Origin: a virus
Strand: one strand, 5' to 3'
IMG/VR virus record: IMGVR_UViG_3300022744_000055
Span: 1-40,150 of that record
DNA length: 40,150 nt
This document shows, piece after piece, positions 1 through 40,150 of the stretch. Made by a program: the position numbers and the translations under genes. Within the stretch, counting starts at the first letter, position 1. The number at the start of each line of letters is the position of its first letter. A model generated the notes under the pieces. It had not been told where the DNA came from. It worked only from the letters and a program-made list of their open reading frames with translations, and ran no database searches.

Positions 1-24
1 TGGGCTGTTGATTTAACGTTTCGC

Positions 25-79
25 GGGAAATCTGGTTTTCGGGCAAATCGCCCTTTTAGCCCTACACCCCCCAGGCTGT
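25..79. repeat. Two-hairpin repeat, unit 2
   Basis: Second degenerate unit: a GGAAA..CTGGTTTT lead, hairpin GGGC-AAATC-GCCC (41-53), then AGCCCTACACCC...AGGCTGT (58-79). Alignable to unit 3 over about 55 bases and to unit 1 over the second half. It lies immediately before the iteron cluster. Confidence 0.55.
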
Positions 80-117
80 CACCAGAATTCTGGGGGATTT
101 TCCCAAAAAACATTTTT

Positions 118-353
118 GCTCCAACTTGCTCCAACTTGCTCCAACTACCCCCTTGGGGTAGTGTAGTTGGAGCAGTGTGGTTTGGTGCTCCAGTTGGAGC
201 AAACCGGTTTGCAAGTTGGAGCAAGTTGGAGCAGAAAAATATCGCATTCGCACGGCACCGAATAAGGTGTGAGTGCTATCATTTTTACGACCCATTCCCA
301 AAACGTGCTATCATTTTGTTGCTCCAACTCGCCAAGTTGGAGCAAGTTGGAGC
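118..353. repeat. Iteron cluster, probable replication origin
   Basis: About ten copies of the 10-mer GCTCCAACTT or its complement. Three are head to tail (118-147), one inverted (164-173), one fused palindrome GCTCCAGTTGGAGC (187-200), two inverted (213-232), one forward (321-330) and two inverted (334-353). No convincing gene lies here. Exact tandem spacing of 10 bp, mixed orientation and position next to the primase/helicase gene point to an initiator-binding origin; this is inference. Confidence 0.7.
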
Positions 354-415
354 AAACCTGTAGGTTGTTGGTTTTTTGATAGCAACTCTCTTAGATTCTT
401 TGCTATCATTTTTAA
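274..415. repeat. Second short repeat family TGCTATCATTTT
   Basis: TGCTATCATTTT occurs at 274-285, 306-317 and 401-412, and the complementary core TGATAGCA at 377-384. These sites interleave with the last iterons and the following A/T-rich stretch. They could be a second protein-binding family at the origin or part of an unwinding element. Confidence 0.5.
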
Positions 416-432
416 CTTCGTTTTTTGTAGCA

Positions 433-446
433 CGGGAAATTTCCCG
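433..446. repeat. Perfect 14-bp palindrome CGGGAAATTTCCCG
   Basis: A perfect palindrome in the non-coding origin-like region, between the repeat families and the long hairpin at 479-525. It is not related to the AACAACC operator family. Function unknown; a dimeric protein site is possible. Confidence 0.4.
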
Positions 447-478
447 ATTTCCGCCAAAAGCCCAATTTGCCCCAAAAA

Positions 479-525
479 CGTAAAAACGGGCGACAACCTG
501 ATGGTGGTTATCGCCCGTTTTTACG
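479..525 (-). terminator. Bidirectional intrinsic terminator after the primase gene
   Basis: Perfect 15-bp stem (479-493 paired with 511-525) containing GGGCGA/TCGCCC flanked by A5 and T5 tracts, so either strand gives a GC stem followed by U residues. The 17-base loop can form a smaller ACC/GGT stem. It lies about 55 bases beyond the primase stop and insulates the leftward operon from the origin region. Confidence 0.7.
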
Positions 526-579
526 GAAAAACTGGTTTTTGGCGGATTTTCACGAAACCGCCTACACCCCCTAGGCTGT
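525..579. repeat. Two-hairpin repeat, unit 3
   Basis: Third degenerate unit: hairpin GGCGG-ATTTTCACGAAA-CCGCC (541-562) followed by CCTACACCCCCTAGGCTGT (561-579), with a GGAAA..CTGGTTTTTGG lead like unit 2. It abuts the primase stop codon. Units 2 and 3 bracket the iterons. Confidence 0.55.
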
Positions 580-2780
580 CATACCCGCCCCTCCGCCAAA
601 ATGACCTTTTGGCCGTTGATCCCCAAAAAGCCCATTTCGGCCAATCTGGCGATTGCGTCCATGGCCATTGCTGGCCCTTTTCGCCTTTGAGCCTGATCGG
701 TGCTGAGAAGCCCTTTCGCCGCAAAGACCTCCACAAGCTCCGTTTTTAGCCCCTCAAGGTCGAACTCCCGAATCCCCGTTTCCAATTTGGTCAACAGGTG
801 CTCCTTCGCCGCCGATGGCCTCCCCCTGGTCACGCGCTCCGCAACGCGCCTCGATGCCGACTTGTCCTTGGCCTCGGCCTCCGCAACGGCCCGAGACTCG
901 CCACCGGTAAACAGGACGTTCCCCGCGACCAACACGCAGGAGGTGGCCAGCTCAGGCTCCTCGTCGTCAAAGTCCAGACCGAGGACAACCTGTTTCAAAT
1001 CGAACTGAAATTCCGCGCCCTCGCCTGCACCGTCTTTCAGCTTGACCACCGTGGCGGCCCGGAAGGTGGCCGTCCGCACCAGCTCAATCTGTGCGTCTGA
1101 CGCGCCTTTCAAACCCGACCAGCCACGCATGCCCCGGCTGGAATCCTTGCCAACGTGCGTCACCATCATCACGGTGCAGCCCAGTGCCTTGCCGAACGTC
1201 TTTGCGTGTGCCAGCGCACGGCCCATGTCTTCGCCGCTGTTTTCGTTAGCGCCCGGAGTGACCTGCGCCAGCGTATCCAGGCACACGATGGCCAGACCCG
1301 GTGGACATGCCGCTTTTGCTGCCGCGACCAGTTCCTTTACGTCCGCCTTCTCCAACAGGTTGGGCGCGTCCCCCAATATGTAGAAGCAGTCCCTCATAGA
1401 TTCAATGTCCACGTTGTTGTGGCTGCACCAAGCCTCAAGACGCTGAGACACGCCCGATGCACCTTCAGCCGCTACATACAACACCGCCCCCTGCCGCGCC
1501 TTTTGGCCAAAGAAATCCAAGCCCAGCGCAATACAACACAGCATGTGCAGCACGAAGAACGACTTGCCCGCACCCGATTCGCCAAATAGCGTCACCAAGT
1601 CAGCCGCAGGGACCACGCCCCTGATCCACCAACGCATGACTTTCATCGTCTTTGCGTAATCCGGTGCGGCCACGATGTTGAACCGGTTGCGCTTGATGAC
1701 GGCTGGCGCAGGAACCTGTTTTGAATCTAGGTTCTCGAAGCCATCGGCGGCGGCGGGAGACCCACCCCCCTCATCCTCGTCAACCGGCAGCACCAGCGTG
1801 GCCGACAGGTCTTCAAAGTCGTCCGCAGACAACGCCTTGTGGCGGGCTTTGGGTTTGGCGCGAGTAACTTGGTGGTCCCACAGGTAAAATTGCGCCTTGT
1901 CAACATCTCCGCTCCGGTGTTCAAGCGCCACTTGCATTGCGAACGGACTGCTGCACAAGATAGAGAACGCCTCCGCATCACGTAGGCCACAACTCAACAG
2001 GGCAACTCCCGCGCTGTGCAGAGCGCGGGAGCGATCCCCGGTGCATTCTCCCTCAAGCAAAAAGTCCATCACCGCTGGCGGCAGCTCCAGCGACTGAAGC
2101 ATCGCAACCAGCATGGGCGGGCTGAATGGGATGGCCGCTGGCATAGGGGGAACGTCCTGTTTGGCCAGCTTTGTGCTTTGGTTGGCGTACCTTGTTTTCA
2201 GCGTTGACATGACCTCAGGCTTGAGAGGTCGAACTTCCTTGCTGGTGCCGCCCAGGTGCTTGCCTGTTACGGTAAGAAACCGCGCTTCGTTCCCGCTGTA
2301 AACCTCCAGCCCGACTTCGTGGTTCGTCCAATCCGCTGGAAGCCCACCCTGCATGAAGATGCGCAGACCCCGGCCAGATGGGCTGATTTCGGTATAGCTG
2401 GCCATGTTGTCCACGATTTCTCGCGCCCACGGCTCAATGGCCCCGGAGGCTTTGTCCAGGCAACCGTCCATGTCGATGCCGGTCAAGTCCTTGAGGCCCG
2501 TCATGCAAAAGCCGATGCCGTGCAGGTTGGCTCCGCCGTCAGCGCGATAGACCGCCAGCGCGTCCTCATAGGTGCCCCACTTGTCAGGGCTGGCGGTGGA
2601 CAGACCGTATTCCGGGCGCTTTGGGTCTCGCGGAATCTTGTCGTACTTCCCGCGACCAGGGTTGAGCTTCGCGGCCCAGGGTGCCCAGCGCGGAATGTCT
2701 TTCAGGGCTTGAGGGATTCCTGAGCCGTCGAACGCATCCAGCCGCCCAGGTGGCGGCACTTGGTTGTCAACGTCAGCCAT
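579..2780 (-). CDS. Phage primase/replicative helicase (AEP-like primase plus RepA-type ATPase)
   Basis: This 733-residue protein probably primes and unwinds the phage origin. The N-terminal part looks like an archaeo-eukaryotic-type primase found in phages: a GIDMDG acidic motif (101-106), SPSGRGLRIF (about 133-142) and EVYSGNEARF. The C-terminal part is a RecA-fold ATPase of the RepA/DnaB group, with Walker A GESGAGKS (400-407), Walker B AIVCLDTLAQ (about 500) and a following MMVTHVGK. The ATG at 2780 overlaps the stop of the Cro-like gene as TGATG, with AGGAG upstream; a GTG six bases earlier is less likely. The gene lies next to the iteron region, which suits an origin-acting replication protein. 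Which step it catalyses in vivo is inferred from family resemblance. Confidence 0.85.
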   Translation of the reverse strand: MADVDNQVPPPGRLDAFDGSGIPQALKDIPRWAPWAAKLNPGRGKYDKIPRDPKRPEYGLSTASPDKWGTYEDALAVYRADGGANLHGIGFCMTGLKDLTGIDMDGCLDKASGAIEPWAREIVDNMASYTEISPSGRGLRIFMQGGLPADWTNHEVGLEVYSGNEARFLTVTGKHLGGTSKEVRPLKPEVMSTLKTRYANQSTKLAKQDVPPMPAAIPFSPPMLVAMLQSLELPPAVMDFLLEGECTGDRSRALHSAGVALLSCGLRDAEAFSILCSSPFAMQVALEHRSGDVDKAQFYLWDHQVTRAKPKARHKALSADDFEDLSATLVLPVDEDEGGGSPAAADGFENLDSKQVPAPAVIKRNRFNIVAAPDYAKTMKVMRWWIRGVVPAADLVTLFGESGAGKSFFVLHMLCCIALGLDFFGQKARQGAVLYVAAEGASGVSQRLEAWCSHNNVDIESMRDCFYILGDAPNLLEKADVKELVAAAKAACPPGLAIVCLDTLAQVTPGANENSGEDMGRALAHAKTFGKALGCTVMMVTHVGKDSSRGMRGWSGLKGASDAQIELVRTATFRAATVVKLKDGAGEGAEFQFDLKQVVLGLDFDDEEPELATSCVLVAGNVLFTGGESRAVAEAEAKDKSASRRVAERVTRGRPSAAKEHLLTKLETGIREFDLEGLKTELVEVFAAKGLLSTDQAQRRKGPAMAMDAIARLAEMGFLGINGQKVILAEGRV

Positions 2781-3013
2781 CACCACTCCTGCAAAAGCGC
2801 CACCAGTGCGGGATCAACCAATCGGTTGCGCTCAATAGCGTACTTCTCCGAAATTTCTCGGACACGCTCCAGAGGCGCAAAGCCTTGGCGCTGCCACTTG
2901 AATACTGACTGCTGGCTTACACCAAGGCTTTTAGCCAGCTTTGCCTGTGATCCAGCCATGCGAATGGCTTGGTCAACGCCCGTTGCGACGGCGCACTCGA
3001 CTACTGCTTCCAT
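2780..3013 (-). CDS. Cro-like small HTH regulator (YdaS-type)
   Basis: A 77-residue DNA-binding protein with one central helix-turn-helix: GSQAKLAKSLGVSQQSVFKW, then QRQGFAPLERVREI. This is typical of YdaS/Cro-type phage regulators. I chose ATG 3013 because GAAAGGA precedes it at normal spacing; the in-frame ATG at 3019 sits directly on that site. It begins the leftward operon, is coupled to the primase gene through a TGATG overlap, and its leader holds a perfect operator palindrome (3030-3046). Its recognition segment closely matches that of the divergent 3151-3855 regulator (SQQ.h.KW..xGF.PL.R), so the two probably compete for the same sites. The role as Cro is inferred from size and position. 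Confidence 0.8.
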   Translation of the reverse strand: MEAVVECAVATGVDQAIRMAGSQAKLAKSLGVSQQSVFKWQRQGFAPLERVREISEKYAIERNRLVDPALVALLQEW

Positions 3014-3029
3014 GTTCATCCTTTCAAAT

Positions 3030-3046
3030 AACAACCACTGGTTGTT
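3030..3046. promoter_or_regulatory. Operator palindrome in the Cro/primase leader
   Basis: AACAACCACTGGTTGTT is a perfect 17-bp inverted repeat with a single central base. It lies just upstream of the Cro-like start and downstream of a possible weak minus-strand -10 (TACACT, 3059-3054). The inner 15 bases recur exactly at 6353-6367. It is a member of the phage-wide AACAACC/GGTTGTT family. Confidence 0.75.
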
Positions 3047-3074
3047 GGCCCGTAGTGTATTTGAAAAGTAACCC

Positions 3075-3126
3075 TTGACGCCCTCACAACGGCGCGGTCT
3101 ACTACAATTAACAACCAAATAGTTGT
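3075..3126 (+). promoter_or_regulatory. Probable repressor promoter with overlapping operator
   Basis: TTGACG (3075-3080) and TCTACT (3098-3103) are separated by 17 bases, predicting a start near 3110. An imperfect family operator, AACAACCAAATAGTTGT (3110-3126), covers that start point, which suggests autoregulation of the downstream regulator. A second possible -10 (TACAAT, 3103-3108) has no good -35. Confidence 0.5.
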
Positions 3127-3150
3127 CGTTGGATGCTTTAGGAGAACGAG

Positions 3151-3855
3151 ATGTATGCGCCTACTAACTTTAGAGAAGCCCTTGAGATGGACATGGAGCG
3201 GCGCAGCATGACTGAAGCCGTGCTGGGGCGGTTGTTGGATGAAGACAAACCGCTGTCCCAGCAAGCCATCCACAAGTGGAAACAGCGCGGGTTCCCTCCC
3301 CTCGCCCGCCTGGATCAACTCAAGAAAGTGTTGGGCGACGACAGCTATGTGGCGAAACTGACCCACCAGCAGATATATGCCAACGAGGCAAGAACCGTGG
3401 TCAGGCCCAGCGCCAGCAAGACTTTGGACCCGGTGACGGTTGATAGGGAGTGGGTATCCCAGGAGTCGAAGACCCTGCGCAACATGCTGACGGCCTCCGA
3501 CGAACAGAACAGCCACACCTCTCTTGAAAGAGACCTGGAGGTGAAGAACGCAAGGCTAAAGCTCGATTGGGCTTCTGACAAGTTCGTGGTGGAAATGATC
3601 TATGTCACCAACGGAGTGGCCCACAAAAACGTCAGTTCAGCCCTGCTGCGGTTGCTGGCGGTGAGCCGCACCTACGGCCTGGAACCGGTGCTGATGCTCA
3701 TTGAGCGTGACGGCAGCACCAGACTGCCCGCACACGCTCTCGCGGCTATATCGGCGTTCAACATCGTGGTGAAACCCGTGCGGGACGGGGCAGAAGCTGC
3801 GTGGGCGTTGAAGCTCATGGCTGGTGACAACACGCTCATAGAACCCGACGACTGA
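3151..3855 (+). CDS. Lysogeny repressor-like HTH protein without an S24 peptidase domain
   Basis: This 234-residue protein has an N-terminal HTH (about residues 18-60, with LSQQAIHKWKQRGFPPLARL) that nearly matches the recognition region of the Cro-like neighbour. The rest is not a LexA/CI peptidase: I see no catalytic Ser/Lys arrangement. Instead there is a predicted alpha/beta region (FVVEMIYVTNG..., LEPVLMLIERDG..., FNIVVKPV) that I do not recognise. ATG 3151 has AGGAG six bases upstream. The gene stands alone, divergent from the Cro/primase operon, between a self-overlapping operator and its own strong terminator, as expected for a CI-type repressor. Repressor function and operator specificity are inferred; absence of S24 means induction would not follow the usual RecA-assisted self-cleavage. 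Confidence 0.7.
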   Translation: MYAPTNFREALEMDMERRSMTEAVLGRLLDEDKPLSQQAIHKWKQRGFPPLARLDQLKKVLGDDSYVAKLTHQQIYANEARTVVRPSASKTLDPVTVDREWVSQESKTLRNMLTASDEQNSHTSLERDLEVKNARLKLDWASDKFVVEMIYVTNGVAHKNVSSALLRLLAVSRTYGLEPVLMLIERDGSTRLPAHALAAISAFNIVVKPVRDGAEAAWALKLMAGDNTLIEPDD

Positions 3856-3873
3856 AAGCCCTAGTTCCGTATC

Positions 3874-3899
3874 AAAACCCGGTACGCACCGGGTTTTTT
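3874..3899 (+). terminator. Intrinsic terminator of the repressor gene
   Basis: AACCCGGT-ACGC-ACCGGGTT forms an 8-bp stem with a tetraloop followed by a run of T. It begins 18 bases after the regulator stop and separates it from the early promoter at about 3950. Confidence 0.9.
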
Positions 3900-3940
3900 C
3901 ATGTCTGACGCAACAACCACAAAAAATAAATAACACCCAC

Positions 3941-3968
3941 TTCAACACCCTTGGAGTTGTGATACAGT
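3941..3968 (+). promoter_or_regulatory. Early operon promoter with embedded operator
   Basis: Extended -10 TG-A-TACAGT (3960-3968) with TTCAAC (3941-3946) as a possible -35, 16 bases away. The spacer holds the inverted repeat CAAC-ACCCTTGGA-GTTG (3943-3959), and its right arm GTTGTG overlaps the TG of the extended -10. About 22 of 27 bases match the promoter at 10404-10430. A further half site, CAACAACCAC, is at 3911-3920. Confidence 0.65.
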
Positions 3969-4014
3969 ATCCCCACCAACAGCGCGAAGGTTGTTGTTTT
4001 TAGAAAGGGAATGG

Positions 4015-4179
4015 ATGCGTCTTACCGACAACGAACTGGTCAGAGCCGTGTACGCCACACCGGATGAGTTTGACGAAATGGCGAGGGAGCTGGCCCACAG
4101 GCTGGACAAAGCTCTTGAGGAAATTGCAGGTTTGGAACTTGAACTGGAAATCTTGGAAAGGAACCAACGTGGGAATTGA
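4015..4179 (+). CDS. Small acidic coiled-coil protein, first gene of the early operon
   Basis: A 54-residue protein, rich in Glu and Leu in its C-terminal half (ALEEIAGLELELEILERN), likely helical or coiled coil. I chose ATG 4015 because AGAAAGGGA lies just upstream; an upstream TTG at 3991 in the same frame falls in the leader. It is the first gene after the operator-controlled promoter and overlaps the next gene start (GTG 4169) by 11 bases. Not assigned to a family; function unknown. Confidence 0.6.
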   Translation: MRLTDNELVRAVYATPDEFDEMARELAHRLDKALEEIAGLELELEILERNQRGN

Positions 4180-4600
4180 AGTACAACTGGCGGCGCTGAT
4201 CGACGCCATCAACCAACAGACAGCAGCCCAGCGCGAAACCAACGCAATCTGGGAGAAGTTGTCGGCTGCGGCCAAGAACGCCGCGAACACCGCAGATAGC
4301 GGCATCAAGGCGGCGGGCCTGGAGGTGGTACCCCCAAAGCAGACCGCGCAGCAGGATGCACCTACCCCCGCTGCAAGCGCACCGGCCCAGGCGGCTCCTG
4401 CGCCAGCAGAGCCTGCTGCGGCATCCCCTTCTGACGAAGTTGCGCTCACCATCAAGGATTTGACCGAAGCCACAACCGATGCGGCCACTCGTAACCGGGA
4501 AGGCTTGGTTGCCTTGCTGAAGTCTTACGGCGTTGCAAGAGCAGGCGCACTGCCCACCGACAAGTGGGCCGAGTTTGTGGCGAAGGCCAAGGCGCTCTGA
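4169..4600 (+). CDS. Conserved phage protein with Ala/Pro-rich linker, upstream of the nuclease
   Basis: A 143-residue protein starting at GTG 4169, with GGAAAGGA upstream. It has an N-terminal helical segment (VQLAALIDAINQQ...), a long Ala/Pro linker (about residues 60-95) and a small C-terminal helical domain ending in LLKSYGVARAGALPTDKWAE. A similar C-terminal module often precedes DUF2800 nucleases in phages, and here its stop overlaps the next ATG. It probably belongs to the recombination/replication module with the two genes downstream. No catalytic motif is visible; function unknown. Confidence 0.7.
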   Translation: MGIEVQLAALIDAINQQTAAQRETNAIWEKLSAAAKNAANTADSGIKAAGLEVVPPKQTAQQDAPTPAASAPAQAAPAPAEPAAASPSDEVALTIKDLTEATTDAATRNREGLVALLKSYGVARAGALPTDKWAEFVAKAKAL

Positions 4601-5766
4601 TGGCTCACGCAAGACTCTCACCATCCAGCGCGGAGCGCTGGTTGAACTGTCCGGGCAGTGTGAAGCTGTCGGAAGGTCTGGAGGACAAAGGTAGCGCGTT
4701 TGCGGACGAAGGCACCGCCGCACACTGGGCCGCAGAGCAGATTCTGTTGGGCGCACACACGGCGGATACCGTGGTCGGGTTGAAAGCCGACAACGGCGTG
4801 AAAGTCACCGCAGACATGGTTTCCTTCGTCATGCGCTATGTCAATGGTGTGCGCGACTTGGTGGCGTCCACAGGCGGGGCGTTGCTGGTTGAACAGAAGC
4901 TCCCTATCGGGTTGTTCACCGGCGAAACGCACGAAGATGGGCAACCGGCCAAGGGCACCGCAGACGCTGTGGTCATCGCTGGTGCTGAACTGATTGTTTG
5001 CGACCTGAAGTTTGGGCGCGGCGTCGAAGTCAGCGCAGAAGAAAACCCGCAGCTCATGCTGTACGCACTGGCCGCGAGGCATGTGTATGACGTAGTAAGC
5101 GGACCGTTTGACCGCATACGCCTTGTTATCAGTCAGCCCCGGCTGGGTGCCTGGAGCGAGTGGGCAACCACCAGTGACGCCTTGGACAGCTTTGCCACGG
5201 AGGTTTCGGTCGGCGCATCCCTGTGCGACGCCCCAGACGCCCCCCTGGTGCCAACTGAGAAAGGGTGCAAGTTCTGCAAGGCGAAGGCCACCTGTCCCGC
5301 ACTGTCCAAGGCCGCGCTTGACCAGTTCGACTCGCTGCCAACCCCACTGGCCGATGCGCCTGCCGATGCGCTGGCGACCGCCATGTCAAAGGCCAAGCTC
5401 ATTGAAGATTGGATCAAGGCGGTACGGGCCGAAGCCGAACGCAGACTGCTCAGTGGCGAAGATGTGCCGGGGTTCAAGCTTGTGCAAGGCCGCGCAGGGT
5501 CTCGCAAATGGCTGGACGCCGTAGAAGCCGAGGCCCGCCTGAAGTCCATGGGCGTCCGCCAAGACGACCTGTACCACAAGGAATTGGTTTCTCCTACCGA
5601 TGTGGAGCGGCTCCACAAGGAAGGGAAACTGACTGAAAAACGCTGGCAGAAGCTCCAGCCAATGATCGTTCGCAGCGAGGGGAGTCCGTCGGTGGCCCCA
5701 CTCAGCGACAAACGCCCTGCCCTGGTTGTGGCGGCACCCACAGACGAATTCGATTCACTCATCTGA
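4600..5766 (+). CDS. DUF2800 protein, RecB/Cas4-like exonuclease
   Basis: A 388-residue protein of the DUF2800 type, a PD-(D/E)XK nuclease relative of RecB and Cas4. Visible elements are the N-terminal SPSSAERWLNCPGS, nuclease-core acidic and lysine residues in GTADAVV...LIVCDLKFGRGVEV and the following QLMLYALAA, and a cysteine cluster KGCKFCKAKATCPAL near residue 225-235 that could bind metal or an Fe-S cluster. The start at 4600 overlaps the preceding TGA. It is followed by a DUF2815 ssDNA-binding protein and a family A polymerase, a recurring phage replication/recombination set. Exonuclease activity is inferred from fold and motif. Confidence 0.85.
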   Translation: MAHARLSPSSAERWLNCPGSVKLSEGLEDKGSAFADEGTAAHWAAEQILLGAHTADTVVGLKADNGVKVTADMVSFVMRYVNGVRDLVASTGGALLVEQKLPIGLFTGETHEDGQPAKGTADAVVIAGAELIVCDLKFGRGVEVSAEENPQLMLYALAARHVYDVVSGPFDRIRLVISQPRLGAWSEWATTSDALDSFATEVSVGASLCDAPDAPLVPTEKGCKFCKAKATCPALSKAALDQFDSLPTPLADAPADALATAMSKAKLIEDWIKAVRAEAERRLLSGEDVPGFKLVQGRAGSRKWLDAVEAEARLKSMGVRQDDLYHKELVSPTDVERLHKEGKLTEKRWQKLQPMIVRSEGSPSVAPLSDKRPALVVAAPTDEFDSLI

Positions 5767-5776
5767 AAGGCAAATC

Positions 5777-6334
5777 ATGCAAATCATCCTGAAAAACGTC
5801 ACCATCGCATACCCACAACTGTTTGAAGCCCGTGAGTTCAAGAAAGGCGATGGGCGCCCACGTTGGTCCGCTACTTTCCTGATTGAGAAAGGTAGTGACA
5901 ACGACAAGGCCATCATGTCCGCAATCGAAGCCGTGGCCAAGGACAGCTTTGGCCCCAAACACGCCCAAATGCTCAAGAGCATCGAAGGTGTCAAACAGCA
6001 GATGTGCTACATCGAGGGTGACCGCAAAGGCGAGAGCTTCGCGGGCCGCATGGTGCTGTCCTGCCACCGCCAGATGAAGACCAAAGCGGGCGACAACAAG
6101 CCGCCACTGGTCATTGGCCGCGATAAGCAACCCGTGGTGGACCCCGGTAAAGTGTTCTCTGGCTGCACGGTCAACGCCCGAGTGGACTTCTGGGGCCAGA
6201 CAGGCGAGAACCCCGGAATGCGCTGCTCGTTTGATGTGGTGCAGTACGTACAGGACGGCGACCCAATCGGTACTGTTGTGACGGCGGACGGGTTCGATGC
6301 GCTGGAAGGCGCAGAGGCAAGTGATTTCGTCTGA
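5777..6334 (+). CDS. DUF2815 single-stranded DNA-binding protein
   Basis: A 185-residue DUF2815 protein, an OB-fold family regarded as phage ssDNA-binding proteins. It starts MQIILKNVTIAYPQLFEARE and contains the family blocks RWSATFLIEKGSD, GKVFSGCTVNARVDFW and GMRCSFDVVQYVQDG. The C-terminus is acidic and ends in DFV, like partner-binding tails of bacterial SSB. AAAGG precedes ATG 5777. It sits between the DUF2800 nuclease and DNA polymerase and probably coats ssDNA for both. Confidence 0.85.
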   Translation: MQIILKNVTIAYPQLFEAREFKKGDGRPRWSATFLIEKGSDNDKAIMSAIEAVAKDSFGPKHAQMLKSIEGVKQQMCYIEGDRKGESFAGRMVLSCHRQMKTKAGDNKPPLVIGRDKQPVVDPGKVFSGCTVNARVDFWGQTGENPGMRCSFDVVQYVQDGDPIGTVVTADGFDALEGAEASDFV

Positions 6335-6348
6335 TTTTTCGTGGCCGA

Positions 6349-6371
6349 CCTCACAACCACTGGTTGTGAGG
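6349..6371. promoter_or_regulatory. Operator palindrome inside the early operon, before the polymerase gene
   Basis: A 23-bp perfect inverted repeat with 11-bp arms (CCTCACAACCA/TGGTTGTGAGG) around one central base. Its core ACAACCACTGGTTGT is identical to the site at 3031-3045. No clear promoter is visible here, so it may act as a roadblock or control an unrecognised internal promoter for polymerase. Confidence 0.65.
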
Positions 6372-6389
6372 TTTACTGAAGAACAACCT

Positions 6390-8456
6390 ATGAACCTCTG
6401 GCTCGATTTGGAAACGTACAACGACACGCCGATCACGGCGGGCACGTACCGGTACGCATCAACGGCGGAGGTGCTGCTGTTCGCATGGGCGGTTGACCAC
6501 GACCCGGTTCAGACATGGGATGTGGCCAGCGGCGCACCCATGCCCTACGACCTTGAAGTGGCGCTGCTCGACCCCGAGTGCGTGGTGTTCGCCCACAACT
6601 CCATGTTTGACCGCAACGTGCTGCGCCATGCCATGCCTGCGCTATGCCCACCGGTTGAACGGTGGAGGGACACGATGGTGCAAGCCTTGGCACATTCGCT
6701 GCCAGGAGCGCTGGGCGCGTTGTGTGACGTATTGACCGTGCCTTCCGACAAAGCGAAGGACAAGCGCGGCAAACAGTTGGTGCAACTGTTCTGCCAACCA
6801 CGGCCAAAGAACATGAAGCTGCGCAGGGCCACGCACCAGACCCACCCGACAGAGTGGGCCGAGTTCGTGGACTACTGCCGCTTGGATGTAGAAGCCATGC
6901 GCGAGGTGTTCGCACGGCTGCCGAACTGGAATTACCGGGGCGCAGAGCTGGCTCTGTGGCACTTGGACCAAACCATCAATGATCGTGGCATCGCGGTGGA
7001 CACCGAGCTGGTTGACGCCGCCCTGGACGCCGTGGCGCAAGAACAAGAGGTGCTGGCAGCACAGACCGTCGATATGACAAACGGCGAGGTGCAAACCGCG
7101 AACCAGCGCAACCGGATGCTGGAGCACATCCTCACTGAATACGGGTACCACCTAGACGACCTACGGGGCGCAACGGTGGAAAAGGTGATGGACGACCCGG
7201 AGCTGCCAGAAGACCTGCGGGCCTTGCTGGTTGTGCGACTGCAAGCCTCCACAACCAGCACAAGCAAATACCGGGCGCTGCAACGCGCAACAAACCTGGA
7301 CGGGCGGATTCGCGGACTTCTTCAGTTTTGCGGGGCGTCCCGCACGGGGCGCTGGGCAGGTCGCACGTTCCAGCCCCAAAACCTGCCGCGCCCAACACTG
7401 GACGCTGACGAGGTTGATGTGGGCATCGGCGCACTCAAGGCCGGTACAGCGGGGCTGATTTACCCAAACGTCATGGAGGTGGCCAGCAGCGCCATTCGCG
7501 GGTGCATCGTGGCCGCGCCCGGAAAGAAGTTGGTCATTGCCGACTTGTCCAACATCGAAGGGAGAGGCTTGGCTTGGCTGGCCGGGGAACAGTGGAAGCT
7601 GCAAGCGTTCCGCGAATTTGACTCAGGCATGGGGTTTGACCTTTACAAGTTGGCCTACGCCAAATCATTCGGCGTGGACCCCGGCGCGGTCACCAAAGAC
7701 CAGCGCCAAGTCGGCAAGGTGCAGGAACTTGCGTTGGGCTATCAAGGGGGCGTGGGTGCTTTCGTGACGTTCGCCAGCGGGTACGGCATCAACCTCGACA
7801 AACTGGCGGCAGGCATCCTGCCCAACGCCCCAGCGGATTTGCTGACGGAGGCCCGCTCGTTCTTGGAGTGGCTGAAGAAGCAGCCCGACGCGCAGACCTA
7901 CGGACTCGCTGACGACACTTTTGTCGCGTGTGATGTGGTCAAGCGCGGCTGGCGCAACGGCCACCCGGCTACGGCGGCTTGGTGGCCCAAGCTGGAACAA
8001 GCGTTCAAGGACGCAGTAGACAGCGCAGCCTTTACGTTCGACTGCGGCACCGTGAAAGTGCGGCGCGATGGCAGTTGGATTCGGGTTCTGTTGCCCTCCG
8101 GGCGCTACGTCTGCTACCCCTCCCCAGGGGTGGATGACGATGGTTCAGCGTACTACTACGGCGTCAACCAGTTCTCCCGCAAATGGGGGCGCATCAAGAC
8201 GTATGCCGGGAAGCTGGCGGAGAACCTGACGCAAGCCTTTGCACGGGACATTCTGGCCTACAACATGCCCGCAATCGAAGCGGCAGGCTATCGCATCGTT
8301 CTGTCAGTCCATGACGAACTGTTGACCGAAACGCCGGACAGCCCTGAGTTCAATCACCAGCATTTGGCCGAACTGATGGCAGCGCCCCCTCCATGGGCTG
8401 CGGACATACCACTGGCTGCTGCCGGGTTTGAGACATACCGATACCGCAAGGACTGA
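6390..8456 (+). CDS. Family A DNA polymerase (phage type)
   Basis: A 688-residue replicative polymerase. The N-terminal 3'-5' exonuclease has DLETY (6-10), HNSMFDRNVL and DYCRLDVEAM, giving the expected acidic residues. The C-terminal polymerase domain has motif A VIADLSNIEGRGLAWLAG, motif B RQVGKVQELALGYQGG and motif C VLSVHDELL. ATG 6390 is the first start after the operator palindrome and gives the exonuclease domain its usual position; upstream in-frame sequence overlaps DUF2815 and is not conserved-looking. It is followed at once by a VRR-NUC nuclease and a SNF2 helicase, a set that recurs in Gram-positive and proteobacterial phages. The catalytic motifs look intact. Confidence 0.95.
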   Translation: MNLWLDLETYNDTPITAGTYRYASTAEVLLFAWAVDHDPVQTWDVASGAPMPYDLEVALLDPECVVFAHNSMFDRNVLRHAMPALCPPVERWRDTMVQALAHSLPGALGALCDVLTVPSDKAKDKRGKQLVQLFCQPRPKNMKLRRATHQTHPTEWAEFVDYCRLDVEAMREVFARLPNWNYRGAELALWHLDQTINDRGIAVDTELVDAALDAVAQEQEVLAAQTVDMTNGEVQTANQRNRMLEHILTEYGYHLDDLRGATVEKVMDDPELPEDLRALLVVRLQASTTSTSKYRALQRATNLDGRIRGLLQFCGASRTGRWAGRTFQPQNLPRPTLDADEVDVGIGALKAGTAGLIYPNVMEVASSAIRGCIVAAPGKKLVIADLSNIEGRGLAWLAGEQWKLQAFREFDSGMGFDLYKLAYAKSFGVDPGAVTKDQRQVGKVQELALGYQGGVGAFVTFASGYGINLDKLAAGILPNAPADLLTEARSFLEWLKKQPDAQTYGLADDTFVACDVVKRGWRNGHPATAAWWPKLEQAFKDAVDSAAFTFDCGTVKVRRDGSWIRVLLPSGRYVCYPSPGVDDDGSAYYYGVNQFSRKWGRIKTYAGKLAENLTQAFARDILAYNMPAIEAAGYRIVLSVHDELLTETPDSPEFNHQHLAELMAAPPPWAADIPLAAAGFETYRYRKD

Positions 8457-8457
8457 G

Positions 8458-8733
8458 ATGCGCGAATCAAAGATTGAAAAGCATTTGGTGGAGCGCGTCA
8501 AAGCGGCGGGCGGCTTGTGCTGGAAGTTCACCAGCACCAACCTGCGAGGCGTCCCGGACCGGGTTGTGATGTTGCCCAACCGGCCCACGGTTTGGGCCGA
8601 GTTGAAAGCCCCCGGTGGGCGGTTGTCCGCGCTACAAGTCCGCAGGCACAAAGACCTGTGGCGCGTGGGCCAGCCTGTCGTCGTACTGGCCTCTATCGAG
8701 GCAGTTGACACCTTCATGGAGGCACAGACATGA
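8458..8733 (+). CDS. VRR-NUC domain nuclease
   Basis: A 91-residue stand-alone VRR-NUC protein (PD-(D/E)XK superfamily), probably cutting branched DNA during replication or recombination. Motifs include ESKIEKHLVERVKAAGGLCWKF, the catalytic-type GVPDRVV and ELKAPGGRLSALQ, and a C-terminal PVVVLASIEAVDTF. It starts one base after the polymerase stop and overlaps the SNF2 helicase gene by four bases, the usual phage pairing. Confidence 0.9.
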   Translation: MRESKIEKHLVERVKAAGGLCWKFTSTNLRGVPDRVVMLPNRPTVWAELKAPGGRLSALQVRRHKDLWRVGQPVVVLASIEAVDTFMEAQT

Positions 8734-10112
8734 GCCGACCATTTACACCGCGCCCCTACCAAAAACTCATCATTGACCACATTCTGTCGAACGACAGGTG
8801 CGCCATTTGGGCCGACATGGGCATGGGCAAAACCAGCGCCAGCTTGACCGCCATTGACGCCCTCCGCTTCGTGGAGAGCGACCCGATACTGGTCCTAGCG
8901 CCAGCCAGGGTTGCCAACACCACATGGCCAGATGAGACCCAGAAGTGGGCGCACACGCAGCACCTTCGCGTACAGCCGGTGACAGGCCCGCTCAAAGGCC
9001 GAGTGCAGGCTGTTGCAAACAGGGCCGATGTGTACGCCTGCAACTACGACAACCTGCCTTGGCTGGTGGATCACTGGGGCGACAAATGGCCCTACAAAAC
9101 GGTCATTGCCGACGAGTCCACCAAGCTCAAATCCTTCCGCATTCGTCAAGGCGGGGAGCGGGCCAAGGCGCTGTCGAAAGTAGCTCACACCAAGGTGCGA
9201 CGGTTTGTGGCACTCACGGGCACCCCAGCACCAAACGGTCTTCAAGACCTGTGGGGCCAGATGTGGTTCATAGATCGGGGGCAACGCCTGGGGCGGACTT
9301 TTGAGGCGTTCAAGCAGCGGTGGTTCAGGCCGCACCCCAGCGGATTCGGCATCGTGGCCATGCCCCACGCCCAGCAGGAGATTCAGGACGCCTTGCGGGA
9401 TGTGTGCCTGACCGTAGAGGCAAAGGATTGGTTTGACCTTCGGCAGCCCATTGTGAACAACATTTACGTGGACATGCCTGCCAGGGCGCGGAAAGCGTAT
9501 GAAGACCTGGAAAAGCAGATGTTTGCCGAACTGGACTGCGGCACCGAGCTGGAAGCCTTCAACGCCGCAGCCAAGACCATCAAGTGCTTGCAGTTGGCCA
9601 ACGGGGCGGCGTACACCGGGGACAGCGGCGCGTGGACCGAACTGCATGACCAGAAGATACAGGCGCTGGACGAAATCGTAGAGGACGCCCAGGGGAACCC
9701 CATATTGGTGGCCTATCACTTCAAGTCGGACTTGGAACGGCTCAAACGGGCGTTCCCAAAGGGGCGTGAGCTGGACAAAGACCCAAAGACCCTGAAGGAT
9801 TGGAACAAGGGGCGCATTCCCCTTCTGTTTGCACACCCGCAGTCGGCGGGTCACGGCCTGAACTTGCAGGACGGCGGGCACATTCTGGTGTTCTTCTCCC
9901 ACTGGTGGAACTTGGAAGAACGAATGCAGATTCAGGAACGCATCGGGCCAACGCGCCAGATGCAGGCGGGGTATGACCGCCCGGTGTACGTACACAACCT
10001 AGTGGCGAAAAACACCGTAGACGAATTGGTGATCGAGCGCGTCAACACCAAACGTGAGGTACAGGACATTCTCATGGGCGCAATGAAACGACGAAAGGCA
10101 CAAACCACATGA
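8730..10112 (+). CDS. SNF2-family DNA helicase/translocase
   Basis: A 460-residue SF2 helicase of the short phage SNF2 type. It has Walker A WADMGMGKTSA (about 28-38), a DEXH-like IADESTKLKSF, motif III LTGTPAPNGLQDLWGQ, and a C-terminal lobe with SAGHGLNLQDGGHILVFFS and QERIGPTRQ. It likely remodels branched or protein-bound DNA together with the adjacent VRR-NUC. The start overlaps the VRR-NUC stop and the end overlaps the DUF3310 start by four bases, implying translational coupling. Confidence 0.92.
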   Translation: MSRPFTPRPYQKLIIDHILSNDRCAIWADMGMGKTSASLTAIDALRFVESDPILVLAPARVANTTWPDETQKWAHTQHLRVQPVTGPLKGRVQAVANRADVYACNYDNLPWLVDHWGDKWPYKTVIADESTKLKSFRIRQGGERAKALSKVAHTKVRRFVALTGTPAPNGLQDLWGQMWFIDRGQRLGRTFEAFKQRWFRPHPSGFGIVAMPHAQQEIQDALRDVCLTVEAKDWFDLRQPIVNNIYVDMPARARKAYEDLEKQMFAELDCGTELEAFNAAAKTIKCLQLANGAAYTGDSGAWTELHDQKIQALDEIVEDAQGNPILVAYHFKSDLERLKRAFPKGRELDKDPKTLKDWNKGRIPLLFAHPQSAGHGLNLQDGGHILVFFSHWWNLEERMQIQERIGPTRQMQAGYDRPVYVHNLVAKNTVDELVIERVNTKREVQDILMGAMKRRKAQTT

Positions 10113-10387
10113 AAGCAACAGACGTACAGATCGCGGGCGACCATTACAAAAAGATGGCGATTCAGCCAATTGAGTTCATCAACGCCAATCGGCTTGGGTT
10201 TTGCGAAGGCAACGCCATCAAATACCTGTGCCGGTACCGCGACAAAGGTGGCGTGACGGACTTGCAGAAGGCGCGGCACTACATCGACCTGCTGATCGAG
10301 TCCATGTCAGAAGCGCCGACACGCGCCACCTCAAAACGCCGGGGCCGTCCTCGCAAAAATACAACAACCGAAACAACCCCGGAATAA
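10109..10387 (+). CDS. DUF3310 protein
   Basis: A 92-residue DUF3310 protein, common in phages and sometimes labelled nucleotide-kinase-like without firm evidence. The domain is clear: DHYKKMAIQPIEFI, GNAIKYLCRYRDKGG and DLQKARHYIDLLIE. The tail after residue 70 is basic and disordered (TSKRRGRPRKN), resembling an AT-hook, which hints at DNA contact. It closes the first part of the early operon, before a new operator-controlled promoter. Confidence 0.85.
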   Translation: MKATDVQIAGDHYKKMAIQPIEFINANRLGFCEGNAIKYLCRYRDKGGVTDLQKARHYIDLLIESMSEAPTRATSKRRGRPRKNTTTETTPE

Positions 10388-10403
10388 ATTTCTTCGCCCT
10401 CCG

Positions 10404-10454
10404 CAACAACCTTGGGGTTGTGTTACATTACGTCACAACAACCCCGACGTTGTT
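10404..10454 (+). promoter_or_regulatory. Internal early promoter with two operators
   Basis: Extended -10 TG-T-TACATT (10421-10429). Upstream lies ACAACC-TTGG-GGTTGT (10406-10421), whose right arm runs into the TG of the -10; downstream, over the initial transcribed region, lies AACAAC-CCCGAC-GTTGTT (10437-10454). The layout matches the promoter at 3941-3968. It would drive the second half of the early operon. Confidence 0.65.
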
Positions 10455-10472
10455 ATCAAGATTCAAAGAAAC

Positions 10473-10760
10473 ATGCCCATCCCAACCTCAGACACCCGCC
10501 TCGCAGTCAAAGAACTGTTCAACACCTTCCCTGCCATGCCCTTCACAGCCGTGGAGATTGCAGCCCGCACGGGACTCAACACCACCAAGGCGGTGCAGAA
10601 CCTGCGCCAAGTTGGCTGGCTGGAGTCCCGCCGTGTACCGGGCCAAGGCACCGTGTATTTCCGCTCACCCAACCTCACGCCGCTCAAAGGTGAGCAGGCG
10701 TGTACCGGGCCAAGGCACCGTGTATTTCCGCTCACCCAACCTCACGCCGCTCAAAGGTGA
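10473..10760 (+). CDS. HTH protein, C-terminus altered by a frameshifting 67-bp duplication
   Basis: A 95-residue reading frame with an N-terminal winged-helix-like HTH (FTAVEIAARTGLNTTKAVQN, then VGWLESRRVPGQGTVYF). After about residue 76 (PLKGEQA) the sequence enters the second copy of a 67-bp tandem duplication, shifts frame and ends with an out-of-frame tail. Removing one copy restores a single frame through to 10938, giving a protein of about 132 residues that continues LITHSKAHDSGASML... The HTH survives, so the product could still bind DNA. It is the first gene after an operator-controlled promoter. Either a recent mutation, a reversible switch or an assembly error. Confidence 0.65.
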   Translation: MPIPTSDTRLAVKELFNTFPAMPFTAVEIAARTGLNTTKAVQNLRQVGWLESRRVPGQGTVYFRSPNLTPLKGEQACTGPRHRVFPLTQPHAAQR

Positions 10761-10767
10761 GCAGGCG
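10632..10767. repeat. 67-bp perfect tandem duplication
   Basis: Bases 10632-10700 equal 10699-10767 exactly, giving a tandem duplication with a period of 67 bp. Because 67 is not a multiple of three it shifts the HTH gene frame. Identity is complete, which implies a very recent event or an assembly artefact. Confidence 0.95.
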
Positions 10768-10938
10768 CTCATCACCCACAGCAAAGCCCATGACAGCGGC
10801 GCGTCGATGCTGCACCGCCCGACCTACCGCCCTGCGGAGTGGTACGTGCGCCCCGGTGGCGAGGACCACAAGCAACACCCCAGCCGACATGGCAGTCGGC
10901 TCACCTATGCAGACGGACGCACGGAGGCCGCACGATGA
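10768..10938 (+). pseudogene. Severed 3' part of the HTH gene
   Basis: This segment continues the HTH protein in the frame of the second duplicate copy: LITHSKAHDSGASMLHRPTY, then RPAEWYVRPGG and a basic tail ending GRTEAAR. It has no start of its own. Its stop overlaps the ATG of the next gene (ATGA at 10935), the junction style used throughout this operon, which supports it being the true end of the ancestral gene. Confidence 0.6.
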
Positions 10939-11117
10939 ACCGCTTTTTCAAACTATTCCAACAACCCGATGCCCGCGAACTCGCGGCCAAGGAACTCGCC
11001 CAAGCCGAGCACAGCCTGTTGGAAGCACAGAGTGCCGCTGAGTACGCCCGCTCCATGGTGGTGTACCACCGTGAACGCATTGAGCGGTTGCGCTCTTACC
11101 TGGAGGGCCGGGGATGA
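10935..11117 (+). CDS. Small coiled-coil phage protein
   Basis: A 60-residue, highly charged helical protein: MNRFFKLFQQPDARELAAKE, then LAQAEHSLLEAQ and a C-terminal YHRERIERLRSYL. It resembles short helical proteins seen in many proteobacterial phage early regions, with no known activity. ATG 10935 overlaps the end of the ancestral HTH gene and its own stop overlaps the next start, so it is an integral part of the early operon. Confidence 0.75.
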   Translation: MNRFFKLFQQPDARELAAKELAQAEHSLLEAQSAAEYARSMVVYHRERIERLRSYLEGRG

Positions 11118-11530
11118 GGCGCACCTACGCCCTGTCCCCCGTCGAGCGGGCCGTGGCCCGGATGAAGTGGAAGCAGAGCCTGGACACCGCACATCTGCAA
11201 GCCCTGATTGGTGGCAAGTGGGAGCGAGTGGTTGAGAAGGTGGCAACCCTGTTCTTCCTCGTTGGCTATGCGGCTGACAAGGACAAGCTGCCAGACAGCA
11301 CAGACCTGCGCATCCTGCACGGCGCTTGCCGCAGCACGTTGGATGTGACCCGTCTGGAAGAACTGACGGACTTGCAGCGTGGCTCATTGGAAGCTGGGTT
11401 GCTTGCCGTGGAGCGCATCAAGCCCCTGCTGACCGAGCGGTCCCTCATGCAAGCCAGCACCGTCTTGCAGGCGCTGCTGAAACAAAACAACGGCGTCTTC
11501 TGGCGCGACTTTGAGGAGTTTGTGAAATGA
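11114..11530 (+). CDS. Conserved hypothetical phage protein, early operon
   Basis: A 138-residue, mostly helical protein (SPVERAVARMKWKQSLDTAH, RILHGACRSTLDV, FWRDFEEFVK) with no membrane segment or recognised catalytic motif. ATGA overlaps at both ends tie it translationally to its neighbours. It sits between the small coiled-coil gene and the MazG-like gene. I cannot assign a function. Confidence 0.75.
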   Translation: MRRTYALSPVERAVARMKWKQSLDTAHLQALIGGKWERVVEKVATLFFLVGYAADKDKLPDSTDLRILHGACRSTLDVTRLEELTDLQRGSLEAGLLAVERIKPLLTERSLMQASTVLQALLKQNNGVFWRDFEEFVK

Positions 11531-11988
11531 GCGTGGAATCAATTGCCCTGTGGCACAAGCGTGCCAGGCCCGAACCAACCGACAGGGACTTTGACGTCCA
11601 GTTGGGTTGTCACTTTGAGGAAATCGCGGAGATGCTGGAGCAACTGGCGTTTACCGTGACAGATGATGGGTTCACGTACCCGACGATGGCTGGCATCGAC
11701 AGTGCTGCATTCCAAAGCATCAAGCTGCTTTCTCAGCAACTGAAGCAAGGCACTGCCAGAGCAGTCATCGGTGACCGCAAAGAGTTCCTCGACTCACTGG
11801 CTGACCAGATCGTGACCTCCACCGGAGTGGGTCACTGCGCCGGGATGAACATCACTGAGGCTTGCATCCGGGTCAACTCCAGCAACTGGAGCAAGTACGA
11901 CGCCAACGGCCAACCGATCTTCGACGACAACGGGAAGATTGCCAAGGGTCCGAACTACCACAAGCCTGATCTGGAGGGGTTGGTATGA
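11527..11988 (+). CDS. MazG/PRA-PH-like nucleoside triphosphate pyrophosphohydrolase
   Basis: A 153-residue protein with all-alpha NTP pyrophosphohydrolase features. An acidic helix (CHFEEIAEMLEQL) matches the EExxE-type metal site, a second acidic helix is FLDSLADQIV, and the C-terminal signature ACIRVNSSNWSKYDANGQPI...KGPNYHKPDL is typical of phage and bacterial MazG/HisE-like enzymes. It likely hydrolyses (d)NTPs or alarmone-like nucleotides and adjusts the nucleotide pool. It is directly followed by a ThyX-like gene, which supports a nucleotide-metabolism pair. Substrate is not predictable from sequence. Confidence 0.8.
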   Translation: MSVESIALWHKRARPEPTDRDFDVQLGCHFEEIAEMLEQLAFTVTDDGFTYPTMAGIDSAAFQSIKLLSQQLKQGTARAVIGDRKEFLDSLADQIVTSTGVGHCAGMNITEACIRVNSSNWSKYDANGQPIFDDNGKIAKGPNYHKPDLEGLV

Positions 11989-12794
11989 CCCAGATCACAG
12001 CCAAGAGCGTAGCCGCCAGCATCAGCCCAGACGGACTGGAGATCCACACACTGGAGTTGCAGTACCCACGGTTCATTCACTCTGAGTTCATGACCCATCG
12101 GGTGTTCTCGCGCAATGCTGCAAGCTCTCGCGCCATCCCTGTGGCAAAGATGATTGAGCAGGTTCGCAATGACCCAGCCATGCCGATCCACTGGGGCAAG
12201 AACCAGCCGGGGATGCAGGCGCATGAGCAACTGGCCGACACGGTGGAAGTTCAGCAGCAATGGCGAAACGCTGCAAGAGATGCGGCAAATCGTGCAGAGC
12301 AAATGTCTGCGCTTGGCCTGCACAAGCAAGTCGTCAACCGGATTCTGGAGCCGTTCCAGTTGATGCGGACACTGGTCACATCCACCGAGTGGGACAACTT
12401 CTTTGCACTGCGGGATCACCCGGATGCACAGCCAGAGATTCAGGCGCTGGCGACAGCAATGCGCGATGCAATCACTGGGGCAGACACAAAGAGCCTTGAG
12501 TACGGCGAGTGGCACCTGCCATACGTCCGACCAGACGAGCGCGAACTGTTCAGAGATGCAACCCTGCTGAAGCTGTCCACAGCGCGATGCGCAAGGGTGT
12601 CGTACCTGACACATGACGGTCAGAAACCGGACGTTCAGAAGGACTTGGAGTTGTACGAACGGCTGGTTGGTTCACAACCCATCCACGCATCGCCAGCAGA
12701 ACACCAAGCACAGGCAACCAAGGAGTTCGATGTGAGCAGCGGCAACTTCATTGGGTGGATTCAGCACAGGCAATTGATTGAGGTAGCGGTATGA
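11985..12794 (+). CDS. thyX: ThyX-like FAD-dependent thymidylate synthase
   Basis: A 269-residue protein related to flavin-dependent thymidylate synthase, which methylates dUMP to dTMP using FAD and methylene-tetrahydrofolate. The ThyX signature region appears in divergent form as MTHRVFSRNAASSRAIP (RHR changed to THR, NE to NA, with the S..N...S.R spacing recognisable). Later blocks are EWHLPYVRPDE and the core helix TARCARVSYLTHDG, plus a HASPAEHQA segment. It is longer than many cellular ThyX proteins. The changed signature means activity should not be assumed, although family membership is fairly secure. It forms a pair with the MazG-like hydrolase. Confidence 0.8.
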   Translation: MTQITAKSVAASISPDGLEIHTLELQYPRFIHSEFMTHRVFSRNAASSRAIPVAKMIEQVRNDPAMPIHWGKNQPGMQAHEQLADTVEVQQQWRNAARDAANRAEQMSALGLHKQVVNRILEPFQLMRTLVTSTEWDNFFALRDHPDAQPEIQALATAMRDAITGADTKSLEYGEWHLPYVRPDERELFRDATLLKLSTARCARVSYLTHDGQKPDVQKDLELYERLVGSQPIHASPAEHQAQATKEFDVSSGNFIGWIQHRQLIEVAV

Positions 12795-12985
12795 AAACCC
12801 TACCTTGGGACTGCTTCCGCTGCCACCCAGCAAACCTGTCTGACAAGTGCAAGGAATGCCTGCGCTGGCAACGGATGCCCGGTCAGGACTGGGGGCCACG
12901 CACACCACTGGCTTTTGTCGAGAGTCACGGAGCAACAGGCTGTGACTTTGTTCCCCATTATCCGAGTGAGGAGAGAAAGAAATGA
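12791..12985 (+). CDS. Small cysteine-rich, zinc-ribbon-like protein
   Basis: A 64-residue protein with two CxxC pairs close to the N-terminus (CFRC and CKEC, about residues 8-23), followed by an aromatic and charged region. The spacing fits a small zinc-binding module. It overlaps its neighbours by four bases on each side. Function unknown. Confidence 0.7.
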   Translation: MKTLPWDCFRCHPANLSDKCKECLRWQRMPGQDWGPRTPLAFVESHGATGCDFVPHYPSEERKK

Positions 12986-13206
12986 CCGCTTTGGAATTGG
13001 CCGACTACATGGAAAACACTGAGCGTTGGAATTGCTCTGGTGTACGAATGCAAGACTGCGCGGAAATGCTCCGCAAGCAGGCAGAGGCAATTAAGCAGTT
13101 GCGGGAGGCTTTGGATGGACTTCTATCTGAACACCAATCTGTCGATGAATATGTCAAGGCATCTTTACGTGCCGTTGCGGTGCTAACAACGACTGAGGAA
13201 ATATGA
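12982..13206 (+). CDS. Small helical protein of unknown function
   Basis: A 74-residue protein with the pattern LADYMENTERWNCSGVRMQD followed by MLRKQAEAIKQLREAL, a style common in short phage proteins that carry a heptad-like helix. No catalytic motif seen. ATGA-type overlaps with the zinc-ribbon gene and with the methyltransferase gene place it in the same transcript. Confidence 0.65.
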   Translation: MTALELADYMENTERWNCSGVRMQDCAEMLRKQAEAIKQLREALDGLLSEHQSVDEYVKASLRAVAVLTTTEEI

Positions 13207-13892
13207 ATGAGTTGGCTCTTTTCGCAGGCGCTGGCGGTGGATTGCTTGCGTCTTTATTCGCTGGCTGGAAAACAGTCTGCGCTGTCGAATTGGATTGGTA
13301 TTGCAGATGTGTTCTCGCACAGCGACAAAATGATGGATTACTCCCCATTTTCCCGATATGGGATGACGTTCGTACCTTTGACGGTAGACCGTGGCGTGGC
13401 CGAATTGATGTTGTATCTGGAGGCTTCCCTTGCCAAGCATTTAGCACCGCTGCGGCAGGACGGAACAACGCCGACGATCTTTGGCCTGAAATGTTCCGAA
13501 TCGTGGCAGATGTTGCTCCCCGGTATGTCTTTGCCGAAAACGTCAGCGCCAAAGCCATTGACAAAGCGTGTGATGACCTTGAGTCGCTGGGTTACAAAAC
13601 CAACGCAATTTCCTTGTCAGCGCAAGACTTGGGTGCTGACCACTCACGGGAGCGGCATTGGTTGCTTGCATACACCCACGACAAAAGCGAATTACTGCGC
13701 GGACTCTATGCAAAAGTGGCCGAGTTGCCGAGCATGGCGCGAGGTGTTTGGGTATCCGACCCCGGAATCCCACGAATATCTGATGGGGTGGCCCATCGGA
13801 TGGACAGACTTAAAGCCACTGGCAATGGACAAGTTCCAGTTGTGGCATTTGCGGCACTTGCGGCTCTAGCCGAATCGGAGGAATTCAAATGA
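13203..13892 (+). CDS. C5 cytosine DNA methyltransferase (short phage type)
   Basis: A 229-residue DNA (cytosine-5) methyltransferase using S-adenosylmethionine. Motif I LALFAGAGGG (4-13), motif IV GGFPCQAFS with catalytic Cys77, motif VI AENV (111-114), motif VIII RERHW (149-153) and a motif X-like GNGQVPVVAFAAL (from 207) are all present. Only about 45 residues separate RERHW from the C-terminal block, so the target-recognition region is very small compared with typical enzymes of more than 320 residues. Likely role is self-protection against host restriction. The 3' third also reads, in the +1 frame, as a plausible methyltransferase-like tail (see findings). Sequence specificity is unknown. 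Confidence 0.9.
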   Translation: MNELALFAGAGGGLLASLFAGWKTVCAVELDWYCRCVLAQRQNDGLLPIFPIWDDVRTFDGRPWRGRIDVVSGGFPCQAFSTAAAGRNNADDLWPEMFRIVADVAPRYVFAENVSAKAIDKACDDLESLGYKTNAISLSAQDLGADHSRERHWLLAYTHDKSELLRGLYAKVAELPSMARGVWVSDPGIPRISDGVAHRMDRLKATGNGQVPVVAFAALAALAESEEFK

Positions 13893-14125
13893 CTGAATTT
13901 ATGGGATGGACATTGCTGGTTTTTGCAGCATGTGTGTTCGCAATGATCGCCGCTCTTGTGTATGGGAAATACGCAAAACTGCGGCGTGAAATCGATTACA
14001 TGAAAAGCCAGTTGTCAACGTTGCAAGACAAAAACCACAACAACTGGCTAGACATTCGCCGTGTGGCTGAAGCTGCTGACCTGAAATGGATTCCCAAAGA
14101 GGAAGGAAAGTGGGTAAAAGAATGA
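13889..14125 (+). CDS. Small membrane protein with coiled coil
   Basis: A 78-residue protein with one N-terminal transmembrane helix (about residues 5-26, WTLLVFAACVFAMIAALVYG) followed by a basic, coiled-coil-like cytoplasmic segment (KLRREIDYMKSQLSTLQDKN). Its early-operon position argues against a lysis role. It could act at the membrane, for example in superinfection exclusion, but there is no direct evidence. Confidence 0.7.
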   Translation: MTEFMGWTLLVFAACVFAMIAALVYGKYAKLRREIDYMKSQLSTLQDKNHNNWLDIRRVAEAADLKWIPKEEGKWVKE

Positions 14126-14235
14126 TCGACCCGAACGAATTAGAACGCTCATTGAAACGCATGGCATGGGCAGGAGCAGCAATCATGGCTGCCCTGCTGG
14201 TTGGTGCTTTTCTCATTGGATGGGGGTTGGCATGA
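14122..14235 (+). CDS. Tiny single-pass membrane protein
   Basis: A 37-residue frame, MIDPNELERSLKRM followed by a hydrophobic helix (AWAGAAIMAALLVGAFLIGW). The ATG overlaps the preceding gene's TGA, and its own stop overlaps the next ATG at 14232. This exact chaining is the rule in this operon and is the main evidence that it is real. Function unknown. Confidence 0.6.
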   Translation: MIDPNELERSLKRMAWAGAAIMAALLVGAFLIGWGLA

Positions 14236-14600
14236 CCGACTTAGTACAACGACTGCGTGTATGGGCGGGCGGTTCAGCGCTTAGTAAATCCGTGACGCTG
14301 AATGAAGCAGCTGACCGCATTGAGCAGCTTGAGCATGAGAACGCAGAGCTTAAAACCCTGCTGCAAACCAGCATGGAGCAGCACGAACTTGCTGGCAGGT
14401 TGCATCAAGGGGTTGTGGCTGAGAACGCAGGGCTTCGCAGGGATGCCACACCCCCAGCACAAACACCGCCACGGTTGACGGATGAGCAGATTGAGGACGT
14501 GACAAGTGAATGGTGGCGTGAAGACTTGTCAATGAAGTATTCAGACCTCGCCCGCGCCGTCGAGGCAGCAGTGCGTAAACAGTTTCTCGGAAGGGATTAA
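14232..14600 (+). CDS. Conserved phage coiled-coil protein
   Basis: A 122-residue protein with N-terminal VQRLRVWAGGS, a long heptad region (EAADRIEQLEHENAELKTLL) and a C-terminal helical part (YSDLARAVEAAVRKQFLG). Such DRIEQLE-type proteins are frequent in proteobacterial phages but have no known activity. Start chosen at 14232 through ATGA overlap with the tiny membrane gene. Confidence 0.7.
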   Translation: MTDLVQRLRVWAGGSALSKSVTLNEAADRIEQLEHENAELKTLLQTSMEQHELAGRLHQGVVAENAGLRRDATPPAQTPPRLTDEQIEDVTSEWWREDLSMKYSDLARAVEAAVRKQFLGRD

Positions 14601-14920
14601 TGATGAGTAAGGATCCACAACGCGCAAACCGAAGCAGCGGCACCGCCACAGAGTATGGGCAACTGATTCTCCGTGGCTACACGCAGCAGCAGATTGCCGA
14701 CCAGTTTGGCGTTACCGCTGGGGCAGTCCGCAAAGCTCTCATCAGGCATGGCATGCCAACCAACCCGCACAAAATCATGAAGCTGATGCCTACTGGCTGC
14801 ACACCAACAGACGCCGAAGTGTTGCGCAGAGCAAACCACGCTCTGGCCGAAGAAAACAGCAGACTCCGGGAGGCTCTGAACAGAGTTTCGGGCGCTCTCA
14901 AATCAGTTGAATTGGAGTGA
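14600..14920 (+). CDS. HTH protein with C-terminal leucine-zipper-like helix
   Basis: A 106-residue putative DNA-binding protein. A clear HTH (YTQQQIADQFGVTAGAVRKA) is followed by LIRHGMPTNPHK and a C-terminal coiled coil (LRRANHALAEENSRLREALN) suited to dimerisation. The ATG overlaps the preceding TAA; a second ATG at 14603 is equally possible. May be an early regulator or a small DNA-associated factor; its target is not evident. Confidence 0.7.
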   Translation: MMSKDPQRANRSSGTATEYGQLILRGYTQQQIADQFGVTAGAVRKALIRHGMPTNPHKIMKLMPTGCTPTDAEVLRRANHALAEENSRLREALNRVSGALKSVELE

Positions 14921-15436
14921 ATGATGAGTGATCTACGTAAAGCCGCTGAGCAGGCTATCGCCACACTGATTGCCTCGACAAAGTACGTTGAAGGATGTGC
15001 CAATGCTCGAATGGTGGAAGGCTGGGGTGAGCACTTTGACGATATGGATAAGGCAATTTCCGCATTGAAAGCAGCACTGGCAGAGCCTGAGCAGTCTGAG
15101 CCTGTGTGCAACCCGCACCCAAAGGCACCGCATGGGGTTGACCGCAACGGCAGCCACTCAGCAGGCCGTTATGTCTGCGACTGCGAAAGCTGGGAGCCTT
15201 ATGACGCCGGGTATCAGAAAGGTTTGCAAGATGGTCTTAAACGTGCGTATGCGCTTCAGGAGGTCAGCGACATTGGACAGCTTCAGGAAGCCCCACCACG
15301 CCGGGAGCCGTTGCCCAATCACAGGGAGGTGATGCAGCAGGCGTTGGATGCGCTGAAGAACCCATACATAGTTGATTCAATCAATAGCTGCCTTGCTGAT
15401 GACGCAATCAAAGCTCTGGATGAGGCGTTGAAGTGA
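14921..15436 (+). CDS. Hypothetical phage protein
   Basis: A 171-residue protein with helical ends (LRKAAEQAIATLIASTKYVE and a C-terminal VMQQALDALKN...DDAIKALDEALK) and a central stretch with CDCESWEPYDAGYQKGLQDGL. The terminal helices resemble each other in style. It starts directly after the preceding stop; an ATG at 14924 is an alternative. Its TGA overlaps the GTG start of the excisionase-like gene. Function unknown. Confidence 0.65.
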   Translation: MMSDLRKAAEQAIATLIASTKYVEGCANARMVEGWGEHFDDMDKAISALKAALAEPEQSEPVCNPHPKAPHGVDRNGSHSAGRYVCDCESWEPYDAGYQKGLQDGLKRAYALQEVSDIGQLQEAPPRREPLPNHREVMQQALDALKNPYIVDSINSCLADDAIKALDEALK

Positions 15437-15672
15437 CTGAAGCCGCCCTACTCTCACGGATAGACATGCTGACCCAGGCTGTCATCACACTGGCCCAGAC
15501 GCAGGGCGCGAGGCTGACCCGCAAGGAGTTGGCCCAGCGTCTTGGCATCCACCCCAACAGCGTTACCCGCAAGCTGGCAGAGGATCGGAATTTCCCCCGG
15601 CCTGACCCGCTTGGGCGTTGGCTCCTGGCTGACGTTATTGCTTGGGAATCAGCTTCTGCGCCAGATCGGTAA
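15433..15672 (+). CDS. Excisionase-like HTH protein (AlpA/MerR type)
   Basis: A 79-residue protein starting at GTG 15433. The C-terminal half is a small winged HTH: RLTRKELAQRLGIHPNSVTR, then KLAEDRNFPRPDPLGRWLL and ADVIAWE, which matches AlpA/excisionase-type proteins that bend attachment-site DNA. It is the last gene of the early operon and converges on the integrase gene, with their 3' ends overlapping by 38 bp. Its role in excision is inferred from domain and position. Confidence 0.7.
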   Translation: MTEAALLSRIDMLTQAVITLAQTQGARLTRKELAQRLGIHPNSVTRKLAEDRNFPRPDPLGRWLLADVIAWESASAPDR

Positions 15673-16621
15673 CGTCTGGATTGAAATAGACCATGGCCAT
15701 CTTTGGATCACTCCACCCAAAGACTTTGCAAAGCTCAAGAACATGCAGCTGCTTCGCCAATCGCGTTGCGGCTGTGTGTCTTGCGTCATGGAACACAAAC
15801 CCGGACAGCCCAGACCTGTCCCGGTACTTTCTGAACATCGCGTCCAGCGTCTGAGGAGTCAAGCCAAAGACAGACACATCATCCCAGCCTCGCATCCTGC
15901 GCACGATGCGCTGCGCCACCGGAGTCAGCGGAACATCCCGCGACTTTCCGTTTTTGGTCATCGTCAGGTGAACATGCGTTTGAAACACATCGCTCCACCC
16001 CAGACCGCACAACTCCCCCGCCCGCATCCCAGTTGACAGAGCCAGAAGGAAGCACTGAGCAACCGACTGCCTGACCGTTGTCACCCGCTCCCGCTCATAG
16101 CCAAGCGCCCGCAACATCCCGCAAATTTCCCCCAATGAAATGATCCGCTCCCGGTGACCCGGCTGTGCTGGTTTGCGAACATCCCGCATCGGGTTGGCTT
16201 GGATCAGACCCCAATCGCGCCTTGCCGTCTCCAGCACACTGGACAGCAGGGAAATGTCACGCAGCACAGACCCTCTGGATACTTCCTGCATCCTGGCATC
16301 GCGCCATGCTGACAGGTGAACGGGGGTCAACTCAGAAATTGGCTTATCCAGTGGCAGCGGGTGAGACTCGAACGCTTGCAGGCGCACCAACTCCCAATGC
16401 TTACCCCGCTTGCCGGGTGAAACCTCGGTGGCGTATCGGCGCATGACCTCGCGCAAGGTGGTTTTCTGTCCTGCTGGACGGGAGTCACGCAGTTCCAGGG
16501 TGCGCCGCTGCCCCCAATCCACAGCCTCACGCTTGGTGGTAAATGTCGCGCTGTCGCGCACACCTTTGATCTCAATCTGGATGCGCCACGTTCCCTGCGC
16601 TGTCTTGGTTGGCGTGGCCAT
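15635..16621 (-). CDS. int: Tyrosine integrase
   Basis: A 328-residue site-specific recombinase. The N-terminal segment (GTWRIQIEIKGVRDSATF...KREAVDW) resembles arm-binding domains, a core-binding helical domain spans about 50-150, and the catalytic domain carries Arg200 (STGMRAGEL), a beta-hairpin lysine (KNGKSRDVPL), His278 and Arg281 (FHDARHTAATR), Trp303 in the place of the second histidine (FGWSDPKM) and nucleophile Tyr312 (MVYFNP). The catalytic set looks complete. The ATG at 16621 borders the attP region. It mediates integration of the phage circle into a host tRNA gene and excision with the neighbouring small HTH protein. Confidence 0.95.
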   Translation of the reverse strand: MATPTKTAQGTWRIQIEIKGVRDSATFTTKREAVDWGQRRTLELRDSRPAGQKTTLREVMRRYATEVSPGKRGKHWELVRLQAFESHPLPLDKPISELTPVHLSAWRDARMQEVSRGSVLRDISLLSSVLETARRDWGLIQANPMRDVRKPAQPGHRERIISLGEICGMLRALGYERERVTTVRQSVAQCFLLALSTGMRAGELCGLGWSDVFQTHVHLTMTKNGKSRDVPLTPVAQRIVRRMRGWDDVSVFGLTPQTLDAMFRKYRDRSGLSGFVFHDARHTAATRLAKQLHVLELCKVFGWSDPKMAMVYFNPDVTDLAQKLIPKQ

Positions 16622-16659
16622 CGGGGGAAAATCCGTGAGAAATTCGGGGGGTGTTTTGG

Positions 16660-16825
16660 TGCTGTGCGTTTACGCTTTGCAAACTTTACACCAACCGAAC
16701 CTCTGTTTTCCCTATGAACGTTTACTTCCGTTTGCGTCAGGTAAACGCAAGAAACAAGCAACTGGTGCCTCGGGCCGGAATCGACCTTCATAGGAGAAGG
16801 TGTTAAATCCGGGGGAAAACCGAGG
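16660..16825. other. attP: attP: tRNA 3'-end core with integrase arm-type repeats
   Basis: The minus strand at 16784-16763 reads TCGATTCCGG followed by CCCGAGGCACCA, which is a tRNA T-arm/acceptor 3' end with CCA, but no full tRNA is present. This is the usual signature of a crossover core, most likely within a tRNA-Leu gene. Heptamers CGTTTAC (16667-16673 and 16719-16725), CGTTTGC (16729-16735) and GTAAACG (16741-16747) look like arm sites, and a similar G5A4 motif flanks the region at 16623 and 16811. It directly precedes the integrase gene. Confidence 0.75.
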
Positions 16826-16831
16826 GAACCA

Positions 16832-16857
16832 CAAAAGAAAACAGACCCGAAGGTCTG
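16832..16857 (-). terminator. Intrinsic terminator of the late operon
   Basis: On the minus strand, CAGACC-TTCG-GGTCTG followed by TTTTCTTTT: a six-bp stem with a stable UUCG tetraloop and a T-rich tail. It lies about 67 bases after the holin stop and ends the leftward late transcript before attP. Confidence 0.9.
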
Positions 16858-16923
16858 CGCGTTGTGTTGGATTTTACCCGGTGACAACCCACCACCAAAC
16901 CAACGGCATCCAGCAGTAGTAAA

Positions 16924-17319
16924 TCACTGACTCACGCCCTTGACCTTTTCAGCCGTTCGCAACGCTCCGAGGCCCAAGATGCCAAACAGAACCTGCATGG
17001 TCAAGTCTGTGTCAATCGCTGGAAACGTCCCGGAGTACCCAAACCACACTTGAGCAGCGAAGCGCAACATAGGCTCAAAGACCGCAGCGTAAGCAAAGGC
17101 GAGCCCGCATGTCCAGCCAATGGCAGGCCGCCACCCGGCCACAAACACGCTCTGGCTTTTGGCTTCCTCTTTGTTGACATCGATTTGCGCCATGTCGATG
17201 GCTTGATCGAGCTTCTTCATCTCAATCTCAGCGGCCAGGCGCTCTTTGTCGGTGGTGATCAGGTCAGACGCCACGCCACCAACGGCTTCGATGATGCCCG
17301 CGATAGGGTTCAAGTTCAT
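16924..17319 (-). CDS. Holin (3-TM GTA-type)
   Basis: A 131-residue membrane protein similar to the three-TM phage/GTA holin family. It has an N-terminal amphipathic/hydrophobic part (PIAGIIEAVGGVASDL), a charged helix (KERLAAEIEMKKLDQAIDMA), then hydrophobic segments WRPAIGWTCGLAFAYAAVF and LTMQVLFGILGLGALRT. It would form the inner-membrane hole releasing the endolysin. ATG 17319 overlaps the endolysin stop (ATGA). It is the last late gene before the terminator. Confidence 0.8.
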   Translation of the reverse strand: MNLNPIAGIIEAVGGVASDLITTDKERLAAEIEMKKLDQAIDMAQIDVNKEEAKSQSVFVAGWRPAIGWTCGLAFAYAAVFEPMLRFAAQVWFGYSGTFPAIDTDLTMQVLFGILGLGALRTAEKVKGVSQ

Positions 17320-17825
17320 GCTGTGGCCTCTTTCAATGTGCGACGCAGCCACCCAAGCAAAAATTTTCCTTGCTCTTTGTTTCTGCTGACGATCTGCTCA
17401 TACCGAGCCAGCTTTGCCAGTGCATACCGAGCACAGAAAAGCTCGCCACTCATGGCATTGATGCTGGCCGTGGTGATCTGTCCGATCTTGCCGTCTGGCG
17501 TGGTGCCTGCAACGATTTGAGCCAGCTTTGCAGCAGTGCCCGCGCCTGCATTCACCGCAAAGTCATAGATAGTTTGGGCTACCTGCTGGCTACTGATTGC
17601 TGTCAGTCCCAACGGCTCCCAGAAGTTTTGGCGGTAGAACACACGCACCATTTCAGCAGGCGGTGTATCGCCATGGTCGATGTAAGACCATCCAGCCCAT
17701 TGCGGGTTTGGGTTGCGTGCAATGCCAGCATACGTCTGACCTCCCCGGTCTGACTTGATGTTGGTGAGATGGTAGCCACCTTCGTTGACAAGGGTCTTTT
17801 CGAAAGCCGGAAGGAAATCAGCCAT
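17316..17825 (-). CDS. Endolysin, glycoside hydrolase family 108 type
   Basis: A 169-residue muramidase-like endolysin. The N-terminal catalytic region has the GH108 signature FEKTLVNEGGY (Glu15) followed by SDRGGQTYAGIARNPNP and GDTPPAEMVRVFYRQNFWEP. The C-terminal portion (TTASINAM..., ARYALAKLARYEQIV...FLLGWLRR) is the peptidoglycan-binding-like end typical of the family. There is no signal peptide or SAR segment, so release should depend on the holin encoded directly downstream. Confidence 0.9.
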   Translation of the reverse strand: MADFLPAFEKTLVNEGGYHLTNIKSDRGGQTYAGIARNPNPQWAGWSYIDHGDTPPAEMVRVFYRQNFWEPLGLTAISSQQVAQTIYDFAVNAGAGTAAKLAQIVAGTTPDGKIGQITTASINAMSGELFCARYALAKLARYEQIVSRNKEQGKFLLGWLRRTLKEATA

Positions 17826-17833
17826 GTGTCACC

Positions 17834-18145
17834 TCACTTGATGTGCCCGCCGCCCTTTAGCGCGGAAAACATGGATGCAATGGCCACACACAGCATGACG
17901 ATGGCACCAAGAGGCTTGGCGAGCTTACCGATCATGTCCAAAACTTTGAATGCGCCTTGGACGGAGTGCATAAGGCTGACCAGCTCGGCGGTGTCGGTTT
18001 TCACGCCGTCAATGTCCATCCGAAGGCCATGCAGGGAGTGGTCTACCTTTTCACGCCACAAGCGAAATTCGCTGCGGCGTTCTGGCCCGGTGTAGCCGTT
18101 AACTGAGATCATGAGTGGTGGCTGAGTTGGCGGTGGTGAATCCAT
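17834..18145 (-). CDS. Membrane-anchored protein of the lysis cassette (holin/antiholin-like)
   Basis: A 103-residue protein: a Pro-rich N-terminus, GYTGPERRSEFRLW, a coiled-coil-like segment (VDHSLHGLRMDIDGVKTDTA) and one C-terminal transmembrane helix (LGAIVMLCVAIASMFSAL). This resembles small coiled-coil-plus-TM proteins found beside endolysins. I chose ATG 18145 for the AGGGAG upstream. It could modulate the holin or help form lesions; there is no direct evidence. Its 5' end overlaps the preceding gene by 47 bases. Confidence 0.65.
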   Translation of the reverse strand: MDSPPPTQPPLMISVNGYTGPERRSEFRLWREKVDHSLHGLRMDIDGVKTDTAELVSLMHSVQGAFKVLDMIGKLAKPLGAIVMLCVAIASMFSALKGGGHIK

Positions 18146-18404
18146 CGCGGTAGCTCCCTGGAAGTTGCAGTTTTCTAAATTCGGATAGGTACGCTTGGTG
18201 GCAGTGGTCCCGCTCAAATGGCCTGAACAAACCATCCACCGCCGGGCGAAACCACCGCCCTGCCCTCTTGCCTTGCTGCTCCATGCGCCAAAGGGCTGCA
18301 CTGATGGTTTCATCTGGGCTGCCATTGCCCAGCGTGAGTAGCACCCATGCCAATTGGTCGATGCTAATGGCCACATTCAGCAGGCGGCGCTTCAGTTCGT
18401 TCAT
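18099..18404 (-). CDS. Conserved phage protein, late region
   Basis: A 101-residue protein, MNELKRRLLNVAISIDQLAW then GNGSPDETISAALWRMEQQG and FERDHCHQAYLSE. Proteins with this DQL.Y/W.L.TLGNG.PDET pattern are common near lysis or tail genes of Burkholderiales phages and lack a known function. ATG 18404 overlaps the preceding TGA; the in-frame ATG at 18413 is less likely. Confidence 0.7.
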   Translation of the reverse strand: MNELKRRLLNVAISIDQLAWVLLTLGNGSPDETISAALWRMEQQGKRAGRWFRPAVDGLFRPFERDHCHQAYLSEFRKLQLPGSYRDGFTTANSATTHDLS

Positions 18405-18931
18405 GCGGGCCACACCATCACGGGCAGAGCGTCGATCAGCTCTTGTGTCGTTGCAGGCAGTGGTCGTGTGCCCGCTTGAACCTCAGCCATGAGCGTGTAC
18501 GCAAACGCGTTGCAGGAGTCCATCCACGTTCCAAAGGAAATGGCTTCTTGTTGCCACGGGTTAGGGTACCCGGCCCGCACCGCCAGTGTGATACGACTAT
18601 CCCAGCGTCGAGCCTGCGCTGTGGCGTCTAGGTGGTCTTTCAGGGCTTTGTCAAACCGAGCGATGTAAATAGCGTTGATTTGATCTTGCGTTAGAGGCTT
18701 GGCCTGTACGTCGTAGGTGGCTTGCCACTGACCATCAACCTGTGTAGCCCCTGTGACGGTTAGGGTTTGCAGGTCTGGATCAAATGCCGGAGCATTTCCA
18801 ACCATTGGGTAGACCCCGATACTTTCTAACACAGCATCTGTTAATTCAGATGGAAAAGATGTTTGCGGAAAGTCCGCACGAATCTCCCAGTGTGTACCAA
18901 AAACTTTTTGAGTTGACGGTTTAAACCACAT
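18401..18931 (-). CDS. Tail fibre-associated protein with DUF4376-like C-terminus
   Basis: A 176-residue protein. The C-terminal half (DHLDATAQARRWDSRITLAV...FGTWMDSCNAFAYTLMAEVQ...LPVMVWPA) matches DUF4376, usually found on proteins encoded next to tail fibres. The N-terminal half (FKPSTQKVFGTHWEIRADFP) is fibre-assembly-like. Its ATG overlaps the adhesin stop. It probably assists fibre assembly or forms part of the fibre tip. Confidence 0.75.
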   Translation of the reverse strand: MWFKPSTQKVFGTHWEIRADFPQTSFPSELTDAVLESIGVYPMVGNAPAFDPDLQTLTVTGATQVDGQWQATYDVQAKPLTQDQINAIYIARFDKALKDHLDATAQARRWDSRITLAVRAGYPNPWQQEAISFGTWMDSCNAFAYTLMAEVQAGTRPLPATTQELIDALPVMVWPA

Positions 18932-19701
18932 CACATATCCCCTGTATTGGTTGATGGGAATGCCCTTCCGGCTCCCCAAATAATTCGCACTGCTCCGTTT
19001 CCACCGTAAGCTATACCGACCAGCGGCGCTCCGGCACCTCCTCCATAATTCACACCGGAACCCCCTGAGCCTGCCCCACCGGGGGTTGTTCCTCCGTTGT
19101 ACCCAGATGCTCCACCAGTACCGTTGGACCCTTGACCAAGAATTCCAACTCCGCCTCCGTTAGTCGCAGATCGTGACCCCCAGTCATTACCGCCGCCTCC
19201 GCCAGACCCGCCAATTCCACCGTTCCCTGAGACACCGTATCCAGACCCGCCAATTCCACCGTTCCCTGAGTACCCCCCAGCACCGCTGCCACCGGAGGCA
19301 TTAAAATAGCCGTCGCCACGGTCAACGGGGGCCTGCGCAGCTCCCCCGTTGCCACCGCCGTTGCGAGCCGCACCGCCAACATCTGTGCCAATTCCGGCGA
19401 ATAAGACTGACGTGCTATTGAAGTAGCTTCGGTTTCCAGATGCACTCGATCCGACCACTATTGAAATAGATGATCCCGGAGTCACCGTGATGTTGTTTCC
19501 GTATGAAAGTCCTCCGCCTCGCCCTGAGTAGCCGGGGTCAGTGCCTGAGCCGTAGGCGGGTTCACCCGGCCCTACGCACACAACACAAACGCTGGTCACT
19601 CCGGCAGGAACAGTCCATGAATAGGTGCCGGAAGATACGTAAGCAACTTGTCCTGGAGCCACCGATACAGATGCTGCGGATGAGGCATTTGCTGCAAACA
19701 T
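18931..19701 (-). CDS. Glycine-rich tail adhesin
   Basis: A 256-residue protein. The N-terminus (SVAPGQVAYVSSGTYSWTVP, AGVTSVCVVCVGPGEPAYGS) is a beta-rich domain often seen before glycine-rich phage tail proteins. The middle is dominated by Gly, Ser and Asn with GNGGIGGSG repeats, and the end AYGGNGAVRIIWG closes the fold. Such proteins form polyglycine-II sandwich adhesins at fibre tips, as in T4-like gp38, and could bind outer-membrane proteins. ATG 19701 has AAGGGG upstream. A 13-residue unit is duplicated (39-bp period near 19203-19271). Receptor binding is inferred. Confidence 0.75.
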   Translation of the reverse strand: MFAANASSAASVSVAPGQVAYVSSGTYSWTVPAGVTSVCVVCVGPGEPAYGSGTDPGYSGRGGGLSYGNNITVTPGSSISIVVGSSASGNRSYFNSTSVLFAGIGTDVGGAARNGGGNGGAAQAPVDRGDGYFNASGGSGAGGYSGNGGIGGSGYGVSGNGGIGGSGGGGGNDWGSRSATNGGGVGILGQGSNGTGGASGYNGGTTPGGAGSGGSGVNYGGGAGAPLVGIAYGGNGAVRIIWGAGRAFPSTNTGDM

Positions 19702-19710
19702 TCCCACCCC

Positions 19711-20664
19711 TTATGCGTAAGCCTGACCGCCAACTGAGCCTTCCCAGTACGCGCCGTCAAGGCAGTGGAAAAAAAACTTGTCCCCCTTTGATGCCGTGGC
19801 AGTGATGGTGGGGGCCGTTCCTCCAGGCCACTTCACCGTTGCGGGCCAAGTGGCGGTGCGACTACCTGTTGCATCTTGCATTTGCTTGAGCAAAAAGCTC
19901 TTTCCCGCCACAGGGGTGGGAAATGTGTAGGTGCAGTTGGCAGTGAGAGTCAATTTCTGCACCGTCCCATTGCTCAGACTAATGGTGTAGGCGCTACCTG
20001 TGTTGGCTGAATACGTTGTTTCGGTGTAGTCAGTCACCACAGGCGCCGAAAGGGTTTTGTTACTGAGCGTCTGAGTACCTGCCAGGGTTACATCCCCATT
20101 GCCGTTGCCAGTTCCCGCGCCGATGGCTGTGCGGGCTGCTGCTGCGTCTGCTGCGGTGAGCACGCTGCGCCCGGTGGCGGTGCTGTCGGAAATTTGGCTG
20201 GCCGTTACGCTTGTGGCTGTGGCCGCTGTGTTTTGCCATGCGCTGCCGTTGTATACGCGCATGAGGTTGCTGGTGGTGTTCCAGTACAGGGCACCGGCGG
20301 CCAATGCGCCGCCTGTGTTGTTGGTGGATGGGTCTGCCGTTTTTGCGCCCAGGTAGCGAATATCCATGGCCGTGAAGCTGTTGGACGCTGATGTGGCACT
20401 GCCCGATGCACCGGTAGCACTCCCCGCTGCGGCGGTGGCCGATGCTGATGCTTCGCTGGCTTTTGTTGTGGCTGTGCTGGCTGATGTACCTGCGGTGGAT
20501 GCAGATGCGGCAGCAGCAGACTCGCTGGCCGAAACGGCGGTGGCCAGGGAATTGGCCTGGGTGCTCCAGGTGTTCAGGTCGCCCAGCGTGGCAAAAGCCT
20601 TGGTATTGAACACCTCCGGCGTGTCGGACGGCGAAGGCGGGTTGAATGTGACAGCAATGGCCAT
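19711..20664 (-). CDS. Tail fibre protein
   Basis: A 317-residue fibre. The N-terminal domain is followed by a long Ala/Ser/Thr-rich coiled stretch (ASESAAAASASTAGTSASTA, about 45-95), a DIRYLGAKTADPSTNN block with a GALYWNT...MRVYNGSAW unit frequent in phage fibres, and a C-terminal beta-rich domain (SYTLSNKTL-type DVTLAGTQTLSNKTLSAP, TWPATVKWPGGTAPT). It likely trimerises and presents the neighbouring adhesin. It starts directly after the stop of the tail-tip gene. Confidence 0.8.
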   Translation of the reverse strand: MAIAVTFNPPSPSDTPEVFNTKAFATLGDLNTWSTQANSLATAVSASESAAAASASTAGTSASTATTKASEASASATAAAGSATGASGSATSASNSFTAMDIRYLGAKTADPSTNNTGGALAAGALYWNTTSNLMRVYNGSAWQNTAATATSVTASQISDSTATGRSVLTAADAAAARTAIGAGTGNGNGDVTLAGTQTLSNKTLSAPVVTDYTETTYSANTGSAYTISLSNGTVQKLTLTANCTYTFPTPVAGKSFLLKQMQDATGSRTATWPATVKWPGGTAPTITATASKGDKFFFHCLDGAYWEGSVGGQAYA

Positions 20665-21567
20665 TTATGTGAGCCCTTCAATGGTGAGGCTGCAGTCCGC
20701 ATAGGCTGCGTACTGGATGTTGATTTCGAAGTCTTGGTAAAAGCCAAAAACGGTGAGCGATGCGTATCGGGTGGAAGCAATCCACAGGCAGGGGCTGGCC
20801 CGCATTTCGGCCAGGGTGCGGTACACGTTGTCCAGCTCATCGCTGGGAACCAGGGTGTTGAGTTGCAGGCGCTTGGCGTAGGCGCGTTGCACAAGCACGG
20901 TGTCGCCCCAGTCGTTGCGCTCTTTGCGCGAATAGTCTTGAATGCCCAGGCGGGCGCCTTGCTGAATACCAAGGCCCATGCTGCGCACCTGGCCAATGAT
21001 GAGTGCACCCACCAGCCCGCCACTTCCGCTGCCCAGGTCGATGCGCAGCACGGCGTTGGGGTAGCTGGGCAGGTCGGTAGCCACAAAGGCGGTTTGCTGC
21101 ACCCGTGTATCAAAAAACCAGGCGTACCAATTGGCCTGCGTGGGTACACCGCCGAGCGAGGTGGTTTGGTCGTACACCACGCCAAAGTCCGGGTCTGTGA
21201 GGCGCACGCGCACGGTGCCAATGTTGGCAACATTCACCAGGGCCACGCCGTTGATGGCTTGGCCGGGTGTGAATTCGTAGTAACTGTTGGCACTCAGCGC
21301 CGTTTGGGTGGTGCTGGACAGGTCCAGGCACTTCCACCGGTTGGTGGGGCCGACTTCCACCCACCATGTAGGCTGCAGCAATGGGTCTTGCCCCACATTG
21401 CCCGCTTGCAGGCTTTGCCACACTTTGTGTGATTTGATGACGCGCGCGTCCAGCGCATAGGTGGTGCCAGCAGCCCATACGGCGTAGTCGGCCTCGGTGA
21501 CGTTGGTGGCAGTTAGGATGGAATCTGTAACTGCCAGGCTTTTGATGACTTTGAGGCTTTGGCTCAT
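20665..21567 (-). CDS. Tail-tip protein with carbohydrate-binding-like N-terminus
   Basis: A 300-residue protein between tape measure and fibre, the only candidate for the distal tail/tip component. Residues about 25-75 (YAVWAAGTTYALDARVIKSH, KVWQSLQAGNVGQDP, WWVEVGP) resemble a CBM5/12-type module; the rest is beta-rich with Gly-rich LGSGSGGLVGALIIG. ATG 21567 overlaps the tape-measure stop. No peptidase, lysozyme or gpJ-like domain is visible. Assignment rests on position and composition. Confidence 0.65.
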   Translation of the reverse strand: MSQSLKVIKSLAVTDSILTATNVTEADYAVWAAGTTYALDARVIKSHKVWQSLQAGNVGQDPLLQPTWWVEVGPTNRWKCLDLSSTTQTALSANSYYEFTPGQAINGVALVNVANIGTVRVRLTDPDFGVVYDQTTSLGGVPTQANWYAWFFDTRVQQTAFVATDLPSYPNAVLRIDLGSGSGGLVGALIIGQVRSMGLGIQQGARLGIQDYSRKERNDWGDTVLVQRAYAKRLQLNTLVPSDELDNVYRTLAEMRASPCLWIASTRYASLTVFGFYQDFEINIQYAAYADCSLTIEGLT

Positions 21568-24500
21568 GCAACCACCCGTGTTTCTGGCAGGCCGGTGGAT
21601 TCCCACCGCTTGTGCAGGCGCAGCAGCTCTTGCTGCATTTGCACCATGGCTTGGGCTTGTGCTTGGTTGTCGCTGCGCAGGGCTTCGTTGCTGGCCCGCA
21701 TTGCCCGCATTTCGGCCACCACAGCGCCCATGCCTTCAGCACGGCCATACTGGCCCCAGTTGGGCATTTGTGCCATGACGCCAAGCGAACCATCGGCACC
21801 CCGGCGCAGGGGCATGATGGCCTCGGGCCCGGCTTCTCCCATGAGGCCCATGTTGAATGGTGTGGCGCTGCTGACCACGCTGTTGGTGAACACACCGCCC
21901 TTTGCAAATGCCGTGGTGGCGCCGCGAATTTGCAGGCTTCCGCTACCCCGGAAGGATTCGCCAAGGTAATACTGAATGGCGTTGAGCTTGTTGCCTGCGT
22001 CTTCCAGGTAGAAAGCCGAGGTGGCGGTTTGCACACGAATAGCCTCCCACACGCTGCGCATGGGGTCGTTGGAGTCAAACGAGGCGGTGATGCCGTTTTG
22101 CAGGGCATCGGTGTTGGATGCAATGGTGGTGAGCACCCCGGTGTTGAGCACCACATTGCCCACCGATGTGGCCGTGGCTGCCGTGTTGGTGCCCGTGGCT
22201 GCGGTGTTGGTGGCAATAGCACCCAGTGCGGCCTGGCTGGCGGCCAAGTCGGCCTGGCTGGCCGTGAGCTTGCCCATGGCTTCTTGGTACTGAGCAACCA
22301 GGCTGGTAACTGTTTGTGTGAGAGGTGCCCCAATGGCATTGGCCACGGCCAATGAACTGGCCAGGGTGGATTGTGACTTGGCCAAGTCTGCCTGGGCTTT
22401 GGCTAAGTCGTCCAGCGCGGCTGGGATGTTGGGGGCGGATGGGTCTGGCGTGGAAGAGGCCATGGCGGCCACCCGCAGCACATCGGCCATGATTTTGGCT
22501 TGAGCCAAGCGGGCATCCGCTGCCGTGGCTGCGGTGGATTGCTGCAGTGTGTTGGCACTGGTGGCCGCTTGCGGCAGGTTGCGCATGGCTTCTTGGTCGC
22601 CAGCCAATGCGCGGGACAGCACTTGCTGGAAGGCTTGCTGGGCGCTGCCGGTTTCACCAGCCACGAAGTCGCGCAGGCTTTGGCCCATGTCTCGCAGGGC
22701 TTTGGCGTTGTCCAGCGCTGTTTGGTATTGCTGGCGCAACACATCATTCACGCGCTCTTGTGCGCTGGCCACATCATCCAGGGCTGACAAGTAGTTGCTG
22801 GTGGCCTGCCCTTGGACGGACAGGACGGACTGATAGGCTGAATCAACCGCCTGCTGGGCGGATGCCAGCTTGCTTTGTGCATCCCGCAGAGCGGAGTTGT
22901 AGGCCTCTTGCGCAGCGGCGGCGGCTTTTGCTGCAGCGGCAGCATCTTCCTGCGCTTTGGCAGCGGCCGATGTAGCACTGGCCAGCTGGTATGTGGGCTT
23001 ATAGGTGTAGGCGGCACCGGCTGAGCCGAGCGCACTGGCCGTGGCGGTTTTGATGGTAGCCAGCGCTGCGGTGAATGCCGGGCTGGCCATGACTTGGCTT
23101 AGCGCACTGGCAGCAGCCACGGCACGGTCTACCGTTTGTTGCAGCAGCTCATCGGTGGCGGCTTGAGTGAGGGCCTGGCCGGTCAGCATGGCATCGAGCA
23201 TGGGGGTGACGATGCCGGTGTTCACAATGTCGAAAATCTGCCCGGCGGCATTGCCCACCATGGCCTGCTCGATGCTGGCCACCAGGGTGTCGGCCACAGT
23301 TTGGCCTGCGGCCTGGGCATCGCCACTCATGAGTCCGGTGGTGAATTGCTGCACCAGGGCATCCCGGCTGGTGCCGAACTGCTGCAGCAGCTGGCCTGGG
23401 TAGGCCGAAATTTGCGCCATGGCGGCGGTGAGTTCATCCAGCGTGGCGGTAGCTGGAATGGCGTTGGCAAAGCGCATGGCCCATTCAGGTAAGCCCATGC
23501 CTTTGATGACACCGGCCACGTCTTGCGCCACGGCAGCCGCGTATTGGGCAGCGCCTGCCTGGCCGTCTGCAAACTCTTTAGGTGCCCACTTGCTGGTGCG
23601 TGTGTCGTTCCAGTTCAGCACCGATTGGCCAGCAGCGTTTTTAATGAGCAGGCCGCCCCAGGCGCCGTCTTTTGACGTGTCGTCAGCAAAGGCTGTGGCC
23701 ACGTTGTAGCCTGCTTTTTTGCCGAATGTGACGGCCACGCTGTCGAGCATGGTGGCAATGCCTTTGGCAAAGCCTGCGGCCACATCGGTGCCTGCTTTGC
23801 CGTAGTCAACCCCACCAAAGCCCATGCCGAATGCGCCGTGGGTGGTGCTGGTTTGCAGGCCACCGGCTGCACTGTATTGGGCGAGGCCGCCGGTGTGCAT
23901 GGTGCCGCTGGTGTCTGACCCGGCCAGCATTTTGATGGCGGCAAGTCCTGCAATGATGGGTCCCGCTGCACCGGCAATGAGGCCCAGGCCGTTGGCCGTT
24001 CCGCCTGCAAACAGACTGCTGCCGCCTTCGAGCAAGCCCATGACGGAGCCGCCTTCACCCCAGGCCGTGAGGCCAGAGGCCAAGCCACTGCCAAACGAGC
24101 TGGCACCGCTGAGCGCACTGGCACCAGACATGAGGCCAGAAAGGCCGCTCCCGCCCGCTGCGCTTGCCGCGTTGGCTGTGCCAGCCAGGCCCAAAGCGCC
24201 AGTGATGGCGCCTGCCACTGGGTTGATCACCGCCTGGATAACGGGCTTGAGCACCAGGGTTTTGAACATGTTGACCACGGTATCGCGCAGGTTTTGCGCG
24301 AAGCCTTTGCCGGATTCAAAGCCGCGCATGAGGGCGTCGGTGAGGCTTTGTTCAATCTGATTGGCCACACGTTCGTACTCGGCCTGTATGACTTTGCCGG
24401 TAGCCGCCGAGGACTCGACCCGTTTAGCTTCTTCAATCTTTTGGCGCTGTACGGCCTTTTCTTCAGCCGATAGGCTGGACTTATCGAGGTCAGCCAATTC

Positions 24501-26717
24501 CTTGGCGTACTTAATTTCCACTTGGCGCAAAGCCACCAACTTGTTGCGCTCCAGTGTCGTTAGCCCGGTCAGTTGAAGCTCGTCTTGGTATATCTTTTGC
24601 TGTTCTTTAGCGGACCGCAGAAGCTCGTCAGTACGAGCATTCATATTCTTATAGTCGGCGTCTTTCAGCGCATCGACAAACCGCTTTTGAGCAGCTATCT
24701 CCTCCTCAAGCGCAGCGGTGTAATCGCCCGTAAGTCCAAGCCGCTTCAGCAACTCAAGACGCTCCTCTTTACGCTGTAGCGTCATTTCAGCCACGGCCAC
24801 AGTACCTTTGCCCTGTACGGCATTGGAGGCTTCCTGCGCCATGGCCTGCTTGGTGATGGCGTCGGCGGATTGGTACGCAGCGTCAACCGTCTTGGCTTGC
24901 TCGACGGCAATCTGCTTATCCATCTCCATTCGGGCTTTTTCACGGGTGATGGCCCTCTCGACGGCCACCTGATCCTCCAGAGCCGCCAGCGCCCGCATCT
25001 TTTGGGCTTTGGCCGTAGATGTCATGGATACCGTTGCGATCTGCTCTCGGACGGTGTTGGCCTTTTTCTCTGCCTCGGTGATCGTTTCGATGCCAACACC
25101 GTATTGCTGCATCAAAGCGAGGTCTTGCTTGAGCGACTCGGTTCTTGCCTTGATTTGGGCCACTTCATCTTGGCCTGTGCTTTCGACGAACTTGTTGCGA
25201 ATGTTCTGGATGCGATCCCGGAGTTCTTTTTCCGTCATAAGGCCCGCATTGACCAATACTTGACCCTCAGTTTCGGCCCGCAAGACCTCTTTCCGCATCT
25301 GCTCTTGCTTGGTCTGAAAAGCCTCGCCTTGCTTGTCCCATTCAGCTTTCTTCTTGGTCAACTGGACTTGTTCGGCTTGTGTCTCCGCTGCCGATTTCAT
25401 CAAGCGGGCGTCGGATTGCAGGATGGACTGCCGCTCTTTCAGCTTGGCCAGTTCTGCGTCGAGAAGCTGTGTGTCGTATCCTCCCGCTTTTCTAGCGGCG
25501 ATATTCTTTTCCAACTTGGCAATGGTGTCACCGATGGCGGCATTCTGTGTCTCCACAGATTCAGTACGCCCAATGGACTTCATCTTGTCCCAGGTCTTGC
25601 TGACTGCATCACCGACACCGCGCCAAGCTAGCTCCAAGTATCCAAGCTGCTTCTCCATCTCAGGTGCTTTGCCAAGGAATCCGTCAGAGAACGCATTTTG
25701 CGCCAGTGTGACGGCTTCAGTTACCTTACCCTGTTCTACCAGCGCCTTAATCTGCGTGTACGTGGCCGCCGTGAGGTAGCCGTACTGCTCGTTCAGCTTC
25801 AGGCTGGCCTGCAATGGGTCTTTGCCCAGTTCGGCAAAGGCTTTGACCATCTCTTTGGCAGCAGGACCACCGGCGCGCTCCATTTGGATGATGGCGGAGG
25901 CCACGCCTTGCAGTGATGACCCGGTTACTTTGCCAGTTGCAGCCAGTTGGTTCAGCACATCGGCTGCGTTGCCCTGAGTGCCTGCAACGCTGTCGATGGA
26001 TTGAGCCATCAGCATCAACTGTCCTGCGGTCACCCCTGCTTGGTTGCCGGTGAGGATGAGAGTCTTGTTGAACTCGGAGGACTCTTGAGCGCCTTTGTAG
26101 ATGGCGGAGCCGAACGCTGCGGCGGCAACGGCCAATACGCTGAACGGATTGACCAGTCCAGCAATGTAGCTGCCCATGGCCTTTGCGGCTTCGCCAGCAG
26201 AGCCGAATACATCCTTCAACTGGCCGCCCTGCTGGAGCAGCACAGTAAGAGGGTTTTGCCCGCCCTGCAAGCTAACCACAATGTCGGTGAACTGAGCTGG
26301 AACCTGTCGCATGGCGGCTGACGTTGCCTTGGCTGACGTGCCAAGGTTTGTCATGCCTGCTTCAGCGGCTTTCAGGCCATCAAGAGCTTTCTTGATTTCG
26401 GGGCCGTTGGTATCCAGCCCACGCAGCCCGGCGAGGATTTCAATGCGCTTGCTGGATTGCCCAGCAGATTGGATTTCAGCAGTGAGGCGCTGAATCTGGG
26501 AGATTATGGAGCCGGTCTGACGGGCTACTTTTTCCGCAGTGCGATCCGGTATCGGATTGGTGACAGTTGGGGTGTCGCTGGACTGCTGCGGAAGCGGCTC
26601 GGACAGCTTCTTTTTCAGCTTGTCGGCCTCTTGGCCCAACCCCTGCATCCCCGCTTTCGCTCCAGATACATCGACGCCAACTTCAAGTTGGACATGTGGG
26701 TTGGTCAAGTCGCTCAT
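21564..26717 (-). CDS. Tail tape measure protein
   Basis: A 1717-residue tape measure, by far the largest gene. N-terminal HVQLEVGVDVSGAKAGMQGL is the usual start. There are hydrophobic segments in the first third (YIAGLVNPFSVLAVAAAAFG) and centre (AVINPVAGAITGALGLAG), long helical/coiled-coil stretches (about 340-760), an Ala/Gln-rich coiled region (about 1290-1450), and the conserved C-terminal GEAGPEAIMPLRRGADGSLG. By the usual 0.15 nm per residue the tail would be about 250 nm, which fits a siphovirus. The ATG overlaps the end of the frameshifted chaperone frame, and the stop overlaps the tail-tip gene. Confidence 0.95.
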   Translation of the reverse strand: MSDLTNPHVQLEVGVDVSGAKAGMQGLGQEADKLKKKLSEPLPQQSSDTPTVTNPIPDRTAEKVARQTGSIISQIQRLTAEIQSAGQSSKRIEILAGLRGLDTNGPEIKKALDGLKAAEAGMTNLGTSAKATSAAMRQVPAQFTDIVVSLQGGQNPLTVLLQQGGQLKDVFGSAGEAAKAMGSYIAGLVNPFSVLAVAAAAFGSAIYKGAQESSEFNKTLILTGNQAGVTAGQLMLMAQSIDSVAGTQGNAADVLNQLAATGKVTGSSLQGVASAIIQMERAGGPAAKEMVKAFAELGKDPLQASLKLNEQYGYLTAATYTQIKALVEQGKVTEAVTLAQNAFSDGFLGKAPEMEKQLGYLELAWRGVGDAVSKTWDKMKSIGRTESVETQNAAIGDTIAKLEKNIAARKAGGYDTQLLDAELAKLKERQSILQSDARLMKSAAETQAEQVQLTKKKAEWDKQGEAFQTKQEQMRKEVLRAETEGQVLVNAGLMTEKELRDRIQNIRNKFVESTGQDEVAQIKARTESLKQDLALMQQYGVGIETITEAEKKANTVREQIATVSMTSTAKAQKMRALAALEDQVAVERAITREKARMEMDKQIAVEQAKTVDAAYQSADAITKQAMAQEASNAVQGKGTVAVAEMTLQRKEERLELLKRLGLTGDYTAALEEEIAAQKRFVDALKDADYKNMNARTDELLRSAKEQQKIYQDELQLTGLTTLERNKLVALRQVEIKYAKELADLDKSSLSAEEKAVQRQKIEEAKRVESSAATGKVIQAEYERVANQIEQSLTDALMRGFESGKGFAQNLRDTVVNMFKTLVLKPVIQAVINPVAGAITGALGLAGTANAASAAGGSGLSGLMSGASALSGASSFGSGLASGLTAWGEGGSVMGLLEGGSSLFAGGTANGLGLIAGAAGPIIAGLAAIKMLAGSDTSGTMHTGGLAQYSAAGGLQTSTTHGAFGMGFGGVDYGKAGTDVAAGFAKGIATMLDSVAVTFGKKAGYNVATAFADDTSKDGAWGGLLIKNAAGQSVLNWNDTRTSKWAPKEFADGQAGAAQYAAAVAQDVAGVIKGMGLPEWAMRFANAIPATATLDELTAAMAQISAYPGQLLQQFGTSRDALVQQFTTGLMSGDAQAAGQTVADTLVASIEQAMVGNAAGQIFDIVNTGIVTPMLDAMLTGQALTQAATDELLQQTVDRAVAAASALSQVMASPAFTAALATIKTATASALGSAGAAYTYKPTYQLASATSAAAKAQEDAAAAAKAAAAAQEAYNSALRDAQSKLASAQQAVDSAYQSVLSVQGQATSNYLSALDDVASAQERVNDVLRQQYQTALDNAKALRDMGQSLRDFVAGETGSAQQAFQQVLSRALAGDQEAMRNLPQAATSANTLQQSTAATAADARLAQAKIMADVLRVAAMASSTPDPSAPNIPAALDDLAKAQADLAKSQSTLASSLAVANAIGAPLTQTVTSLVAQYQEAMGKLTASQADLAASQAALGAIATNTAATGTNTAATATSVGNVVLNTGVLTTIASNTDALQNGITASFDSNDPMRSVWEAIRVQTATSAFYLEDAGNKLNAIQYYLGESFRGSGSLQIRGATTAFAKGGVFTNSVVSSATPFNMGLMGEAGPEAIMPLRRGADGSLGVMAQMPNWGQYGRAEGMGAVVAEMRAMRASNEALRSDNQAQAQAMVQMQQELLRLHKRWESTGLPETRVVA

Positions 26718-27411
26718 TTGCGCATCTGCTCCAGGGCTTCAATCTCCATCGTTCTGATGGAGTCGAGGGTTTCGCGCCAATCGGCACCAGTGAGTCCTGC
26801 TTCGTCCAACAGACGGAACAGGACGTTGTAGTCAAGCCCAGTAGCACCAGCCATGCCGGTACGCCACTGGGTATTCATGTCGCAGAACAACGTGACAGGG
26901 AGCCAGTTTTCAGGCCAGACTTCAACGGGGTCGGTCAGGAAGTCCTCCAACGTGAACCCGGAGGCTTCAAGCTCCTCCGGTGTTGGCAGTTTTTCGTAGA
27001 GCGCCGCTGCTGCGGCTCTCAGTTTCCCAAGCGTCCTTCGGTGATGGCGGCTCGGTAGACGTTCATGATTTCCATGGCAACGCCAGGGAGTTCGTCGCAG
27101 AGTTGGGCCACGGTGTCGCGGCTGAACTCAGATTCCAAGTTCCAGCCGTCAGCCACTTTCATGATGTAGTCGGCATTGGCTTCGCGGGTCTTGACCAGAG
27201 CCTGCTCCAGCGAGAACTTCTGTTCTTCATCTGTCTGCCCGGTCTGCTTGACGCCTGCGTCGTCCATCATCGCGTCGATGAACTGGCCGAACTCTGTGCG
27301 GGTGCGGTAGATGAAGGACACCTCCACCTCACCAGTGCCGCCTTCTGGCAGGTCAACTTTGATGGAACGCTTGAAATTCTTTGGGCGCTTGCCCAGGACG
27401 ATCTTGGCCAT
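26714..27411 (-). CDS. Tail assembly chaperone, -1 frameshift extended form
   Basis: Predicted 232-residue fusion made when ribosomes slip -1 at GGGAAAC (27028-27022) at the end of the 130-residue chaperone and continue in the second frame for 102 codons. The extension (LRAAAAALYEKLPTPEELEA, then FTLEDFLTDPVEVWPENWLP...) contains a DUF1799-like tail protein (WRTGMAGATGLDY) with no good start codon of its own (only TTG at 26950). This is the lambda gpG/gpGT arrangement: the extension recruits tail tube subunits to the tape measure, encoded immediately downstream. Coordinates span both frames. Confidence 0.8.
27019..27411 (-). CDS. Tail assembly chaperone, short form
   Basis: A 130-residue protein (MAKIVLGKRPKNFKRSIKVD... 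then EVEVSFIYRTRTEFGQFID, DYIMKVADGWNLESEFSRD) of the phage tail assembly chaperone group. It binds the tape measure and keeps it soluble until tube assembly. Its stop follows two bases... of the slippery heptamer region: the last codons GGA AAC lie inside GGGAAAC, placing the slip exactly at the end of the frame. It is preceded by hairpins after the tail tube gene. Confidence 0.85.
   Translation of the reverse strand: MAKIVLGKRPKNFKRSIKVDLPEGGTGEVEVSFIYRTRTEFGQFIDAMMDDAGVKQTGQTDEEQKFSLEQALVKTREANADYIMKVADGWNLESEFSRDTVAQLCDELPGVAMEIMNVYRAAITEGRLGN
27022..27028 (-). promoter_or_regulatory. Programmed -1 ribosomal frameshift site GGGAAAC
   Basis: Zero-frame codons are TTG GGA AAC TGA, so the heptamer G-GGA-AAC fits X-XXY-YYZ exactly and differs from the lambda G/T slippery site GGGAAAG only in the last base. 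The stop codon directly behind it would pause termination and favour slippage. The -1 frame is open for 102 codons to 26714. Confidence 0.85.
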
Positions 27412-27430
27412 GGTTTGCTTTCTTTTGGGG

Positions 27431-27498
27431 AAAAAGGCCCGTGCTCAGGAGCGACCTGCGGGCTGAAAACCTGCCGAAGTGGGGTGCACCCCGGCAGG
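27431..27498 (-). terminator. Hairpins with T-tracts between tail tube and chaperone genes
   Basis: On the minus strand CCTGCCG...CGGCAGG (27498-27470, with an inner GGGTGCACCC palindrome) followed by GTTTTC, then GCCCG...CGGGC (27463-27438, inner GCTC/GAGC) followed by CTTTTT. The two are terminator-like structures in tandem behind the tail tube stop. They would attenuate readthrough into the chaperone and tape-measure genes. Confidence 0.6.
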
Positions 27499-27514
27499 GG
27501 TGGAGAACCAAAAA

Positions 27515-28162
27515 TTACGATGCGTAGCGAACGGCGCGGTTGTTGCCGTTGAAGCTGGCGTTGACACGGTTGATCTGGCCGTCTTGCATACGTACCACTT
27601 CGTTCAGGGCCACCGTGCAAGGCACCAAGTTGATGGAGCCAGAGCGGGTAACGATCTTCAGAACGGTGTCAGTCTGGACTTCAGTCAAAGTCTTCAGGGC
27701 TGTGTAGCCAGCGGAGCCGATGGAGTCAGCGTCCAGTTCCAGCGTGTAGCTGGTGGCTGTGAAGCCATCGTTGATGCTGTACTCAACGTCCGACTCGATG
27801 AACTTGTAGTTCACGGTCTTTGGTTCACCGCCAGAGCTTGAGGGGTTCATCACAGTGGTGATCTGCGTGAAGGCGCTGATCTTCTGCACGGTGCCAACGC
27901 CTGTGCCGCTGGGGTAGAACGTGGTGTTGGTGGTGTCTGCACCTTCCAGGGTGAAGGCGTCAGTCGTCACCGACTTGATGCGGAATGCGCGTTTGTTCAA
28001 CCGGCCCCAGCCAGAGAACATGATGACCACATCTCCGTTTGAGTAGCCGTGGGCGGTGGAAGAAACCACTGCCTCGGAGGCGTTGGTGACGGCGGTGACA
28101 GTCTTAGCTGCCGCGATGGTGGAGGCAACATAGAAGGTTGCCCCGGTTGGTACCTGTGCCAT
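27515..28162 (-). CDS. Major tail tube protein
   Basis: A 215-residue tail tube subunit. It has the beta-rich composition expected, with SSTAHGYSNGDVVIMFSGWG, FTQITTVMNPSSSGGEPKTV and a C-terminal LVPCTVALNEVVRMQDGQIN characteristic of phage tube proteins of HK97-like siphoviruses. AAAGGA lies just ahead of ATG 28162. The gene is bracketed on both sides by terminator-like hairpins, consistent with separate, high-level expression. Followed by tail chaperones and tape measure in the standard order. Confidence 0.85.
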   Translation of the reverse strand: MAQVPTGATFYVASTIAAAKTVTAVTNASEAVVSSTAHGYSNGDVVIMFSGWGRLNKRAFRIKSVTTDAFTLEGADTTNTTFYPSGTGVGTVQKISAFTQITTVMNPSSSGGEPKTVNYKFIESDVEYSINDGFTATSYTLELDADSIGSAGYTALKTLTEVQTDTVLKIVTRSGSINLVPCTVALNEVVRMQDGQINRVNASFNGNNRAVRYAS

Positions 28163-28182
28163 TTGAGTTCCTTTCGGGAATG

Positions 28183-28250
28183 AAAAAGCCCCTTAGTCGG
28201 GGCGGTTGTCTTGCCCGAAACGGGCATGAAAAAAGCCCCTGTTACGGGGC
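28183..28250 (-). terminator. Tandem intrinsic terminators before the tail tube gene
   Basis: On the minus strand: GCCCC-GTAACA-GGGGC followed by TTTTTT (28250-28229), then a short GCCCG-TTT-CGGGC hairpin (28225-28213), then GCCCC-GACTAA-GGGGC followed by TTTTT (28203-28183). Both outer structures are textbook intrinsic terminators within the late operon, after the tail terminator gene and 21 bases before the tail tube ATG. Confidence 0.85.
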
Positions 28251-28273
28251 TTTACTGGTCGGGTGTCAGGTGC

Positions 28274-28627
28274 TTACCTGAGCGCCCAAATGCTGAAGTC
28301 CTGCATACATCCACGCAGGTCTGTGTCGTCGTCAAACGTGGCCAGGTGGGCGCTGTCAACACGGCCCTGAAACTGGGTTGCAGCACAGATGGCTTGCTCG
28401 ACTTGGAGCATGAGCGTGGTGGAGGCGATGCGGGATTTGTCCCAGACGTTGATCTGGATACGGGCATTGCGCCGATCTGGCAGCGAACCCTCCACATAGG
28501 TGAAGGCGTCACCACCGATTTGCTGCCAGGTGATATATGGCGTTGCGGTGCTGGCGGGTGCTGCGTCTGGGTAGACGCGAGGGCACAAGCCGCTCAGTAC
28601 GGTGTAGAGGTCGGTTTCAAGGCTCAT
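28274..28627 (-). CDS. Tail terminator/completion protein (DUF3168)
   Basis: A 117-residue DUF3168-type protein: LETDLYTVLSGLCPRVYPDA, TPYITWQQIGGDAF, RNARIQINVWDKSR. This family caps the head-proximal end of the tail tube in siphoviruses. ATG 28627 overlaps the stop of the preceding gene. It is followed by tandem terminators and then by the tail tube gene. Confidence 0.85.
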   Translation of the reverse strand: MSLETDLYTVLSGLCPRVYPDAAPASTATPYITWQQIGGDAFTYVEGSLPDRRNARIQINVWDKSRIASTTLMLQVEQAICAATQFQGRVDSAHLATFDDDTDLRGCMQDFSIWALR

Positions 28628-29184
28628 AGCTGCCCCAGTTTCTTGGCCAGTTCAGCTTCCATCGCGGCAACAGCGCGAGGGAATGCAGATTGAGCGCGGC
28701 GAAGGAAGGCAAAGCCAGGACGGAACTTTGGGCCACCGGCCAGCGGGACGTAGTAGGCGTCTTTGACGGCCTGCGATGCTCTGCGGCTGGGCTTTTTCTT
28801 ACCCTTCATACCGGGCCTGACTGCGGTGTACCACTGGCCGTTCTTTCCGGTCAGCGTCTGGTAGCGTTGCCACCATCCCCACTCCAGCAGCCGCCCGTGC
28901 GGTGCTTTGCGGTAGTTCCAACTGACGTGGTACATCACCTTGCCTGCCGCCCGGTTGCTTTTGCTCTCGGACAGGACTCGGTAGATGGAGCGGTCCAGAT
29001 TGCCCGACTTGCGTCCAATCTGACCTACGTTTTTCTTCACTTCGTCGTAGACGACCTTTGCACCGGCAGCGGCAACTGCTGCTGCGTGTTCGGTGAGTGC
29101 GTTGCCAAGACCGGAGATGAAGCGGTCAATTCCAGAGGTGTCGGCCTTGATGGTGACTGTGGCAATGCCGGTGTCGCGGGCCAT
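28624..29184 (-). CDS. HK97 gp10-like neck/tail completion protein
   Basis: A 186-residue protein of the HK97 gp10 type. The N-terminal domain (DTSGIDRFISGLGNALTEHA, AAGAKVVYDEVKKNVG) and the conserved GKVMYHVSWNYRKAPHGRLL and FRPGFAFLRRA elements fit that family, which joins head and tail. A basic insertion (GMKGKKKPSRRASQ) sits in the middle. I chose ATG 29184, which overlaps the preceding TAA, over an in-frame start 18 bases upstream. Confidence 0.8.
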   Translation of the reverse strand: MARDTGIATVTIKADTSGIDRFISGLGNALTEHAAAVAAAGAKVVYDEVKKNVGQIGRKSGNLDRSIYRVLSESKSNRAAGKVMYHVSWNYRKAPHGRLLEWGWWQRYQTLTGKNGQWYTAVRPGMKGKKKPSRRASQAVKDAYYVPLAGGPKFRPGFAFLRRAQSAFPRAVAAMEAELAKKLGQL

Positions 29185-29507
29185 TACTTGACGACCTCGC
29201 ACACCAAGTCAACATGGTCGCGGCCTGCTTCGTCAGGCTGGAGCGACTCAATGCCGTAGGTGACGCCACCGGACACCACGCGCATTCCAACGTCTGCCAT
29301 TGCGGCAAGGGCGTAACGCGCCCGGATGCTGGCTTTGCGGGTTTCGGTGACCTTCTCGGATTTGATGGACTCAACGCCGCTGGTGAACTTGATGTTGGCC
29401 CAGAAGCTGGTGACAGCGGTCCATGTCTCGACGGGTTGACCCACGGCGTCCACACCGCTGGAGCGGGCTTGGAGGACGCAACGGCGGTTCAACGTGCCGG
29501 GTTTCAC
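29184..29507 (-). CDS. Head-tail joining protein (SPP1 gp16-like)
   Basis: A 107-residue head closure protein: MKPGTLNRRCVLQAR, GQPVETWTAVTSFWANIK, KASIRARY and VTYGIESLQPDEAGRDHVDL. It starts with GTG at 29507, overlapping the stop of the connector gene. The order connector, closure, gp10-like, terminator is canonical for HK97-type phages. Confidence 0.85.
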   Translation of the reverse strand: MKPGTLNRRCVLQARSSGVDAVGQPVETWTAVTSFWANIKFTSGVESIKSEKVTETRKASIRARYALAAMADVGMRVVSGGVTYGIESLQPDEAGRDHVDLVCEVVK

Positions 29508-30085
29508 AGCAGCTCCACGCGATAGGCAGACAACAAGCCATCCACAAAGCTGTGGGGAACGCTGGCCGTTGGCGCTGCGGTGCCCATGGGGCGGTCAGAC
29601 GCTGTGCGGTTTTCGTATATATCGCCAATGGCCAGCAGCATCCACTGCTTGAGGGGCATTGGCACTGCCGCTGCGTTGCCGTAACCGGCTGTGTAGACCA
29701 CCGTGACGCTGTTGATGCGGTCATCGGCAATGGGCCACTCGGTCACGGGCACAACCCGGCAGGGTTCGTTGTGGGTGTCCACCCGGTAGTCGGTGCTGCT
29801 GACGGTCTGCGTAGCGCCGTACACATCCACATAGGACACGCTTGTGACGGATACCAGTGGTGGGTACGGCAGCTCCAGGGTTGCAGCGAAATCATCGGCT
29901 CGGACAGTCCAGCCGCTGGTGATGAGGGTACGCCCGGTGCGTTGTTCGCACATGACCCGAGCAGCCGTGATGAGGCCCGTGATGTAGGCGTCTTCGTCGG
30001 AGTGGTCCACGCGCAGATGCAGCTTTGCTTCTGCCAGCGTGATCGGCTCCTCGGCGGGCTGGGTGGTGCGGCGGGCGATGAGCAT
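29504..30085 (-). CDS. Head-tail connector (HK97 gp6-like)
   Basis: A 193-residue adaptor protein binding the portal ring. The family signature EPITLAEAKLHLRVDHSDED, YITGLITAARVMCEQRTGR is clear, followed by a beta-rich region (VTSVSYVDVYGATQTV) and the late ...VYTAGYGNAAAVPMPLKQWM. Size is typical. Confidence 0.9.
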   Translation of the reverse strand: MLIARRTTQPAEEPITLAEAKLHLRVDHSDEDAYITGLITAARVMCEQRTGRTLITSGWTVRADDFAATLELPYPPLVSVTSVSYVDVYGATQTVSSTDYRVDTHNEPCRVVPVTEWPIADDRINSVTVVYTAGYGNAAAVPMPLKQWMLLAIGDIYENRTASDRPMGTAAPTASVPHSFVDGLLSAYRVELL

Positions 30086-30088
30086 GGG

Positions 30089-30250
30089 TTACTCGGGCTT
30101 TTTGGCTTTTGGGTCGAACTCGCCAGCTGCTTCCAGGGCGGCAGCTTGTTCGGCTGGCAGTACCAGCCACTGGCCGCACTTGGCGTCAATGGCGGGAATG
30201 TCCACCAGTGCCAAGCCTTCTACTTCGTCGGTTTTCTTGCGGGTTGCCAT
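30089..30250 (-). CDS. Small late protein between capsid and connector
   Basis: A 53-residue protein, MATRKKTDEVEGLALVDIP, then IDAKCGQWLVLPAEQAAALE and a charged KAKKPE end. It begins after a good GGAGAGAC ribosome site and directly follows the terminator behind the capsid gene. Short proteins occur at this spot in several HK97-like phages; their function is unknown. Confidence 0.7.
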   Translation of the reverse strand: MATRKKTDEVEGLALVDIPAIDAKCGQWLVLPAEQAAALEAAGEFDPKAKKPE

Positions 30251-30269
30251 GTGTCTCTCCGGGTGATCT

Positions 30270-30295
30270 AAAAAGCCCCCGCTTTGGGCAGGGGC
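30270..30295 (-). terminator. Intrinsic terminator after the major capsid gene
   Basis: On the minus strand GCCCC-(11 nt)-GGGGC followed by TTTTT, 11 bases beyond the capsid stop. With the hairpin at 31535-31565 it brackets the capsid gene. Confidence 0.8.
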
Positions 30296-30305
30296 TTGAA
30301 CATCA

Positions 30306-31511
30306 TCAGGTTGCGCTGTGTGCGTATGACTTGATGCACTGACCGGCATCTGTCAGCTGACCACCGGTACGCATCCATGCCAGGAAGCCGACTTGGCCCA
30401 GCTTGGCATAGGCGCTGTCCTCAAAGCGGAACAGGGTCATGCCCATCACATCTCGGATGGTGTAGCGGCCAAAGTCACCAAACAGGATGGACTTGGCGTT
30501 GGCGGCAGGCGTAGCCATGTCTTGGTTGATGGTGATGCCGTAGCCCAGCAACTGGTCACCCATTGCACCGCCCATGCCGTCATAGCCAGGCATGAAGATG
30601 GGGCGGCCTGCGGTGTCCTTCAGCTTGCGCACCACTTTCAGGGTGGCGTCGTTCATCATGAAGCGGACAGCGCCAGCGCGGTAGGCTGGGTCCAGGCTGT
30701 GAACCAAGTCAACCAGGTCGTCAAAGATGACGGTGGTTGTCTGGCCAGTAGCGCCGACCTTGCCTGCCACAGAGGCGGTGACCACGCCGTTAGGCTGTGT
30801 GGAGCCGTTGCCGGTGGTGAACATCTGGTTCTCGATACGAGCCAGACGCTCACCCAGGCGGCGGGCGATGAAGCCTTCAATGTCAGCGTTGGAGTCTTGC
30901 AGCAGTTCGTAAGGAACGGCAACAATCTTGGAGCTGAACTTGTAGGTTTTCAGTGTGACCACGCCGAACGATGGGTCAGCAGCGGTGGCGGTGGTGTTCT
31001 GGCCGATCAGTTCACCAACTTCAGATGTGCCATCGGAAGTGGGGAAGTTGATGTCATTGCCTTGGCTGGAGCTGATGACGTTGGCAACAGAGCGGACACC
31101 GCCGTAGGCTTTCAGAACATCGTTGATGCTGGAAGCAACGTCCACAGGAACGGTGTAGCCGCCTTCTGTGGTGGTTGTGGTGGACATGGTGGCGCGAACG
31201 TCAGCCCAATCCTGAGCGGACAGAGCTTTGTCACCGCCACGCAGGTACTTGGCAAACAGTTCGCGGCCAACGTCACGCACTTTGCGCTCTTTGCCTTCAG
31301 CAGCTTGGTTCTCAACAGCGCGGTCAGCAGCCAGTTCCAGAGCCTTTTCGGCGCGTTCGATCTGGGCTTTCACCTTGTCGAGGTCGGCCAGAGAGGCTTC
31401 GTATTTGGCTTGGTTGTCACCGGTCCAATCGCCGTTGTGCTTTTCGACGAGTTCACGGGTTTGGGAAGCGAGGGAGGCGTGTTGCTCCCGCAATGCTTGG
31501 ATGCTTTGCAT
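30306..31511 (-). CDS. Major capsid protein, HK97 fold
   Basis: A 401-residue capsid precursor. The N-terminal ~110 residues are a helical scaffold-like delta domain (REQHASLASQTRELVEKHNG, LADLDKVKAQIERAEKAL), followed by the mature HK97 shell sequence (TTTTTEGGYTVPVDVASSIN, FGVVTLKTYKFSSKIVAVPY, ELLQDSNADIEGFIARRLGE, FMPGYDG...LLGYGITINQDM). The protease encoded just upstream probably removes the delta domain. ATG 31511 has AAGGA upstream; the in-frame TTG at 31526 is rejected. The gene is flanked by terminator hairpins. Confidence 0.95.
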   Translation of the reverse strand: MQSIQALREQHASLASQTRELVEKHNGDWTGDNQAKYEASLADLDKVKAQIERAEKALELAADRAVENQAAEGKERKVRDVGRELFAKYLRGGDKALSAQDWADVRATMSTTTTTEGGYTVPVDVASSINDVLKAYGGVRSVANVISSSQGNDINFPTSDGTSEVGELIGQNTTATAADPSFGVVTLKTYKFSSKIVAVPYELLQDSNADIEGFIARRLGERLARIENQMFTTGNGSTQPNGVVTASVAGKVGATGQTTTVIFDDLVDLVHSLDPAYRAGAVRFMMNDATLKVVRKLKDTAGRPIFMPGYDGMGGAMGDQLLGYGITINQDMATPAANAKSILFGDFGRYTIRDVMGMTLFRFEDSAYAKLGQVGFLAWMRTGGQLTDAGQCIKSYAHSAT

Positions 31512-31534
31512 TTGGGTTTCCTTCAAAGGATGGG

Positions 31535-31565
31535 TACAAACAAAAACGCCCGCATGAAGCGGGCG
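31535..31565 (-). terminator. Intrinsic terminator between protease and capsid genes
   Basis: On the minus strand CGCCCGC-TTCAT-GCGGGCG followed by TTTTTGTTTGT. A 7-bp GC stem with a strong T-tract, 20 bases after the protease stop and about 25 bases before the capsid start. Unless read through by a modified polymerase it would cut the late transcript before the capsid gene. Confidence 0.85.
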
Positions 31566-31584
31566 CTATCCGTCGCGGGAGCGA

Positions 31585-32307
31585 TCAGATTCGGGTGCGG
31601 ACTTCCAGCCGACGAAGGGCCGCGTCCTTGTCAAATGAGGGCTTGGCCGGTGTGGGTTCCGGTTCAGGCTGCTTGGGGGCGTTGGCGTAGGCGCTCAAAT
31701 CCCACTTGGTTTCGGCTTTTGCGCCGGTTTCCGACTTGCGATCAGCTAAACCGGCAGCGACTGCCTCGTCTGCGGTAAACCATGTCTCCGCAGCCATCCA
31801 CTGAGCAATTTCTGCTGGGTCTTTGGAGGTACGGGCAGCATATGTATCAACCAGTGTTCCATCGATCTTCTCCAGCAGGTCTGCCTGTGAGCGCAAGTCG
31901 TCTGCGTTGCCATAGGCCACTGTCCAGGCTTTGTGGATCATCACCATTGCTCCGGGAGCCATGACGATTTCGTCAGCGGCCATCATCAGGAACGATGCTG
32001 CGCTGGCGCTGTACCCGTCCACATGAGCCACGATCTTGGCTTTGTGTTCGCGCATGGCTTGCTCCATGGCGCGGGCGGCAAACACCGATCCACCGGGGCT
32101 GTTGATGCGCAGGTTGATGATGGGTGCGTCAATGGCTTTCAGTTCAGCGATGAACGCCTTTGGAGCCACGCCACCGTAATACTCGGCTTCCATGTCGCTG
32201 CTGACGATGGCGTCATACAGGTAGATAGTCGCGGATTCCGGGGTTTTTTCGGCCTTGAACTGGCCTACACCTTTGTTCTTGGCTAAGAGGGTCAGATAGG
32301 GGTGCAT
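31585..32307 (-). CDS. Head maturation protease, ClpP/S49-like
   Basis: A 240-residue ClpP-fold prohead protease. It contains INLRINSPGGSVFAARAMEQ (oxyanion loop region), HVDGYSASAASFLMMAADEI with the catalytic serine, and MAPGAMVMIHKAWT with the catalytic histidine. ATG 32307 follows GGAGG and overlaps the portal stop as TGATG; a GTG one codon earlier is possible. It lies between portal and capsid as in many HK97-like phages and should cleave the capsid delta domain. A Pro/Lys-rich C-terminal tail may be its own processing or scaffold link. Confidence 0.9.
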   Translation of the reverse strand: MHPYLTLLAKNKGVGQFKAEKTPESATIYLYDAIVSSDMEAEYYGGVAPKAFIAELKAIDAPIINLRINSPGGSVFAARAMEQAMREHKAKIVAHVDGYSASAASFLMMAADEIVMAPGAMVMIHKAWTVAYGNADDLRSQADLLEKIDGTLVDTYAARTSKDPAEIAQWMAAETWFTADEAVAAGLADRKSETGAKAETKWDLSAYANAPKQPEPEPTPAKPSFDKDAALRRLEVRTRI

Positions 32308-33563
32308 CACTGCCCTCCACTGTTGAGTTGATCTGCCGGTTGCTGTGGTGCAGCACCGGAGATGATGATTTGGTCGCCTTCGGCCAAGGGCGGCAGGTTT
32401 TTCAACTTGCGGACCTCGTTGATGGTCATCCAGCCTTGTGAGCCAGGACCTCCAAGGGCGTTGGTGAAATACTCTGCTTGCGACTTGGAGTCGCCTTCCA
32501 ACAGGGCGTCGGTGTTGAACTCCGCAAAGAACAGGCGGCTACGGGGCCACAGCTTGCGGTTGACTTCCTGCTGGATCATGTCCAGATGGCGGCGCAGGGT
32601 GTAGCGCACAAAGCCGATGGACATTTGTTCAATGCCGCTGCCCCAGCTTGTGGAGGCATCGGTTTTGCCGATCATGTGGGGCGGTACCCCAAAGATGCGG
32701 GCGATTTCTTCTGTGCCGTACTGGCGGGACTCCAGCAACTGGGCGTCCTCCAGGTTCATGGACAGAGGCACAACCTTCATGCCGCCAGTCAGCACAGGTG
32801 TTGTGCCTTGGTCGGCGTAGGCGTTGCGCTGACGGCCCCAGGTGGTCTTGAGCAATTCTTTCTGCTCGGCGGTCAGCTTGACCTCTGCTGGCACCTCAAT
32901 GGCGTGGTCTGGCCGTGCGCCACCTTTGAAGAAGGTGTTGGCGTACTGCTCTGCGGCCATGGCGGTGCCAGCAGCGTAGCCAAGTGCAGCCTGGACGGGT
33001 GTCAGGGAGCGTTTGCCGTCATACCCAATGCCGGTGAAGTGCAGCACATCGTCTGGATATTTGGCGTATATGTCGCCACCATCGTTGAAGACGTAGGTAC
33101 GGGTTTTGTTGGCCAGCAGGTCGTCGCGGACCTGCACCATGTCAGGGTGGAACGGCTTGAACCCGATGGGTTTGCCGCCTTGGCCACGCTGAATGAGCCA
33201 GAAGGAGTCGCCTTTGAGCAGGATGCTCTGCATGGTGTATTGCCACGCAGATGCTGCCGTCCATGAGGACGATGGCGACTCGTTGAACAGCCACCACACG
33301 TCGTTGTCGTACCGCTCCCGGCCCTCAGATGTGCGTTTGTAGAGGTGCAGCGGCAGCGAGGCAACTGCCCCTCCGATGAGGCCCACGCAGGCGTAGACCG
33401 CAGAGGCTTGCATGGCGGTCTGCTCAGACACACTGACGCCACCGCCCGAGCCACTGATGAGCGTATGCAGCTCAGTGGCGGTTAGGTTGCGGGGTTCTCC
33501 AGACGCACTTGTCCCACCGATGCCGCCAAACAATTTCGCGGCGAGGTCGGTGATTAGGCTCAT
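32307..33563 (-). CDS. Portal protein, HK97 type
   Basis: A 418-residue portal. Typical blocks are ASAVYACVGLIGGAVASLPL, HLYKRTSEGRE, WQYTMQSILLKGDSFWLI, GTTPVLTGGMKVVPLSMNLE, ARIFGVPPHMIGKTD and SQGWMTINEVRKLKNLPPL. ATG 33563 overlaps the TerL stop. It forms the dodecameric entry ring for DNA packaging. Confidence 0.95.
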   Translation of the reverse strand: MSLITDLAAKLFGGIGGTSASGEPRNLTATELHTLISGSGGGVSVSEQTAMQASAVYACVGLIGGAVASLPLHLYKRTSEGRERYDNDVWWLFNESPSSSWTAASAWQYTMQSILLKGDSFWLIQRGQGGKPIGFKPFHPDMVQVRDDLLANKTRTYVFNDGGDIYAKYPDDVLHFTGIGYDGKRSLTPVQAALGYAAGTAMAAEQYANTFFKGGARPDHAIEVPAEVKLTAEQKELLKTTWGRQRNAYADQGTTPVLTGGMKVVPLSMNLEDAQLLESRQYGTEEIARIFGVPPHMIGKTDASTSWGSGIEQMSIGFVRYTLRRHLDMIQQEVNRKLWPRSRLFFAEFNTDALLEGDSKSQAEYFTNALGGPGSQGWMTINEVRKLKNLPPLAEGDQIIISGAAPQQPADQLNSGGQ

Positions 33564-35059
33564 ACGAAGAACAGATCAGCTTCTGCGGTTTCGGCCATCT
33601 GGGGTGTGACGCCCATGGCCATGGCCAGAGCGACTGCCGCATCAATGCGGCCTGTGGCTTTGGCTTTGTTGAGTTTTCGGTTACCGGCTGCGTCTTTTTC
33701 AACGCGACTGTTGGCCATGCACATGGTCAGCACCGGGTTGGCTCCATGGGCCATCTGCTCGTTGAGCAAAACGGTCTCCAGCGAGTCCAAGGCCGGGGCC
33801 ATATCCTTGAAGCCTTGGCCAAATGGCACCAGCGGCAGGTCAAGCCCGAGCTTGTCAAATTCTTTCTTGAGCAGGTCAAAGCGCCAGCGGTCAAAAGCGA
33901 CGGCTTGCACGTTGCACTCTGCCAAGGTCTCGGCAATGTCTTTGGCCACCAGCTCATAGTCGATGGCGGCACCGGGTACGGCTCGGATCAGTCCTTGCTT
34001 GTGCCATACGTCATACGGTGCCCGGTCACGCTTTGCGCGGTCTCGCAAACCCTTCTCGGGGGTCCAGACGGTGGTCCTGACATGCCAGCGGCCTTCTTTG
34101 AAGGCGACCAGCATCATGGCGGTCAAGTCGGTTTTGGCCGACAAGTCGAGGCCGACATACACCGGGCATTCGTAGAACGCCGATTCGTCAGGCTCCTGGC
34201 TGTTGAGCAGCCAGATTCCGCGAGAGATGAACGGGCTGATGACCTCCACGCGCTGGTTCAGAACCAGGTTGCGGAAGGTTGCCTCTGCTGACGGCATCCT
34301 GACAGCCTGCTTGGCCTGCTCCTCTACGTCCTTCAGGGACCGGAACTTGCCAATGGCGGGGTTGGCCGCTGCCCAGGCTACTGGGTCCAGCAGGTCGCAG
34401 TCTTTGTCGGCTGCGTACACATGGCAGACGATGTGCGGGTCGTTGGACTCTTTGGCGTCATCAATCCAGATGGACAGCAGGTCTGCATCGTTGGGCGACT
34501 GCGTACTGATGACCATTTGCAGGGGGTTTTTGTGCGCCCCTTGCGCGGTGATGATGGCGTCAATGAAGTCCGACTGAGGCCCCCTCACCTGTCCCAGTTC
34601 GTCCAAGATGGCGAGAACGGGGGAGAGACCGTGTGCGGTTCGGCCATCGGCTGACAGGGCGCGGAACTCGACGTTGCGGGTCAGTCCCATGATGCGTTTG
34701 CTCGACGGGACGATGCGCGTGATGCGCGTCATCTCAGGAGACAACTGGATCATTTTGCAAGCGAGGTTGAACACCACCGCAGCCTGATCCCTTGACATGG
34801 CACCAGAAACGATTTGGGTGTTCAGCACAGCCTCTGGCCCGCAGATGTGGGCCAGCAGGATGCCTGCGATCAGCGCGGTTTTGCCGTTCTTCCGTCCGAT
34901 GGACAGGATGGCGCGGCGGGTGCCTTGCGGATTGTCGTAGACAGCTTTGATGAAATCACGTTGGAAAGCCTCCAGTTGGATAGGCTTACCGACATGCTCT
35001 CCCTCAGGAGCTTTGCAATACCGTTCGATGAAGGCGATTACCCGTTCACCACGGGTCAT
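33560..35059 (-). CDS. terL: Terminase large subunit, HK97 type
   Basis: A 499-residue packaging motor. Walker A-like SIGRKNGKT (53-61), Walker B AILDELGQ (149-156), and an RNase H-like nuclease with VGLDLSAKTDLTAMML, AVAFDRWRF and a C-terminal KATGRIDAAVALAMAMG are present. ATG 35059 overlaps the stop of the zinc-ribbon gene (ATGA), preferable to the in-frame start at 35089. It works with TerS and the HNH protein encoded upstream, an association known to be needed for cos cleavage in HK97-like phages. Confidence 0.95.
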   Translation of the reverse strand: MTRGERVIAFIERYCKAPEGEHVGKPIQLEAFQRDFIKAVYDNPQGTRRAILSIGRKNGKTALIAGILLAHICGPEAVLNTQIVSGAMSRDQAAVVFNLACKMIQLSPEMTRITRIVPSSKRIMGLTRNVEFRALSADGRTAHGLSPVLAILDELGQVRGPQSDFIDAIITAQGAHKNPLQMVISTQSPNDADLLSIWIDDAKESNDPHIVCHVYAADKDCDLLDPVAWAAANPAIGKFRSLKDVEEQAKQAVRMPSAEATFRNLVLNQRVEVISPFISRGIWLLNSQEPDESAFYECPVYVGLDLSAKTDLTAMMLVAFKEGRWHVRTTVWTPEKGLRDRAKRDRAPYDVWHKQGLIRAVPGAAIDYELVAKDIAETLAECNVQAVAFDRWRFDLLKKEFDKLGLDLPLVPFGQGFKDMAPALDSLETVLLNEQMAHGANPVLTMCMANSRVEKDAAGNRKLNKAKATGRIDAAVALAMAMGVTPQMAETAEADLFFV

Positions 35060-35271
35060 AGCCCCATATCCCTGACTTGGGTTTTGCAATAGCAGTACTG
35101 GCCGTGCCCTGTCTCAACAGGTGCGCCGCAGTTTGGGCAGTTCAACTCGCCCTCAATCAGCAATACCGTTGGGGCTGGATCACAAATGCGGTGTACGGAC
35201 AAAGTGCGCACAGCGGGCGGCATCGGCGGGGCCGAGGGCTTTGCATACACAGGGCGCGGGTTGATAGGCAT
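35056..35271 (-). CDS. Small zinc-ribbon protein between terS and terL
   Basis: A 71-residue protein with a Pro-rich N-terminus (INPRPVYAKPSAPPMPPAV) and a C-terminal metal-binding-like motif CPNCGAP...GQYCYCKT. It starts just after the terS stop and overlaps terL by four bases, so the three would be co-translated. I know no standard packaging role for such a protein; it could be a DNA-binding packaging accessory. Confidence 0.65.
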   Translation of the reverse strand: MPINPRPVYAKPSAPPMPPAVRTLSVHRICDPAPTVLLIEGELNCPNCGAPVETGHGQYCYCKTQVRDMGL

Positions 35272-35272
35272 G

Positions 35273-35743
35273 TCAAACAGCCAGCAAATCCTCGTCTGCC
35301 AAAGCCTCGCGCACCTTCTCGGCCTGCTGTTGGAGCTTGCGGGCCTGCTCCACATCGCGCTTGTCGCCCTTGGATGAGCCGATCATTTGCAGGGAGCGCA
35401 TCAGGGCCAGCTCTCGGCGGGCCAGTTGCTCCAGCACTGAATGGCGCGGGTTTTGAATCGGCGTACCACGTTGGTTCTCCAAAACGGAGCCTTCTTGGTC
35501 AAGCAGAGCCGATTCACGCTCAATATCAGCTTGGCAACGCGCCAGTTGAGCGGCCACCACCAGATCGGCAGCGGTCCATTCGTCCCTGGTTCGCGCGCGC
35601 ACAATTCCGTCCCAAAAATCTGCATCCCCTGGCCGCAGCTTGACATGCCGTGGCACATCAGGTAGCGGCGTGGCTGCTCCCAGCATGGCTTTCACAGCAC
35701 TGGAGGCAGTTGTAGAGGGGGCTTTTTTGGCTCGGGTCGCCAT
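35273..35743 (-). CDS. Terminase small subunit
   Basis: A 156-residue TerS. The N-terminus is Ala/Ser-rich; then DVPRHVKLRPGDADFWDGIV, a helical core (TAADLVVAAQLARCQADIER) and NPRHSVLEQLARRELALMRS with a C-terminal helix (EQARKLQQQAEKVREALADE). This is the phage P27-type/HK97-type small terminase. I chose ATG 35743 because upstream in-frame sequence is not TerS-like. No strong ribosome site is visible. Confidence 0.85.
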   Translation of the reverse strand: MATRAKKAPSTTASSAVKAMLGAATPLPDVPRHVKLRPGDADFWDGIVRARTRDEWTAADLVVAAQLARCQADIERESALLDQEGSVLENQRGTPIQNPRHSVLEQLARRELALMRSLQMIGSSKGDKRDVEQARKLQQQAEKVREALADEDLLAV

Positions 35744-35835
35744 TTGGGTCGGAAAAATCCGGGTTGGCAATGAAATGAGGGGGACTGAGCGGTTTACAGG
35801 AGCAAGGGCCTGCACTTTCGGCTACCCCCTCCATG

Positions 35836-36129
35836 TCAGATCACCGGCCAACCGTCCGCACCTATAGCGGTCTTTGGTCTGTGGCCACAGTCAGCGCGGG
35901 TCTTATCCGCATGACAGTCACGGCAAAGCGCCTGGAGGTTTGACCTCGCATCGGTCCCGCCATTGTGTAGCGGGTTGATGTGGTCCACCTCAAGAGCTGG
36001 CGTCACCATTCCAACTGACAAGCAAACAACACAGAGGGGCTGTTCGGACAGAACCGCAGTTCTTATCCTCTGCCATGTTCTGCCAGTTGTCCGCTTTTGC
36101 AGACGGGTTGCCCCTGAAGTGTTGACCAT
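35836..36129 (-). CDS. HNH endonuclease
   Basis: A 97-residue HNH nuclease, first gene of the late operon. Core: CVVCLSVGMVTPALEVDHIN, PLHNGG, SNLQALCRDCHADKT, with two CxxC pairs for structural zinc and the catalytic DH. Stand-alone HNH proteins beside terminase genes in HK97-type phages assist the large subunit in cos cutting. That this one does so is inferred from position. Confidence 0.9.
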   Translation of the reverse strand: MVNTSGATRLQKRTTGRTWQRIRTAVLSEQPLCVVCLSVGMVTPALEVDHINPLHNGGTDARSNLQALCRDCHADKTRADCGHRPKTAIGADGWPVI

Positions 36130-36198
36130 GTGTGTGCACTGGGTCTGATAGGGGCGGCACTTTACCTAGTTTTCCAACAACCTGCAAATATTTTTTCG

Positions 36199-36234
36199 GG
36201 TTGTTTGCCATAACAACCAAAAGGTTGTTATAAT
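36199..36234 (+). promoter_or_regulatory. Strong promoter with embedded operators for the 36.3-38.5 kb operon
   Basis: TTGCCA (36205-36210), 18-base spacer, TATAAT (36229-36234) with the extended TG-T before it. The spacer is filled by the perfect inverted repeat AACAACC-AAAA-GGTTGTT (36212-36229), and a second overlapping pair GGTTGT...ACAACC spans 36199-36218. A lone AACAACC is at 36176-36182. This is the best consensus promoter in the window and is directly under operator control. It lies between the divergent late operon and the accessory operon. Confidence 0.85.
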
Positions 36235-36302
36235 ACAGCCATGCGCTAGATAGCTGGCGCGGCAGGTAACCCGCTGAATCAGGGTTAATTCGGAGAGCTG
36301 AA

Positions 36303-36884
36303 ATGCCCACTTTTGAAACCGGAGCCACAACAGCAGCAGCTAACAACTTGGTGTTGTCTGTACTGAATGATGGCGCGATTTACATGTGCCGCCTGCACAT
36401 CGGTTTTGCAGAGCTGCAAAACACCTCGCACCAAGATATTACATGGCGCGACTTGTGCGCAGCAGAAGCAACTAAGCAACGAACAATAGGCGGCAAGTTC
36501 AAAGCCGCTGAAATATCCGAAGCCGCAAAGCTAGTGCGTGCCGCCACCCTAGAAAGTTGCAAAGAAATTTTCGCGTGTGAATATGACAGCACAAAACAGG
36601 TTATTGCCACTTGCCGCCGATGGTTCGATTCAGTCAATGGCAATAGCTATTTCTCCGTGTGGGTGGGCATTCCTACTGCCGCCGGGTTTAGGAGCTTCGT
36701 CGTGCCGTTTCAATATGGATATGGTTCGCAGTGGCAATATGAAACCGTTAACGCATTGGTCAATTATGGCGTGTTGCAACCATTCCCGAAATACGATAAC
36801 GGAAACACTAAGTACGGGTATCTTTCAGAACTGCCGATTATCTGGCGTGATGTGGGTTATGGTCTCAAAAAGCATCTGTTTTGA
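36303..36884 (+). CDS. Unrecognised protein, first gene of accessory operon
   Basis: A 193-residue protein with a strong GGAGAG site. The N-terminal part is mixed; the C-terminal half is compositionally distinctive (CRRWFDSVNGNSYFSVWVGI, VVPFQYGYGSQWQYETVNAL) and rich in aromatic residues. I recognise no catalytic motif. It is the first and largest gene of an operon of small genes controlled by the TATAAT promoter. Base composition is visibly more A/T-rich than the structural genes. Candidates include host takeover or anti-defence functions, without direct evidence. Confidence 0.75.
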   Translation: MPTFETGATTAAANNLVLSVLNDGAIYMCRLHIGFAELQNTSHQDITWRDLCAAEATKQRTIGGKFKAAEISEAAKLVRAATLESCKEIFACEYDSTKQVIATCRRWFDSVNGNSYFSVWVGIPTAAGFRSFVVPFQYGYGSQWQYETVNALVNYGVLQPFPKYDNGNTKYGYLSELPIIWRDVGYGLKKHLF

Positions 36885-36898
36885 GGCGGAGTGAATAA

Positions 36899-36985
36899 AT
36901 GTATTCAATCCGCGAAATTCTCGAATGCGCCATTCTGGCTTTGCTTATCTCGACACCTTTTATTTTCTGGGGGTTTGTAGCATGA
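36899..36985 (+). CDS. Tiny 28-residue membrane peptide
   Basis: A short frame, MYSIREILECAILALLISTP then FIFWGFVA, almost entirely one hydrophobic helix. GGCGGAG lies before ATG 36899, and its stop overlaps the ATG of the next gene (36982). The ribosome site and the overlap are the evidence for expression. Function unknown. Confidence 0.5.
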   Translation: MYSIREILECAILALLISTPFIFWGFVA

Positions 36986-37203
36986 AAACAGTTTTCACTT
37001 TTGGCGGGGCAAACCCCTACAACAAAAAAGCAACCGCTCTCATAGAGATTAAGCAATCCGACTCTAAAACCGCTCTTTTTACCGTTATTTATGGGGCTGA
37101 GTGCGTTACTGATCTGACATATGGGAGAGCTGCAAAACTGTTCGGGGAATTTATGTTCCATCATCTTGCATGTGAATCAAAGCTGAATAATGAGGGGGTG
37201 TGA
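36982..37203 (+). CDS. Small unknown protein, accessory operon
   Basis: A 73-residue protein, MKTVFTFGGANPYNKKATAL then SDSKTALFTVIYGAECVTDL, predicted alpha/beta. The start overlaps the upstream membrane peptide stop. The stop is three bases before the next ATG. No family recognised. Confidence 0.65.
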   Translation: MKTVFTFGGANPYNKKATALIEIKQSDSKTALFTVIYGAECVTDLTYGRAAKLFGEFMFHHLACESKLNNEGV

Positions 37204-37206
37204 ATC

Positions 37207-37440
37207 ATGACAAAACAATTCAAGGCTTTTGGTGTCGGAAATTCAAGTGGCGTCGCCTGCAACACTCCAAAAGAAGCGGCGATATCGTTTTTTGAGCGTA
37301 ACCCGTCAAAACGTAAATGCAACATATATGAAGGGATGGATGACGGCCATTTCTTTTCGGTTAGTTTCGGCAGAAAATCGACCGGAGAATGGCCATGGAC
37401 TAAAAAGGACGTTACTAAAAAAGACGTTCCCGCTCTTTGA
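37207..37440 (+). CDS. Small unknown protein with MTKQF start, copy 1
   Basis: A 77-residue basic protein (MTKQFKAFGVGNSSGVACN, PKEAAISFFERNPSKRKCNI, SVSFGRKSTGEWPW). The 22 bases around its start (37200-37221) are identical to those around the next gene's start (37445-37466). The body does not obviously match that gene. Function unknown. Confidence 0.65.
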   Translation: MTKQFKAFGVGNSSGVACNTPKEAAISFFERNPSKRKCNIYEGMDDGHFFSVSFGRKSTGEWPWTKKDVTKKDVPAL

Positions 37441-37451
37441 AAGGGTGAATC

Positions 37452-37766
37452 ATGACAAAACAATTCGAAAACGAATCGTCACGCTATGGCTCCCGAATGG
37501 GTCGTTGGGAATCCCCGAACCCAGAACCGGTAGCCCGTTCGGTTCGTTGCTTCCAGGTCCGGTTGGATTCTGGCGGATATGACGACGGCGGGGCATATTG
37601 GGGGCTCGGGAAACCGCTTTATTGTCTGGACCAGTCCGAACATGAAACGGTTAACGCTTACGGCAACCGGGTTTATTTTCGAGCATTTATTCGCGCCAGC
37701 TCTCGCAAAGAAGCTATTGCGGCAAGCGGTTTAGCTGATTTTCTTTTTATAAGGGGTGAGAAATGA
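37452..37766 (+). CDS. Small unknown protein with MTKQF start, copy 2
   Basis: A 104-residue protein with many aromatic and Gly residues (ARSVRCFQVRLDSGGYDDGG, AYWGLGKPLYC) and a final helical segment with SSRKEAIAASGLADF. Starts with the same MTKQF and upstream block as the previous gene. Overlaps the next gene by four bases. Not recognised. Confidence 0.65.
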   Translation: MTKQFENESSRYGSRMGRWESPNPEPVARSVRCFQVRLDSGGYDDGGAYWGLGKPLYCLDQSEHETVNAYGNRVYFRAFIRASSRKEAIAASGLADFLFIRGEK

Positions 37767-37972
37767 ATAGCGTCGAAAGAAAAATATACGCCGAAAAGCG
37801 CTTCCGCGTATTTCAAGGAACTACGCAAGAGCAGATAGACGGGGTTTTGTCCGTATCCGACACTTTAAAGCGCTACGGGCTGCAACTATCCGTAAATGAG
37901 TTTGGACAGCTAATGGTTTTGACGCGGTATGGCCGAAAGCCGATAGCCTGCACCGGGTTGGGTTTATCTTAA
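37763..37972 (+). CDS. Small unknown protein, accessory operon
   Basis: A 69-residue protein: RKIYAEKRFRVFQGTTQEQI, SDTLKRYGLQLSVNEFGQLM. Likely one or two helices with a short beta part. Start overlaps the preceding TGA (ATGA), with GGGGTGAG upstream. Function unknown. Confidence 0.6.
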   Translation: MNSVERKIYAEKRFRVFQGTTQEQIDGVLSVSDTLKRYGLQLSVNEFGQLMVLTRYGRKPIACTGLGLS

Positions 37973-37986
37973 TTAGGGAGCGAATA

Positions 37987-38220
37987 ATGAAATTCGAAAC
38001 CTATCTGTTGCCTGAATTCTGGGCACCTGCACTTATAAACGCCGACTTTTCAGGCATGGAAGATTCAGACATTTCTGAATTAGCGCAGTGGTTGGCAGAC
38101 GTTAAACCCGGTACGTGCGTTCAATGCGACGATTCCCGCGAATTTTCGAAATGGCATGACGCCATCGGATATGTTCTCGCATGTGACTGTATCAACTTCA
38201 CTTTTCAGGTGGCAGAATGA
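37987..38220 (+). CDS. Small acidic unknown protein, accessory operon
   Basis: A 77-residue acidic protein: MKFETYLLPEFWAPALINAD, EDSDISELAQWLADVKPGTC, VQCDDSREFSKWHDAIGY. Small size, strong acidity and early position recall DNA mimics and other anti-defence proteins, but that is only a compositional hint. GGGAGCG precedes the start. Stop overlaps the next ATG. Confidence 0.65.
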   Translation: MKFETYLLPEFWAPALINADFSGMEDSDISELAQWLADVKPGTCVQCDDSREFSKWHDAIGYVLACDCINFTFQVAE

Positions 38221-38465
38221 AAATCCAATATCAATCAAGTGTGAAAGTGCCCGCCGGTTGGAGGTCCGTTAATGTAGTGGCCACATGCACTAGGGTGTCA
38301 CCGGGTATGGCCATTGTCGAATCGGTGGATTTAATCGACGGGGAAAAACCAAGCTACGGGCAAACCCGAACCGGCGCGAAACGTCAGGAATTTAACGGCC
38401 GATTCTGGGCAAGCTGCGAAGTAGGTAAGAAAAAACGCTTGTCGGCATGCACCATATTGGAGTAG
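38217..38465 (+). CDS. Small unknown protein, last gene of accessory operon
   Basis: An 82-residue basic, beta-rich protein: MKIQYQSSVKVPAGWRSVNV, VSPGMAIVESVDLIDGEKPS and RFWASCEVGKKKRLSACTIL. It ends about 40 bases before a strong terminator. No family recognised. Confidence 0.65.
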   Translation: MKIQYQSSVKVPAGWRSVNVVATCTRVSPGMAIVESVDLIDGEKPSYGQTRTGAKRQEFNGRFWASCEVGKKKRLSACTILE

Positions 38466-38507
38466 CGGCAAACCACAATTCGCGCCAGCTTGAGAGCTGA
38501 AACCCTA

Positions 38508-38540
38508 GGGGGCTAGTCGAAAGGCTAGCCCCCTTTCCTA
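38508..38540 (+). terminator. Intrinsic terminator of the accessory operon
   Basis: GGGGGCTAG-TCGAAAGG-CTAGCCCCC forms a nine-bp stem followed by TTTCCTATTTT. It ends the operon that begins at 36303. Confidence 0.9.
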
Positions 38541-38575
38541 TTTTGTCGCGCCACAGCGCAGACTGTGAAAACCCG

Positions 38576-38617
38576 TAGGCGGGCGCATTGGAGACAGTGC
38601 GCCCGCCTATTTGTTTT
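38576..38617 (+). terminator. Second strong terminator hairpin
   Basis: A 12-bp perfect stem TAGGCGGGCGCA/TGCGCCCGCCTA with a 10-base loop, followed by TTTGTTTT. On the minus strand it is followed by a GGGTTTTC tail, so it may also act leftward. It backs up the terminator 36 bases upstream. Confidence 0.85.
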
Positions 38618-38636
38618 CATACACTCCACGCCCACT

Positions 38637-38891
38637 ATGGACCACCAAAACCCAACCCGCCGAAACCCCGCACAAAAGAAAAACCGCGCCCGATGGTCTG
38701 TTGACCTCCTACCGGTTCCGGAATCCGTAGGCGGACTGACCGTGCTAGGGACCATCAACCGAAATACGCTGATTGACCCGCTGTTGACCGACGGCGTGTC
38801 GTTCTTTGCGCAGACCCCTAGGGGGTTGGAGGAACTGCGGACCGATAAGGTCCGGGCAACCCTGTCGGGCCACAAAAAAGACCCGATTTAA
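38637..38891 (+). CDS. Possible small basic protein
   Basis: An 84-residue frame, MDHQNPTRRNPAQKKNRARW then DLLPVPESVGGLTVLGTINR and LIDPLLTDGVSFFAQTPRGL. The N-terminus is very basic. There is no clear ribosome site and it follows two terminators, so it would need its own promoter, which I do not see. Amino-acid composition is reasonable for a real protein. Confidence 0.4.
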   Translation: MDHQNPTRRNPAQKKNRARWSVDLLPVPESVGGLTVLGTINRNTLIDPLLTDGVSFFAQTPRGLEELRTDKVRATLSGHKKDPI

Positions 38892-39114
38892 GCCGCTTTC
38901 GACCCGGACCCTATGCAACCCCTAGACGGACCAAAAACGATGCGCTGCAGGGCCAATTCCGAGCCTTCTCGGGGCATGTTTCAGGGTCTACGAGCTGGCG
39001 TGTCGAGGGGTCGGCGCTATGGTTTCTGTAGCGATTTCCCGAAGGTTGACCCCCTCCGTAGGATTTTTTGGGCAAAAATGACCCCCTGTAGTGGGATTTT
39101 TGGGAGGAAAAGAG
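38892..39114. other. Non-coding stretch with a 29-bp degenerate direct repeat
   Basis: I find no convincing gene. Near its end lie two related units, 39046-39074 and 39078-39106, sharing TGACCCCCT, a GTAG-type step and GGATTTTTGGG. They immediately precede the ribosome site of the next gene (GGGAGGAAAAGAG), so they may be regulatory. Confidence 0.5.
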
Positions 39115-39351
39115 ATGATTAAGAAACTGCTTCTGGGCGTACTCGGCGTGGCCGTTGTTTTCTTGGGCTTTGGTTTTTACGCATCCAGTACGCCAGAAGG
39201 ACAGGCAAAAGCCCGCGAACGCCGGGTGATCGAGGAATGCTGGAAGCGACAGGGCGGAAAACAGCACAGTGCGGGCACTGCGCAGTTCATAGCCGGTGCC
39301 TGTGCGAACCTTGAGGCCGAGTTTGAGCGGAAGTGGCGGACTACGCCGTAA
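39115..39351 (+). CDS. Small secreted or membrane-anchored protein
   Basis: A 78-residue protein with Lys-rich start and hydrophobic helix (MIKKLLLGVLGVAVVFLGFG) serving as signal anchor, then a charged domain with two cysteines (VIEECWKRQGGKQ..., IAGACANLEAEFERKW). The ribosome site GGAGGAAAAGAG is strong. It is isolated between non-coding repeats and a convergent operon, whose last gene it overlaps by 11 bases, so it looks like a moron-type gene possibly expressed from the prophage. Function unknown. Confidence 0.65.
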   Translation: MIKKLLLGVLGVAVVFLGFGFYASSTPEGQAKARERRVIEECWKRQGGKQHSAGTAQFIAGACANLEAEFERKWRTTP

Positions 39352-39727
39352 CAAGCTCCAACCGCGCCTGTACGTGGTCCCTGAAACTGCGAACGTGGTC
39401 CTGTAGGTCTTTGTGCGTCACCCCCAGGTGTTGGCAAACACGCCCTGGAGGGATGTAGGGGTACACGTAACTCCAAACGCCTGCCACGCGCACCTTATCG
39501 TGTAGGTGACGCATTTGCCGCTCCACATGCTCGGCGTCGAGCAGGTCCACGGTTTCACGGTGCTGAGGCGTGTGCCACTGCCACCATGGGGCGCGGTACT
39601 GGCGGAACATGGGGCTGACTTGCGAGGGCGTACTTGGCGTCACCCAACGCGCCCAGTTGATAAGCCTGTCGTGGACGGCCCGGTGTTCCGGGCTGACGTA
39701 GTGGTAGTCCTTGTCGTACTGCCTCAT
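39341..39727 (-). CDS. Q-like late regulator candidate (sigma-region-4-like HTH)
   Basis: A 128-residue protein. N-terminal RAVHDRLINWARWV and a central DLLDAEHVERQMRHL, then VYPYIPPGRVCQHLGVTHKD and DLQDHVRSFRDHVQARLEL. This layout (LINWARW, an AEXVER helix, a C-terminal HTH after a YV...P motif) resembles the small Q-like antiterminators or regulators of Burkholderiales phages. ATG 39727 overlaps the stop of the upstream gene (39724). It lies in an operator-controlled leftward operon. If Q-like, it could help late transcription through the hairpins in the structural genes. Confidence 0.6.
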   Translation of the reverse strand: MRQYDKDYHYVSPEHRAVHDRLINWARWVTPSTPSQVSPMFRQYRAPWWQWHTPQHRETVDLLDAEHVERQMRHLHDKVRVAGVWSYVYPYIPPGRVCQHLGVTHKDLQDHVRSFRDHVQARLELVTA

Positions 39728-39933
39728 GCGCGTCCTTTCAGCCATTCAGGTTTGTTTGGCAACGGTGCCCATGCCAGCAGACCTTGCGACTTCGACGTAA
39801 CCGCCTCATAACGCGCAACGCCTTCTTTTGGCAGAACCTGCACCTTGACGCCTTTCGGGCAAGATTCCATCGGTTGCCAGAAGTAGGTCTGGTCAACGGC
39901 CACTTTGGCCATTTGGCTGATTTTGATGTTCAT
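39724..39933 (-). CDS. Small conserved phage protein (DUF551-like style)
   Basis: A 69-residue protein with TYFWQPMESCPKGVKVQVLP, GVARYEAVTS and the C-terminal LLAWAPLPNKPEW. The W.PM..CP.GVK...W.PLP pattern occurs in short DUF551-like phage proteins of unknown role. ATG 39933 is the first start after the operator promoter at 39947-39972; ATG 39912 is an alternative. Its stop overlaps the next gene's start. Confidence 0.65.
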   Translation of the reverse strand: MNIKISQMAKVAVDQTYFWQPMESCPKGVKVQVLPKEGVARYEAVTSKSQGLLAWAPLPNKPEWLKGRA

Positions 39934-39946
39934 AGCTGTGGTTTGA

Positions 39947-39972
39947 ATTTTAACAACGTCTGGTTGTTAAAA
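39947..39972 (-). promoter_or_regulatory. Leftward promoter with embedded operator
   Basis: A 25-bp perfect inverted repeat TTTTAACAAC-(5)-GTTGTTAAAA occupies 39948-39972. On the minus strand its distal arm forms an extended -10, TG-T-TAAAAT (39955-39947). No good -35 is seen. The layout matches the operator promoters at 3941, 10404 and 36205. Confidence 0.7.
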
Positions 39973-39980
39973 CGAGAAAA

Positions 39981-40031
39981 GCCGTAAAAACCCATTTCGG
40001 CTTCCAACAAGCCCTACACCCGTTGGGCTGT
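39981..40031. repeat. Two-hairpin repeat, unit 1
   Basis: First of three degenerate units that frame the origin-like region. It has a small hairpin (GCCG...CGGC, 39981-40001) followed by a second inverted repeat, AGCCC-TACACCCGTT-GGGCT, ending in GT. Units 2 and 3 share the block CCTACACCC(N)GGCTGT and a preceding hairpin with different stem sequence, so structure seems conserved more than primary sequence. Confidence 0.55.
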
Positions 40032-40150
40032 TGATTTAACGTTTCGCGGGAAATCTGGTTTTCGGGCAAATCGCCCTTTTAGCCCTACACCCCCCAGGCT
40101 GTCACCAGAATTCTGGGGGATTTTCCCAAAAAACATTTTTGCTCCAACTT
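40024..40150. repeat. Terminal redundancy identical to bases 1-127 (circular contig overlap)
   Basis: The last 127 bases are identical to the first 127, so the sequence closes into a circle of 40,023 bp. 127 is a common largest k-mer in short-read assemblers, which makes an assembly overlap the simplest explanation. HK97-type terminases normally package by cos or headful, not with short direct terminal repeats. The join falls inside the origin-like repeat region. Confidence 0.95.

Follow-up and report, generated by a model that had tools for sequence, protein, structure and literature searches.

Nine AACAAC/GTTGTT dyads spread over an integrase-encoding phage genome, probably forming a CI/Cro-type immunity regulon

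Genes and palindromes of the phage genome

The window, that is the whole 40,150-nt stretch of IMG/VR record IMGVR_UViG_3300022744_000055, was analysed as a 40,023-bp circle, about 7% of which is non-coding DNA. Three of its genes bear on the palindromes described below:

2780-3013, minus strand: Cro-like protein, 77 aa, helix-turn-helix (HTH), recognition helix SQQSVFKW; its gene opens the leftward primase operon
3151-3855, plus strand: putative prophage repressor (rep), 234 aa, named from its position and its predicted N-terminal HTH (SQQAIHKW), which is joined to an unrelated C-terminal domain
15635-16621, minus strand: tyrosine-type integrase (phrog_1 integrase match, 5.9e-50)

Because it carries the integrase gene, the phage is equipped for lysogeny. 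Non-coding DNA of the circle contains nine good dyads of the form AACAAC-N5/6-GTTGTT, with a total length of 17 or 18 bp, so that a single operator family occupies about six separated control regions. The spacer is 5 bp at 3030, 6352 and 39952, and 6 bp at 3110, 3944, 10405, 10437 and 36212. The nine sites, followed by two weaker features, are:

3030-3046: putative operator AACAACCACTGGTTGTT, 17 bp, leftward cro promoter on one side and cro start on the other; matrix; orthologous 17-bp sites L004:4252, L005:5353
3110-3127: putative operator AACAACCAAATAGTTGTC, 18 bp, directly 3' of the rep-promoter TACAAT; matrix; orthologous 18-bp sites L004:4335, L005:5430
3944-3961: putative operator AACACCCTTGGAGTTGTG, 18 bp, in the early-promoter spacer, its TG shared with TGaTACAGT (3960-3968); matrix and promoter alignment
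3978-3995: second putative early operator AACAGCGCGAAGGTTGTT, 18 bp, close to the expected transcription start; matrix; orthologous L004:5237, L005:5999
6352-6368: putative operator CACAACCACTGGTTGTG, 17 bp, at the junction of the ssDNA-binding protein (ssb) and DNA polymerase (pol) genes; matrix; orthologous L004:7902, L005:8410
10405-10422: putative operator AACAACCTTGGGGTTGTG, 18 bp, in the mid-promoter spacer, supplying the TG of TGtTACATT (10421-10429); orthologous L004:13950, L005:12681, L053:14472
10437-10454: second putative mid operator AACAACCCCGACGTTGTT, 18 bp, at about +1; matrix; orthologous L004:13987, L005:12723
36212-36229: putative operator AACAACCAAAAGGTTGTT, 18 bp, at the rightward accessory promoter TTGCCA-18-TATAAT, continuing into TGtTATAAT (36226-36234)
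39952-39968: putative operator AACAACGTCTGGTTGTT, 17 bp, ahead of gene 39724-39933, its minus-strand arm continuing into TGtTAAAAT; matrix
36176-36206: two separate half-sites, AACAACC and GGTTGTT, 5' of the 36212 operator, read from the sequence and forming no dyad at spacing 5/6
36342-36358: weaker tenth candidate AACAACTTGGTGTTGTC, within ORF 36303-36884; matrix

The half-sites at 36176-36206 overlap a possible leftward promoter, TTGCAG-17-TAAAGT, that faces the HNH/terminase genes.

An initial annotation of this DNA had listed eight of these palindromes under the consensus AACAACC(N)GGTTGTT. All eight places do hold a palindrome, but several coordinates have been refined and the site at 3978-3995 had been missed. 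The consensus itself must be replaced by the arms AACAAC/GTTGTT with 5 or 6 bp between them: with a single N it has no exact match in the window, at up to three mismatches it gives 6 matches versus 1.9 expected, and a three-N version scanned in the window's own record recovers the 3030 site alone. Counting the 12 arm positions at no more than one mismatch, 8 sites are observed versus 0.28 expected, and when every 6-mer dyad is counted blindly AACAAC/GTTGTT ranks first, with a weight of 12 versus a null maximum of 6. A position matrix built from the sites of L004 and L005 alone, both relatives of this phage, was run on the window with 200 shuffles. At spacing 5/6 there are 10 matches above 14 bits versus 0.26 expected and a shuffle maximum of 2; the top nine, scoring 16-29.6, are exactly the nine window sites, and the tenth is the 36342-36358 candidate at 14.8. 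Nine of the ten matches are non-coding, the exception being that weaker candidate, and none lies in a structural gene, where the annotation had noticed none either. A separate match at 492 was rejected as an operator because it forms a terminator stem, with a hairpin energy of -31 kcal/mol.

Promoter fusion and conservation among relatives

The word GTTGT occurs 119 times in the genome and continues into TGnTAnnnT in just four cases, all of them operator arms; the fusions to extended -10 boxes earlier described at 3941, 10404, 36205 and 39947 (minus strand) are thus real. A consensus promoter scan of the operator regions detected the 36205 promoter alone and showed no clear promoter in the vicinity of 6352-6368. 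The other operator-bearing promoters resemble the extended -10 type, with poor -35 boxes.

L004 and L005 are about 74% identical to the window phage in the polymerase and 37-40% in rep, and both retain sites where it has them at five junctions, namely cro, rep, early operon, ssb/pol and mid operon, within intergenic DNA that has diverged. Across the three phages the 17- versus 18-bp length is mostly conserved by position. With 83% identity in cro, L004 and L005 are themselves close to one another and do not amount to two independent tests. The more distant L053 (53% polymerase identity) possesses an orthologous mid promoter with the operator fused to an extended -10, and 75 of the 77 other polymerase relatives (L006-L082) have no site at one mismatch or fewer. 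The immunity region matched nothing in the phage GenBank collection, either as DNA or as protein, and searches of viral contigs with the rep protein and a rep alignment returned the same virus, L004 and L005 only. A primase-alignment search of genome contigs yielded a single distant contig, from Acidovorax, where the motif is not prominent.

The single regulon of the initial annotation holds in so far as the cro/primase, rep, replication, polymerase, mid and accessory units share the operator family. Its "late-regulator" label for the operon behind 39952 does not: the proteins of that operon have no informative family match, and no operator lies ahead of the L004 and L005 counterparts of the 39.3-39.9 kb genes.

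Candidate readers and a proposed circuit

The likely readers of the dyads are the Cro-like protein and the 234-aa predicted HTH protein, whose genes diverge on either side of sites 3030 and 3110, an arrangement also present in L004 and L005. The former is a short, single-domain protein with a Cro-type HTH, matching the Pfam family YdaS_toxin (PF15943, YdaS/Cro-type HTH) at 1.4e-11, above the cut-off, and P22_Cro at 2.7e-6, and it resembles Xfaso 1 Cro (3bd1) by profile (4.4e-8) and by Foldseek (probability 1.00, rmsd 1.2). Among Cro homologues, ACAA-N5-10-TTGT dyads lie upstream of 10 of 27 QQ-type genes versus 0 of 26 non-QQ genes (Fisher p 7e-4), or about 0.007 one-sided by our own arithmetic once the four phages where the motif was found are removed. 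The QQ-type homologues L227, L169 and L071 have no dyad upstream. A further group of homologues (L088-L122), promising at first, was set aside: most are in-operon genes that encode a QQN helix and lack the motif upstream.

The rep protein has no match in Pfam, and its designation as a putative lysogenic repressor draws on its position and its predicted HTH. Its HTH region is modelled with pLDDT 80-92 and the remainder below 65, the model being poor beyond residue ~77; blastp finds similarity to the Cro helix, and SQQA..KW is conserved in the L004 and L005 counterparts. No S24/LexA-type peptidase was found in Pfam or among PDB sequence matches, and the low-confidence fold is XPF/Mus81 nuclease-like rather than LexA-like, with no significant match in a fold search. 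Judged from sequence and model, rep does not appear to be a lambda-type CI repressor in the sense of S24 autocleavage.

It is unlikely, though deserving of real weight, that one phage protein alone, such as Cro, reads the set while the 234-aa protein does something else or uses different sites. Such a division would fit the conservation of rep, which is limited to the predicted N-terminal HTH, the C-terminal part being different in L005, and it has a precedent in phiKO2, where CB binds five operators and Cro just one of them (PMC4997575). Against it, a (S/T)QQ..KW recognition helix is common to Cro and rep, and two members of the operator family lie between their genes.

Some palindromes might instead work at the RNA level, as attenuator or terminator hairpins, above all 6352 ahead of the polymerase gene, where a 12-bp hairpin of -18.8 kcal/mol can form, its L005 counterpart reaches -17, and nothing promoter-like is near. 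This has only a slight chance of being correct: the L004 counterpart has lost the outer stem, giving a weaker hairpin, but kept the operator core, a T-run is absent after 6352, and most sites overlap -10 boxes, 5' of the expected transcript.

Phage promoters in general can be under host-factor control, and a host regulator could bind the sites, the phage having joined a bacterial regulon. That prospect is fainter still, since relatives with the same replication genes and a different immunity region lack the sites, their occurrence follows the helix type of the phage's own Cro, and cro and rep are flanked by sites in the three closest carriers. Chance or compositional accident merits practically no credence: although the doubled AAC in AACAAC yields shifted aliases at spacings 2, 3, 8 and 9, spacings 4, 7 and 10 give only 0-1 matrix matches above 12 bits, the observed count was never approached in the shuffles, and the sites are conserved in L004, L005 and L053.

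The nine dyads are thus very probably a distributed CI/Cro-type immunity regulon of a temperate phage. From the sequence we infer binding, the assignment of proteins to sites, promoter activity, repression, block of RNA polymerase and roles in lysogeny, as follows. In a lysogen, a dimer of rep, in the CI role, would contact ACAAC/GTTGT in successive major grooves. Its operators lying across the extended -10 or the transcription start, rep would thereby silence the leftward cro-primase promoter and its own, as well as the early and mid promoters, the accessory one at 36.2 kb and the one at 39.95 kb, and the ssb/pol site, which has no evident promoter, may serve as an elongation roadblock. In lytic growth the Cro-like protein, with its near-identical recognition helix, would compete for the same sites. 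In this way the whole early programme could be switched off by a single small repressor, which probably has its sites in common with a Cro-like partner.

Dyad length may itself be a code, the half-sites being common while each position retains its length despite about 50% protein divergence, with cro, ssb/pol and 39952 in the 17-bp group and rep and the early and mid start sites in the 18-bp group. We regard this as rather improbable; if true, dimer spacing, not base recognition, would separate Cro from rep and set the shut-off order across the regulon. Whether CI and Cro action are told apart by spacing can be tested cleanly on the conserved 17/18-bp split.

Relation to known repressor systems

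With the sites, the promoters they would block and both candidate proteins named, the proposed repressor circuit is complete and testable for a lineage of environmental temperate phages that is known chiefly through metagenomes, and the link between QQ helix and ACAA half-site allows operator prediction in other phages of the same kind.

Phage P1 C1 has 22 operators per genome, dispersed over many lytic promoters (PMC8546580), and resembles the proposed regulon in having one repressor, here a presumed binder, and dispersed operators at lytic promoters. P1 sites, however, are asymmetric and 17 bp long, whereas those described here are about nine symmetric 17/18-bp dyads with putative Cro/CI-type HTH readers, and the P1 prophage is a plasmid whereas this phage has an integrase. 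In SPbeta, one master repressor, MrpR, acts through a repeated element, SPBRE, in promoter regions phage-wide (PMC10516654), a similar layout, but MrpR has a recombinase-like fold and a 15-bp motif, in contrast to the putative HTH readers and different motif here. Cluster A mycobacteriophages likewise spread many repressor sites of one family (stoperators) over a single genome (PMC6550527, PMC9283540); stoperators are 13 bp long and asymmetric, mostly face one way relative to transcription, and stop elongation, whereas the present sites are mainly promoter-fused symmetric dyads and so do not qualify as stoperators.

The divergent cro and repressor genes with palindromic operators in common recall lambda OR/OL and the YdaS/Cro and PaaR2 pair of CP-933P, which has a YdaS-type Cro (PMC8630535). 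The CP-933P and lambda operators, however, cluster at PR/PRM and one further promoter, with a GTTTAGTAA-type half-site, instead of extending over about six control regions. Among solved structures Xfaso 1 Cro (3bd1) stands nearest to the Cro-like protein in sequence and fold; it is about 35% identical, with helix VRQSAISNW versus VSQQSVFKW here. The set of sites in IMGVR_UViG_3300022744_000055 is new; the principle of distributed operators is already known from other phages.

A putative operator family in non-coding DNA

The virus is a circle of 40,023 bp whose first 127 bp recur at the end of the record, and the contig L002, from the same virus (99.95%), crosses the circle junction. The replication and mid regions run rightward and the structural genes leftward, and two features bear on lifestyle:

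15635-16621: tyrosine-type integrase
adjoining the integrase: possible excisionase

The phage therefore has the equipment for a temperate lifestyle; a search of the GenBank phage set found nothing related to its immunity region.

When sites are scored as mismatches to AACAAC-Nk-GTTGTT, with each spacing k taken separately, four sites in the window match perfectly and four more differ at a single position, all with spacing 5 or 6, where chance predicts 0.01 perfect and 0.28 at one mismatch or fewer. The same count gives zero at spacing 4 or 7, while shifted aliases at spacings 2, 3, 8 and 9 arise because AACAAC is a doubled AAC. When every 6-mer dyad is counted blind, the AACAAC dyad, or the version displaced by one base (ACAACC), comes out on top in the window and in the related loci L004 and L005. 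A matrix scan bears out the operator family of the initial annotation: with a matrix trained on L004 and L005 sites only, the best nine spacing-5/6 matches in the window (3030, 3110, 3944, 3978, 6352, 10405, 10437, 36212 and 39952) score 16 to 29.6 bits, followed by 36342 (14.8, within a gene) and 492 (13.7), and 200 shuffles yield at most two matches above 14 bits. Each of the nine falls outside coding sequence, in the roughly 7% of the genome that an approximate gene map leaves non-coding.

The match at 492 was rejected as an operator, being the operator-like stem of a strong bidirectional terminator hairpin (476-530) 3' of the primase gene. Elsewhere, iteron-like TTGCTCCAACTTGCTCCAACT repeats, direct and inverted, cluster at 110-361, 3' of the primase-helicase gene, and form a candidate replication origin. 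An exact tandem duplication of ~67 bp (10632-10767), also found in L002, lies within and beyond the short ORF 10473-10760.

Promoter anatomy and conservation

At 3944, 10405, 36212 and 39952 (minus strand) the right operator arm donates the TG of a TGnTAnnnT extended -10, the fusion originally described at four promoters; only these four of the 119 GTTGT words genome-wide run into such a box. At both the early and the mid promoter a further operator follows after 32-34 bp, roughly where transcription is expected to start, and the rep and cro promoters each have a single operator immediately downstream of a probable -10 box. Across seven aligned promoters of the fused type, from four phages, ACAACC, TTGTG and the -10 are kept.

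Sites in L004 and L005, whose polymerases are ~74%, primases 47-49% and rep proteins 37-40% identical to those of the window, occupy the same junctions: cro, rep, early operon start, ssb/pol (single-stranded DNA-binding protein and polymerase genes) and mid operon start. In all three, the cro and ssb/pol sites are 17 bp and the rep, early start and mid start sites 18 bp, the mid spacer site being 18, 17 and 17 bp in the window, L004 and L005; intergenic DNA beyond the operators has largely diverged. In the more distant L053 (polymerase identity 53%), the orthologous mid promoter has TACAAC-N6-GTTGTG leading into TGcTAATAT, and a degenerate site lies between the cro and rep genes of that phage; in locus L183, ACAAG-N6-GTTGT is present at cro and a site resembling it lies 3' of pol. 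Among 77 other polymerase relatives (L006-L082), two have one site at one mismatch or fewer and 75 have none; thus the operators track immunity genes, not replication genes.

L183 also carries three perfect TTAGAG-N6-CTCTAA palindromes (298-315, 7447-7464 and 9652-9669), which may mark a second regulon; two of the three follow ACAA..TTGT operators at a distance of 21 bp. Locus L123, which encodes a QQAISRW Cro, contains three copies of AACAAC-N4-GTTGTT (16 bp) with at most one mismatch, possibly a shorter version of the same operator.

Candidate readers of the operator

The likely readers are a 77-aa Cro-like protein (2780-3013, minus strand), which matches Pfam YdaS and P22_Cro and, by profile and fold, Xfaso 1 Cro, and rep, a 234-aa helix-turn-helix protein (3151-3855, plus strand). 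Both recognition helices read (S/T)QQ(A/S)(V/I).KW; 434 repressor, whose recognition helix starts with TQQ, has operators built on ACAA half-sites. Among the non-redundant Cro homologues compared, an upstream ACAA-N5-10-TTGT dyad accompanies 10 of 27 QQ helices vs 0 of 26 non-QQ helices (p 7e-4), in lineages that are not independent and with a QQ grouping drawn up after the window was seen. Within the QQ class the dyad is upstream of 9 of 14 QQ(A/S/V) genes and 1 of 13 QQN genes, the latter lying mostly inside operons.

The model of rep is confident in the helix-turn-helix and poor in the C-terminal domain, where residues 134-223 (window 3551-3820) adopt a low-confidence alpha/beta fold. Nuclease domains of the XPF/Mus81/FAAP24 type are among the closest neighbours of this fold in Foldseek, and it has no clear catalytic lysine; this part of rep is possibly a dead nuclease-like domain.

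A probable distributed immunity circuit and known systems

We infer that rep is the lysogenic repressor. In a lysogen, its dimers would sit on the operators of the cro-primase, early, mid, accessory and 39.9-kb promoters, obstructing RNA polymerase at either the extended -10 or the transcription start. Through site 3110 rep would also control its own expression, and in lytic growth Cro would compete with rep. The ssb/pol site, which lacks a promoter, may act as a roadblock. The initial annotation had extended the regulon to a late regulator, a part that found no support.

The principle of distributed operators is established from P1 C1, with 22 dispersed operators (PMC8546580), SPbeta MrpR, acting at SPBRE elements (PMC10516654), and mycobacteriophage stoperators (PMC6550527, PMC9283540). 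In CP-933P, YdaS, a YdaS-type Cro, and the repressor PaaR2 have a common operator region (PMC8630535), and in phiKO2 Cro need not read every site of the prophage repressor (PMC4997575). The present phage would follow the same principle as P1 C1, MrpR and the stoperators, with features of its own, namely a symmetric 17/18-bp operator and a putative repressor without a recognisable S24 domain.
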